From positions 17,486,991 through 17,550,990 of the forward strand of contig CP136061.1 of the NCBI GenBank assembly GCA_032622095.1: a DNA stretch of 64,000 nt, written 5' to 3'. The notes under the pieces were generated by a model. It searched no databases. It was not told the origin of the DNA and was given only the letters and a program-made list of their open reading frames with translations. The translations under genes and the position numbers were made by a program. This document shows positions 1 to 64,000 of this stretch, one piece after another; positions within the stretch are counted from its first letter, which is position 1, and each line of letters begins with the position of its first letter. This stretch comes from Siphonodentalium dalli (Eukaryota; Mollusca; Scaphopoda; Gadilida; Siphonodentaliidae).

Positions 1-271
1 ACTATTTTGCTAACTACGATGTAGTTCTACTATGGGTATACATGTTTAACACATGAAATTACGTTTGAAACTTTACACCCACAGTAGAAATTTATACCCA
101 CAGTAGGAAGCTGTATACCCACAGTAGGGTGTAAAGATGAAATTTACAAAATAGGTGTTATACACACAATAGAACAGGCAATTATGGTATAAAAATATTT
201 AGACTTTAACTCGGGACGAATAAATCGCCGGAAAACAAACGACAGTTGGCGCTGACGATAGTTTGGTGCAT
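1..271. other. AT-rich stretch with a short decayed tandem repeat
   Basis: No gene is visible. Around 70-130 a word of the type tatacccacagtagga recurs about three times at a spacing of some 20 bases, a small decayed tandem repeat just upstream of the larger array that starts at 272. Confidence 0.4.
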
Positions 272-622
272 ATACTCATTACATATAATACTCATTACAT
301 ATAATACTCATTACATATAATACTCATTACATATCATACTCATTACATATCATACTCATTACATATAATACTCATTACATATAATACTCATTACATATCA
401 TACTCATTACATATCATACTCATTACATATAATGCTCATTACATATAATACTCATTACATATAATACTCATTACATAATATACTCATTACATATAATACT
501 CATTACATATAATACTCATTACATATAATACTCATTACACTCATTACATATAATGCTCATTACATATAATACCCATTACACTCATTACATATAATACTCA
601 TTACATATAATACTCATTACAT
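272..622. repeat. 16-bp minisatellite
   Basis: Tandem array of tactcattacatataa (16 bp), about 21 copies with few point changes (ataat/atcat) and some shortened units near 535-580. It ends at tactcattacatgaatg, so the last unit donates the ATG at 625 that opens the reading frame running into the EGF exon. Confidence 0.95.
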
Positions 623-754
623 GAATGAAGTTGCGTGTTGCCAATTTGGATACAACATCGATCACAATTATTTCGTTTACAAAGATTAGTCGAAAAAGCG
701 GAATAGTGTACGTACTTTTAAGCTGCATTTCGTTCTTATTTTTCCTGACTTCAG

Positions 755-1174
755 ATGGAGATGACTGCACGCCCAACCCATGCAACAATGGCGCAACGTG
801 TACTGATTTGTTCAATGGATTCAGTTGTATCTGTACCGCCGGATTCACCGGGGGTAACTGTTCAATAAACATCGACGATTGCTCTCCAAACCCGTGCAAT
901 AACGGAGGAGCATGTTCCGACCTGGTGAATGTCTATAACTGCATATGCGTTGCTGGCTATACTGGCAGTGACTGTTCAATCAACATAGATGACTGCTCTC
1001 CAAACCCGTGCAGCAACGGGGGTACATGTACCGACCTGGTGTATGGCTATACATGCACATGCGCAGCTGGCTACACTGGAAGTGACTGTTTAGTAAATAT
1101 AAATGGCTGCTCGCCAGATCCGTGCAATAAAGGGACCGCATGTGTCGACTCTGTGAATGGCCATTGTGCCAACG
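755..1174 (+). CDS. EGF-like repeat exon (internal, phase 1-1)
   Basis: The frame encodes three complete EGF-like modules (about 38 residues each, six Cys, pattern DDCxPNPCxNGGxC...YxCxCxxGYTG) and the first four Cys of a fourth. The acidic/amide start of each module (IDDC) resembles calcium-binding EGF domains. A pyrimidine-rich acceptor ends in ag at 753-754 and a consensus donor gtaagt starts at 1175, giving a 420-bp exon with a phase-1 border at each end, as is usual for shuffled extracellular modules. The frame is also open upstream to an ATG at 625, and those 43 codons include a hydrophobic stretch (about 14 residues, ISFLFF region) that could be read as a signal peptide. I prefer the intron reading because the region is a classic polypyrimidine tract. 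The product is extracellular and probably continues into the CTLD exons at 2948 and 7411. Confidence 0.85.
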
Positions 1175-1348
1175 GTAAGTGATATTTTCACCCGCCAGTC
1201 TATCTTGTCGGTTTAATGATGATTAAGCCAATCGATATGGATCTCCTTCAGTGTTATGTAGATGGCAGTCAATCATTTCGACGAAATGTGTGGTCAGCCA
1301 AGACTTTGAAAATACGGAGGCGTTCCGCGTTCGCGGTTGGTATAACTA
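1175..1348. other. Intron start, unique sequence
   Basis: Sequence after the EGF exon donor. No feature recognised before the 31-bp array. Confidence 0.4.
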
Positions 1349-1881
1349 AACAAGATATAAAGTTTGTTAAACCAGTATAAACAAGATATAAAGTTTGTTA
1401 AACCAGTATAATCAAGATATAAAGTTTGTTAAACCAGTATAATCAAGATATAAAGTTTGTTAAACCAGTAGAATCAAGATATAAAGTTTGTTAAACCAGT
1501 ATAATCAAGATATAAAGTTTGTTAAACCAGTATAATCAAGATATAAAGTTTGTTAAACCAGTAGAATCAAGATATAAAGTTTGTTAAACCAGTAGAATCA
1601 AGATATAAAGTTTGTTAAACCAGTATAATCAAGATATAAAGTTTGTTAAACCAGTAGAATCAAGATATAAAGTTTGTTAAACCAGTATAATCAAGATATA
1701 AAGTTTGTTAAACCAGTATAATCAAGATATAAAGTTTGTTAAACCAGTAGAATCAAGATATAAAGTTTGTTAAACCAGTATAATCAAGATATAAAGTTTG
1801 TTAAACCAGTATAATCAAGATATAAAGTTTGTTAAACCAGTAGAATCAAGATATAAAGTTTGTTAAACCAGTAGAATCAAG
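1349..1881. repeat. 31-bp minisatellite, array 1
   Basis: Seventeen units of 31 bp, phase-marked by caagatataaagtttgtta and ending aaccagta(t/g)aat. Variation is nearly confined to one t/g position, so the array is young or homogenised. Lies in the intron after the EGF exon. Confidence 0.97.
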
Positions 1882-1929
1882 AAATCACGAAAAATAGAAG
1901 GAATTTGTTCTTGTTTTCATTATACATTA

Positions 1930-2183
1930 TACAATTTTTAGGACATAAAATAAAAAACATCCATTACCCTGCAGGGAGCCCCACACATACATAGAAGCAT
2001 ACAGAAGAGTGTCGTCTGCTCATGTTTGTCTGGGGCTCTGTATGGGTGAAAATATAAATTGTTAAAGAATACAAGAAAACATTATTAAAATTGTAAAAAA
2101 TTGTTAGGCCAATGCATTCTTTTATATATGCGAGGCGACCTATGGTCGACTCGCATATATAAGGGAATGCATTGGCACAGGGT
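1930..2183. mobile_element. Foldback MITE, copy A (5'-truncated)
   Basis: Matches the right two-thirds of the copy at 7661-8022: an inner block with catccattaccctgcag and a gagcccc/ggggctc stem, an AT-rich linker, then a terminal palindrome (2108-2182) reading ccaatgcattct...atgcgaggcgac...gtcgactcgcat...gaatgcattgg. The left terminal palindrome is missing. The terminus ends in gcacaggg, as in the other copies. Confidence 0.85.
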
Positions 2184-2545
2184 AAAAAAATCCCGACTTA
2201 CGACTGGATTTGATATGGCGGCACCATGCATAAATAAATACCGTAATTATTCAAATGTGGCCACCTAAATAAAGATGTATGGGTTAGGTGGTATACCATA
2301 AGACATTATTCGTACAAGTTGTTATTTGTTAGTTCCAATGATATTCACATTCCGAACACCTTGTGTTGTTTTAAAGACAATATTCGCCATCCTCCAAAAG
2401 AACGGCATACGGCTTCCACATTTGAGCAACGCTCGAGTAAGAATGAATATATCAGGGTGTTCATGGCAAAACATGGATCGCTTTTGGACAAAAGTTGATC
2501 AATTGTTTATTATTCTGACGTCATTTTACTGATTCAATCCACGGT
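2184..2545. other. Intron sequence, nothing recognised
   Basis: A 68-codon frame at 2326-2532 shows no domain or splice support and is treated as chance. Confidence 0.3.
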
Positions 2546-2947
2546 GCTATCCGAGCATAGCATAATATCAGTCATACTATTTAATCATGGTATGGTACCA
2601 TCCGGGGATATTATGATATCAGCCATACTATCTAATCACTGTAGGGTGATATCCGACCATAGCAGATTATCAGCCATGCTATCGGTTCATTCCAGGGTGC
2701 TATCCGAACATAGCAGAATATTAGCCAAACCATATAATCATTGTACGGTGCCATCCGACCATAGCAGAATATTAGCCGTACTATATAATCATTGTAGGTT
2801 GTCATCCGAGCATAGCAGAATATTTGCCATACTATATAATAATTGTATGGTGCCATCCGGGCATATCAGAATATCAGCAGTATTATCAATTCATTCCAGG
2901 TTGCCATCCGAGTATAGCAGGCTATCAGCCATACTATCTGGCTGGAG
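2546..2947. repeat. 51-bp minisatellite
   Basis: Eight divergent units of 51 bp, each starting near atccga(g/c)catagcag and containing tatcagccatactat. Because 51 is a multiple of three, long frames stay open on both strands (17-residue repeat, for example 2544-3014 plus), but these are probably a by-product. The last unit runs directly into the lectin-domain exon, so the branch point and acceptor of that exon come from repeat sequence. Confidence 0.93.
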
Positions 2948-3103
2948 GATTGTATTGTATGAAATACACCACATCGACCCTGCTCACAGCCGCGGATGCC
3001 ACGATAGCGTGTAACAATGAAGCTTCACACCTACCAACACTCGTTAGCAGAGAAATGATGGATGAATTCAGTAGCTTGATGACTGATTACTTCGGCCAAA
3101 CAA
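2948..3103 (+). CDS. C-type-lectin-like domain, N-terminal exon
   Basis: The translation begins LYCMKYTTSTLLTAADA and continues with IACNNEASHLPTL and SREMMDEFSSL, the usual first half of a CTLD: first Cys, helix 1, second Cys, the xxSHLxx strand and helix 2. A donor gtagcg at 3104 leaves phase 1, which matches the next exon at 7411. The acceptor is uncertain: ag at 2946-2947 (preferred), 2919-2920 or 2898-2899 all give the phase 1 needed after the EGF exon. Joined to the EGF exon, the frame stays open. Expected to be extracellular. Confidence 0.7.
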
Positions 3104-3780
3104 GTAGCGTAATTTATTGATTTCTAATGAGCTATATGCAGGGACGTTGATAGGGGGTTCCAACTGGGGGGTGGGTGATACCATAAAGTTTCCAACTATA
3201 TACGATTTGGTCTAACAAAATTTCCAACTATATATGATTTGGTTTTGAGTAATGCAAAATTCCAATATGGCTTAATAGCTTAATAGTTTGGGTTTCTATA
3301 TGTTCTTTTTAAGAGTATGGACTGTGTAGATAAAGACAATAGTAACAAGAGTCCATGTTTTATGTATTGAGTACACTGCATGCAGTACATTATACATGAT
3401 ATTAATCAAAATATTTTTGAGGAACGAATGCGAGTTAAATGTATTCAAATTCCAAGGAGTCACAAGTTATAACTCACACAATGGTGACAAATATGCACGC
3501 TGAATGATTGTTATATTGTTAAAGCTGTCCTCTGAAAGATACGAAGGTTTGACATTACTAATAGACTAGTTACCACGAATCTATGGTCGGTAAAACACAC
3601 CAGTCTGAACTCGAAGGAAATGCTTTGCTTTTAGTTTCATATATGTGTTCAGGTAATGAGCATTACTGGAATTGATTTACTCAATTGACTGTGTATTAAC
3701 TTGTAATATTGACAGTACATCGCTACCTTTTGGACACATTTAAATAAACTGATTAATACACTGCTATGAGAGGAACTAAA
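3104..3780. other. Intron sequence, nothing recognised
   Basis: AT-rich intron between the two CTLD exons. A short word, tccaactatata, is repeated at 3190 and 3229, without further structure. Confidence 0.35.
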
Positions 3781-4116
3781 TATATAATTTACTTTAACGC
3801 ACTACACACGTTATATAATTTACTTTAACGCCCTACACACGTTATATAATTTGCTTTAACGCACTACAGACGTTATATAATTTACTTTAACGCACTACGC
3901 ACGTTATATAATTTACTTTAACGCACTACACACGTTATATAATTTACTTTAACGCACTACACACGTTATAAAATTTACATTAACGCACTACACACGTTAT
4001 ATAATTTACATTAACGCACTACACACGTTATATAATTTACTTTAACGCACTACACACGTTATATAATTAACTTTAACGCACTACACACGTTATATAATTT
4101 ACTTTAACGCACTTCA
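3781..4116. repeat. 31-bp minisatellite, array 2
   Basis: Eleven units of 31 bp, tatataatttactttaacg followed by cactacacacgt. Same period as the arrays at 1349 and 5352, but different sequence. A single unit in reverse orientation lies 1.05 kb downstream (5166-5198). Confidence 0.96.
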
Positions 4117-5165
4117 TGAAATATAAGCAGACGATAGACAGAAAGATTCCTGTTCATTGGAAGAAACTATTCTGATAATAAGTTCAACAAACTTTCCATG
4201 GGGAACCACTCGTTGATCGGTATGTAGTATAATGGTCGAGCTTCTATTGTACAAGACCCTCCACAATCTCCAGTACCTCATGACAATCTTATTGGAAATT
4301 GAGTCATGATATGTCCAACTATTGAACATTTTATGGTCCTCATTGGGGTGAGACACCCCACACCCCCTGTAGCAACGTCGCAAACAATATGCGGCTTAAG
4401 TTCTCGTACTAAACTTTACAAGTGTAAACTTCTCACTTAAAGGTGGTCTATCTCTTCCTATAACAAATGTGTTTATAGATTCCTCCATAATATATACGAA
4501 TTGAAGACTACTGTTCAGACACCCTTCTATCGATTAATATGGAATATATTTCGAATATATTCTGGTATAAACATGTGTGATCGTTTATATAACGACTAAT
4601 AGTGGTTAATGTTAACAGAGACCAAAAATATTATAGTGTAATTTGTCATACATGTACATAGACGTGTATTAGACCCATTATCGCTTATAACTAGGGAACA
4701 AAACAATACAGACAGTCAATCTGGAACATTTGACATTCAGTGCGTAGCAGTGGGGCGCTAATAATCTCTATCCATATCTGATATCGTCTGAATAGACTGT
4801 TCTCAAAATAGTAAGAAATATATGTCCCATTTGCTAATCGCATTATATTAGAAATTATTCGAAATCAAATCAATATTAATTGATAGAACCGTTTCCGGAC
4901 AGGGGTCTTCAATTCATATTTATTATTTTATACCCACGAAACTATATGTAACATTTTGTTTGAAGAGATATACGATTGTTAAGGAGTTTGATTATCTTAT
5001 TCAGTCTAGTTTCTCATATGGCTGCTAAAACGAAAACTCTATGAATTCAAGCAAGAAATTCAGTACACCAAACTCTATGAATTCACAGTGACCTTGTACG
5101 TTTAAGAAATAACTCTTTTTTCCATTAAGGTTATGTAGTTATAACCGGAAAGTTGGAAGAGAAAT
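4117..5165. other. Intron sequence with a dispersed repeat fragment
   Basis: No gene is visible. At about 4168-4245 the words ctgataataagttcaacaa and ccactcgttgat...tatgtagtat match, with divergence, the region at 6353-6460, so an old dispersed repeat is present. The minus-strand frame at 4114-4383 has no recognisable domain. Confidence 0.4.
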
Positions 5166-5198
5166 TATGTAACGTGTGTAGTGCGTTAAAGTAAATTT
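5166..5198. repeat. Single inverted unit of the 31-bp array 2
   Basis: acgtgtgtagtgcgttaaag plus taaatt is the reverse complement of one unit of the 3781-4116 array, standing alone in unrelated sequence. Confidence 0.85.
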
Positions 5199-5351
5199 GT
5201 CTTCAAATATTTCGGTTATAACTCATTCAGTAACAAGGAACCACGAGGTGATATACAATTGTAAGATGTTTAGCATTGAATATTTTGTTGGAAATTTTTC
5301 AAATATTTTCAAAATCCGTCCCAATGAGGACATGACTTAGCTATTGATCAT

Positions 5352-5661
5352 GTTGACTACACAATATGAGTGTTCACATAACGTTGACTACACAATATGA
5401 GTGTTCACATTATATTTACTACACACTATGAGTGTTTATATTATGTCGACTACACAATATGAGTGTTTACATTATGTCGACTCCACACTATGAGTGTTCA
5501 CATTATGTTGACTACACAATATGAGTGTTCACATTATGTCGACTACACAATATGAGTGCTCACATTATGTTGATTACACACTATGCGTGTTCACATTATA
5601 GTGACTACACAATATGAGTGTTCACATTATGTTGATTAGACACTATGAATGTTCACACAAT
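5352..5661. repeat. 31-bp minisatellite, array 3
   Basis: Ten units of 31 bp built on gttgactacacaatatgagt followed by gttcacattat, with unit-specific substitutions. Third array with exactly this period in the same gene region. Confidence 0.95.
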
Positions 5662-6402
5662 GCTTTGGGACATGTTCCCCACCCCATTTAAATATTGTGT
5701 TATTTGACACAAACAAGAGTATTCTCATGCGGTCTCAAGCTACAAATGTGTGGCACAAGGACGACAGGCAACAATTGCGTTTCTGCACACATAATAATTG
5801 GACCAAACATTGCTAGGTAATTATGTATTTATTGTTCCAGACATCCAATTACAACACAAATATTTTAAAAACAATTTTAATGTTGTTTGCAGTGCTATGT
5901 TGATAATATTACATATCAACTTGTCCTACAAATACAAAATACAAATGCGTTATGAACATGTGGCATCCTCATTTCAGTTACCCCTCTAACACGTCGAAAC
6001 CATATTAAATAATTGCACAGAAATTTAAATATTAAACAAAATGATATAAATAAACAGATAATTCAATATTAAACAAATTAACATCTCTCATGTAGCACTT
6101 CATAGTCCATAAAGGTTATTTTATACATGCTATAGAGTCTAAATATTAGGTTGGAACCCTCAACATAGCCTTTAAGATTGACATGTCTAAGTATACTTTA
6201 ACACTTTCTATATTAAATGGATTCTCCCACTCAGTTATAAAAGTATTTATTGGAATGGTCTATTATTCACATGGATGGGTTTCAGGGAAAACACGTATAC
6301 GCCATATAATACAAGTTCAAAATGAGTCAAATTTGTTGAAGGTACAATGTTCAGATAATAAGTTCAACAAGCGACCTGTTCAACGTATTATCTGAATATT
6401 TC
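5662..6402. other. Intron sequence, nothing recognised
   Basis: AT-rich. Short frames at 5798-5989 and 6183-6395 lack domains and splice support. Confidence 0.35.
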
Positions 6403-6471
6403 CTACGGGATAACTACTCGTCAATGAGTATACAGTATATATAGAGGATCTACAACGAGTTCCCAGTTTAT
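6403..6471. repeat. Flanking direct duplication, left copy
   Basis: About 68 bp beginning ctacgggataactactcgtc and ending near cagtttatag, repeated at 6838-6905 with some substitutions. The two copies bracket a 366-bp insertion. Confidence 0.85.
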
Positions 6472-6837
6472 AGATTTGTGTGACCCACAGATCGACTGCT
6501 CTGGACATCATTAGTGAAGTTTCCGCTGCCGGGGTTCAAGACGGGGTGCCTCTATGATGTGGGACCGGGATGCGAGCATCCACCTGCTCATATATTATAA
6601 ATTTATAGGTATCACAAAACGAATATGAAACATAAATCATAACACAAAAATTGTATGTGTTCTTTGAGTTTCTGCTATTTTTTAATTTCCTATTCTTTAT
6701 GACTATATCAGAAACTGCCTATACAGCAATTTATATTAGATTATGTCAGCTTCCGGTGGGTAAGACATGGTACCTATATTTGTGGACTCTTCTGCTATAG
6801 GGCACCCCCTCTACTCACATCTGTGGGTCACACTAAG
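6472..6837. mobile_element. Foldback insertion with 15-bp inverted ends
   Basis: Starts near gtgtgacccacagat (6480) and ends at atctgtgggtcacac (to 6833). A second inner inverted pair, ggggtgcc / ggcacccc, lies further in. No coding capacity. It sits inside the left arm of the hairpin at 6886-6993, which explains why the arm is present twice. Confidence 0.65.
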
Positions 6838-6905
6838 CTACGGGATAACTACTCGTCAATAAATTTATAGTATATAGAGGATCTACAACGAGTCCCCATT
6901 TCTAG
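6838..6905. repeat. Flanking direct duplication, right copy
   Basis: Second copy of the 6403-6471 segment. It contains the left arm start of the hairpin that follows. Confidence 0.85.
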
Positions 6906-6993
6906 CGGAATTTACAAAAAGGGTGCAGTAAATTAGGTCTAATTTACTGGATGAGTTGTGTAAATTCCGCTATAAACTGGGGACGAGTTGTAC
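6886..6993. repeat. Hairpin with self-opposed CGAG (H6)
   Basis: Left arm tacaaCGAGtcccc...tagcggaattta, right arm taaattccgcta...ggggaCGAGttgta. The arms pair along about 34 bp, but at the same position in each arm both read CGAG in the same direction, giving C-G, G.A, A.G, G-C when folded. The apex holds a second perfect palindrome, cagtaaattag/ctaatttactg. Confidence 0.85.
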
Positions 6994-7410
6994 ATTGTAT
7001 TTACTACATGATTCAAAACCTCGACAAAAGCTACTTATATCAATAAAGGGAATGCGTAACTAGCATCGTTGTTTGTTCGTAAAGAAATAGTCACAATAAA
7101 TACAGACTCTTTGGCGTATTTAATGGCGTATAGTTAATGATATAACTTTTCATACTCTTCGTTCATTATAATTTGTTGCAAAAATATTGGAACCCATAGT
7201 ACTTTGAGAGGTAGCATGCGGAATGTAAACAGTCGACAAACCGGAACTCAAAGGTCACCTGGCACTATTACCTGTTATTAAACGAACGTTTAATATCACA
7301 ATTTATAGAATGGGTTTAATGAATGGAATAAGGGTAGGATCATGTAATACAGATGGTTAATACATTGCATGGTTAAAGTATTCAGTGTTATATGTGATAT
7401 TTCATTCCAG
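6994..7410. other. Intron sequence before the last exon
   Basis: Nothing recognised until the acceptor atttcattccag at 7399-7410. Confidence 0.4.
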
Positions 7411-7619
7411 GCCATGTCTATGTTGACGGGTTCATGACCCATGGAAACAACACGTTCTACGCGTGGGATGGACAACCTCTGCCGTATATTGAGTGGATTT
7501 CGGATCATTATTTCGCCCCATTGAAAATCTACATGAAGTTCGCTTACGACATCGACGGGAGGCGAAAACTGGATTCAGCCCAAGGTGGCGTCGCACGGGC
7601 ATATGTGTGTGAGTTATAG
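7411..7619 (+). CDS. C-type-lectin-like domain, terminal exon with stop
   Basis: Begins in phase 1 after a good acceptor and ends at TAG 7617-7619. The residues HVYVDGFMTHGNNTFYAWDG, then PYIEW and finally RAYVCEL, correspond to the WIGL-like strand, the W-x-D/N-G loop and the last Cys strand of a CTLD. The EPN/QPD and WND calcium-sugar motifs are absent and so is the third conserved Cys, so this is a CTLD fold without the classic mannose/galactose site. The joined domain has about 120 residues, near the usual CTLD length. The last 39 coding bases and 41 bases beyond are duplicated at 8033-8112 on the other side of a MITE. Confidence 0.75.
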
Positions 7620-7660
7620 TGAGAAGCATCAGGGAAACTCATATGGCTACAATAGAATGT
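7581..7660. repeat. 80-bp duplication around MITE copy B, left copy
   Basis: Runs from caaggtggcgtcgcacgg through the stop codon to about gctacaatagaat. Repeated with few changes at 8033-8112. Confidence 0.92.
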
Positions 7661-8022
7661 GTCAATGCATTCTCTTATATATGCGAGTCGACCATATGTC
7701 GCCTCGCATATATAAGAGAATGCATTGGCCTAACAATTTTTTATCATTTTTTTAAAATAAATGTTTCTTACAAATTTTAAGACATAAAATAAAAAACATC
7801 CATTACCCTGCAGTGAGCCCCACACATATATAGAAGCATATAGAAGAGTGCCGTCTGCTCATGTTTGTCTGGGGCTCTGTATGGGTGAAATTATAAAGTT
7901 GTTAAAGAATACAAGATAAAATTATTAAAATTGTAAAAAATTGTTAGGCCAATTGCATTCTCTTATATATGCGAGGCGACATATGGTCGACTCAGATATA
8001 TAAGATAATGCATTGGCACAGG
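7661..8022. mobile_element. Foldback MITE, copy B (most complete)
   Basis: Both ends are palindromes of roughly 70 bp (caatgcattctc...tatatgcgagtcgac / gtcgcctcgcatata...gaatgcattgg) that are also inverted copies of each other. The interior has the catccattaccctgcag block and a gagcccc/ggggctc stem shared with copy A. Other copies are at 1930, 15175 and 18982. Confidence 0.9.
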
Positions 8023-8032
8023 GTAAAAAATT

Positions 8033-8112
8033 CAAGGTGGCGTCGCACGGGCATATGTGTGCGAGTCATAGTGAGAAGCATCAGGGAAACTCATATGGCT
8101 AAACTAGAATTT
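8033..8112. repeat. 80-bp duplication around MITE copy B, right copy
   Basis: Second copy of the exon tail. It reads ...VCES then a stop in the corresponding frame, and has no upstream domain, so it is not expected to be translated. Confidence 0.92.
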
Positions 8113-9089
8113 GCATGTACAGGGACATAGCGACAGAGGGTTGGGTGTCTCACCCCTCAACCTTGGCAAATATTTGCAACAGTTGAAATTTGCATGCTTG
8201 ACATAGTGTTAGCTGGAGATTTCAGACCGAAAGTATGTTTAATTTGTTGGTTTTGAACCAATTAAACGCGAGTACAGTTGTGATCTTATTGGAATAATAT
8301 GTTTGGAGGAGAAATGCGTTTCAAAAAATTTAGGATCGGTAATATTGCATTTTCATTGAAACAGATTGATATTGTCAACCGAAAAGTTCACTTGAAGTTC
8401 GAATATGTGTACAGTGTCAGGTCAAACAAAAGATTCTTGATGATGAATTTGACTTTATAATGGAACGCTCTTATATACTAATTTGAGCGATGGCCATTTT
8501 AATATGAGTTAGCGCTAACACAGAATGCGCTCCATCGCATTCGTGAACAACTGATTATTTCTTGCCCAACAATGGAGATGTGTGATTGTTTAATATCATA
8601 TGTTTCTACATAACATATTATTTTGTAATTAAAATGTTCATCTGATACCACAAAGTGAACAGTGAGTGTTTCGTTTAAACATGTAACATATAGTGTATAT
8701 TCTGTGGCTTGTTATTGAAAATAGCAAATATCACATGGTTGTGGTTAGGAATTTCTAAAATATAATATTTTTGGTAAATATAAATATAGCGAAATAAAAC
8801 TCATATGCCTGTGACTATCGACAAAGTTGATATACCATCATTGCTTTATATATAGATATACCATCTTTGCAGTTTTCCAAAACTCCATGATCAGATCTTC
8901 AGATGAGAACTGTCCTTCACAATTTCAGTCACTAACACCACTAATATTAGATAATAATTATCGAAGCTTACAATAATGTACGTGCATTGTAATATTAAAC
9001 ATGGTGTGTGGTTTAATTGTTTTAATGAATTTAAGCATAAAATAATACAAATTATGATAGCTCGAAACATAGAATAGTTTGAAAAAAAT
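8113..9089. other. Non-coding, nothing recognised
   Basis: About 1 kb of AT-rich sequence without a convincing frame, repeat or RNA gene. It may include the 3' untranslated region of the lectin gene if the copy at 7617 is the real stop. Confidence 0.35.
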
Positions 9090-9522
9090 TATCAGAGATC
9101 AATATGGCCGATGCATATGAAATGTGGTTACCAATATACTATCAATCAGAGATAATTATGGCCGATGCACATGGAACGTGGTTACCAAAATACTATCAAT
9201 CAGAGATAAATATGGCTGATGCACATGGAACGTGGTTACCAAAATACTATAAATCAGAGAGATAAATATGGCCGATGTGCATGGAACGTGGTTACTCAAA
9301 ATACTATCAATCAGAGAACAATATGGCCGATGTACATGGAACGTGGTTACCAAAATACTATCAATCAGAGATAAATCTGGCCGATGTGCATGGAACGTGG
9401 TCACCAAAATACTCTCAATCAGAGATCAATATGGCCGATGTGCATGGAACGTGGTTACCAAAATACTATAAATCAGAGATAAATATGGCCGATGTACATG
9501 GAACGTGGTTACCAAAATTCTT
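9090..9522. repeat. 54-bp minisatellite
   Basis: Eight units of 54 bp with atcagagataaatatggccg, catggaacgtggttaccaaa and atactat(c/a)a. The period is 18 codons, so frames are open on both strands (for example ADVHGTWLPKYYQSEINM per unit). No start context, splice site or homology supports translation. Confidence 0.95.
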
Positions 9523-9949
9523 TCATCCTGTACTTATATAACAACATGGAAATAGGATTATAAAATAAAAGCAAGGGAGTTAACCATCAGCTAATTTATT
9601 ACGAGTTCGATAAAATATTCGAGATCATGATGCAAGTTGTGTTTTTTTTTATTCTACAATTTTGTGTCAGATAAGATATATACATGGCTATCACCTTCAT
9701 TGACACTATAGCTACATTTAATGTGATTTAGGTCTGATGAATAACCAGTAATGATCCAGACATCACCCGCAACGGATCGTTGACGTAATCTACGTCATCT
9801 TTCAACAAGAAAAGTTCCGAAATGTGTTCCACTAGAGATGTACAATACAATTATGTATTCAATTGCTGGGATGCCATTGAATACACGATTCTCATGTCAA
9901 TGGGCGTGAACTAATTATGTTATATAGTATGTATTGTGTGATAACCGGT
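9523..9949. other. Non-coding, nothing recognised
   Basis: No supported feature. Confidence 0.3.
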
Positions 9950-10421
9950 CAGTACATATGTTATCTAGCATGAAGATCATTATGAAGTATTATAAATAGT
10001 ATCTGTTATATAATATAGAATGAATATTATTATGAATTACAGTATGTATTATATGTTATTTAGCATGAACATCATTATGAATTATAGGAAGTATTATAAG
10101 TTATCTGACATGAATTACATTATGAATTATATTATAACTATTATATGTTATATAGTACGAATATCATAATGAATTATAGTAACTATTATATGTTATTTAG
10201 CATGAACATCATAATGAATTATATGAAGTATTATATGTTATCTGACATGAATATCATTATGAATTATATTATAAGTATTATATGCTATATAATGTAGAAT
10301 GAATATTATTATGAATTACAGTAAGTATTATATATTATTTAGCATGAACATTATAATGAATTATAGGAAGTATTTTATGATATCTGACATGAATATCATT
10401 ATGAATAAAAGTAAGTACTAG
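9950..10421. repeat. Degenerate ~45-bp tandem repeat, locus 1
   Basis: About ten diverged units containing tatgaattata, gtaagtattatatgttat and ctagcatgaacatcat. The same unit reappears at 17260-17395. Confidence 0.85.
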
Positions 10422-11051
10422 TAGAATGACCCGGCGTCGCCCAGGTTAAGGTAATGTGAAACCCTATGTGGAGAACATTTGGTGGGAGTACTGAATGTTC
10501 TTACTCAAAATGTTACACATATTCTCATGAATTGTATATCTAAATGGCATTACAAAACGTCATTCTTATACATGTATTATAAGTAGTGGCTCACCTTGTC
10601 GGATATATTGCCATTTTGTTTATGGTGATTAATTCGTCCCACCAATAAAGAAGTATATAGTTATTTAAACTGCGCGTACTTCAGATGTTATATTTTGTTT
10701 AAATCGTACAGTCATCAGCATGGTTAGAAATGACAATTTTAAAAATATTTTTATTGAGATCAAAACATGAACATCATAAACACATTAGTTCGCAAAAAAT
10801 AAAAGACGACAATAGGGTTTTACATGGAGATGTATAAATCAATCTAGTGGTTTAGACAAAGATTTTGAGGATCCTGGTTATCACATACCCACGAATTTAC
10901 AAACGTGTAAAAGAAATGTCCTGCTCCTCTGTTCATGATGCTATACTGGCTAGTTATGCTCAGTTTAAAAGAAATGTTTTAAGTTTTTAAAGTTGTTTAT
11001 ATTAGCCTATGACTCTTCTAAAAACATTAAGAAATCCTGTGTATCTGGCGG
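10422..11051. other. Non-coding; GC-rich word at 10427
   Basis: The block gaatgacccggcgtcgccca follows the tandem array directly and stands out in base composition. It looks like the edge of a dispersed repeat. No gene seen. Confidence 0.35.
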
Positions 11052-11157
11052 AAATATACCCTTGTCAGATATATACCATTGCCAGATATATACCCTTGTC
11101 AGATATATACCATTGTCAGATATAACCCTTGTCAGATATAAACCCCTTGCCAGATGC
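11052..11157. repeat. 17-bp tandem repeat
   Basis: About six units of cagatatatacccttgt with variation at the cc(c/a)ttg(t/c) positions. Confidence 0.85.
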
Positions 11158-11402
11158 CAGTACTGACGGGTCTTGAAACATCATTGAGTGTACTTTCTTT
11201 TATCGCAGAAGAAATATGTGATTGCACACTGTGACCACTATTTTTGAACAGGTCTTCTATTCATTTCCATCTCTCTTGATCAATTATATCCGTTTTTGTG
11301 GAAAATATCTTGAATGGGACAGACTCAATTGTGTTATAATATATGAGACATGCAAAAATATCATTTGTTTTACTTTAAACATATTTTATTTGTATATCGA
11401 AT
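11158..11402. other. Non-coding, nothing recognised
   Basis: Short AT-rich stretch between the tandem repeat and the LINE 3' end. Confidence 0.3.
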
Positions 11403-11622
11403 AATACAAAAGGGATTGGGGACAAGTTACAAAACTTACTTTGCACCTCTCCCTGTTTACAATAATATTATTCAAACAAAATGTTGAAGGAATGATTCAA
11501 AATCATATATAGGTTAAACATATTTACATTTACAAATGATTGGGTTCGGGGTTTGGGATGGGAGGTGCCAAAACCGATTTGTGACTAATTTGCTTTTTGT
11601 GGCTATTCTGAAATGCGTTTGA

Positions 11623-12106
11623 TTATCCGACTTCGAATCGTTTAGTCGCTGTTATATATCGATGGACTATTTTGAAGAGAATTTTGTTTCCTCTATTTGA
11701 GATATCGGGGATTCCGAGAAGTAAATCATTGATATGTGTAATATTCAGTCCTTCTTGGTATACTTTTTGACACATTTCCATTCGTTCGGTGTGAAATAGG
11801 GGACACGCCCAGAGGTAGTGGTAAGTATCTTCGCATGGATTTCCACAATGGCATTGGGGGCTGTCAGAGATATAATTTTGGAACATATCGGAACGTAGGC
11901 TGCTGCATTTGTTACGCAATTTGGCATGGGCTACATTAAGCGTTCTACGACCTGTATAGAAGTATGATGGTGGTTTTACTGTAGGATTTATTCATTCGAG
12001 ATAAAATTTGAAGTCTGCGATAGATTCGGCATCTGTTATTTCTGTGGGTATGTCATTCCACGATTTTAAAGTAGCGGGGAAGAATGATTTTTTAAAATGC
12101 TCGGTG
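11623..12106 (-). pseudogene. LINE 1 C-terminal region with CHCG...H...C motif
   Basis: After a frameshift near 12115 the frame reads FKKSFFPATLKSWNDIP, hits a stop near 11990, and then gives RNKCSSLRSDMF with CHCGNPCEDTYHYLWACPLF, the Cys/His cluster found at the C-terminus of many CR1/Jockey-group RT proteins. It ends at about 11623 with ITATKRFEVG. Confidence 0.8.
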
Positions 12107-14084
12107 TTACAGAAGTAAGAATTTTCCCGGTTTACTCAAGTTATATCCAGAGACTTCAGATGATCTAGGTGTTAGGAGATTTTGTAGGTATTCGGGGGCA
12201 TCGTCATTTACTATTTTGTACATTGCTTGTAGTTTATGGATCTCTCTTCTCTTGCTCAGTGTTGGCCAGCCAACTTCATTTAGGAGGTTTATATTGGACA
12301 CTGATCGTGTGAGGCCACTAACTGTTCGGGCGGCATCGCAATGTAATCGGTCGAGCTTCTCGGTTAGGTATATGGGGGTACAATCCCAGACTACATCGGA
12401 GTAATCAAATAGTGGTAGGATAAAAGTTTTATAAATGCTTTCAAGCGATCTTCGGTCAAGCTGATACTTAAATCTTCGGAGCTGTGCTAAGTGTGAGGCT
12501 ATTCTGTTTGTTATACCATGTAGGTGATTATTCCATTTTAAGTTAGCTTGGAGTTCCAGACCGAGGTGGGTATGTGTTTCAGCAAATGAGATTTTATCCT
12601 GTTTAAAGGTTAAGTCGGGGGCTTCCCCAGAAGTCCCCGTTAGTGCATAGGACATACTAGAGGGATTAAAGTTTACTAACCAATGTTCAGACCATTGTGC
12701 TATGATTTGGAGGTCACTATTCATGACGCGGCCTAATTCATTTAGGTCATAGTGACTATTTGTTAGACATGTGTCGTCGGCGTACATTCTCGTAAAAGAA
12801 AGTATGTTGTCTGGTAAATCGTTGATATAGACAAGGAAGAGGAAGGGTCCTAAGATTTAGCCCTGTGGTACACCAGCTGGGATGATCTCGTATTCAGAAA
12901 AGGTGTTATTTACTAAGACTCTTTGTTGCCGTTTATGAAGGTAGTCCTCTATCCATCTCAATGTTCTCCCGCGAACTCCATAATTATACAGCTTATATAA
13001 CAGTCCCCTGTGCCAAACTCTCTCGAAGGCTTTGGAAATATCACAGAAAACAGAGCATGTATATAGTCCTTTGTCGAGAGATTGACATAGGTGATTGTAG
13101 AGGTCTATCAGTTGGTGAGATGTGCTGTGGCCGGTTATGAAACCCGATTGGTTGGAATAAACTAATTTATTGTCGTCGAAGAACGGACTTATTTGTTTTA
13201 GTACAAGTTTTTCAAACGCTTTCCCAAGACAAGGAAGCAGGGAGATAGGTCGATAGTTTTTTGTGTCGGCTGGGTCATCTTTATTTTAAAATTGGAACAA
13301 CGTTAGCCTTTTTCAAGGTAGATGGAAACTTTGCGTTGTTGAAGGATTTATTGAAAATTATTGACAGAGGATATGCTATTGATTCAGCTGTTGAATTTAA
13401 CATTTTCGCACTTATTCCATCATGTCCATGGGCTTTATTCAGTTTGAGCGATGTTAATACAAAAATTATCTCATCCTGCGTAAATTCCAATTCCGTTAGT
13501 TCTTTTTCACAACGCGATTTGAATGGTGGTAATTTATGGGATGAATCGTTAATCGAAGAATTGAAAATGAAACTTTTATTCAGCAGGTTGGCTTGTCCAG
13601 ATCGTCTGTTACGTAGAGTTTTCCGTTTATATCAATCGTGTTGCTCGTGTTGGGGAAAGAACTTGGAGTAGATAGGGCGGGATACAATTTGTTTTCTTTT
13701 TACATAGCAAGAAATTTATTAATTGCCAAAAATCGCGGGGGGATGATGAGTCTTTAACCCGATTTTCCAGTTTCTCTTCAAATTTTGCTTTTGCGAACTT
13801 TTTCATGTTATTAATTTTGTTTCTGGTATTCTTATACTGTTGCCACGTATCAGGGCGATTGTTTTTTAGCGCTTTGTTTCGTAATGGTTCTCTTTTGCGG
13901 ATTTCTTTTCTAATGTCGGAACTAAACCAAATTTTGTCTTTTGGGCGTATTGTCACTTTTGACTGTGGGATTGTTTGATTCATGATGGAGAGAAATGTCT
14001 CCTGAAAATTGTTAACTATAGTATCTATGTCGGGTGCAGATAGGAGATCATCCCAGTTTGTGTTACTAAGCAGGCTATTTGCTC
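12107..14084 (-). pseudogene. LINE 1 linker and reverse transcriptase
   Basis: The linker (13627-14084) is basic and helical. The RT shows NKAHGHDGISAKML (about 13440), NVVPILK, FITGHSTSHQLIDL (about 13120), DISKAFERVWHRGL (about 13030), PAGVPQG (about 12870) and the catalytic YADD (12773-12787). A TAA stop at 12857-12859 replaces the Ser codon expected right after PQG, and a frameshift lies near 13270. From 12787 down, 226 codons are open, covering the thumb-like region with the typical LDRLHCDAAR and LTRSVSN words. Confidence 0.9.
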
Positions 14085-14765
14085 TTTCAAAATTTGCTCT
14101 GGTATAATTCCAAACCGTTCTCTGGAAAGAGGTGGTGGGGGAGTAATCGGTGGTCTGAGACTCCTGGATTAATGACGTCGGTGTCAAGAACGCGGAAGGT
14201 ATTGCTGATTACAATTGGATCAAGAAGTGTGCTCGATGTATTTGTGATCCTAGTAGGGGCTGTTATCACATTTATTACTATAAAAATCTATAATTTCTTT
14301 AAGTTTGGAAGAGCTATCTAGAAGGTTAGAATTAAAGTCACCTGTAATGATAACATTTTCGGTTATTTCTAGAGCGTCTGCTATTGAGTTATCAAGGTAC
14401 TCCCAATAGTTTGGATCACAGTATTGTTCTGATCTATAGGACATTCCTAAGAGAATGTGAGATTTCTTCGAGAAAATATCAAACAATAATATCGAGGAAT
14501 CGAATTATAAATCGTGTCTTCGTCTATGGACTATGTGATTTGCAAACATTACGCATATTACCCCTCCTTTTGGAATCACGGTCCTTGCGGACAGGTGGGT
14601 AGTAGCCAGGAATAATAAATTTATCGGATGGATATGAAGGGTCAAGATGGGTCTCACTAAAACACAGGATGTCATAATCGTCAATGATATCAACTATCTT
14701 TTCGAGCTTATTGCGAATACTTCGGATATTGTAATGAAATATAGAGATTTAATGACTATTTACAG
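14085..14765 (-). pseudogene. LINE 1 AP-like endonuclease domain
   Basis: Readable pieces are YNIRSIRNKLEKI (about 14735), CFSETHLDPSYPSDK (about 14660), TGDFNSN (about 14340), PTRITNTSSTLLDPIVIS and VSDHRLL (about 14150). These are the conserved endonuclease landmarks: the catalytic E in SETHLD, the D/N pair in GDFN and the terminal SDH. The pieces lie in different frames, so there are frameshifts near 14570 and between 14250 and 14270. Not functional. Confidence 0.85.
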
Positions 14766-14770
14766 GTAAG

Positions 14771-15174
14771 GTATTAGGGCCTGGGTTCTTTTCAATGTCG
14801 CCGGATAACATAAGTATTAGACAGATCAGAATCAAACATATCTTCCGATTGAATATTCGGAAGTTGCATTTTAAGGGTCCAAAAATGTCATGCATAGAAC
14901 ACATTTTGTACTAATACATGACTCAAATACATTCATTTGTGGCATATATTATGCTGAGTATAAAAGGAGATGATCCTATAGCTGGCGGAATTTAGTTTAA
15001 AATATCCTTTTATATATGACAAATATACTGTTATGGCTTTCGTTTATGTATATGTGTTTGTTAGATTACTATATGAATGCCCCGATTCGCGTCCCCATAT
15101 CAATATGACAGGTAAGAAGATATTATTGTGCAAGTGACTTAAATCAGTCACCATTTGTCGAGGTTATTAAATTA
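14771..15174. other. Non-coding, nothing recognised
   Basis: Probably ordinary sequence upstream of the truncated LINE. Contains no supported frame. Confidence 0.3.
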
Positions 15175-15553
15175 GAGTTTACCACCCTGTACCATAGGTC
15201 GCCTCTCATATATAAGAGAATGCATTAGCCTAACAAATTATATATTAGTTTTTTATAATTGTTAACAAATGTAAAAATTATAAAAAAATGACCAAAAAAT
15301 GTTAAAGAATGTAAGAAAGGATTATAAAAATAATAGGTTCGTATATTTTTATAATCGTTTCTTACATTCTTTAAAAACAAATTGTCATTTTTTATAATTT
15401 GTTTTGGTCATTTTTTATAATTTTTACATTTGCTTACAATTATAAAAAACTAATATATAATTTGTTAGGCCAATGCATTCTCTTATATATGTGAGGCGAC
15501 CTATGGTCGACTCGCATATATTAGAGAATGCATTGGCACAGGATGGTAAACTC
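15175..15553. mobile_element. Foldback MITE, copy C (full-length palindrome)
   Basis: The whole 379-bp element folds back on itself around 15345. It starts gagtttaccaccctgt and ends acaggatggtaaactc. The right end has the complete terminal palindrome; the left end is shortened. Unlike copies A and B, the interior is AT-rich inverted repeat without the catccattaccctgcag block. Confidence 0.88.
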
Positions 15554-15587
15554 AGATATTCATTAGAACAAATTATGGAGATATTTG

Positions 15588-15640
15588 TTATCCACCAAAG
15601 TTATGTTTAGTTTAACTAAACATAACTTTGGTGGATAACG
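15588..15640. repeat. Perfect 53-bp palindrome
   Basis: gttatccaccaaag + ttatgtttagtt, one central t, then the exact reverse complement (26-bp arms, 1-base spacer). The right arm continues into ggataacggcgactaaaac, a word of the degenerate tandem family at 16420-17240. Confidence 0.93.
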
Positions 15641-16275
15641 GCGACTAAAACATTCTTTTCAATGTTAGTGCCCCCATGTTTCCACACATGCCCCAAACGG
15701 ACCTAATGTTACGGCTTTAACACACATTATTTAATTTCTCGTATCATTGGAGAAGAACATTTATCATATGACTCAATCATTATTTACGTTGTTTACTATG
15801 TCATAAATCAATTTCATATGAACTACTAGTTCATATCACCTTCCGATAATTTGATTGGTTTGTTGACAAAAAGTGTGTTCTGATTGGCTGAATGGCAGCC
15901 GGGGGCCGAGACTAAATGCAGGTCAAATTCGTGCGCGTCAAATACAAGAATCAACGCGATGCCGAAATTCTCGCAATTATAATCTTGAAATATATAGTTT
16001 TGGACATTGTTATACGATAAATAGAATATGTACTTCGTATTTATCTAATAAACATACGATATAATGTCACAAACTGAGAACAGAATAGCGCACTATATCT
16101 TCGCGTGAATATTATTTCTGCTAGTTCACCAAGTGTAACTGGGCTTCCGGTGCAATGAAATGACGTCACATTAACGTTTTGCTGCCGATGTCATATAGCT
16201 ATTTAGTGATTTGTGTGCGTTTTGGACATCATAATCAATTTATAGGTGTCATATGATAAATAGAATATGTAATAC
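15641..16275. other. Non-coding; edge of degenerate tandem family
   Basis: 15641-15720 resembles the units at 16420-17240 (ggcgactaaaac..., gccccaaacgg). The rest holds nothing recognised. A TGACGTCA palindrome lies at 16159-16166, a CRE-type word that may be chance. Confidence 0.35.
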
Positions 16276-16395
16276 GTGTTTCTCTCATATGATATTTATG
16301 AAACTCGTCACGAATTTTCAGTTTTCTCTCGCCGGAGGCTCGACAAAACTGAAAATTCTTAGACTCGTTTCATAAATATCATATGAGAGAAACAC
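16276..16395. repeat. Two-tier hairpin with self-opposed CTCG (H1)
   Basis: Outer stem: 29 bp perfect (16276-16304 with 16367-16395). Inner stem: gaattttcagtttt with aaaactgaaaattc. Apex: ccggagg. CTCG occurs four times in the same direction: at 16304 and 16364 (facing each other outside the inner stem) and at 16327 and 16339 (facing each other under the apex). On the minus strand these are CGAG/CGAG, tandem G.A mismatches closed by C-G pairs. Confidence 0.9.
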
Positions 16396-16419
16396 TCATT
16401 TCATATCCTCTATATATCA

Positions 16420-17240
16420 ATTTGGTGGAAATTAGTTGTACCATTTTTGGTGCGGATCTCCTCCCCATTCAGTACTCGAATGGCGCCACATTTGACATAT
16501 TTATACCACACCCATTAGACTCGTGATATCATGGCGATGATAATGTATAAATTTAGTGGTAATCGCCAATTAAACATATTCTCATCAAATGTAGTGCCGC
16601 CCATCTCCCACCCAAATGGCACCAATTTGGCGTCTTTATATAAATTTTGTTGCACGCCTGACTCGAACGGCGCCATATCATTGAGATGATTATGTATAAG
16701 TTTGGTGGAACACGGCGACAAAAATAATTGCTGCCCCCAACCGACTGAGCCACAGAGCTCACCCGACTCATTATGAAGATGACTTTATATCAATTTGGTG
16801 GAAATCGGCGACTAAACAAATTCGTATCAGATTTGGTGCCCACATCTCTCATCCAAACGGCACCAATTTGGCATTTATAAACCAGCCGTTTAGATTCCTC
16901 GTATCACGGAGAAGAATAGGTATCAATTGGTTGAAATCGGCGCTAAAATTATTATGGATCATTTTTTGTGTCCCTTTCCCCCTGCAGCTCTGACTCTAAC
17001 GGCAACAGCTTCGAAATATTTAAACCACACTATTAGACTCCCAATATCAAGGTGATGATTATGTATAAGTTTGCTGGTAATCGGCGATTAAACAAATTCT
17101 TATCAAATTTACCCCCCCCACCACTCACCCTAACGACACCAATTTGGATATTTTATCAATTATGGTTCCCCTCTCGCCTTAAGTGAACCCCTGACTCGAA
17201 TTACGCTACCTTTAGCAGGTTTGATCCACACCATTAGACT
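16420..17240. repeat. Degenerate tandem family, ~150-190 bp units
   Basis: About five diverged units containing gatgattatgtataagttt, ggtggaaatcggcgac, taaacaaattcttatcaa, aaacggcaccaatttggc and ccacacnattagactcc. Spacing is irregular and units are decayed. No coding support, although short frames arise (16515-16771). Confidence 0.75.
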
Positions 17241-17259
17241 CCTGATATCATGATTATAA

Positions 17260-17395
17260 GTTTTCTAGCATGAATATCATTACGAATTATGGTAAGTACA
17301 TAATTATGTTATCTAGCATGAATATAATTACGAATTATAGGAAGTACATATGTTACCTAGCATGAATATCATTATGAATTATAGTAATTATTGTG
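17260..17395. repeat. Degenerate ~45-bp tandem repeat, locus 2
   Basis: Three units (tctagcatgaatatcattac, gaattatggtaagtacat) of the same repeat that forms the 9950-10421 array, 7 kb away and separated by the LINE and MITEs. Confidence 0.85.
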
Positions 17396-17786
17396 TGACA
17401 TTGTGGTGTGTTATAGTGTAATCATTTATAAATATCATAGTGCAGCATGTTTTTATAAATAAAAGATAAAAAAGGACTCATGGCTTTCAAACAGGTTGTC
17501 CTGATCGATTCTCGTTATGGGAAAGGTGCCTATTTTGACATAACGGCATCGGCATTCACTTTTGTGAAAAAAATTCACTGCAACGTTGAACAAAACATTT
17601 AAATTAATCACAAATCGCGACACTAGACTGTGCCTAATTTTTTAAAACATTGTGCGCAATATGCTTCCAACACCATTTCACTTGAAAATTCCCCCAATTG
17701 CCCTTGAGATCAAGCCACAAAGCATATTATTGTTTGGTTAACAAATGTCCATGTTGCTGAGAGTTTAAATATAACTTAAATAACAG
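17396..17786. other. Non-coding, nothing recognised
   Basis: AT-rich. Ends in a possible acceptor (ataacag at 17780-17786). Confidence 0.3.
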
Positions 17787-18012
17787 GATCGTTAGTGGGA
17801 AAGTCGTTTGTGTACCTGACGGAACCGGCCGCAAGTTAAAGGTTAACAGTGCAGATTCCGGTCGAGATATCGACTTGGGGATTGGAACTTTCGTACAAAA
17901 CATGTCTATTCTGCACGGCATTGTATGGCCAACATCATTCGGACTCATGGAGTGGTATTCACCAACTGGGTTTATATGTAGTCCAGTAGTATTAACCGCG
18001 CTCAAAGATTGA
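17787..18012 (+). CDS. Possible terminal exon, unrecognised
   Basis: The plus frame stays open for 75 codons from a putative acceptor to TGA at 18010-18012 and is markedly richer in GC than its surroundings. It reads IVSGKVVCVPDGTGRKL..., later SILHGIVWPTSFGLMEW and TGFICSP. I do not recognise a family. The same interval is also open on the minus strand (17727-18038, 103 codons), so the coding strand, and whether it codes at all, is uncertain. Confidence 0.22.
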
Positions 18013-18210
18013 CCAGTGTGGGGTTTACATGCACACATTGATTTTTTCAGAGAAAAACAAATTATATGGACGCCTTGAGCTAAGAAATTTAATCGTAGTT
18101 ACCAGATAAAGTGTTGGGTGACCACAAACAGATGTCCCCAGATAGTGACAATCACATGCGTTAACTTTAGCAATAATTACTTTGTGGCTTTTAAATACAT
18201 CAGTTTTAGG
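18013..18210. other. Non-coding, nothing recognised
   Basis: No supported feature between the possible exon and the MITE cluster. Confidence 0.3.
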
Positions 18211-18504
18211 CTGTTACTTTCGCACTCTTTACTTCCAGCTTTCGGCCAAATCTGGTAAAATCTAATTTCGGAACCCAACTACATCTTGTCAGATTAGTAT
18301 AAATTCACATAATGAGTCAGCACACTCCGTTAAACCATGCCGCGACGTTGCTTAACACGGCGTGATCCGATAGTAGCGTTGCCATGTCGTATCTGGTCGT
18401 ATATTTATGCTAATCTGATAATATGTAGTTGTGTTCAGAAATTTGATTTGTCCTGATAAAGGTCCAGTTCGGGCTAAAATTTTGAAGTAATGAGAGCGAA
18501 AGTT
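18211..18504. mobile_element. Foldback MITE with ~100-bp inverted arms
   Basis: Left arm starts ttactttcgcactct and includes acccaactacatcttgtcag; right arm ends gagagcgaaagttat and includes ctgataatatgtagttgtgt. Arms are imperfect inverted copies. No coding capacity. Confidence 0.8.
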
Positions 18505-18514
18505 ATGATGTTTG

Positions 18515-18790
18515 GCTGAAGGGGTCACTCACCAAAACAAGTGCTGAAGGGTACACACGGTCGGCAACTAACACTGTGTTTCTGAAAGTCTGGCGGCCAC
18601 TATAAATTTGTTTTCAGTTCATTTTAATGTTCACTGGAACGTAAACATTTATTCTCTTAACAGAAATCATGGCATCTACGAAAATGAAACGTCATTTAGA
18701 ACGACATTTCAAAACCTGTGTACCCTTCAGCACATTTTCAAAACCTGTGCACCCTTCATCTCTTTTTTTGGTGAGAGTGACCCCTTCAGC
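18515..18790. mobile_element. Foldback MITE, 276 bp
   Basis: Ends gctgaaggggtcactcacca and its inverse tggtgagagtgaccccttca plus gc, with a second inverted pair tgctgaagggtaca / tgtacccttcagca. Starts 10 bp after the previous MITE. The 104-codon frame inside (18608-18922) is treated as chance. Confidence 0.82.
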
Positions 18791-18981
18791 ATAAGTTTGT
18801 TTATACTAATCTCCCTACTTTTGACAATGGATTATGGTGATTATAAAATCTTTCAGTTGTTGTTCAGCCCCGATCCCAGACCGACGCGTGAAACTTTCGA
18901 CTTGTATTACCTGAAAGAGTAGAGATGTATATCCCAAAATGTGTCATTGGAAAGGGCGTTAAACCTTTACCCAACAGAACG

Positions 18982-19268
18982 GCCCTGTGCCAAATGCATT
19001 CTCTTATATATGCGAGTCGACCATGGGTAGCCTCGCATATATAACAGAATGCATTGGCTTAACACATATTACAAATGATAAAATTGTCAAAGAATGTAGA
19101 ACAATATTATAAAAATTGTTAAAAAATGTAAGAAAAAATTTATAAAATTGTTAAAGAATGTAAGAAAAATGGTAAAAAAGAATTTTGTTTAGGCCAATGC
19201 ATTCTCTTATATATGCGAGGCGACCTATGGTCGACTCCCATATATAAGAGAATGCATTGGCACAGGGC
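18982..19268. mobile_element. Foldback MITE, copy D
   Basis: Begins gccctgtgcc and ends ggcacagggc, with both terminal palindromes (atatgcgagtcgaccatggg / cgaggcgacctatggtcgac). The interior is AT-rich with repeated gttaaagaatgtaagaaa. Same family as 1930, 7661 and 15175. Confidence 0.92.
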
Positions 19269-19824
19269 ATAACTGTAACCATCACAATGTAGTCAATGAA
19301 CCGGTTCCAATGATATCCATATTTGTATGGTGTTATTGAGACAGACCGAAGATATTTTAGGCTGTTGAAGCTTTATTTGGCCGTTTTGTAGTTTCGGGCG
19401 TGCGTATCGACACGTTTCGCTGCAATAAGCCTATTATTATATTTTACACACCCAACATTATGTGAGGTACTTTGTAATTTTTTTCGCAGATTTTGTAAAG
19501 GATGACTGACGACGGCACTTCAACAAGAACACTTAGAGAAAACTTCTCGGCAGGAGCGACCCTCGGTCAAAGCTCATGTATAACATAATATTAACTGCAT
19601 TGCTGGTTTTCAAAAATAGTCTGACACAATGACCCCACCTTATTTATTAACAATGGGCGAAATGTCACTTCATATTCGATAAAAATCGTATCCCAATCCG
19701 GATAAACAGGAAGTACCGTACGTACACACGTACTATAGTGGTTGAGAACATCGGTAATACATAGAGACGGCCACTGTTAGTCGCAACAGAATCGAGCTTG
19801 GGTGTGTTTGAGAGATTTCCTAAA
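19269..19824. other. Non-coding, upstream of a candidate first exon
   Basis: No repeat recognised. If 19825 is a true start, this stretch holds its promoter, but no clear TATA or initiator can be assigned. Confidence 0.3.
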
Positions 19825-19913
19825 ATGACGAAATCATTCACTATATATGTCATCTTTGTTTGTGGTGTACTCCCGGGACGTATTTTCTCCCTCCCTCCGG
19901 TGAACACAGGTAG
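19825..19913 (+). CDS. Candidate first exon with signal peptide
   Basis: ATG at 19825 opens MTKSFTIYVIFVCGVLPG followed by RIFSLPPVNTG, a short basic start, hydrophobic core and small residues, as in a secretory signal. Two donors are possible: acag|gtaggt (after 19909, phase 1) or gtag|gtaaac (after 19913, phase 2). Only the second keeps the exon at 21109 open. The intron would carry the hairpins at 19959 and 20429. No family recognised. Confidence 0.35.
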
Positions 19914-19958
19914 GTAAACTTAAATATTCTTATGAATAAAATGGGACACTGTCCTTCA

Positions 19959-20078
19959 GAATTACGTTAAATAATTATCGAGATCGAGGTGTGAGAGACG
20001 ACTGTAAGAGACGAGTGCGCACGAGTTATTTTTTACCTGAACGTCTCTCGCCTTGAGTGAAATATTTAACATAATTCT
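19959..20078. repeat. Two-tier hairpin with self-opposed CGAG (H4)
   Basis: Outer stem aattacgttaaataatt with aatatttaacataatt; middle stem gagagacg / cgtctctc; apex tgcgca. CGAG faces CGAG directly under the apex (20012 and 20022). Further out, CGAG at 19984-19987 faces TGAG at 20054-20057 in the same register, so the tandem G.A pair is kept although the closing C became T. Confidence 0.78.
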
Positions 20079-20428
20079 AGGAACCAATTGATTACTCTAT
20101 TTATTACACTTCTGCATCAATTTGGTTTGCCAAATATGTTTAAAACACCCAGAATTAATGCACGAAAGTCCCAATGCTGAGAAAATTCAACCATCGAAAA
20201 TTAAGTCTAGATCAGTAAGCAACGTAACGTCAATGACGTCACGAGAAATGACATAATTAACTAGTGACATTACTATTTTAATTAACGGCGTTTTCAGTGT
20301 AATAAATATATATATAAAACAAAAAAGGTATACTTCTGCAGCGCTATGTGGTTTTTAGACCATAAATAGATATTAGCCTTCTAAGAAAATATTTAATTTC
20401 ACTTCATATTTAAAAATAAATAGAGGAT
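20079..20428. other. Non-coding, nothing recognised
   Basis: Contains caatgacgtcacgag (20229), a CRE-type palindrome that may be chance. Confidence 0.3.
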
Positions 20429-20572
20429 ATCTAGTGTTTTTAGTGGATACCGAAAATGATCTCATTCGTGGCCGAAGCAGATGTCTATTTTTCGCGAGTG
20501 GCTTGCCACGAGCGAAAAATAAACATTTGTCGCGGCCACGAATGAGACAATTTTCGATATCCACTCATTAGA
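20429..20572. repeat. Hairpin with self-opposed CGAG (H2)
   Basis: Arms of about 68 bp: atctagtg...agtggatac, ctcattcgtggccg, tatttttcg on the left and their inverses on the right (cgaaaaata, cggccacgaatgag, tatccact). The apex is tggcttgcca. Immediately below it CGAG (20494) faces CGAG (20508) in perfect register between paired cg and tggc segments. Confidence 0.92.
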
Positions 20573-21108
20573 TTTTCTTTTTATTTTACCGGTGATGTAC
20601 AAATACCCATTATAACCGGCTATACTAGCGTGCTTTAGTGTATACCATCCTTGAATAAGATGATAAGAATTAAATTCATGCTGTCCAAAAAAGTCCTAAA
20701 AAATCGAGTGGGTTCCTTTTCAAATGCCATTGGAAAGTGAATTTGGCGACTCGCAATTTTACGGCAAAAAAATATTCAGAAACTAGAATAATTTTCCAAT
20801 AAGAAAATACTAATCACATAAATTCCACTTTTTCACGACACCCCTTGAAGTTTAGCCCCTACTAAATGCGGGGGGGGGGTCAGAACAAGCTATAGTTTGT
20901 GCGCGAAACATTCAAGAATTTGCTTGTTTTTAAATAGCATATGCATGGCTCCTCATATGTTTGCAATACAACACGTATCGCTATCGGTAACTTGGAGTAT
21001 AGTATGCTGGCGAAAATTCGGAGTATATAATAGGGTCGCTTCATCGTTCCAGGCTATGTAAAGTTAGTTGCGTGGTTCAGATAAATATTATAAATGTACT
21101 GTTTACAG
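20573..21108. other. Non-coding; poly-G run
   Basis: Holds a run of ten G at about 20870. No gene seen before the acceptor tgtactgtttacag at 21095-21108. Confidence 0.35.
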
Positions 21109-21220
21109 TCTGGAGACTTCACCACAACCTTTGTCGTGTAGATTTGAGGAATCTGAGGTTAGTTTACCCCTGAAAATGGTGTGTCCGACTGTCCATTGTT
21201 TGGGTTGGGCGGGCGAAATG
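21109..21220 (+). CDS. Candidate internal exon (secreted protein)
   Basis: Bounded by a strong acceptor (ctgtttacag) and a near-consensus donor (aatg|gtgagtg at 21221). In the frame continuing from 19913 it reads LETSPQPLSCRFEESEVSLP, then KMVCPTVHCLGWAGEM, with three Cys in about 20 residues. With the first exon this gives a 67-codon open frame ending in phase 0. The next exon was not found. Family not recognised. Confidence 0.35.
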
Positions 21221-22047
21221 GTGAGTGCAGTGGCCACACCACTGATACATATACCATCTATATCACAATTGGATGATCATGGTCATCGAAGAGAAACCGT
21301 TGTAAGTCGAGAATGGAGGTTTCCAAATGTTCATATACTCTATTTGCCAAGAGCAATCATCTTAATTACGGTTATATAGCAGGCTGGCTAAGTGTAAAAT
21401 CGTTCACTTTGTGATAAAAAACACGATATTTGGCATGGGCGATCAGTATATGGGCTACTATAACTAATATTGATCGACATAGCACGCAAAAGTCCAATAT
21501 GGCCGCCATTTTCAGCATAGACAATAATCTAATTTCGGCACACAAACAAATGTTATTAGAGTGACACTCAAATAAGAGCTCTTATAATATTTCCGAAGGG
21601 AATTTGTTAGCACATAATTTGATTTGTAAAAGAAGACAAAAAACGCGAACAGATCGACGGTGTACGTGAAAACAGAAGCCGCCGACAAATACGCAGTCGC
21701 AGTGTCACCAATGAGTTGTTATGTTTTCTATTGAACAGATTAACGACATATTCTCTTGTGAAAATATGCGTTGAAGCTTTCAGCGACTCAGGTGTTGATA
21801 ATGCCAAATTGGCGCTCTTGTTATTACTGCGAGTAAATTTAGACTGATAAAGCGTAATGGTCAGGAACCAAGTGAGAGATGCTTGGAAATACATTGACTC
21901 TTCGGGTTTCAAGGAAGATATTTTCAATGAATTTAGAAGTGATTTGTTATTGATCAAACGTGACATAATTAGCTAAGTGATTTCAATTAATGTCGACAAC
22001 GCTACAGGTAAAGTCTATGACACAGTTAGTACCAGTTTGCTCGTACG
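21221..22047. other. Non-coding, nothing recognised
   Basis: The 119-codon minus frame at 21607-21966 has no domain I recognise and no clear splice support. Confidence 0.3.
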
Positions 22048-22296
22048 TAAACTAGTTGTAGCCGTAGAGCGAGATGCTTGTTTACGTCAGAGTACCATCA
22101 GTATACTCTCTTATAACGAACGTTAATAAGCGTTGTTGATCCGAGCACCTAACACCAACAACTATACTAAAATATCACAATTGTGACAACTACCTGGTGT
22201 ATTATGTAGAAAACTAGTTGTAGCCGTAGAGCGAGATCCTAGTTTACGTCAGAGTACCATCAGTATGCGTTGTTGATCCGCTCACCTAACACCAAT
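22048..22296. repeat. Local direct duplication (57 bp and companions)
   Basis: aaactagttgtagccgtaga...gtaccatcagtat occurs at 22048-22104 and 22210-22266. A second segment, gcgttgttgatccg...cacctaacacc, occurs at 22132 and 22267. A third word, atcacaattgtgacaactac, occurs at 22173 and again at 22948, 0.8 kb away. Confidence 0.9.
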
Positions 22297-23820
22297 AGGT
22301 AAACGAAAATTATATTTTCCCGCGGGAAAATTATGTCTTGTATCGTTGCACGAAATAAACAACTCATGAGTTTGACCAATGTGGAGTCACATATATTGGT
22401 CACGTGATGTTTTATTGAATGATCGAGGATATTCTGTGTAGAGTCAGTTTTCAAGCGAAGCGCGAGACGATAGCACACACTAAAAGAATGTAATTCGGAT
22501 TCCCAAAGAGATATATAGAAGATAATTTTTCCCTTTATACACAGTGTGCTTCTTTTTTATGTTTACAAAAGTACTTATATCGAGTTTTTTTATATTTGTG
22601 TGAACTCCGGACACCAATTTTGTTGCGTAGCAGTACATGGCTCTTGTACAATTTTCCGGAGACAGGTTTCCATAGGTTTTTTCCCAAAAAATGGTTTTAT
22701 CTATGGTTTTTCCTGTGTAATTTAGTGTTTCGTATGAACAAATTTTGAATGTGTGAATATTTAAAGTTACAATTTGATATTGTTTTCACAGTGCTTCACA
22801 TTACCAATAATGTGAGTAAAATACGATTGCCGTGATTGTGCACACCCTGGATGTAATTATGTACATGTATATGGCGTCCTACATAAATGCGCACATCGCT
22901 TCGTGGCAGAAGAGTGTTATTGTTGTTTATTTGGGGTTAGGGAAGATTATCACAATTGTGACAACTACCTGGTGTATTATGTAGAAAACATTATCTTTGT
23001 TCTGAACACAACAACAGTTGTCAAGTGAAAGCGGTAATTTAATGTAAAAAATACTTTTACCGCATTGTTTACATATTATCTAAAATATGCGAACTCAATT
23101 TACCTCACGAAATGACATCGGCAATATTCGCTAAAAATATTACATAACGAAGCATTTTCCATTGTATACTCGTAATTTCGAGTATCATATGGTTGCCAAT
23201 ACAATAGTTTAGTAAATAGTAAATATCTAAATCGAATAACTTAAATATATTTTGAAAGTCACAATGCTTTGACAGTTTAAAACATTACAAACACAACTAA
23301 CATTCGATTAAACATGGGCGGCGCCATCTTGTTTGTTGTTATTGAGTCGAAATTATATGGACCAAAACAAACTCAGAAATATGTCGATTTTATTCGGAAC
23401 ATTTCGGCTCTCAGTTTAAACTTACACAAATCAATGTCAGTCCTAATAACTCGGAATATTATATGCGTAATTTAACATGAAAGTTTGATCATAAAACACC
23501 ATTATTACCATCAGATGTCACTCTTTCCGATATATAAATGTCATGATTTGATTAAGGGTAAAATCAATTAATATAGACGAAAATTCCCGCTACTGGATCT
23601 GGACATAAAGCCCGTTTTACACGCTTGGTCTTAGAAGTGCAGAGTTATTGCTGTCCCATATTTACAGATATGTATGGACCCTACTTCCCATATAGTCCAT
23701 GAGCCAGGCTCCCCCCAAAATGGAAAGTGGTACCAATTTGGTGGGCTAATTCCACCAAAAGTTTTCTGAAAGCTCATTGTCTGAAGTTTATGTCAGTGCT
23801 GGGACGCACTGGGGCAGTGT
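22297..23820. other. Non-coding; small palindrome at 22307
   Basis: attttcccgcgggaaaat at 22314-22331 is a perfect palindrome. A copy of the 22173 word lies at 22948-22990. No gene recognised in the remaining 1.3 kb. Confidence 0.4.
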
Positions 23821-24592
23821 AGCTTAGAGACTAAGTGTGGAAAATGTGTGTTTCCATGGCAAGGGAGTATGTTTTTGGCCGGTATAAAACATATGCCTAT
23901 AATGGTCAATACCAAGAAAGTTTAATGCACTAACTTTATCTTGGCATTGATGTGAGGTGATATCCTTGGTGGGCTTTCATTTGACACTGGAGATTTCGCC
24001 ACTATATGTCAAGGTCATATACAAAGGTCAAGGTCATTGACCAAAATATTAGCTTCTTCATATCAGGTCATACATTTTCTGCCCACTGAGTTTATATATC
24101 AGTTTTGAATACGTTATCTTTACTCTGAAATAATCTGGAGCATATAGCCATTATAGGCTACACGGATAACCGTGTTATGGTTGCAACTGACAAGGCAGTC
24201 ATGAGATAAAGACCTCTAAACGTTGTGGCTATTTTCCAAAATGGGTCAAAATCAGTTATTTCCCTAGATATCGTACTTTTGTGTATATTATAGAGTTATT
24301 TACTTATCCGGGGTCCTATAGGGGTTGAATTGTGATGTATTGACCAAAGCACGAAACTTATACAAATATATACTTAGTTATAGGGAACACTTTTGGAGGG
24401 CGTGTCCAGGTGGGGTGGTGTCAAATGTTGTAATAAACCCAGGTTTCCGTGACAACGACACCATATATTTTAAGAAAAATAAAAAAAATGCCGCTTTTGA
24501 GAATCAACGAACTTTGTGTATTTTTTGTTGTATATATGGCACATTTTAGTCACATTTTTATTTGCATTTTAAGTACTGCCTTGTTGTGGTAA
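23821..24592. repeat. Host repeat family left of the 5.4-kb element
   Basis: Contains units with agggcgtgtccaggtggggt, aaacccaggtttccgtgaca and ccatggcaagg. Similar units in the same orientation continue at 30080-30660, beyond the 5.4-kb inserted element. Confidence 0.6.
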
Positions 24593-27500
24593 TAGTAGAG
24601 GCTCTTATGTACTCCCGTGTGCACTTTGTGAAGAAATATAGCGACTATGCCAATGACGTTGCTTGATATCTCAGGCACCAGAAAACAAATGTTAGACACC
24701 TTGGGGTCGCGACTGGGTGGATTTATGATGTCATCAAGATGGCCGCCATACACAATTTCACAGTATGCACTGAGTCAGTTTGATCAATATCTACTTGTGA
24801 ATTTATTATAGAAATTTGATTATCTCACCACTGACGAGAAACTAATACCCCATACTTCCATTTGACAGAAAAAGTGGCCACCATAAACCAAGATGGCCGC
24901 CAAAATGGCGACTGAAATTTTGAAAATTGATGATTTTTCACACTTTCCTCTTGAATCATTAACCGATGTTTGAAATTTGTAACGAATAAAGACCTAAATT
25001 TGAATAAATTCTAGTATCCAACCATTTCTACAACATAATATGTCATATTTCGGATCTCATTCCTGCCAGCAATCTTTAAAATGTGAATTCAAAAATGTGC
25101 TATGAAAGTTAACCAAAATTCAATTATGTGATTCTAGCCAAGAGTTGAAAAGAAAATAACTAAATTTGATGAAGATAATGTAAAAATATTTTAAATATGT
25201 GAATTCCCATATAGTTACACTGAAAATAGTGCATTTTCGTTTAATATGGCGGCCAAGATGGCTGCCAAAATTGAGAAATCACTAAAATCTGTCCAATTTT
25301 TATTGATATCACTCATGTGTTGGGGAAAAGTTAATATATGTGAATCCATGGACTTATGGAATAATTTGTAAATTTGGTGAACCATATAGCCGCTTATACC
25401 CTAGAATTCAACAGAATTATACCACGAAAATATTAAGTCAAATCATCTTCATGGCAGCCACACAAAATTGCAGAATGGGCACTGAGTGAGGAAGAAAATT
25501 TAACACAGAAAATAAACAATATTTCTACGGCAATGATAAAATTGCACCATGCTTCCTTTTGAAAGAACAAGATTGATAAAAAAAACCAAGATGGCTGTCA
25601 AAATGGCGACCGAAATACAGAAATGTGTTGAATTGTTACACATGCCCCTTACATCATTTTCGGTTATTCGTAAACTGTGGCGAGTAGGACTTGTCTTTGT
25701 TTTTATCAGTCATGACACCAAGTACTTTGGAAAACATATTATGCTGTAATTTGTGTCTAATTGTTGTCCATACTCCGAAAAATGCAAATTAAATAATTCG
25801 CTATGTAATTTCACAAATAAACTTGCTTCTCGATGTTCTAGATTAACATTGGACAGAAATAGGCATAATAAAATAAACAAAAGTGTACACAGTTTTAAAT
25901 ATCGTTAGTGTCATTCAATTACACTCGACATTGATCTATTTGACCTAAGATGGTCGCCAGAATGGCCGCCAAAACTCAGTTATAAAAATGTGACAAATGT
26001 TTATATTCTCAAACGGCATTTAGCAAAGGAGTTGGATATATTCGCCCAATCTAAATTAGATACTATCATTTTAAGGTATATTGTGTCTATGTTTGACCAA
26101 ACATAGTTTGTTTATAATCGAGAATATATCGGAATGGACTCTTAGAAACCTAACATGACATTGCCCAATATAATTTAAACGATCCTGTCCGTTTCCTGGG
26201 AAGAAAGTCAAACCGGATATGTGCTGACTGAATCATTATAAGAGCATAACGAGTACTCGAACGCAAAAGAATCCCTGCAGTCATAATACAGACATAAATC
26301 CAACTTTATGGCTATATTATTTCGTTTGGGGCAGATCTGTTTATTCGTTGCCTATTCTTGATGAATTGTTGACCACGTTGATTTCGCCCGGCCACAAAAA
26401 TTCAGAAGATTCAGGGAAAATATCACACCTTGACTTCATCGAAGTCGAAGTTGCATTGCTATCATACTGCCACCGGGAAATATAATTGCTCAACTTAGAA
26501 ATACACAGGCATTACATGTTAGTGCAAACAGTATTTCGTATCTAATTATGAAACAGTTGTGTCTAATAAGATACAATAAGGGGATATTGCATGGTTCAGT
26601 TCCTTGTTTTTGGCATATCTGTGTTTCATCACCCGAAATTCGTTTGAATAGTTGAGACATTGTCACACTTCTCAAGACGTGAGTCAGCACATGTACCACT
26701 CTTGTTACTTCGTCCAATAGATGGTCACATTGATGGTAGTCTATCTACAACCAACTCACCCCAGCAACTACAGTTGAATTACAAACTCATTTCGCAAGCT
26801 AACAGAGCTCACCACAAAACTCTCCGACTGCATATCAGAGAATCCATATAGAATATTTGCTTCGGTTGTGGATGGAGAGTCCATGATACAGACTTAATAA
26901 ATAAATTTCAATACGGCCACTGACCTCATAGCAGATACATCGCATATTCACTTTGATGTAGTCTAACAGAGCTGTGCACATAACCGAGTTAATGCTTGTC
27001 AGTTTATTTTAGAATATGTCAAAACATCAGTATCGGGCAAAAATAGCCTAAGGTTTGTCATTCTCCATGTCGAGTCCAGCAAGTGACAATAACGGCTCCT
27101 CAACTTTTTCCTGGTTGTCAACGAAAAAATATCGTGAAATCAAAATGCCTATGCCTAGTGCCTGGATATTTAGTGATGAAATACCTCATCGAAACACCAG
27201 AAGCTCGTCTTTGGTCCATGCCATATGGTGGTGCATCGAAGTAATGAATACAGTGACGGGTCATCAAGATCATTTAATGGAACGTTATTAAGAACAAATG
27301 TAGTTTATAGAATTTGCTGGCAAACCGTACAACCATGATAGTCGGATCCATAAGTAGGCCAATAACAAGCATGGAATATAGATACTGCGCAAATGTTGGA
27401 AGTAATAGATAACAAGGTTATGCTTGCATTGAGAGAAGATTGTGGATTGTTAGCTATTTGAAGAGTCCATAACTGAAATTTACTTCAACTATTGCTCAGG

Positions 27501-27602
27501 AAGGTATACGATTACAACGTTTAACGACCTGAGTTTTCTGCAGACCTGATTTCATTGTAGTGGGATATCAAATGTTCCTCTATAAAATATCTAGAAAGAA
27601 TA

Positions 27603-28063
27603 CTACAAACTTTCCATGTACCTCAACATGTACCTCAACATGTACCTCAACATGTACCTCAACATGTCGGTGAGTTGAATTGCCTCTACAACCAAGTCGA
27701 ACTGTGCATTGGTGCGACAAATGATTTTATCAATTTTATCTGGAACATTGCCGATAGCCGATAAAATTACAGAAATGCAGGCATTTAACGAAAATTTGGT
27801 GTGAATATGTTTCTTGTATGACATTTTGATGAGAACGCATAACGCAATTAAGCATGAAAGAACTTCGATAACACATGTGACAAACATGACATGGGTGTAT
27901 CTAATATAAACTTGATGAGTGCATAAGTTCAGCACAGGAAGGTGTGGATCATACACGGAACGAACTTGCAGTATATGCGATGTCCAGAAAGCTATCGCTG
28001 TGGTAGTCTGCGACAAAGCAATTACTGTCATATAATCCCCTGATGCACACACAATTTGAACTA
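27603..28063 (-). pseudogene. Multi-helix membrane-protein-like frame inside the element
   Basis: About 150 codons are open on the minus strand, starting after a possible acceptor (acatctag) and containing several hydrophobic segments (for example THVMFVTCVIEVLSCLIAL and FSLNACISVILSAIG). The spacing loosely resembles transmembrane helices 2-4 of a rhodopsin-family receptor, but no DRY or other diagnostic motif is present. It ends in a five-fold 12-bp repeat (27617-27668; residues MLRY repeated) and a stop. Captured gene fragment or chance; weak. Confidence 0.2.
27617..27668. repeat. 12-bp tandem repeat
   Basis: Four to five copies of tacctcaacatg. Confidence 0.9.
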
Positions 28064-30010
28064 GATGTTATTCAAGGACGGGCAATTGTAAATTTTCTCA
28101 GTTTCACAAAAGTATACCATGTGTTTTCGTACATGTATTTAATAAGAACGAATCACACAAATATTAGCTCCTATTCTTATATTTGTACTAAGTATACACT
28201 AATTATTAAGCTTGTTAACATGGAAGATGTCTGTAATGTCAACGCATTATAAGCCGCTACTGTTTTTGGGTACTGCATTGTGTGATGTCCATTCAATTAA
28301 TTTCCGTGAGCAGCTGAATTTCGGTAGAATTGACTTAGTATGATGGCATTACATGAGCAATACAGGAGTCAAGTGAAAAATTCTTACCCAAAACCCCATA
28401 AGGGGGGGGGCGCTATCAAGGGGAAGTAATTAAAGTATTGCTCAATACCGACAGCCTTATTGTTGAGGTAGGGATTTTTCTCCAGTCGAGTACTCAATCC
28501 GGACATTTCCTATGTACATGTAATGATGGATGTAATCAGCATGTATTCAGATTTTGATATTTTCAAATAGGTCAACATCAGATGAATTTATCTACTTTTC
28601 ATGGTTTCTGTTTCCATTCTCATGAAATCTCGAATATAAGCAGCTACTTTTCGCAAATATTCATATTGTATCAGATTGTATCAGCATTCCTGGCACTTTT
28701 GTCAACAGGGGAACAAATATGTTTACCAGTAGTCACTGAAACCCACATTAGGAGCGTTATCAATGAAAACTAGCAAATTTGGATGATTTCTCCATTTTGG
28801 TAACCATCTGAGTCACCATCCTGAATTTAGATTCATATAGATAATAATATGTTAATCTAACATATCATGGTTTTCGAATGATTAGATAGTATAATTCATT
28901 CAAAATAAGGTTGCTAGTAGCCACCGATTTCAAACCGCTGTGAATAATTTAAGAGGCGAGTGTGAAAAATCATCAATTATTAGAATTTCGGTCGCCGTTT
29001 TGGGAGCCATCTTGGATTTTGAGGTCCAAATTGCACCGTCAAGAGGAAGTGTGATCCAATGGTATTATTGGTCGCGAAACATAATCATTTCACTATCTAA
29101 ATTTTCCTCCCAGACTCAATGCCAACTCATTTCATCTCATTTTCGAAGTTTCATTCTCTCGAATTCTTGAGTATAAACAGCCATTGTTCACAAACTATTC
29201 ATTTTGTTTCATGTCTCCATGTTATTACGCCAACACGGAGCAAATATATTCACCTATATTAACTAAATCGCACATTAGGAGTGATATCAATGAAAATTTT
29301 ACAAATTTTAGTGATTTATCAATTTTGGCAACCATTTTGGTCGCCATCTTGAATACAGATGCACTTTTTTGGTTGTAATTATATGCCAATCTATATGTTT
29401 AAACCTGTTGCAAATGTTTGTCATCAAATTCAGCTATTTTCTGGCTAACACTTGGCTTGAATTACAAAATCGATATTTGGTAAAATTTCATAGCATATTT
29501 ATGAATTCACATTTTGACGAAATTTTGTATGAATAAGACCCAAAGTATGACATATTATCATGTTCAAATGGTTAGGTATTCAAATGTACTTAAAATTAAG
29601 TTGATATTAGCCACCGATTTCAAACAACCGTGAATGTTTTAAGAGACATGTGTGAAAATTCATCATTTTTCCGAACTTCGGTCGCCATTTTGGCGGCCAT
29701 CTTGGTTAAATGTGGTCAATTTTTCTGTCAAAGTGAAGCCTGTTATCATAGTGTCACAACAGTAGAGAAATATTATATTTCCTACCATAAATTCACTACT
29801 AGCTATTAATCAAACTGATCCAGTGCCTACTCTGAAATGTTGGATGGCGGCCATCTTGATGACGTCATAAATCCACCCAGTCGCGACCCCCAGGTGTCTA
29901 ACATTTGTTTTCTGGTGCCCCAGATATCAAGCAACATCATGAGCATAGTGGCTGTATTTCTTCACAAAATGCACACGGGAGCCAAAAAATGAACATAAGA
30001 GCCTCTACTA

Positions 30011-30837
30011 TAATTCTGACAGTACATAAGCGACGATACATTACCATCAAGACCAAACTAACCGCAATTTTGTGACTTTAGTAACTAAATCATGAAACTT
30101 CACATATGTGTTGCGTAGTTATAATGGACACTTTTTGGGGGGAATGCCCAGTGAGAGGTCTGACAAACTGTCGAGATAAAATCTGGTTTCCATGGCAACG
30201 GCATCAAATTTTATTATTGAAAATCCAACTGCTGGAAACCTGAGCCTAATTTTGTTTGAAAAAATGATGTGAACTCGTATTGCCATTAAGGATCCATCAA
30301 TGGACTGGGCCATATGCCTTATAGGGTCAAGGTCAATTGCTACAGTCAATGTCATTGGAAAAGGGTAATATTTGGTCTATTTTATTTTTATTTTCCACCA
30401 CATCTAGTAGGTTAGTCATAAAAGCAATCCCGATCATCATGAATAACTTTGTGGTAATACATGACTCATGATACATTCATTACCCTTGAGATACAATCAG
30501 AACAAAATAAATACGATTTGTGACGTTAGCTAAAGCACGATACTGCACTTACAGTTTCTTGGTTAAAGTGGAAACTTTTTAGAGGGGGCGTGCCTAGATG
30601 AGGGGTCATATATCGAGATAAAATATAGTTCCCATGTTAATGACATTAACTATTTGGGGAACAGTTGAAAAAGCAAAAGCTTACACTGGGCAATCTGACG
30701 AGCCTTGTGTTTATACAGAAACCAAAGTCACGATCAAACCTGATTTAAGGGGTTTCCACACCTGAGTTATCTTATGAAGTGGAAAGTCCACACGGACCTA
30801 CATAGAAAACTGCTTAATTATTAACCAAATGAACCCG
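30011..30837. repeat. Host repeat family right of the 5.4-kb element
   Basis: Units at about 30100-30230 and 30560-30660 carry gggggaatgcccagtgagag or ggggcgtgcctagatgaggg, followed by tcgagataaaat and cccatg(g/t). They continue the family seen at 24380-24490. Confidence 0.55.
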
Positions 30838-30912
30838 ATACGCTAAAATATTAGCGTAACTCCTAATTTTACGTCAACCGTTACGCTAATATATTAGCGT
30901 AGAGAATATTAG
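30838..30912. repeat. Cluster of tattagcgta palindromes
   Basis: tacgctaaaatattagcgta and tacgctaatatattagcgta plus a further half, in 75 bp. Confidence 0.85.
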
Positions 30913-31140
30913 CGTAGAGACAAGTGTTTTAGTAATCCTTGTTTTCATATCACAAATACCACTCTTAGAGGATGATATGTTCAATGAAAGCGCTGCTAAT
31001 TGGCAAATTAGCTATCGCAACACCACGTATTGCCTACAAAAAAAATAAAACGGCATTTAGGCTGTTAAATTCACCATTACTACCACGTGACAACCATGTG
31101 ACTGATATTTGTATAGGAAGTAAAGAGTCGCTATAAACTG

Positions 31141-31192
31141 TTATCTCTCTCTATCTCTCTCGCGCACGCGCACGCGCATGCGCACGCACACA

Positions 31193-31265
<73 letters not shown>

Positions 31266-31332
31266 ACTCACCCTCTCACACACACACACACCCCCCACAC
31301 ACACCCTCACACACACACACACACACACATCA
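31141..31332. repeat. Compound (CT)/(CG)/(CACG)/(CA) microsatellite
   Basis: Runs of ct, then alternating cgca/cgcg, then about ten cacg units, then (ca)n with ccccc interruptions. Long alternating purine-pyrimidine tract with Z-DNA-forming potential. Confidence 0.95.
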
Positions 31333-31548
31333 TATCATATGTCGTTTATGTTGGAAAATGTATTCATATGCATGTTCATCAGAAAACATATTATGTTCAT
31401 AAGTCCAATTAATGCCGATTCCAATTATAAATTCACCCTTCAAAATAATTTTTCACATTATTTGGTTATTAGAGAAAATGTCGCCATACTACTATGTAGA
31501 TTAAATTCTTCCGATCCAGGCGTGCACGCGTCGGTATGAGGCTGATAC

Positions 31549-31619
31549 ACACCATGGCGCATGTATACGGACCTTGACTTTTACACGGACAACCGAATGT
31601 TACGAACACTGGCTTATAC
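31549..31619. repeat. 16-17-bp tatacggacc repeat, left part
   Basis: Units such as tatacggaccttgact and tttacacggacaaccga. The array resumes at 33057 after the GC-rich element and reappears inverted at 36066-36150. Confidence 0.7.
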
Positions 31620-33056
31620 TATGGAATCCTATTAGGGCCACTTGCTAATGGCGCTTTCGGCGCACTTTTGTCGCTTTTGTGCGCCATTAGCGTTGTTTCG
31701 GGTCAGCTTCCCCCTCTGCCCCCCTCTTCCGGCACCCCTGCTGGGGTGATCACATACTTAATTGTACATGCGCTAATGGCGCATATTTTGTCGCTTTCGG
31801 CGCACCGCGCTAATGGCGCACCGCGCCGAATGCACTAATGGCGCACCGCGCCGAATGCACTAATGACGGCGCATATTTTGTCGCTTTCGGCGGACCGCTG
31901 ATCACACGGTCCCCATACCACCAAGATACAACAATATTTCTTCAAAATACACGTAAATTATTACAATCGATGCATTTCTACAAAATAATGATAACCACTA
32001 CCAACTACATGTATGGTATCAATTTTCTCAAAACTTTTTATTTGTTCAACAAAATATGTCCGTATTATTACTAAAGTACCACTAGATTTTAGAGTTATCC
32101 ATCTTCATCTGCAAATTGTCCAGTAACTTAGGACCGTCTGATCGGATTTAGTACCTTTAACTGCCCACAAAGGAGGGACCAGGACCACACGGCCACAATA
32201 ATTTTAAATCTAAATAATGACAAATTATAGCATTTAGAGGTCTATCTACAGCAAATTTCAGCCCCATCCCTTTTAAAATTGATACATAGGCCTATACATT
32301 GTACATATGGCCATGTCCGATCTGCACTGGGGTGCAGGGGCGCCGGAAGCATCCAAGGACAGGGGGGCAGAGCCTACAAAAAGGGCACTTTTCTGCAAAA
32401 AAGGGCATTTTCTCAGCAAACTCGGAAAAATAACCATAAATTCATTGTGGCAAAAATCCCTATTTTAAAGGTATTTGTCGGTTTTTATGGCCGTTTTGTG
32501 ATAAAATTGAGAAAAAATTAATATTCCTTGTGAAATTGGTGGTATTTGGACCAAAAAAGTCACATTTTGCTATAAAAACACGAGATTAAACACACAAAAA
32601 GCATTTTCTGTTTCCAGAAAAAGGGCAAGTCCTGCCCCCGCTCACACCCTTGGTCAAGGGCAGGGGGTCAGCTGCCCCCTCTGCCCCCCTCTTCCGGCAC
32701 CCCTGCTGGGGTGATCACATACTTAATTGTACATGCGCTAATGGCGCATATTTTGTCGCTTTCGGCGCACCGCGCTAATGGCGCACCGCGCCGAATGCGC
32801 TAATGGCGCACCGGGCCGAATGCACTAATGGCGCATATGTTGTTGCTTTCGGCGCGGTGCGCCGAAAGCGCCGAAAGCGACAAAAAGTGCGCCGTAACGG
32901 CGCATATTTTGTCGCTTTCGGCGCTTTCGGCGCGCGCCGAAACAACGCTAATGGCGCACATTTTGTCGCTTTCGGCGCGCGCGCCGAAAGCGCCGAAAGC
33001 GACAAAAAGTGCGCCGATCGGCGCCATTAGCAAGTGGCCCTAATAGGATTCCATAC
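31620..33056. mobile_element. GC-rich palindromic DNA transposon
   Basis: Ends tatggaatcctattagggcc plus acttgctaatggcgc and the exact inverse, ending ggattccatac, flanked by TATAC on both sides (31615-31619 and 33057-33061). Both ends consist of two palindromic words, gcgctaatggcgca and ttttgtcgctttcggcgc, reiterated in both directions. Frames full of Ala/Glu/Ser/Arg arise in all phases and are artefacts. No transposase. Contains a nested MITE at 32324-32711 and a 5-kb-unlike GC content. Confidence 0.85.
32324..32711. mobile_element. Nested MITE with gcaggggcgccggaag ends
   Basis: Left gtgcaggggcgccggaag, right cttccggcacccctgctg; inside, aaaaagggcacttttctgc-type words are mirrored by ccagaaaaagggcaagtcc. 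A half copy (right end only) occurs at 31703-31760. Confidence 0.75.
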
Positions 33057-33106
33057 TATACGGACCTGGGTTCATACGGGCCGTGGTTTATACGGACCCC
33101 ATATTG
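33057..33106. repeat. 16-bp tatacggacc repeat, right part
   Basis: tatacggacctgggt, tcatacgggccgtggt, ttatacggacccc: three units continuing the array interrupted by the GC-rich element. Confidence 0.75.
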
Positions 33107-34140
33107 ATATGGATCTTAATTAAAATATGCAATTTTTTTATATTTAATTTATTTAAATATATTAACATAACATTTTAGTCCTGTGATTGAAGCGATAAAA
33201 TATAATGACAAAGCTGGTTTTATCTAGTATCTGTATATGTTCGATATTTGTTTGTCCACTATATATAGAAAATAATGAGGCCAACTATAGGATTAATAGA
33301 GGTAACATTTACCAGGAATGTTACGGTGTGGTTTATAGAACTAGCAAAGATGTCTCTATCTTGATGGCGCGGATGGGGTTCGGGGCACAAATTAATAAAA
33401 GAACTATTTGACGTCGGTTACCAAAAACATGTACCGGTATATACACGTCGTAACACAGTGAATACAAGTGTATTCAGGGAGGGGGGTTGCGGAAAAAATT
33501 TATATATATGGGGCGACAAAAAAATGTTTTTGCCCCTCTCGGGGACCCATCACCCCTCTACCTGCAACTGTTTTCTTTTTTTCCCCACCCAATTGTTGGG
33601 ACCCACCCCAAAATCTGTCAAAAACATAAAATATAAACTAAATCATAGCCTCGCAAAGAATGTTTCCATTTCTTATTATTTAATATTATTCCAGCATTTT
33701 AATAAACCTCTAAAGGGAGATAATTCTATTAGTATAAAATGTGGTAATGCTGAATGCATGCACTTAAAAGCATTGGGCATAATGCCATAAAACATAATAA
33801 TTATGAGGTAATACATGTCCTGATATCCTCAATAACTCCATATTCTTTTATATAACAATAGTATAAGATGTTTTAGAGCCAAGGCCCAATAGTAATACTG
33901 TAGCAATAGGGGTAGAACAAATTTCATCTCCCCTATTTCTGTAATATATATCTGCACATGGGTATGATGGGACCCAAGGAAAGTCACACTCACGGCAGCG
34001 CACAGTCTAAATACATGTATGGCATGTTGGTGTGCATATTGACATACACCAATATTAGTGAAGAATTAGTAGTATTATTAACTTATTATCAGAGTATGTA
34101 ATAATGTTGAATTGAATAAGCCACGGTCACCTTATATAAA
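33107..34140. other. Non-coding, nothing recognised
   Basis: Contains aaagggagataattc at 33713, a word common in molluscan DNA. Frames at 33205 and 33458 have no domain. Confidence 0.35.
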
Positions 34141-34143
34141 CAG

Positions 34144-34304
34144 TCCGCATAGGTGCCCCTGTGCAATGCGGTTTACTGGACGTATCACATGGAAACCCAT
34201 TATAAGAACAAGCATCCTGGATCAGACCGTCCAGTTAAGATATGTGACTTTGAGAAAGTTCGCACGAAGAGAGTTGCATAGATTACCTGTGCAGTTTGAT
34301 CCAG
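34144..34304 (+). pseudogene. Possible C2H2-type zinc-finger remnant
   Basis: Between an acceptor-like ataaacag and a donor-like ccag|gttagt, one frame reads PLCNAVYWTYHMETHYKNK followed by HPG, resembling C-x2-C...H...H of a C2H2/BED-type finger. The first Cys lies in the neighbouring frame (RCPC) and a stop follows at about 34279. Either a frameshifted fragment or chance. Confidence 0.2.
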
Positions 34305-36065
34305 GTTAGTATGACTTATAATTAGTTTCAAGAACAAAGTTCGTATTAGTCATGTTTATATTCTAGCTTTATGTTGCATATGGAATAAGTTGAGACTTTA
34401 ATACCAAAAGCTACTTTTTATAGTTACACTGCTCTATCCTGCTATATCCTAAATTGAATATCAAAGCAACCAATAACGAACAAGCAACTAATAATTACAA
34501 TACCATATGTATTGGCAGTCAAATAACTGGAACTCCAGATATACTACCATACTATATGTATCTGTACAGTACGTAACTGCTTAGACTTGTGCATAATAAC
34601 TGTGGTTGAATAAATATCACAAAAGGCTAAGCTTTCATATTGTTATCCAAATAGTATGAACTTTTTGTATGAGTTATTTTGTTTTATAGTTTTAAACCAG
34701 TGGAATATGGTGGAATTGTTATTTTTGCTTATATCATCAAGTTTATCTTGATAACAAATAATATCCATTATGTGGATTAAGAACAGAAGATGGTAATCAT
34801 TTCATAATTATGCTTATATGCAAGCATTGTCGACTGATCGTGTCTGAGCATATAATTATGTTATAACAGTAAACAAATTTGTCAAAAGTAATTGCAAAAT
34901 TCATCACGGAATTCATCAATATAAACTCAGCTTTAAATTTTGTTCAAACCCTTAAAGGGATACACATGTGTATATATATATAGCTATAGCATACACTTTG
35001 ACATCCAATTGAAAGGCTATCTTGGATATGCATATTATAAATGTTTGTTCTTGTGTTTTAATGTTTGTTATATGATTTGTTTATATATATAATATATCTT
35101 TCATCCGTCGAAATCTGGTACATTAATTTTGACATACATCAGCATACACACACCCCTAAATGGTAGTTAGTACTGGTTAGTATGTTTTAAATAGCCTAGT
35201 GGGTCATATGGTTGATATTAACAGAATACATGAGCACAAACACTTTTGTAAGTAGAGGAAATAATTTGCATTTTTTGTCATTTACACAATTTTTCCGGGT
35301 TCAAATGACCCACCCACCCCCGCCCTATATATGGAATTTTTGTGCGCGCCCCCCCTGGTGTATTAGGCATTTATAAAACATGATACGTTTTACAGTTACA
35401 CTATATATGTATCGGTGTGTGGTCTCATTCAGGGTCCACTTATCAATACCTGTTATTGACGTAGCAAAACACAAGTGATGTGCCCATGTTATTTATAAAA
35501 AATCACTGAATGTATTGAATTCAACAAAAGAAGACAATAACGTTAATAATTGAGCAATAATTTGAGATCATTTCCATTCAATTCAAATCAACATTTGTAA
35601 ATTGTGAACTAATTTCGAGGTTGGAATAGAATATGTAAAGAATGTGCGATAAGCAACACAGGTATATGTATCGTATATCGATTTCGGGGTTGAGTGGGTC
35701 ACAGTGAATCACTCTCCCAAAACATTACCGCCACTGTGTTCAATAACTATAGATGTATTTACCTACTGTGTTTTCTGCGCCCAAGTTGATACGAACTTTC
35801 AGTGTCAACATTGTATCTTTAATTATCGTCCATTGATGGAATTAAATGAATGTGTATATTGATTACATATGTCCCAAAGTACACATGATAGTTTGAATGT
35901 GATTTCGAATTTGGCAAATGCTAATGCAAAATTTATGGAGATAATCAATCATAATTAATCTGTCTTTACAAGTAGTATTAGTTACAACGTGTATTCAAAC
36001 TATTTATTGAATTGAAATACAAATTCATAATTTGTCAAACACAAGAAAACATATTTCAGTCATAT
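34305..36065. other. Non-coding, nothing recognised
   Basis: About 1.75 kb of AT-rich sequence without supported frames or repeats. Confidence 0.35.
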
Positions 36066-36150
36066 CTCGATGTCCATACCAGCTGGGTTCCGTATAAACC
36101 AGTGTCCGTATCAACCTGGGGCCGTATCATCCAGGGTTCGTATAACAGCT
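36066..36150. repeat. Inverted cluster of the 16-17-bp repeat
   Basis: gtataaaccagtgtccgtat, caacctggggccgtat, catccagggttcgtata: reverse-complement units of the array around 31549 and 33057. Confidence 0.7.
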
Positions 36151-36302
36151 GTGGCGCCATGCTTTCACTCCCATAACAATGCATGGTTACTACAAGTGTC
36201 AGAGGGTTCATTATATATATAATATGATCGTACGTGACACGTAATGGAGCAACCACCAAGTTGATCATTAAGTTCAATGTTACAATAATTATAGGATGTT
36301 CC

Positions 36303-36853
36303 GTACAGGGTACTACATGTGCTACACCACTCGGATAAATGTCTGTGTCATCACACTAAAATACCATGTTATAACTTGAATTGATATATTCGTAATCGTA
36401 TATAGTCACCAATAGCCGTGTTACCACCGTAGTAACGGACATTGCCCATATAGTGAACTATTCAAACCCAGCATTAAAATCATGGTTATGATCAGTCCAA
36501 ACATATGAGTAAAGTTCGAACATAAGATAATAATAGCTGAGAATCTGGTGTGAATTGAACTGTGGTGGGGCCTCAAGCATATCTACCCCTGCACGTCAGA
36601 ACAAAATTATGCCATGAAATGGCATAATTAGCTTGAGGATGGAAGTGAACCATCATCCCACAGCGAAATCAACCAGGCATGTTGGGTTTGAATAGTTCAC
36701 TAGATGGGCAATGTCAGGTACTACGGTAGTAACCCAGCTATTGGTGACTATATACGATTACGAATATATCAATTCAAGTTATAACATGGTATTTTAGTGT
36801 GATGACACAGACATTTATCCGAGTGGTGTAGCACATGTAGTACCCTGTATGCA
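36303..36853. mobile_element. Foldback element with ~175-bp arms
   Basis: Left arm starts cgtacagggtactacatgtg and runs to about 36475. The right arm (about 36680-36853) is its inverse, ending cacatgtagtaccctgta. The spacer is about 200 bp. No coding capacity. Confidence 0.9.
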
Positions 36854-36869
36854 TATATACATATATATA

Positions 36870-37345
36870 TCACAGCAGAAGTTTCCTTAGAATTAATGGA
36901 TGGAAATGGAATGCCTTTAATATTTGTATTATTTGAGTCGGACATAGATTTCCTTAGCTGCAGGCAATCAATGCAATATATGTAAACTATGTAGAAAAAG
37001 AAATTATTGAATGAAGTGTAGTGAATATGATGCGTCACTTTAATATTTGAGTCGGACATAGCTTACCTTACCTGAAGGCAATCAATGCAATAAGTGATGT
37101 AGAAACAGAAGTTATTGAATGAAGTGTAATGAATATGAAGCGTCATTTTAATGCAATATCGATTGGGTGGAAGAGAAATGTCACTTTAATAGTTAACGAT
37201 GATATACATATAGAATTATAGATTATCCCCATTGATGACGATCAATGCAATGAACAGTGTAGAAATGGAGAAAACGTTGCCTGAATGAATCAATGTGTGA
37301 ACATAAAGTCTCACTTTAATGAAATATTGAGACGATGGAATCAAC
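36870..37345. repeat. Decayed ~110-125-bp tandem repeat
   Basis: Three units with tttgagtcggacatag, ggcaatcaatgcaata, gtagaaa(c/a)agaa(g/a)ttattg and cgtcac/tttaat borders. Confidence 0.75.
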
Positions 37346-37544
37346 GATGAATTTGCAATTTCTTTAATGATGAAATTGGTTTACATATACATGTATATGC
37401 AGCTGAAAATGTGAATTGACTGAAATGTAATTATGAAAGTGTCAATGGCACTGTAGCTAACATGGAAAGGGAATAATTTCATGTGTTACAGTTAATGGAG
37501 CGATTAGGAATATGGAAAGTTGAAAGGCCTAGTTATGCAAAGAT
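37346..37544. other. Satellite border
   Basis: gaaagtgtcaatggcactgt recurs at 37975, so this border segment itself is duplicated within the satellite region. Confidence 0.6.
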
Positions 37545-40500
37545 AAAAATCAAAGATGGCCGCGACAGCCATGTTTTTTGGCAAATGACCCAAAAAGACT
37601 CCTTCCTATTTACGTGCCATTGTTAACATCCCTCACAAATTTCATGATGATCCGACAAAAGATACGACATGTAGCCTGTGTCAAAGGATTTAGTTGTGTA
37701 AAGAGTAAAATACAAGATGGCTGCTGGCGACCAGGTTTTTTGGTTGAATTTAAAATGAATCTGTTCCCATCTACATGTAATTGTTAACATCCATGACAAA
37801 TCTCATGATGATTGGACCAAAGATTCGACTTGTAGCCCTTGACAAAGAATTTAGTCATGCAAAGAGTATAATCCAAGATGGCTGCTGGCGGCCATGTTTT
37901 TGGCCGAACAACCCCAAAATTACTCGTTTCCCATCTACATGTCAATTTTAACATCCATGACAAATGTAATGAAAGTGTCAATGACACTGTAGCTCAACTT
38001 AGTAGGGGAATGATTTAATGGTTGACAGTAAGTGGAGGAATAGGAAAAGTGCTAATTGAAATGTCTAAGTAAGACAAGATGTACATGTCAATATCAACAT
38101 TCATGACAGGTTTCATAATGATCGGATCAGGGATGTGGTGATTATGGTGTGCCAAAGGATTTATTGATGCAAAGAGTAAATTCTAAAATGGCCAATGGCA
38201 GCCATGTTTTTTTCCGAATTACATGTACCCCAAAATGACCTGTTCCCATCTACAGCCTTTACAAATCTCATAATGATCTGATCAAAGGTACGACCTGTAG
38301 CCTGTGCCAATGGATTTAGTCATGCAAAGAGTAAAATCCAAGATGGCTGCTGGCGGCCATGTTTTTCGACTGAACGACCCCAAAATAACTCGTTTCCCAT
38401 CTACATGTCATTGTTAACATCCATGACAAATTTCATGAAGTTACGACCAAAGCTACAACCTGTAGCCCGCACCAAAGGATTTAGTCGTGCAAAGAGTAAA
38501 ATCCAATATGGCTGCTGGCGGACATGTTTTTAGCCAAACGACCCCAAAAACACTCGTTCCCATCTACATGTTAATATTAACATCCATGATAAATGTCATG
38601 ATGATCAGACGAACAGCACGACATGTAGCCCGTGCCAATGGATTGAATTTTGAAATCCAAGATGGCCGCCAGTGGCCATGTTTTTTGGTCGTATGACCCC
38701 AAAATGACTCGTTCCCATCTACATGTCAATATCAACATTCATAACAAATTTCATAAAGATCAGACCAAAGGTACGACCTGTAGCCCGCGCCAAAGGATTT
38801 AGTCATGCAAAGAGTAAAATCCAAGATGGCTGCTGGCGGCCATGTTTTTTGACCGGACGACCCCAAAAACACTCGTTCCCATCTACATGTCATTGTTAAC
38901 ATCCATGACAAAATTTCATGAAGTTCTGACCAAAGCTACAACCTGTAGCCTGCGCCAAAGAATTTAGTCATGCAAAGAGTAAAATCCAAGATGGCTGCTG
39001 GCGGCCATGTGTTTTGGCTGAACGACCCCAAAATCACTCGTTCCCATATAAATGTCAATATTAACATCCATGATAAATTTCATGATGATCAGACGAACAG
39101 CACGACCTGTAGCCCGCGCCATTGGATTGAATTTTGAAATCCAAGATGGCCGCCAGCAGCCATATTTTTTGGCCAGATGACCCCAAAATGACTCGTTCCT
39201 ATCTACATGTCAATATCAACATTCATGACAAATTTAATAAAGATCAGACCAAAGGTACGACCTGTAGCCCGCGCCAAAGGATTTAGTCATGCAAAGAGTA
39301 AAATCCAAGATGGCTGCTGGTGGCCATGTTTTTTGGCCGAACGACTCCAAAATCACTTGTTCCCATCTGCATGTCATTGTTAACATCCATGACAAATTTC
39401 ATGATGATCAGACGAACAGCACGACCTGTAGCCTGCGCCAAAGGATTGAATTTTGAAATCAAAGATGACCACCAGCGGCCATTCGTTCCCATCTACATGT
39501 CAAGGTCAACATTCATGACAAATTTCATAAAGATCAGACCAAAGGTACGACCTGTAGCCCGCGCCAAAGGAAATTGTTGAGGGACACACGCACACACGGA
39601 CGACGGACGCCAAACCATGGCAATAGCTCAAACTTACAAAGTAAGTTGAGCTAATAATGATCCGACAAGAGATACGACCTGTAGCCCGTGCTAATGGATT
39701 GAATTTTGAAATCCAAGATGACCGCTGACGGCCATGTTTTTTGGTCAAACTACCCCAAAATGACTCGTTCCCATCTACATTGTACATGTCAATAGCCATG
39801 ACAAATAACATAATGATCTGACCAAAGGTACGACCTAGAGCCTGTGCCGAAGGATTTAGTCACGAAAAGAGTAAAATCCAAGATGCTCATGACGGCCATG
39901 TTTTTTGGTCGAACTACCCCAAAATGACTCATTCCCATCAGCCTGTCATTATTAACATCCATGACAAATTTCATGATAATCAGAAGAACAGTACGACATG
40001 AAGACCGCGCCAATCGATTTAATTTTGAAATCAAAGATGGCTGCCAGCGGCCATGTTTTTTGGCCAAATTACCCCAAAATGACTCATTACCATCTACATG
40101 TCAATGTCAACATTCATGACAAATTTCATAATAATCTGACCAAAGTAAGGACATGTAGCCTGTGCCAAAGGATTTAGTCATGCAAAGAGTAAAATCCAAG
40201 ATGGCTGCTGGCGGCCATGTCTTTTGACCGAATGATCCCAAAAGGACTCGTTCCCATTTACATGTCAAGGTCAACAGCCATGACAAATTTCACGAAGATC
40301 CGACCAAAGCTACGACCTGTAGCCCGCGCCGAAGGATTTAGTCATGCAAAAAGTAAAATCCAAGATGGCTACTGGTGGCCATGTTTTTTGGCCTAACGAC
40401 CCCAAAATAACTCGTTGCCATCTACATGTCAATATTAACATCTATGACAAATTTCATGAAGATCAGACTAAAGGCACAACCTTGAAATCCAAGATGGCCG

Positions 40501-40547
40501 CCAAGATGTTTTTCGATCGAAAGACCCCAAAATGATTCGTTCCCATC
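37545..40547. repeat. Satellite, alternating ~165- and ~155-bp units
   Basis: About 18 units centred on aagatggctgctggcggcca, accccaaaatgactcgttcc, catctacatgtcaat, atccatgacaaatttcat and cgacctgtagcccgcgcc. Two forms alternate in part: about 165 bp with ggatttagtcatgcaaagag, and about 155 bp with ggattgaattttgaaa. At 39585-39653 it is interrupted by a tail segment. Frames inside are by-products. Confidence 0.93.
39585..39653. repeat. Tail segment with hairpin
   Basis: gggacacacgcacacacgga, cgacggacgcc, ccatggcaatagctcaaact, tacaaagtaagttgagct, aataa. The agctcaaactta/taagttgagct hairpin followed by aataa recurs at 40862-40909, so it looks like the 3' end of a dispersed element carrying satellite units. 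Confidence 0.75.
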
Positions 40548-40548
40548 T

Positions 40549-40861
40549 ACCCTGCTGGGAAAAACAAGTGTCCACTTAACCACGGTGCGGTTAGCATTGC
40601 CACCGCGGCCGAAATGCAACTACACCGCGGCTCCACTGGCTAACTACAGTTGGGCATTGGTTTATTTGCCATTCGGCCATGGTGTAGTTGCCGCTGTGTA
40701 CATTCATCAAACTGAAAAAAGACAATACAAACCAGAAATCTAACCACGGTGTACACACCATTCGGCCCCGTTGTAGTTGCTTTTTGGCCATGGTGTACAT
40801 GTGTACTTGTCGTTCGGCCGCGGTGTACATGTACTTGCCGCTCGGCCGCGGCGCTCAACTG
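40549..40861. mobile_element. TIR element 'ccctgctg', copy 1 (right end missing)
   Basis: Starts ccctgctgggaaaaacaagt and shares its body with the copy at 45840 (cacggtgcggttagcattgc, cggccatggtgtacatgtgt, cggccgcggtg words). The right terminus is lost. It interrupts the satellite/tail unit at cccatctac. Confidence 0.85.
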
Positions 40862-40909
40862 CCAACTCATGGCAATATCTCAAACTTACAAAGTAAGTTG
40901 AGCTAATAA
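40862..40909. repeat. Tail segment with hairpin, second copy
   Basis: ccaactcatggcaatatctc, aaacttacaaagtaagttga, gctaataa; matches 39606-39653. Confidence 0.85.
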
Positions 40910-41171
40910 AACGGGATGCGTTGGAATTTTGCAAAATGAATAAAATGAAAACCGTCGAGAGCTCCGAAAGAGGGGTGGGCGGGTCACCGGAAACACAGGT
41001 ATTTATTTTTTTGGCTTTACTACTTCGGGGTTCATGCAGTTTGCTGAATTTTTCTTGCGGTCAAAATCTGATGACCACATTGAACCCGCCGTTCATTTCT
41101 TATATAATACAGCAGTATTACATGTACATGGGGTGACACCACTATAGAGGGGGTCAATTACTTAAATCTAG
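40910..41171. other. Non-coding, nothing recognised
   Basis: Short unique stretch before the SINE. Confidence 0.3.
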
Positions 41172-41423
41172 GGAAGTCGATAGCCGAGAGGTACTGTAGT
41201 GTACTGGTCTCTCGTGCTAGCGGGCCGGGGATCGCAACCTGGTCAGGGTATTCTGACAAAAATCAGAACTCGGTCAGATACCAAGTTTGTAAAGCTGAAA
41301 AGTCTCATTTGAGATCACTGAATAAAGATCTGAATGCAAAAATACCGACTTCCACCATTACAACATCTATCCAGGTATTTTGTTGTTGTGCAGTATGCTG
41401 TCTGATTGGGGGTGCGGACATTA
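41172..41423 (+). mobile_element. tRNA-derived SINE, 5' part (split copy)
   Basis: A-box-like tagccgagaggtactg (41191) and B-box-like ggggatcgcaacctgg (41227) mark a tRNA-related head. The body continues gtcagggtattctgacaaaa, and gaactcggtcagatacc. It matches the minus-strand copy at 47452-47868 until 41423, where the 2.6-kb element interrupts it. The remaining parts are 43989-44017 and 44705-44780. Confidence 0.9.
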
Positions 41424-43988
41424 TAGTCCAGTGCATTTATGAGAAAAAATGCCAAACCCGGAACTAATTGCAACAGAATTTTTTTTTGCTGGAATAAGTA
41501 CATAAACCCTCCATAAACAACATACTAAAAATCGGCAAAAAATCGGAAAAAGGAAAATTGGTGAATTTCGTGAAATAAATTTGGGAAAATTTGGTCAAAT
41601 CATCAATTTATGGATTTTCATGGATGTATTTAAAAACAATCAAATTCACAAATCACACAAATAGCAGGTGTATTGTGTCGACCACAATTTCCTGAACCCA
41701 GTACTGAAAACCAGTCCCTGATTCATAACTTATTTTTTCGAGTTGTGTGCCTTCAAAAACGCGAGTTTACATGATTTTGGAGCCTTAATTTCGCAGAATG
41801 AGCCAAATGCCGTATTATATGGTTAATTATTAAAAAAACTAGAGCAAAATTAATGACTTTTTCACTGTTTTAGTAATTTCCTCACTAGATTAAACACAAA
41901 ATATTATTAATATGTGCATCTATAATTAAGAAGAAGATTATATTCTCAAACAAAATGCGTATTCCATTGTATGGACTTAGCAATTTTGCCTCGGACACTG
42001 AACGTGTGTGATGAAATGCAATATTTGAGGTCATGTAACTCAATAATTTAATACCCATATGCCACGCAGAATGAGCCAAATGCCGTATTATATGGTTAAT
42101 TATTTAAAAAACTAGAGCAAAATTAATGACTTTTTCACTGTTTTAGTAATTTCCTCACTAGATTAAACACAAAATATTATTAATATGTGCATCTATAATT
42201 AAGAAGAAGATTATATTCTCAAACAAAATGCGTATTCCATTGTATGGACTTAGCAATTTTGCCTCGGACACTGAACGTGTGTGATGAAATGCAATATTTG
42301 AGGTCATGTAACTCAATAATTTAATACCCATATGCCATGCTTTTCTTATAACCTTTTAAGTATGTTGGATTGAACAAATTGTAAATGTATTAACAGGACA
42401 TTATTTAAGAAAATCAACTTATGGCCCTTTGAATACTTAGTCTTAGCTTGTTTCCAAAGATGCCAGTTTGAGCCATTTTTGTCCAGTATAAAAGGTTTTG
42501 GGCCATAAAAACAAAAAACAATGGGTGTTTTAATGTGTAAAATTATTTGAACTTTCATCTCACAACACTTTAGTGATAAAAAATTAGCCTTACATTGGTT
42601 ATGCCATAGTATGTCTCTTGATTTCTTTCATTTTTCAGGAAACTGGCTCCAATTTTAACGTTGGTATAGGGGTAGGAAAAATCACAAAATGCAATCTTAT
42701 CACCAAATTACAGACATTTCAGACACAATGTTGTTTTCTTCCAGTTTGTGTACATTCCTGTTGCATTATAAAACTGCTTAATACGTTATCGGACGTTGAT
42801 TTAGAATTTTATGGTTATGTTGTATAAAAACAATCTCAAACTGCCAATTTGACATTTCACTGCCAAATTATGACAAAAAATATTATAGCTCTGTCAATAA
42901 ACATAAACAATGGAAATATGAAATTATATATGAAAGAACAATGTAAGCATAAGCTGTAGATATAAAGTGTTATGCTTCAAGATGCATAATTTTGAAGTTT
43001 TTGTTGATATGCTTTCCCCTACCCCATTTTTCTACCGTTCAAATTTGGAGTATGTTTCCACAATGATGAGTGAAATCCAGTGACATTCATTGGTATAACC
43101 ATTGAAATGCTATTTTATCAACAAAAAAATTATTTAAGACGACAGATCACATAACTTTACACAATCAACTTTTGTTAATTTTTCTGAATATGCTTAATAT
43201 CCTTTTAAAATTGACAAAAACGCCCCACAATAGCATTTTCGGAAAAAAGGCTAGACTAAGAGTTCATAGGACCATAATTTTATTTTCTTCACCAATGTAT
43301 TTGAAAATTCCTTCACAATTTGTTCAATTCAGTATTCTCAAAATGTTATGAGAAAAGCAGAGCATATGGATATTAATTTATTGAGTTACATGACCTCAAA
43401 TATGGCATTTCATCACACGAGTTCTGTGTCAAGGCAAATTTTGCTAAGTCCATACAATGGAACACACATTTTGTTTGAGAATATTTTATTCTCCTTATTC
43501 ATAGATGCACATATTAATAATATTTTGTGTTTTATCTAGTGAGGAAATTACTAAAACAGAGAAAAAGTAATTAATTTTACTCTAGTTTTTTAAATAATTA
43601 ACCATATAATACGGCTTTTGACTCATTCTGCGAAATTAAGGCTCCAAAATCAGGTAAACTCGCGTTTTTGAAGGCACACAACTCGAAAAATACTTAAGGA
43701 ATCTAGGAATGGTTTCCAGTTCTGGATTCAGGAAAATGTGGACAACAAAATAGGCATGATATTTGTAGAACTTGTAAATTTGAATTTTTTATATACAATC
43801 GTGAAAATCCATAAATTGATGATTTGACCAAATTTTCCCAATTTGTTTTCACGAAATTCACTAATTTCCCTTTTTCCGATTTTTGCTGATTTTTAGTATG
43901 TTGTTTATGGAGGGTATATGTACCAATTCCAGCAAAAAAAAATTCTGTTGCAATTAGTTCTGGGTAAAACCATAAATGCGCTGGACTA
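41424..43988. mobile_element. 2.6-kb DNA element with ~640-bp terminal inverted repeats
   Basis: Ends tagtccagtgcatttatg and cataaatgcgctggacta, flanked by TTA (41421-41423 and 43989-43991). Comparison with the uninterrupted SINE shows the target acaTTAatgg, so the duplication is real and 3 bp. Arms run to about 42062 and from about 43350. The interior (42345-43340) encodes nothing recognised. TWA duplication fits PIF/Harbinger, but no transposase or DDE motif is seen. Confidence 0.9.
41786..42340. repeat. 275-bp tandem duplication inside the left arm
   Basis: gcagaatgagccaaatgccg through ccatatgcca (41790-42065) is repeated almost identically at 42066-42340. The right arm has only one copy. 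Confidence 0.95.
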
Positions 43989-44017
43989 TTAATGGCTGAC
44001 CTGTGTACATGCCTCGG
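43989..44017 (+). mobile_element. SINE, middle fragment
   Basis: ttaatggctgacctgtgtac atgcctcgg continues the SINE body between the two insertions. Confidence 0.88.
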
Positions 44018-44704
44018 GGTATCTGGAGAAGTCAGCCCAAAACAAGGTCGGCCACAAGAGAAGTCGGCCCGGGTAAATTAAAGATTGGTCAAGAAAAGTC
44101 GGCCCCATTATTATTTTACTGCTTGTTAATGCCTGTGGCACAATAAGATGAGACCGACATTTCGCCACATGGTGTCATAAGGGATTACATCACCTCGTAG
44201 CATTCCATTTTATGTGACCATGTTTTGGTCACATGGTGTCAAGGAGGATTATATCACCTCCTGGCAATCCATTTGCTTATCGCGCACTGTCATGGTTTTA
44301 CGCAGATATGTCGATAGGGTTCGTTAAACGGAAATTTAAATCTGTACCGGAAAAATAGCCATATATACAAGACATGGTATTAGACCAGATACGAACCTTC
44401 ACACTTAGTCAGCCAATTAATCTATAGACCTAAACAATGTCCTGTCATAATTATAATGGGCGTCGCGCCAGAGGGATTTCCACATGGAAGCAGTCAGCGA
44501 AACGCCGATAAAGATCAACACTAAGTCATATACAATGTAGTGTTGAACAAGGTTTCTGTGACACCTGATATACATGTATGTTACTCAATTGAGTAAACAT
44601 GTCACTAACTGATGTTAATAGCTGGGCCGACTTCGTACGGGGCCGAGTTCTGGGCCGACTTCTCTGGGGCCGACTTCGTAGCGGGGCCGACTTCTCCTGT
44701 ATTC
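44018..44704. mobile_element. Nonautonomous TIR element with gaagtcggccc subrepeats
   Basis: Ends ggtatctggagaagtcagcc and ggccgacttctcctgtattc, imperfect inverted repeats of about 20 bp, with several subterminal agaagtcggcc words on each side. Flanks tgcctcgg / cgccttgg suggest an imperfect 8-bp target duplication (hAT-like). An internal 70-bp direct repeat begins cacatggtgtca at 44168 and 44229. Confidence 0.8.
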
Positions 44705-44780
44705 CGCCTTGGTGTGTGCACATTAAAGAACGCTACAGGGTTATAAAGTTACTAGTACTCGGCCGTGGTAGCACCTGGAC
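44705..44780 (+). mobile_element. SINE, 3' fragment
   Basis: cgccttggtgtgtgcacatt, aaagaacgctacagggttat, aaagttac...tcggccgtggtagcacctgg matches the 3' half of the copy at 47452. Confidence 0.9.
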
Positions 44781-44784
44781 CCGA

Positions 44785-44845
44785 CAGGAATGATTAACAG
44801 CCCGAGGGGCTATTTATAGACCCGAGAGGGAGTTAATCATTCCTG
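44785..44845. repeat. Hairpin with self-opposed CGAG (H5)
   Basis: Outer stem caggaatgattaac / gttaatcattcctg is perfect (14 bp). The inner segments agccCGAGgggc and gacCCGAGaggg carry CGAG in the same direction. With one bulged base they face each other between CC/GG pairs. Confidence 0.75.
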
Positions 44846-45839
44846 GAGGGCTGTAAAGAAACCAAGGCGCGCGACAAAATAATGCTATTACTATTATTAC
44901 CACACCGTCCTGGTGTGAACATGCTTTAATGAAAACAAAGCTTAGCGCTCGCTTCTGTTCAACTTCACCTTAAAATCATCGAATCATGACGTGTGGGTAA
45001 AATAATGTTCATCTAATAAAGAACGCCCTCTAAAGTGGTAAAATATTAAGTAATAGTGTTAACGTTGGAATCAACAGAAAAATCAGACTTTAATTTTTGA
45101 GGCGCGCCATCGCTCTTGCGCACCATCGCGCGGCTAAAATTGAAAACCAGTGAGCGATCAATTGCGCGCCTATGCCAAATACGGAGAGCGTACAAGTATA
45201 AAGAAACAGCTTGAATGTTGTAGCAAAATATCAAATGAATTCTCCAAAACCAACATTCATTGTCGACATTCATCAAAAGGTGATCCCTCGTGCCACGATG
45301 ATTGGCAGTTTAAGTTTTTTGAGGTCACACGATGCGAAGTGTCAAATGCACTATCTGTCTGAGACTGAATGATTCGAAGCTAAAAATACATTTGAACGAT
45401 TTCTATGTATGGCTTATGACGTCACATAAATTCCTGGAAAATCAAAGCGAGACCACGTGGCCGGGAGATGTTACCGTATTTATTTCGTCAGCATTGAATC
45501 GGAGTATTAAATTCATTCCTTATTAATAATTATGAATTACAATTAATATAGGAGCATGTACAATATGAAAACCAGTGTGTAACATTCACTTGTGCTTATG
45601 GATAGTGGATTAAGCAGTGTTAAACCATCAAAGAGTTTCAATGGACATCCATCGTGAGTAAACTAATTCAATTTACGCAGCATTTATGGATGTATTTCCG
45701 CTGTTTATTTTATCTTGATAGAAACCGCGCGGCTGGCCAAAACCCAGCGAGCGGGACTATGCGCGCCTACATTTTGTAAACATGAAAGTCTGAATGATAT
45801 CTGTATCAATTTGAACTGAATACTAGTACACATGTACTA
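44846..45839. other. Non-coding; gcgcgcct-rich words
   Basis: Similar GC-rich words occur at 45100-45170 (gcgcggctaaaattg, gcgcgcctatgcc) and 45728-45770 (gcgcggctggcc, gcgcgcctacatt), a decayed dispersed repeat. No gene. Confidence 0.35.
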
Positions 45840-46000
45840 CCCTGCTGTGCAAAACAAGTGTCCACTTAACCACGGTGCGCTTAGCATTGCCACTGCGGCC
45901 GAAATGCAACTACACAGCGTCTCCACCAGCTAACTACAGTTGGGCCGCGGTGTATTTGCCATTCGACCATGGTGTAGTTGCCGCTGTGTGCATTCATTAA

Positions 46001-46590
46001 CTCTTTGAACCCGGCGGCCCGCTGTAGCGGGCACGACGTCATTTACGTTCACCCCGGTGGCCCGCTACAGCGGGCTGGCGAAACCATTCTCACTTCCCTA
46101 CTTTATAACTAAATATTATAAACTTTATATTCAAGAAGGATCAATGTATATACCGCGATGATTGTTATTGGAATCAATATTGTACTCCCACTGGAGGTGC
46201 TGCGAAAAATTACGGCAGGAAAATCCAGAAACAGACCAGAACTGTCATTTTTTTAGATTTAAAAAGAAATTGGGGTCATATATCCGTTATATGGGGACAC
46301 CGTTTAACGACGTTAATTTGGGGTAGTTTAAAGGCATGGGGGCCGACCTGCCCAGGAACAGTTATAAATTGACACAAATGGGAAGTGCCTGGATCGGCTT
46401 ATAATTTATATGTAAGTGTCTCAATGTTGTTTGAGAGAGAAATTTATTTGCATGTGTTATATGGCTTAATGACCATACAATCAATAGTATAGCTACATTT
46501 CAAGACATCCAATATTTGCATAGCAACGGTTGTTAGGGTTGAACCAAGCTGAGATGATTGTAGAACTAGAATAATTCCCACAGACAATGG

Positions 46591-46666
<76 letters not shown>

Positions 46667-47154
46667 AGTTCCATGCTTGTTATTTCGATGAAAAAAATAA
46701 CGAATTCACGCAGGTCTCATTCTGATAACAGATGGTTAATTGGTACCTTTTATAGCTAAGAATCTTACACATAGAAACCGTTGCTAACCAAACATGATAC
46801 GAAAAATGCTCTTAGCTCATACCAGATATTTACAATGTACTATTCGGTATGAAATGTGATTGATATCCCATATTTCTGTTACATTATATACCAATTTACA
46901 TGGTATGGGTGATTTTTTTTAACAACCGTGTGGTTGCCTAGCAACCGTTGCCAAGGATGGTCATGCCATGCGTGTGATCATACCCGAAAACGATGAGTAT
47001 GGTCCAATGTAGATATGGGCCAAGTTTCCTGTTTGTTCAATATCTATCTCAATTTTAGCGCATGGTACTAGCACTGAGACGCATTTAAGATAATTATCAG
47101 TAATTAATCCAGGGTTTGGTGGAATTTCCCCATGGAAATCCAGTGGTGAAAGAG
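46001..47154. mobile_element. Nonautonomous piggyBac-like element (TTAA)
   Basis: Flanked by TTAA (45997-46000 and 47155-47158), with ends ctctttgaacccgg and, inverted, ctctttcaccactgg. Subterminal cggcggcccgctgtagcggg and ggtggcccgctacagcgggc form palindromes like those of piggyBac termini. Copy 1 of the host element shows the empty site (cattcatcaaactg). No transposase. Confidence 0.85.
46596..46664. repeat. (AT)n microsatellite
   Basis: About 34 at dinucleotides. Confidence 0.98.
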
Positions 47155-47451
47155 TTAAACTGAAAAAAGACAATATAAACCAGAAATCTAACCACGGTGT
47201 ACATGCCATTCGGCCCCATTGTAGTTGCTTTTCGGCCATGGTGTACATGTGTACTTGACGGTCGGCCGTGGTGTACTTGCCCCTCGGCCGCGGTGCTCAA
47301 CTGCAGTTACAAACTCTGACACCGCCGCCGAACGGCAAACACACCGCGGTGCCAATGGACACTTGTTTTGTCCAGCAGGGCAGTATGATTGATCTTTTCA
47401 ATTTGAAAACAGAAACAATTCTTTTTCAATCCTAAATCAAATGATTAAATT

Positions 47452-47868
47452 AATAATCTACATCTATCTACATCTACTTGATACTCCATCGCCCTCAATG
47501 TGATGAGGATTATGTGGAGGTCCAGGTGCTACCACGGCCGAGTAACTTTATAACCCTGTGGTGACTCCAGTAGCGTTCTTTAACGTGCACACACCGAGGC
47601 GTGTACACGGGTCAGCCATTAATGTCCGCGTCCGATCGGACAGCGTACTGCACCCACGACAACATACCTGGACAATTGTTGTAATGGGGGGAAGTCGGCA
47701 TTTTGCATTCGGATCTTGATTCAGTGATCTCGAATGAGACTTTTCAGCCTGACTAACTTGGTATCTGACCGAGTTCTGATTTTTGTCAGAATACCCTGAC
47801 CAGGTTGCGATCCCCGGTCCGATAGCACGAGAGACCAGTACGCTACCTCTCGGCCACCGACTTCCCAA
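47452..47868 (-). mobile_element. tRNA-derived SINE, uninterrupted copy
   Basis: Minus strand: head ggtggccgagaggtagcgta with A-box tggccgagagg and B-box ggatcgcaacc, body with gaactcggtcagatacc, acattaatggctgacc, gcctcggtgtgtgcacg, aaagaacgctac, tcggccgtggtagcacctgg, and a tail of tagatg/tagatgtaga repeats at 47452-47475. It is the reference that shows both insertion sites in the split copy at 41172-44780. Confidence 0.88.
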
Positions 47869-49306
47869 TGATAATCAAATACCTGTGCAACCTTTGATGA
47901 TTAGAGAACAAATTCAACAATGCCTCCAGTCCAAGCTCCTGTCGAAAGTGAAAGTGCAATAATCATGTCACAAACACAGTTTACACATGATGTCATGAAA
48001 TTGAATACACCTAAGTGTTTGTCGACGCCGATGCCGGCTCTAAATAAAAGTGTAATGTCGCGCTTCTTCGTTGTTTCTCAGTGGATGTGAATGCGATTTG
48101 GTATGTGTGTCCGGGTTGGGTCATGGATGATATTGTGTATTATTGATTATCGCACATGCACATTTGATTTGTTTTTTTAATTTACAAATTTCGAGTAGAA
48201 GATTTGTTTACAATCGAGATGGCTAATCACAAACTGTGCCACGGTAATATTTTACCGAATGCCATGTTATCAGACTAGAAAGGCTGTGATTAAACCTCGA
48301 TTAATCTATTATTTGATTGAGTCTCTGAATGACTCAGTGAGGACAATTAAAAAGTGATCATCGGCAATCGTTGTTGTTGTTGTACTTGTATGGAAATTCC
48401 TCCGTCGCGGTTGTCTTCGGAGCACGCTGCTCTCCTAACTCAGTACCGTTACTAACAGTCGATTGTGTTGAAGTTGAAGTGAAGAAAACGTAATTCTTCG
48501 ATCAGTTTCTGCTGGATTCTGCGCAGTAACCTCCCGGAAGTCACGTGTGAAATTTACAAAAAAGCATACACGCTATTTTCGCTCTTGGTATAGAAATATA
48601 TATATATATATAGAAATATAGAAAAATTATATGACGTCATAATTCACATGCATTTAGGTATAAACACCCACTGGGGTGGTTGCTATTATATCTAATATAT
48701 ATTTGAGGAAAGTTTGTGTGTATTTTTAAAATATTCGGGTCCGGATCACTCGTCCAATTCGGAATATGCAATACAAAATTTAGAGCGCTGGAAAACAAAA
48801 ACCTCGGTTTATTCATCCTGGTGTATAGTGTGTCCTTATTTATGGGCGGTAACTGCTCAGGGAAAGCGCGGACAAAAGTTTGATGCCCGTGGGCAGTAGG
48901 GCATATCGAGGTATGCATACGGTGCACTTTTCGATGCTCTGCTCCTGGTAATTTCCGAGATAATAAAATGACATTTTTCCATATAAAGGGAGATAACTCC
49001 ACCGGGTAAACGCAGACAATATTCATTGTATGTCGATAGGTTAGAACCAATTGACCCCAACATACATACAAACTATCAGTTCGATTCTCCCCATACTTTC
49101 AGATATTAAGGCGTTGCAAAAGTGTTGAGTATAATAACAATAATAATGAAAAATAATCGTTAAAGGACCATAACTCCGTTCAGAAACCTTTGACCGATAT
49201 GCGGATACCTTTATTTTTAGTAGATGTTAGATGCCTACATTCGCTAGATATTTCGCGTTCCTATTGCAATTAGTTTCTGAGTATTTCAAAATAAACGGAA
49301 AACGGT
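47869..49306. other. Non-coding; mollusc-type words
   Basis: Contains a short (at)n at 48598 and aaagggagataactcc at 48988. The 144-codon minus frame at 48637-49071 overlaps these repeat words, shows no domain and is not annotated. Confidence 0.4.
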
Positions 49307-50960
49307 CGCAATAGAAAAACAATATACTTCCTTGGTTACACCATGGAAGTATAATAATAGGGAAAATCATGAGTGGAAAGAATCGCTAAGGACGGAAAAT
49401 ATGAAGTATGGTGATTATAAGTTGTCCTAACATGTGTAGGTTGATCTCAACTGTGTGGACGTGACCCACCCTGCCTCGAAATTGGGTGACGGGATTGGGA
49501 AAACATCAACCCTGGCACAAAATGCGAAGTTTCAGGGCCCGTAACTTCCTTAGTTTCCAACGGATTTTAAAATTGTTTTTAGTTTTGTGATCTGCTGCTG
49601 ACATAAATTGCACAATACAAATCTCATCTGATTCCGAGACGGATAACACTTTGGTTATTGGAAAGCATATGGGCCCAAAATCTCCGCCATTTTCCAACTG
49701 ATTCACGATCTGTTTTCAGTTTCGTGATCAACGGGTTTGGTAGATGTTATATACCAAGATTCATCTGATTCGGAGAACAATAAAAAATGGTACCGCGGAC
49801 CACCCCTCCCCTGACCCACAATACTGAACCGACAATGGCAAAATTTGGCCCACCGCGTGCCCTCTTCAGTCCGTACGCATTTTCGTATCAGATAACATCC
49901 AATGTTCCATATCTTCGGAGGAGATGTGTTATCAAGCACATGGAGCCAAAATTGCAAAGTTTGAAGGCCCGAAATTCTTTCAGTTTCTACATCGGCTGAT
50001 GTAGTAGATATTATATTCCAAGTTTCATCTGATTCCGAGAAGAATTGGTACCACGGACCACCCCTCCCCAGACCCACAATAATGAACAGACACTGGCAAT
50101 ATTTGGCCCACCGCGTGCCCTATTCAGTCCGCACATATTGGCATATCAGATGACATCCAAACTTCGTCATCTTCACAGGAGATGTGTTATCAAGCACATG
50201 GGCCCAAATTGCAAATTTCGAGGGTCCGTAACTCTTGCAATTCTTCTCGGATTTCAAAAATCCTTTCCAGTATGGGTTTGTTTTCGTTCAGGGAATCCAT
50301 ATACTTCAATAGATGAATGCCAATCAAAAAAAAAAATTTGGCAAAATTTTTGCCCCCACCTCAGTGTCAAAATATATGGCCGACCCTGTCCAATCTTCTT
50401 TCTCGGACTAAACTTACAACGATCAACACGAATATAAAACCAAATGCCGCAATAGAAAAACAATATACTTCCTTGGTTACACCATGGAAGTATAATAATA
50501 GGGAAAATCATGAGTGGAAAGAATCGCAGTTCAGGGACGGAAAATATGAAGTATGGTGATTATAAGTTGTACTAACATGTGTAGGTTGATCTCAACTGTG
50601 TGGACGTGACCCAACCCTTGCCTCGAAATTTGGTGACGGGATTGGGAAAACATCAACCCTAGCACAAAATGCGAAACTTCGTTAGTTTCCAACGGATCTT
50701 AAAATTGTTTTTAGTTGTATGATCTGCTGCTGACATAGATTGCACAATACAAATTTTATCTGATTCCGAGACGGATAACACTTTGGTTATTGGACGGCCA
50801 CAATCTCCGCCATTTTCCAACGGATTCACGATATGTTTTCAGTTTCGTGATCAACGGGTTTGGTAGATGTTATATTCCAAGATTCATCTGATTCGGAGAA
50901 CAATAAAACAAATGGTATCGCGGACCACCCCTCCCCTGACCCACAATACTGAACCGACAC
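49307..50960. repeat. 1.14-kb tandem duplication, second copy truncated
   Basis: Segment starting caatagaaaaacaatatact occurs at 49307 and 50449 and stays alignable for about 515 bp, with small indels, up to 50960 where LINE 2 begins. A nested ~256-bp repeat (accacccctcccctgaccca, ttggcccaccgcgtgccct, gagatgtgttatcaagcaca) occurs at about 49795, 50052 and 50922. Frames inside are by-products. Confidence 0.88.
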
Positions 50961-51258
50961 TGAATAGTAAGAGCTCTTCGTCGTCCAGTTCATTTGCCCA
51001 AAGAGAAAACAATATTCCGAATTCGTCAATCATCTCGTACCACATGTTGTTTCGACACTCCCTTAAAGCAGTGTGGTTACAGTGAATGATAATATGTTTT
51101 GGCTCATCTTCATTGCTGTTGTTACATAGCGTAAAGACATTTGCTTTTCTTGATGCTGTTTCGGCGATTAGTTTTGCGATTGTATAAAAGGTGACTTTTT
51201 TCTCTGGGTACATGCTGTAGGCTTTCCATATAAGGGATGGTTGCAAGCAGGTTTGCAT
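50961..51258 (-). pseudogene. LINE 2 C-terminal Cys/His segment
   Basis: ANVFTLCNNSNEDEPKHIII followed by HCNHTALRECRNNMWYE, a Cys/His cluster like those terminating L2/CR1 ORF2 proteins, then ELDDEELLLFS up to the repeat border at 50960. Confidence 0.7.
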
Positions 51259-52606
51259 TTGACTACATCCAACCAGGGACAGATCATTTGAAATGTCCTC
51301 ATGCCAGAAAAGAATGAATTGTTATATGAGAACTCTTGGGCGAGGTGCGAATAGAGTCTGTTTACAAATATCTCTTTGCATGCTTTGGACGGCGAAAGGC
51401 GACAAAGACTTCCAAATAGACTCAACCTACATGCATCAATGAACGAACAAATTGGGCGCATGCCCAGTAGGCCCAAAGCGATACACATTCTTGTCCTAAC
51501 AGGGAGGCTTTGGATACGCTTCAGACAGAATCGGTGGATCTTTTCAATGGATAATGTGTCAGAGACGGTCATGCCACAAAGAAACTCAGTACCATATAGA
51601 CCTTTTGGTAGAACAACCGACTTATAAATAATTTCGCAGCTTAATGGGGTGATTCCTCCAGCATACAGACCAGGTATTACTAAGGAGAAAATATGTTGAT
51701 CTGATTTTGTCCCAGACTTTCTCAGCTATATCTTTGACGAAGTTTTGATTACAGATGTGTGAGTTTATTTCGTCCGTTTCTGACACACTGCCATCGTTAA
51801 GCATCCAATGTATGTTAATGCCATCGCTATATCTAGCTGATTCATTGAATACAATGACTTTGCATTTAGTGGGGTTATACAGAAAACGCCATTTCTGGCT
51901 GTACGAAGAGCAGATGTAACCCAAGCGTTTTAGGCCGTAACTAGAGGGTGACATTAACGTCATGTCGTCAGCCTGTGTTGGAGACGAACAATTTGTGAAG
52001 ATAAGGCGGAAACAAAAGTTTGTAGCCTCGATTGCGTGCAATAAGTCATCGATATACATCATGTAGAGAAGAGGAGAGAGTATACTTCACTGCCTCGCTC
52101 CCTGTTTTATTTCAATTGTTCTGGCACGTTTAACAATACATGTTATACCACTGAGAAACTCCTTTAATACAAGACATATTTTACCCTGAAAACCACGGAG
52201 GTGCAATTTCAACAATAATCCGTTTATCCAGACTGTTTCAAATGCCTTACGCACGTCTAAGAAACAAGCTAACAGCTTGGTATGTTGTTCTTTGGTATAA
52301 TTAATACTTTCATGTAATATGTATGAAATATGTATTGATAAGGTTTGGTGTGTTACACTCCATACGGCATAAGATAACTTTTTCTAATGATTTGTATATC
52401 ACTGGAAGAAGAGTTATTGCTCTGTAACTATCAAAAAGTGTTTTCGGCTTATTTCCACCTTTGTGCAAAGAAACCATCATACCGATTTTGGCTGTTGGAG
52501 GTATGTATTGAAACTCATTTTGCTCAATACATGTGCCATACATTCTTTTAGTTTGTTACCTCCATAAACGATATGTTCATAGCATACTATGTCGGGTCCC
52601 GGGGCT
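51168..52606 (-). pseudogene. LINE 2 reverse transcriptase and C-terminal region
   Basis: Starts right at the insertion border with NMGKAPGPDIVCYEHI (about 52595), then AKIGMMVSLHKGGNKPK, SYRAITLLPVIYKSLEKV (about 52420), and the catalytic QADDMTLMSP (51961-51975; Y replaced by Q). Then FLYNPTKCKVIVF. C-terminal part 51572-51168 has IHRFCLKRIQSLPVRTR and PHYGKP-like words. Frames shift at about 52300, 52090 and 51620. Confidence 0.85.
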
Positions 52607-53632
52607 TTACCCATATTGAGAACTTGACATTCAAAAAGCACATATCCATAATCTGCTCCAAATTATCACATGCAATCTACTGCATCAATAAGGTAAAACA
52701 TTTTTTCCCAAGTAAAGCATTGAAAACATTGTACTATGCACCGACTCAAAGCCACTTAGTTTATGGTATCCAAATATGGGGTCATGTTCCGGAAGTCAAG
52801 AAAATATTCCTATTACAAAAAAAGAGCAATGCGTACAATATGCAATAAGAAGTATAGGAGTCACACAGATCCACTCTTTAAAAGAGAGAATATCTTGAAA
52901 ATATATGACTTACACACACTCAATTCCTCCATTTTCACGCATGACTGGTGTTATAACCGCCTGACTGCGTCTTTTGGAATGATGTACAAGAAACGAGCAA
53001 AATCAACACCAAGACACCCGAATCCCATACTGTTAGAACTACCTAGAACTGACTGGTCAGGTAAATTGTCACACCACGCCTACCCCACAACATGGAACAA
53101 CATGGAAAAAGACTATACATCTTACCAAAGCAGGCACACGTCGAAGAAGCGCTTACAGATAGCAATGCTCAGAAATTACCAAGAAAATGTACGCTGTAAA
53201 AACAAAGGATGCCCCGACTGTGCTCTATAAATAATATGACTATTCATTGTTATACTCGATGCAAAATCATAATTGTTCTCGTCACTAACATACATATAAA
53301 CATTACATATATGTAATACTGTTAATTTGAATATCCAAACACCTCACTCAACAAACAAAAACAAAAAGACTTTCCAGTGATATATATAGATAATTCCTAT
53401 CTTACTTACTTAACTAAAGACGGTGGTATCTTACAATTCGTCTGGATTGTCTCACAACCACATCAATACTTGTCTATGATATGCCCCAAAACTAGTTTCT
53501 AGTTAGTTTTATACACGATAATGCATGTAGTCTGTACGTATGCGTGGATAAAATACAATCCATCTATGCAAATAATTATAGTGATACTTGTTTTAGGGGG
53601 TAGCAGGAAGACAGCCCGATAGGGCTAGGCTA
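52607..53632 (+). mobile_element. 5'-truncated LINE (LINE 3) inserted in LINE 2
   Basis: Begins mid-RT (NLTFKKHISIICSKLSHAIY, FFPSKALKTLYYA, HLVYGIQIWG), shifts frame near 52800, then KKRAMRTICNKKYRSHTDPLF up to CKNKGCPDCAL and a stop at 53228. A ~400-bp 3' untranslated region ends agcaggaagacagcccgata, gggctaggctaacacc. Its strand is opposite to LINE 2, and abrupt loss of the 5' part is what target-primed reverse transcription leaves. No clear target duplication was found. Confidence 0.85.
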
Positions 53633-53971
53633 ACACCAACAATATATACGGTTATTTACATATGTCAGATTGTCAGAGAATGAATTAACATATTCACGAT
53701 GGGCCTGGTCAAAGGTGCCTGATTCCAGTGGATAGTATAAACGTTCATAGTATTCGGCCCACGCGTTTGTGATTTCTTGCGGATTTCTTAGTGTGGAACC
53801 ATCGAACGTAAACAAATTGTTGTTATCGGAATTACTTTTCGCCTTGCGCCGATTGAATAGTCTGAAAAACATTTCCTGTTTCATCTCGGCCGCGTTGTCA
53901 ATAACGTCGTTTTGATCTGACAAGAATTTCGTGTTAGATTTACGAAGCTTCAACACAGTTTTGATAACCAC
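53633..53971 (-). pseudogene. LINE 2 EN-RT linker
   Basis: Reads MFFRLFNRRKAKSNSDNNNL, TFDGSTLRNPQEITNAWAEY and YERLYYP, the segment that precedes the RT in L2/CR1-type proteins. It ends at the insertion border at 53632. Confidence 0.75.
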
Positions 53972-54790
53972 TTATAGACTCTGAAGCAAGGAATTTTTTC
54001 CAGTTTAGTGCATAGCCTGGACTTTCTGCTGGGATATATTTCGAAGTGATCTCGATGCTTAATTTCACAGGTCTATGATTTGAGTAATCTAAAGCGGAGT
54101 CAGATAGAACCTGTGTCCCCGTAACGAGAGGGAGGTTATTTTTATGTATTAATATATGGTCTATTATTGTACCAGGTCCACCAGTTGCAGAGACGTGGGT
54201 TGCTATCAGGCGTGTGAGTGGATCAGAATAGTTAACAGAGACCAGTTTGCTGCGTGAAAGAAATTTCGAGAAACTACGGTTTCTGGCATCAGTTTTCTGG
54301 ATATTTCCGTTTAGATCACACATTATAATGACATTCCCCATTGTGGAATAATAATCTACAAGTTCATCTAATGTATCGATGTAATTTCGATAGAATTCGA
54401 CAGTATAGTTAGTTGACGGAAGGTATACTTGAAAAATGCATGTGTACTGTGAGTCGGCTAGCTGCAATTGAATCCCGCATATTCTATCATCATTCAGTTG
54501 GATGATCGAGACGACACTATCCAGCTTCTGGTGCCAGAAAATTGCTACTACCCCTTTATCGCGACCCCTCTCTATCGGAATTCGCTGCGAGAAATCACAA
54601 ACGGCGTGGTACCGGTATGAGTTACTGATTGTGTCAAGAATATGCACATTATGGTTATGAAGCCAGTGCTCGCTGATACCTAGTATGTCTACATCCTGAA
54701 ATGCGAGTAACTGTGACATGTAATGAGTACTTCCCATCGCCCCAGTGGCGTTCCATGTGATACTATTCAACATGGTCTCAGTGTCAAATT
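53940..54790 (-). pseudogene. LINE 2 endonuclease domain
   Basis: Open for most of its length: SITWNATGAMGS at the start, DILGISEHWL (catalytic E), RGRDKGVVAIFW, YLPSTNY, VIIMCDLNGN (D and N), GTIIDHILIHK and SNHRPV (SDH equivalent). The joined frame extends upstream into ORF1 sequence (to 55037) without a clear own start. Endonuclease nicks target DNA to prime reverse transcription. Confidence 0.85.
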
Positions 54791-54867
54791 CCACTAACAA
54801 CAATAAGACAATACAGCGTGTAAGTACGCGCGACTTGAACATGTTTTTCAAATTATTATTAATATTA

Positions 54868-56270
54868 TTAATATGCCCGATAGGAATCAGACTGATCTCT
54901 ATTTCTATAATTAGATCGATGCGACTTCGATGGGTTTTTTTCGTCGAATGATCTTTTGGAAAGCCATTGTCTGCAGAAAACGTTAGGCGACCAGAATCCA
55001 TCTTCAAAGACGGCATCGAAGTCATCAATGTGCACATTTATTCTAGCCGAAGCGGGTGAATCGTAACGACCACCTCTGCTAAGGATTTTTACCACAAAAT
55101 GTCGAATTCCGTATTTGTCTAAGTAGCGCGACAACACAGATGCGTCAACTGCCACATCGAGATTCCCGACAAATACATGCCTTGTTTTGATCGGGTGACT
55201 GTTTTGCTTTTGTGCGAATCTTTTGCAAGAGATCTTCTCCTTCACCCTCTCTAACGAATCTTTTGTAGTCGGGAGAACCCCTTCTATTGTAATCTGGTGT
55301 GCGCTCTCTGCGGTGTGAATGACGCTCACGTTGAATATGCCGGTTTGCGGAATCGTCGCTTGATCTCTATCGTCAGAATTGTGCCGTGGGTTTCGTTGAT
55401 GTCGTCCACAGTTATGTTCTCGAGTCCGCTATTGGTTTATTGAAATTCGAGATTATCATATTCGTGTGGGTTAAGCACAACATATTTAGAGTTATCTCTC
55501 TTGTATGATGTGCCCATGCTTGTCTTTGTGGATGTCCGTTTATCATCAGTCGGAGTTGACGTTTCCTTAGGATGAATCTTGGACCGAGACGGTAATGATG
55601 AGGACAAGTGTTCAGCAGCTGAGGCAGGCTGAGTGTCTACGGTACTCTGTGTATCGCCGTTTGCACTTGCACCTTTTGAGTTTTGCGATCGGTCGGTGTT
55701 TGCATTCATAGCTTTCCATGTAACTTGGGCGAATCGATTTAGCTCACCATAAACATGCTGTACAAATTCCCGGAGGTCCGCCTTCAAGTTATCCACACAT
55801 ATATGTTCACAATCACACGGTCCGTCATTTCATTTTCAAGACTTGGAACTACTCTTGTTCGCCTTGTGTGTGTCCTCAAGTGATTTAATTCTGCCACTTA
55901 GTAAAGCGATAGATCCCTTGGCTGAATTGCGTTGATTGAGAAACATCTCGCATTTATCTAAAATAGATGAAATGTCTTGCTTCATGGTTTTAATTTCTGC
56001 TTTTATTCTGGAAACCCCATTGCATTGATCACTCTCGATTCTTACCACCGCCAGCTGATTCGAATTGGAAACGCTCTCCACGGACTCTAGTCGACAAAGC
56101 ATTTCATGGAACTTTACCTCGTTGGTGATCACTCGAGCAGATATGTCAGATGCAACGGTATCAATCTTTGTCTGCATTTGGTCGCGGGACTGTTGCAATA
56201 AGTTCACCGTAGCAGCAAGTTGCACGTTGGTGTTGGACTGTTGAGATCGTTCCTTATCAGCATCACCATA
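54868..56270 (-). pseudogene. LINE 2 ORF1 (coiled coil, Cys cluster, RRM-like)
   Basis: Three frames in order. 56225-55836: heptad-rich coiled coil (LAATVNLLQQSRDQMQTKI; later MKQDISSILDKCEMFL). 55835-55437: begins across a stop with a region readable as CDCEHIC, then a Ser/Thr-rich low-complexity part. 55329-54868: RHVFVGNLDVAVDASVLSRY followed by KYGIRHF, an RRM-like beta-alpha-beta start, then basic residues. This is the usual ORF1p plan of nucleic-acid-binding LINE proteins. Broken by at least two stops or frameshifts. Confidence 0.75.
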
Positions 56271-56404
56271 GGTTGACTTGATTGGTTGACTTGATGAGGT
56301 TTTTGGAGTAGTAAATTTACGATATGATCAGCCTTTTCATCGAGAATACATAGGAAGAGTTGATATATATCATTGGCCAGTTGTTTTGATACAAATAACG
56401 AATA
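56271..56404. other. Border between LINE 2 and LINE 4
   Basis: Short sequence upstream of LINE 2 ORF1 (ends with tcgtaaatttact-type ORF1 remnant) and the truncated start of LINE 4. Head-to-head arrangement. Confidence 0.4.
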
Positions 56405-56415
56405 AAAGGAAAATT

Positions 56416-57540
56416 ATTGTCATGGATGATGAGTTATTTATCGAATCGTCTACAGAGGGTCAAAGTCGGCTGTGACCTTTCTGGTTATCACCCGTTGGAG
56501 GCAGGGGTTCCCCGGGGATCTGTGCTAGGTCCCATGATGTTTTAGTCTACGTTAACGATATTGCCGATCGAATCTGTTCTTTAACTAGATTATTTGCCGA
56601 TGATACATGCATATCGCTCTCAGGTGACAACGCTGAAGATTTACAACTAGTACTAAATCACGACCTCGATCAATTATCAAAATGGGCACGGAATTGGCTA
56701 GTAGATTTCAATCCACAGAAAACTAATGCTTTATTGTAATTTTTCATGGGACGAGCATATCGCTTCCATATACAATAAAGCCTCATCAAGGTTGTCACAA
56801 TTAAGAAAATTGAAATGGGTACTCAACAGAAAAACGCTAGAGATTATGTACAAATCATACATACATCCACTATTGGAGTATGCCGGCCCGGTATGGGCAA
56901 ATGAAAAAAACTGGAAGATATAAACCTTGATGCCGCTCGTATAGTTGCCGGGTGTACGCGATCAGTCTCAAATGAATGTGTATTAACAGAGCTCGGTTGG
57001 GATACTCTGTCCATTCGCACACTCAAAAGGAAAATGACAATTTTCCACAAAATTGTAAATCGAATACGCACCGCAATATCTTACTGCGAAGTTACCTAAA
57101 TATGTAGGCCAAATAAGCAAATATCCTTTCAGAAATTCGTCTGACCTTGTTACAATACAATCCACTCCTTCATATAAAGCAACATCTCTTCCTGCGTGTG
57201 TAAATGTCTGGAACTCGATAGACAAGGAAAAAAGATACAAATCATGTGAACAATTCATAAATAATATCTTCCCACCAATACCTACACCACCCAAGTATTT
57301 TAATCACGGAAACAGAAGTGTAAATGTTATTCAGTGTAGAATGCGATGCAGATGTAGTGATTTAAACGGCGATAAATACGTTAAGCATATTGCCCAATCG
57401 CCTATGTGTGTCTGTGGATACCCGGTCGAAAATGCACAACATTTCTTTTTCGAATGTAATCTATACAGGGGTCAACGAGAAATTCTATCCTACTCTTTAT
57501 CGCAATTTGGTAGTATATCAGTAATAACGATTCTCTTCGG
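56416..57540 (+). pseudogene. LINE 4 reverse transcriptase and C-terminal domain
   Basis: Frame breaks: stop in MMF*VYVND (about 56546), deletion after NALL (56735), shift near 56922 and 57100. The C-terminal CVCGYPVENAQHFFFEC motif (57408-57460) is intact, followed by TILFGDPSYTHKQNTLIFHA, where the array begins. Confidence 0.85.
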
Positions 57541-58464
57541 CGACCCATCATACACTCACAAGCAAAATACATTAATATTCCACGCGACCCATGATACACT
57601 CACAAGCAAAATACATTAATATTCCACGCGACCCATCATACACTCACAAGCAAAATACATTAATATTCCATGCGACCCATCATACACTCACAAGCAAAAT
57701 ACATTAATATTCCACGCGACACATCATACACTCACAAGCAAAATACATTAATATTCCATGCGACCCATCATACACTCACAAGCAAAATACATTAATATTC
57801 CATGCGACCCATCATACACTCACAAGCAAAATACATTAATATTCCACGCGACACATCATACACTCACAAGCAAAATACATTAATATTCCATGCGACCCAT
57901 CATACACTCACAAGCAAAATACATTAATATTCCACGCGACACATCATACACTCACAAGCAAAATACATTAATATTCCACGCGACCCATCATACACTCACA
58001 AGCAAAATACATTAATATTCCACGCGACACATCATACACTCACAAGCAAAATACATTAATATTCCATGCGACCCATCATACACTCACAAGCAAAATACAT
58101 TAATATTCCACGCGACACATCATACACTCACAAGCAAAATACATTAATATTCCACGCGACCCATCATACACTCACAAGCAAAATACATTAATATTCCACG
58201 CGACACGTCATACACTCACAAGCAAAATACATTAATATTCCACGCGACCCATCATACACTCACAAGCAAAATACATTAATATTCCACGCGACCCCTCATA
58301 CAGTCACAAGCAAAATACATTAATATTCCACGCGACCCATCATACACTCACAAGCAAAATACATTAATATTCCACGCGACCCACCATACACTCACAAGCA
58401 CAATACATTAATATTCCACGCGACCCATCATACACCCACAAGCAAAATACATTAATGTTCCACG
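57541..58464. repeat. 44-bp array, 21 units, inside a LINE reading frame
   Basis: Exactly 924 bp of cgacccatcatacactcaca + agcaaaatacattaatattc + cacg. The sequence before it encodes ...LFGDPSYTHKQNTL and the sequence after it encodes FHATQKLIRDSNRFS and a stop, so the unit is the LINE's own codons. Units alternate between gaccc and gacac forms through the middle (for example 57805-58240), suggesting amplification of an 88-bp dimer. Confidence 0.97.
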
Positions 58465-58850
58465 CAACCCAGAAATTAATTCGTGATAGCAACCGTTTCT
58501 CTTGATTTATATAAGTGTCACCCCCCTTTTTGACCCAAACGAATATACTATGTGGTTTAAATTTTTTTTTTTTATATCAAACACTATCGCATCGACAGCT
58601 CCCAAATATGACAGCTCAATAAATGTATATAATTATTTGTAGACATTTACTTTATATATTTTGTTTTTCTATGATTAATTGCCATGATTGAAAATTATAT
58701 TAATGTACATACTTCACTGTTTGTGTATTACTGTGGGAGTGGAGCAATGATTAAGTGCCATCACTTGTGCTCCGATCCCTTTGTGATATAACTGTTCCAA
58801 TAACATATGTTTAATCTAACATTAGCACTGCGTCGAATGAAGTCAAGACC

Positions 58851-58882
58851 CCGGAACGTGCCATGAATCTCTGCTCTCTTAA
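58851..58882. other. Left flank of the TTAA element
   Basis: Ends in ctcTTAA, the left target copy at 58879-58882. Confidence 0.6.
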
Positions 58883-61054
58883 GGGTATCCTAAACGTGAC
58901 AAAGATGGCCGAATGAGTTTTTATACCCCTCTCTCCGATAAATGACAGCCATTGCAAGACTATGTTTCCAATTTACATGAAATTTCAGAAGGATATAGGA
59001 TTATGATTGAACAATATTTTGGCATCAAATCCATATTTTTAAAAGATATATTTGACTGAGAAAATTAACTGGAAAGTGAGCGAAAATATGCCATTCACCA
59101 GAAGTCAAAACTAATAAACAGTTATAATTATTGTGGCATCTTATACATTAGGATTCCATGATGAGGAGAGGGACCGTCATTTTATAAAATAACTCACTAT
59201 TTTAGCTACAAATCCACTGAGTTGAAGGCCCCCTCCATCAGTTGAACACAAATATGTGGCCATTTGGTTTTTGGGACTATTTTATGGTATGGGAAGCCAA
59301 GTTGGCAATGATGTGAGCTGGATCATAAGGATGTATAAGGCTGTCTATTTTGCCCCTATTTCAACAATACCTCATGCACAATTGATACTGTATAACTGTG
59401 GTGATTTTGGATAAAAATAGCAGCGAGTACACGTGGCCGAAGTAAACAGACACAATCAACCAATGACTTGCCGAGGATCGGTCACGTGGGGAAATATTCC
59501 GGAATAGCGCACAGACGATCGCTGCGAGACTGCGTTCATTCCAACCTGAGCAGCGGTCGACTACGTATCTAATTTATATTCCTATTCCAACTGATGTTTA
59601 ATATTGCCGTATTTATGATGTGTTGTCATCTCTTCAAATAGTTCATATTGGTGAGTTTATATCATAACTTCTTATTGTAGCATGCATTATATTACCCCAT
59701 CTTTCAAATTACTACAAAACATATTTAAACAAAAAAATACACTGTATTAAAGCTATATTTTCAACATTCCCTACGGAAATCAGATGCATCATATTTTGTG
59801 ATACTGGTGCATTGTGACACAAATGGCCTGGCGTGCATTCATACTTCAGAGATTTTCTAACAGACATTACCCCAGACAGTTGAAAAACAACATTAAGAAG
59901 CTAGCATATATTGTGATTTGATATAATTATAGTTTAAGTACCCCTAATATTGTTTTAAAAAATATTTTTGAACTGATTTAGTCGGCCATTAAAACGAAAC
60001 CAAAACGAGATTTCGACATGTTTTTGTTTTTCTGAGAAAGTTGATCAAACAATACAACAGCCCTAAAAATTAACTTGGATGACTGATTGCCCAGTTATCT
60101 ATACCTGCATGAATTACATATGGTGTTGATTATATCCGCTGTGTATGATGCGTGTAACCTTGTTTTGATTGCTTTTAATAAGAATAGTTTGCATCTGCAA
60201 AAAGGGAAACGCGTGCAACACTAAAAATAGATTTGGGAAAGACCGGGAATCCGTACCCTCTAACAAAATAATACTTGATAGATATACACATTATTTAATA
60301 AATTCTGTTTATATATGAATACCGTGTTTTTGGTTGTCAATCTAACGCATATTCCGGTGTTTTTTCATGTTTAAAAACTAAAATTATTTAAAGAGTGAAT
60401 TATTTCATACTTGTGAGAAATTTCGTTCGGAGTGTATTCCAAGTTTTTAGTCACGTGATGTTTACAATCCATTTTGTCAAAGTTTGCCTTCAAATATCTT
60501 TTTTCTAGTAAATTGTCATTTAAATCAGCGATGTTCTAAGGTTAGTTTTGGTCATAAAGTACTTAAATATGCTAATTAGTGGTGACTATATATTCTCAGA
60601 TTTTAGTATCTGTTAACCACAAATTGAAGTTCCCTAATTTTCGAGTGTTGTTGTGGATTTCGCATATCGAGCGGATACGACCACATTTTACACGGTGAAT
60701 TTCTGACACAAGAAACATTATAATGAAAAAGCAAGGTCCCTCTCAATATATTGGAATATCAAAGCATCTATCGGTAAACTATTATAGTAAAAACATGCAG
60801 TAATTTTACAGATATTAGTACTGTAAGAAAGTGTAAAATTGAAATCAACAATTGTTTCATAATTTTTTTTATATAGATTCCTGTAAGATGGGACAACATT
60901 TTACATTTCAAAATGATCTATGTTTTATAATTATAATATTGTATTGGTTCATTTTTTGCCATTTTGTAAACCTTATAGTGAATTTGAGCTCGTTATTTGA
61001 TAAATTTTCGGCCATATTGGAAGAAATTTCAACTCTGTCACGTTTAGGATACCC
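58883..61054. mobile_element. 2.2-kb nonautonomous TTAA element (Kolobok/piggyBac-type)
   Basis: Perfect 19-bp inverted ends gggtatcctaaacgtgaca / tgtcacgtttaggataccc, each flanked by TTAA (58879-58882 and 61055-61058). TTAA duplication occurs in piggyBac and Kolobok; the GGG start fits Kolobok better. About 2.1 kb of interior without a recognised frame. Unrelated in sequence to the TTAA element at 46001. Confidence 0.9.
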
Positions 61055-61058
61055 TTAA

Positions 61059-61514
61059 GTCAAATTTAGTGGAAATTGTCAATGATTAAGCCGGTGTTCG
61101 CAGAATTGAAACGTGTCCGGTTATCAACGGAACCGAAATCAGACCGTCTTAACAACTGTCCACAATAGAAACGGTAACAATTTCCCAAAAAGCAACTATT
61201 ACGATTAAAAAACGTAATCCGAATCCCAAAATGGTGGAGCTCTAGAAAAAATGAAACACGCTAAAGCGTGTAACCCCGGATTGTCTTATTATGAAATCCC
61301 CCCGTCGACTTTTCGAGGCACCTCTTCTAGAAGAAGGGTAAATAATATAGTTCACGCCGCGCACAAAATTGACAAATTAATAATAAAGTGAATTGTCACA
61401 GTCACGTACCCGATCGTCCTTAATGTAATTCGAATAGATTGCTAAAAGACACCCGACATGAGAATAACGTAATTACGTTCTTAGGATTAGACGGACCGAA
61501 TGAATGCTGGATCA
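61059..61514. other. Non-coding, nothing recognised
   Basis: Includes a small acacgctaaagcgtgt hairpin at 61256. No gene. Confidence 0.3.
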
Positions 61515-61600
61515 TTGTATTGATTGATTGATTGATTGATTCGGGTTTTATGTCGCTTTAGCCACTAAGGCCATATCATGACATTGCCAGTTTTAATGGT
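61515..61600 (-). mobile_element. Possible SINE 3' end with (attg)n tail
   Basis: (attg)n at 61517-61540 followed by tcgggttttatgtcgcttta and gccactaaggccatat. The word order is typical of molluscan SINE-like repeats. Orientation inferred from the tail; no tRNA-like head seen. Confidence 0.4.
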
Positions 61601-61883
61601 GGAGGAAATCCGCACACTTACGGCTAATCTAACAGTGATTTCAATGGCTGATAAACTTGTCGACCATGTGCGGCAAACCACCGGCCATCGGCAAGTAACG
61701 GATCATTGTATTGAATACAAGCAATTAATACTACACATTAAATATCAGCAGAGTCAGATTCAGTCATATTGTATGGAGTCATATAATATGGTCGCCGATA
61801 AATATACTATTGAATTTTTACGTCATAACTTAGATTCACGAAAATATTTAATTTAGACAATTTTCATGGGCATATAAAATAAC
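61601..61883. other. Non-coding, nothing recognised
   Basis: The 92-codon frame at 61578-61856 shows no domain and is left out. Confidence 0.3.
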
Positions 61884-61985
61884 GGTGTGGGGCCGTCAAA
61901 CTGATGGAACGGTGTGGGCCGTCGATTATGATGGTGGGGCCGTCGATTATGACGGTGAGACACCGTCGAACCGACGGTGATTTTT
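61884..61985. repeat. Short repeat of ggtgtggggccgtcgattatg
   Basis: Four to five imperfect copies of a 20-30-bp word: acggtgtggggccgtc, aacggtgtgggccgtc, gattatgatggtggggccgtc, gattatgacggtgagac. Confidence 0.75.
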
Positions 61986-62620
61986 AACAGTGTAAGGTGT
62001 AACGTTCCTATTTGACCTTTTTATATCAATAATGAATACCGTGAAACAAATATATAAACCTTATGAACAGTTGGTATGTACTGTAGACAATTGCGCACAC
62101 GGTGTACCTACGTCACAAATACGTTTCTGTTCTAAGCTCTAAATATCAAATAACCACACTTTAGTGTTTATCGATCGACAATTTACTTTCGGCTGTACAT
62201 TCCTCCGACTTCACAGGAATACCCTTATGGCGCGTAACAGTCTGTGATAGTTGTCAATTTTTGTTGGTACTAATAGAACGTGTTAGTTTCACATTTGAGC
62301 GTTCTCGAAATTAACACGTCTACCTGCGTCTTTATGCTCATTCAAAACGAAACCGAACATTTCGTCGCATGGCTACTCTACTTAGAAATTGCTTTAGGCC
62401 TACTCCTCCTTCCGTGAACGGATTCTCACCATGCGACCAGAAAACTAACCGGACAATAGCTCCGCAAATGATGGGTGTATCAATTGATACAAAATGTGAA
62501 CGTTTATTTTCTAAAAATCGAGGATTCCATCATAAAATTATCACTTAGAGCTGGATTAATGAATATAAGCGCGTACTATTAAGAAGGTTCGTGTGTACTC
62601 CTTTGTCAGATAACAAAACA
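61986..62620. other. Non-coding, nothing recognised
   Basis: No supported feature. Confidence 0.3.
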
Positions 62621-62767
62621 GTTGTCACCCTTGTTTTCGTGAGACACGGGGATTTGTCGACGCTCTCGACCTGGAATGTCACCCTCGGCATGGCGGCCCT
62701 CGGGTGACATTTCAGGTCTCGAGCAGGCGACAAATCCCCGTGTCTCACCCAATCGCGGTCGACAACT
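62621..62767. repeat. Two-tier hairpin with self-opposed CTCG (H3)
   Basis: Stems cagttgtc/gacaactg, gtgagacacggggatttgtc / gacaaatccccgtgtctcac, acctggaatgtcacc / ggtgacatttcaggt. CTCG faces CTCG under the apex (62683 and 62699) and again between the middle and outer stems (62664 and 62718), all in the same orientation, as in H1. The apex is gcatggcggcc. Confidence 0.9.
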
Positions 62768-62918
62768 GTATATTGTTGCTGTGGTATACCTATATATTCA
62801 TGCACCATAATCTGGATTCAATAATTATCAAAGATGTCCGAAAATATTTCTTTTATCAGACTACATTGTTTCCACCGAATCGGTTCAACAGTTCAAGGAG
62901 CTATTCGACAACAACTGT
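62768..62918. other. Non-coding, nothing recognised
   Basis: Short stretch before the next element arm. Confidence 0.3.
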
Positions 62919-64000
62919 TAGAGGCTCTTATGTCCATTGTTTGGCCCCCGTGTGCATTTTGTGAAGAAATATAGCGACCATGCTAATCATGTTGCTTGAT
63001 ATCTCAGGCACCAGAAAACAAATGTTAGACACCTGGGGGTCGCGACTGGTGGATATATGACGTCATCAAGATGGCCGCCATCCATAATTTCAGAGTTGGC
63101 ACTCAGTCAGTTTGATTAATAGCTAGTAGTGAATTTATGATAGGAAATATAATATTTCTCTACTTTTGTGATAGTGTTACAACAGGCTTGACTTTGACAT
63201 AACAATTGACCACATTACATCAAGATGGCCGCCGAAATTCGGAAAAATGATGAATTTTCACACTTGTCATTTAAAACATTCATGCTTGTGTGAAATCGGT
63301 GGCTATTAGCAACTTAATTTTAAATAAATTTGAATACCTAACCATTTGAACATGCTAATATGTCATACCTTGGATCTTGTTAGTACCAAATATCGTTAAA
63401 ATGTGAATTCATAAATATGTTTTGAAATTTTACCAAAAATAGATTTTGTGACTCGAGCAAAGTGTTAGCCAGAACATAGCTGAATTTGATGAAATAAAAT
63501 GTGCAACAATTTTAAATATATAGATTGCCATATAACTACAACCAAAAGGTGGATATATATTCAAGATGGCGGCCAAAATGGTTGCCAAACTAGATAAATC
63601 ACTAAAATATGTCAAATTTTCTTTGATGTCCCTCCTAATGTGCGATTTAGTAAATATAGATGAATATATCTGATCCACGTTGGCGAAAGAAGATGGAGTT
63701 ATGAAACAGTATAAATATTTTGCGAACAATGGATGTTTATACCCAAGAATTCAAGAGAATTAAACCACGAAAATGAGATAACATCATAAAAATGGCAACA
63801 ATGAACAATTTCAGAGTTGGCATTGAGTCTGGGAGGAAAATTTAGATAGTAAAATGATTATGCTTCGTCAACAATGATGCTGCCATTGCATCACACTTCC
63901 TCTTGACGGTACAATTTGGACCTCAAAATCCAAGATGGCTCCCAAAACGGCGACCGAAATTATAATTGATGATTTTTCACACTCGCCTCTTAAATTATTC
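62919..64000. mobile_element. Second copy of the 5.4-kb element, one arm (cut by window end)
   Basis: Begins tagaggctcttatgtccatt and continues with gtgtgcattttgtgaagaaa, tatctcaggcaccagaaaac, aagatggccgccatcc, in the orientation of the left arm at 24593. It keeps a 12-base segment (ccattgtttggc) that the left arm at 24614 lacks but the right arm retains in part. The rest lies outside the window. Confidence 0.9.

Follow-up and report, generated by a model that had tools for sequence, protein, structure and literature searches.

How can hairpins with different stems carry the same mismatched tetramer on both of their arms? The question is raised by six hairpins in a window of 64,000 nucleotides of the scaphopod Siphonodentalium dalli, which the preliminary description had taken for a single class of hairpins, unrelated in their stems, defined by structure and bearing a self-opposed CGAG (tandem G.A) at every place where the arms are not complementary. 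All six hairpins and all nine same-tetramer sites were recovered in the window. CGAG faces CGAG at 6889/6984, 16304/16364, 16328/16339, 20012/20022, 20495/20509, 44803/44823 (where a bulge is needed), 62665/62718 and 62684/62699; the CGAG/TGAG case, read directly, sets 19985 (or 19979) against 20054 and has weak closing pairs. The self-opposed CGAG is real, but it does not occupy every non-complementary place, the window copies having other mismatches as well, for example TGAT/ACAA in the hairpin at 20429 and a long irregular stretch in the one at 6886.

Nor do the six hairpins form one class. Those at 6886, 16276 and 20429 have a common foot, ATAGAGGATMT, on the CGAG strand, and none of them stands free: each is one end, a terminal palindrome, of a non-coding mobile element of several hundred bases. 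The hairpins at 19959..20078 (+ strand; CGAG/CGAG near the tip), 44785..44845 (+ strand; short, CGAG/CGAG with a bulge) and 62621..62767 (- strand; GC-richer, two CGAG/CGAG sites 19 nt apart) lack the foot and are not joined to the foot-bearing class. Local BLAST against the fetched loci gave no second copy of these three elsewhere, except for a partial match of the 44785 flank to 47519-47601. No tRNA was found in the window and no Rfam family reached its gathering score there.

The family A element (6875..7349, + strand, 475 bp) was delimited by alignment with two other copies. It begins with the terminal hairpin, which extends to about 7003 and has lost its inner part in this copy, and continues as a tail with the 3' end GGATCATGTAATA. 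Its foot ATAGAGGATCT lies at 6874..6884 (+), and its site 1 CGAG at 6889..6892 (+) faces the right-arm partner CGAG at 6984..6987 (+). An internal repeat at 6996..7014 (+), read directly, is complementary to the junction that the 3' end of family A makes with its 5' end and is here called the splint. A second copy of family A at 6441..6479 (+; end approximate) is truncated to the foot and the start of the left arm and is without the full hairpin. The family B element (15761..16412, - strand, 652 bp) has its hairpin at about 16262-16412 and a tail down to 15761, with the 3' end GAGTCATATGATAA. On the same strand are its foot ATAGAGGATAT (16403..16413) and sites 1 to 3, in that order TGAG at 16395..16398, which faces a mutated CGTA (CGAA in the family consensus), CGAG at 16364..16367, which faces 16304-16307, and CGAG at 16339..16342, which faces 16328-16331. 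The B splint (16248..16269, - strand) reads GTCATATGATAAATAGAATATG on the + strand and is nearly identical to the joined ends of B, GTCATATGATAA+(A)TAGAGGATATG. Family D is represented by a terminal hairpin at 20421..20586 (+; end approximate) with the foot ATAGAGGATAT at 20420..20430 (+) and an inner site CGAG at 20495..20498 (+), facing its right-arm partner CGAG at 20509..20512 (+); the tail of this copy continues past the hairpin and its 3' end was not found. The 28-copy consensus of this family has fewer mismatches than the window copy; the reverse also occurs, a TGAG/CGAA site of the consensus being lost from the window copy. In another copy, L085, the hairpin tip is inverted. These two observations indicate that arm exchange and arm correction happen.

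A search of the 2.23 Gb genome with ATAGAGGATMTN4YGAG gave 11,031 exact matches against 9 for a reversed-pattern control. We folded 100 matches listed from the 11,031, three of which lie in the window, and found a long hairpin in 93. At least one GA/GA loop was present in 77 of these 100 listed matches (one loop in 11, two in 26 and three in 40) and none in 23. GA/GA accounted for 183 of their 261 two-by-two loops; of the sites, the search pattern itself dictates no more than the left half of the first. With the T of TAGAGG numbered 0, 178 of the 183 loops stand at three fixed places, +14 (69), +45/46 (56) and +70/71 (53), and the other 5 elsewhere; the tetramers at these places are YGAG against YGAG. 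The sites of the foot-bearing families are all on one strand, the G.A side. One of the three main clusters, which holds family K, is mostly without GA/GA (8 of 11 matches), and family D is without site 1 and has a half-paired CGAG/CGCG.

The stems themselves have changed by compensation. The pair count took the consensuses of A, B and C and a single copy of K (L075), the K row standing for a well-kept copy because 8 of the 11 matches in its cluster are without GA/GA; Ac, K2 and D were left out, the last being aligned and then excluded because of extra bases in its middle region. Both sides had changed in 38 of the 67 stem pairs while the three G.A sites stayed, and 93.9% of the cells in the alignment were paired, a value that none of 500 shuffles reached. 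The G.A sites are kept unpaired while the stem co-varies. The strand-specific structural signal proposed in the preliminary description is borne out by these fixed places and compensated stems; a class defined by structure alone is contradicted by the common foot and by the internal repeat complementary to the ends. The stems, moreover, are not all unrelated, since those of A and C align clearly and those of B/C, B/K, C/K and C/D weakly, so that they derive in part from a single ancestral sequence by divergence, an outcome that the same description had itself named as speaking against it.

The elements are about 330-650 bp long and non-coding. At one end stands a palindrome whose arms, each about 70 bp, start at TAGAGGATMT. 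It adjoins, in families A, B, C and D, a repeat of some 10-14 bp that recurs in inverted form as the other terminus of the element. The inner copy of this repeat lies about 150 nt from the palindrome end and is partly palindromic (GTCATATGAC in B, ACGCGT in D). When one C copy and one B copy were folded without constraints, with RNA and with DNA parameters, both termini paired with the splint. The 5' boundary is sharp in family D, in an alignment of 28 copies gathered by hairpin similarity in which L020, L021 and L028 have common flanks and L026 and L027 are diverged at the foot. The 3' ends are sharp in the family alignments, and the D consensus ends in AATAAA. Family C has the ends TTATCACAT... 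and ...CCTCTA. Between the outer ends TAGAGGAT and TGATAA there is no inverted-repeat relationship. We set aside a promoter reading of TATATAGAGG because the foot is the element end.

To define the insertion site we tabulated the flanks in 31 rows, 9 of which were dropped as spurious end matches (A2 on the minus strand twice, L001, the second row of L004, L031, L045 twice, and L046 and L081 under D). T^T flanks were found in 20 of the 22 delimited copies, a count to be read with the provisos that the hairpin-side base was demanded by the search pattern in 10 of the 22 (it was present in 11 of the 12 others) and that both flanking Ts may belong to the element; L005 and L023 are less sure, since up to two mismatches were allowed in matching D ends. 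Eight copies of family C, selected by their 5' end, had neither a target duplication nor a tail of variable length. One empty site was available: the C copies L070/L089, a single event, are inserted in a family A element whose uninterrupted counterpart is the window A copy at 7292, and the filled site has one extra T. Insertion at T^T with a target duplication of at most one base is shown at this site, and the flanks point to it in the other copies. Both flanks are common to the copies L071/L072/L081, L070/L089 and L082/L083, which are larger duplications, so terminator bypass, as common 5' flanks might suggest, is out for these sets; L066-L068 have the upstream flank in common. A transposon that had entered a second palindrome at its loop, duplicating a CGAG target, would likewise leave one tetramer on both arms; such nested insertion was rejected because TGAG faces CGAA in the D and B consensuses and the inner stems have no common end sequence.

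We consider it probable, with some reserve, that the hairpins at 6886, 16276 and 20429 are termini of non-autonomous Helentron (HINE, DINE-1-like) rolling-circle elements and that recognition of the terminal palindrome goes by its fold. The single-stranded element can fold with both termini side by side on the internal repeat. The palindrome would be the end and the termination signal, recognised in folded single-stranded or cruciform shape by a Rep/helicase transposase acting in trans, and the G.A sites might be contacts or kinks that allow reading with little regard to stem sequence. A more tentative proposal, which we think possible and would not press, is that the protein gauges where three tandem G.A steps stand, at roughly 15, 46 and 71 nt in from the element's terminus, on a nearly sequence-free stem, the termini being brought together on the internal splint. 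A terminus read by shape would leave the stem free to drift, perhaps evading sequence-based silencing, while still being functional. The genome has 151 matches to PF14214 (Helitron-type Rep), with open frames of up to 2864 aa. No autonomous element with these ends came to light: two 2.8-kb stretches, some 4-7 kb past the Rep domains of two long open frames, contained no foot and no hairpin as large as these (best 160-nt window -52.8, short stems only), though they may miss the right place. It also counts against the Helentron reading that the published mite palindromes are so much shorter and set back from the end, and that in Helentron orientation the strand with the 3' palindrome would be the CTCG side, with T.C mismatches, and not the CGAG side. 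The 23 listed matches without a GA/GA loop, and family D with its missing site 1, weigh on the same side. Folding energy was tried as a guide to the strand and did not separate the two (D consensus, -115.6 vs -115.4 with RNA and -72.7 vs -73.6 with DNA parameters).

The internal repeat could also belong to a tyrosine-recombinase circle like that proposed for DIRS1-like elements, the repeat holding the ends for closure and the circle recombining into a short matching target. The repeat is complementary to the 3'/5' end junction, the folds of two copies put both ends on it, and for DIRS1-like elements such internal complementary regions are described, along with a circular junction of 3 bp and the absence of a target duplication (PMC3266345). 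The same source gives them inverted terminal repeats of 66-316 bp (PMC3266345), whereas the outer ends here are not inverted copies of one another. Since the repeat layout is, besides, equally that of HINE subterminal inverted repeats, we think such a circle unlikely. An RNA hairpin is a distinctly unlikely alternative, in which transcription would start from the foot side and a retroelement protein would bind the 5' sheared G.A hairpin and copy the element. Its attraction lies in the polarity of the sites, the G.A side being the stable side in RNA, and in the AATAAA of the D consensus; the eight C copies with neither target duplication nor variable tail, the almost clean empty site and the lack of Rfam families at gathering score in the window all speak against it.

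Arm exchange and correction, as seen in the inverted tip of L085 and the site lost from the window D copy, would be at home in a cut-and-paste MITE with imperfect terminal inverted repeats copied arm to arm, the G.A steps being double-stranded transposase sites. Such correction would, however, remove the G.A mismatches too, yet they are kept, and neither the inverted outer ends nor the fixed target duplication of a TIR MITE (DDE) was found, the duplication at the empty site being at most 1 bp; we disfavour this reading and give it little probability. That mutated palindromes coincide in one tetramer by chance and decay is hardly credible, even if window copies do contain other mismatches, in view of 11,031 matches against 9 and of 178 among 261 loops being GA/GA at three fixed places. 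A strict test for two-by-two loops closed on each side by at least five Watson-Crick pairs counted 16 in the window, low-complexity repeats included, with 5 self-opposed and 4 GA; two of the latter are the CGAG/CGAG of hairpins 6886 and 20429 and a third is TGAA/TGAA in a tandem repeat at 10171. In 200 kb taken elsewhere as 10-kb pieces at round-number coordinates, with low-complexity loops removed, 6 of 43 strict loops were self-opposed and none was GA, under a test so stringent that it also missed the G.A sites of L046, the sole family member in this sample, whose inner stem is short. Viral contigs, also counted against chance, gave 12 matches to the foot motif, about eight of them distinct and none with a long hairpin, and no match to the longer motif. 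The 12 include five near-identical matches and one truncated one. Chance and decay are thus refuted, though only for the hairpins that have the foot (6886, 16276 and 20429).

To our knowledge, end recognition in Helentron-type elements is poorly known. Natural variation has here done the experiment: across four families three G.A sites were kept at fixed distances while 38 of 67 stem pairs were changed on both sides. The retention of G.A amid stem change suggests which parts of the terminus are being read, and points tentatively to a protein guided by the folded shape and not by the letters. The outcome is a concrete, testable model of how structure could mark the ends of a eukaryotic element, together with a signature of sequence plus structure for annotating a class whose motif has 11,031 exact matches in a single genome. 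If the model is true, the end of a eukaryotic mobile element would be recognised by its shape as a folded single strand.

Among known systems the closest likeness is with HINE and DINE-1-like elements, which as described are likewise non-coding, of high copy number and inserted at TT with no clear target duplication, although our T^T count is partly due to selection. The HINEs reported from mites have their subterminal inverted repeats set 2-4 nt in at one end and 38-60 bp in at the other, the inner one just inside a terminal palindrome of 5-10 bp located 8-35 bp from the end, and a T-rich or TT target without target modification (PMC4067079). Here too, one copy of a short inverted repeat lies at one end and the second directly interior to the terminal palindrome (in A, B, C and D by sequence, in B and C also by folding), and the inner copy is partly palindromic. 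Unlike in the mite elements described, the palindrome with its arms of about 70 bp is some ten times longer, far outside the mite range, and reaches the very end of the element, the inner repeat copy is set back by about 150 nt from the palindrome end, against 38-60 in mites, and tandem G.A stands at fixed distances while the stems co-vary between families. For Helitron2, asymmetrical terminal inverted repeats and a palindrome at each end have been described; the marks of a canonical Helitron (5' TC, 3' CTRR, insertion between A and T) were not found. The DIRS1-like elements are similar in the internal sequence complementary to the joined ends and in the lack of target duplication; the present elements differ in having no inverted terminal repeats, no coding region and a length of 0.3-0.65 kb, against roughly 5-6 kb for tabulated DIRS1-like elements. 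In bacterial REP/RAYT systems and integron attC sites a hairpin is recognised as a folded single strand, and mismatched or extrahelical bases set the polarity. Those hairpins are much shorter and are without G.A repeated at three fixed places, and it is their recognition as a folded single strand that we propose for the palindromes described here.

All six hairpins of the preliminary description were located in the window (CP136061.1:17486991-17550990; the assembly comprises 2.23 Gb in 9 contigs), and self-opposed CGAG was found at all nine places for which it had been claimed, together with other mismatches in the arms. Tandem G.A is stable in a YGAR context. Among well-closed two-by-two loops, defined by five Watson-Crick pairs on either side, self-opposed GA makes up 4/16 in the window (a count that takes in low-complexity repeats), two of the four lying in these hairpins, and 0/43 in 200 kb elsewhere, sampled at round-number coordinates with low-complexity loops taken out. 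The loop test is strict and also missed the G.A sites of L046, a true family member within the 200-kb sample. Six places in the window (2108-2176, 7661-7729, 7950-8016, 15469-15537, 18991-19057 and 19193-19261) are occupied by a different palindromic repeat, present as GCCAATGCATTCTCTTATATATGCGAGGCGACC or as the inverse of this sequence, which has a single G.A mismatch close to its tip in the copies inspected. Remains of LINE-like elements with reverse transcriptase and endonuclease domains lie at 12857-13285 and 51622-55037, both on the minus strand.

The hairpins at 6886, 16276 and 20429 (families A, B and D) share an identical 11-base start or "foot", ATAGAGGATMT, on the CGAG-carrying strand, and in A and B exactly four bases separate it from the first YGAG. 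With at most one mismatch the foot occurs at 8 places in the window (4 exact) versus 2.3 expected, a number reached by 0/100 shuffles. Across the genome ATAGAGGATMTN4YGAG gave 5,528 + 5,503 matches against 2 + 7 for the reversed control. The shorter AGAGGATMT occurs twice in the 200-kb sample, once in L046, at the start of a hairpin in which three self-opposed YGAG sites are nested, and once in L029, where no such hairpin was recognised; on viral contigs the motif matched at 12 places (about 8 distinct), none with a long hairpin. At about 1750-8800, L046 also carries GC-rich units, each several hundred bases long (AGCCCGGACC...), repeated in tandem as a large array whose orientation flips near 5720.

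We examined all 100 pattern matches listed from the first 20 Mb of contig CP136061.1, three of them in the window. A long hairpin is present in 93, and GA/GA two-by-two loops number at least one in 77 copies, at least two in 66 and three in 40; 23 have none, and several of these, among those inspected, have arm deletions. GA/GA accounts for 183 of the 261 two-by-two loops in these matches, at +14 (69), +45/46 (56) and +70/71 (53), counted from the T of TAGAGG, with 5 at other positions. Of these sites the search pattern predetermines no more than the left half of site 1. The commonest other loops are GGAA/TTAC (30; a G.A mismatch of family C forms part of this loop) and CGAG/CAAG (10). By sequence the copies form clusters of 63 (none, one, two and three GA/GA loops in 7, 9, 16 and 31 copies), 20 (2, 1, 10 and 7) and 11 (8, 1, 0 and 2), plus five small ones (six copies together) with such loops in none. 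By these counts the clusters of 63 and 20 show the G.A pattern strongly, and the cluster of 11 has mostly lost it.

The hairpin is one end of a delimited element. In 28 D copies found via hairpin similarity the 5' boundary is sharp at the foot, with mostly unrelated upstream flanks, and the 3' end of the larger D subfamily lies near TATAATAAA. Most delimited copies of family C, another family of the class, are 330 bp long; B copies measure 636-653 bp and the window A copy 475 bp. Directly past the hairpin lies a "splint", whose sequence is complementary first to the 3' end of the element that contains it and then to that element's 5' foot; in B the strand opposite this internal repeat reads GTCATATGATAAATAGAATATG, versus joined ends of GTCATATGATAA+(A)TAGAGGATATG. 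When one C copy (331 nt) and one B copy (654 nt) were folded without constraints, the two termini came to lie next to each other on the internal repeat, under RNA and DNA parameters alike. On its outside the B element adjoins a perfect 26-bp palindrome with a one-base spacer (window 15587-15639). Both family A copies adjoin a hairpin-bearing repeat (window 6346-6445 and 6838-6893) with relatives at L029, L032, L034, L036, L043 and L048.

Read opposite the CGAG strand, T^T flanks 20/22 delimited copies, the exceptions being window A (G^T) and L017 (T^C); the right-hand T is imposed by the search pattern in 10/22 and present in 11/12 others. These bases could be the element's own. One true empty site answers this in part: the C copies at L070 and L089 sit within a family A element, the window A copy has the site intact at 7292 (AATATCACAATTTATAGAA), and the filled site, AATATCACAAT / element / TTTATAGAAC, has one T more. 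L070 and L089 represent one event because both flanks are common to them. Both flanks are also common to L071/L072/L081 and to L082/L083, which are larger duplications.

The stems had been described as unrelated. When alignability was tested by 500 shuffles on two stem segments (20 tests among families), A/C aligned clearly (0/500 shuffles equally good, both segments). Alignment was weaker for B/C (outer segment, 0/500), B/K (0.002, 0.018), C/D outer (0.004) and C/K (0.022, 0.034), K being a further family, and neither A/B nor A/K aligned convincingly. The class is therefore in part of common ancestry. When the consensuses of A, B and C are aligned with one K copy, both-sided change is seen at 38/67 stem pairs and 93.9% of cells are paired, with shuffles and slides nowhere near; in these four, neither arm varies in its GA at any of the three sites. 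Exceptions outside this set are D, in which site 1 is missing and a half-paired CGAG/CGCG occurs, and the sub-consensus Ac, whose site 2 is CGAG/CAAG. The double changes could also stem from arm-to-arm correction, of which there are traces: a mismatch site that has become paired in the window copy of D, and a tip inverted relative to other copies in the family B copy L085 (CP136061.1:8991573-8992173), its inner CGAG sites becoming CTCG. Such correction would erase G.A mismatches too, so their persistence needs another cause.

What we observe are fixed G.A sites, a co-varying stem, sharp ends, splint complementarity and one precise insertion. We lean towards non-autonomous Helentron-like elements whose terminal palindrome is recognised by its fold, which a Rep/helicase acting in trans would read. 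More doubtfully, a protein might read the element end by shape, measuring three G.A steps on a nearly sequence-free stem with the termini on the splint. Fold reading by a Rep/helicase is weakened by the palindrome strand in Helentron orientation, which carries the CTCG side, and by computed folding energies, which prefer neither strand. Confidence in both readings is reduced by the partial selection behind the T^T count and by the third cluster, in which most copies are without G.A loops. The genome holds Helitron-type Rep domains (at least 151 matches, with 150/457 candidates scored; open frames up to 2864 aa), and two 2.8-kb stretches about 4-7 kb beyond two of them had no end in common with the elements. 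Support for HINE membership, as non-autonomous Helentrons, thus comes from the anatomy and does not extend to a transposase in common.

The palindromes bear a likeness to REP and attC sites. At the level of titles and abstract openings we found no account of such a pattern in the literature, and do not claim it as unpublished. By its complementarity to both ends the internal repeat also resembles the internal complementary region of DIRS1-like elements (PMC3266345), but the present elements are without inverted terminal repeats. In HINEs (PMC4067079), a repeat at one end has an inverse copy just inside the terminal palindrome, the target is TT and there is no clear target duplication; the Helentron-like reading finds each of these features in our elements, but with arms of about 70 bp in place of the 5-10 bp palindrome of the mite families.
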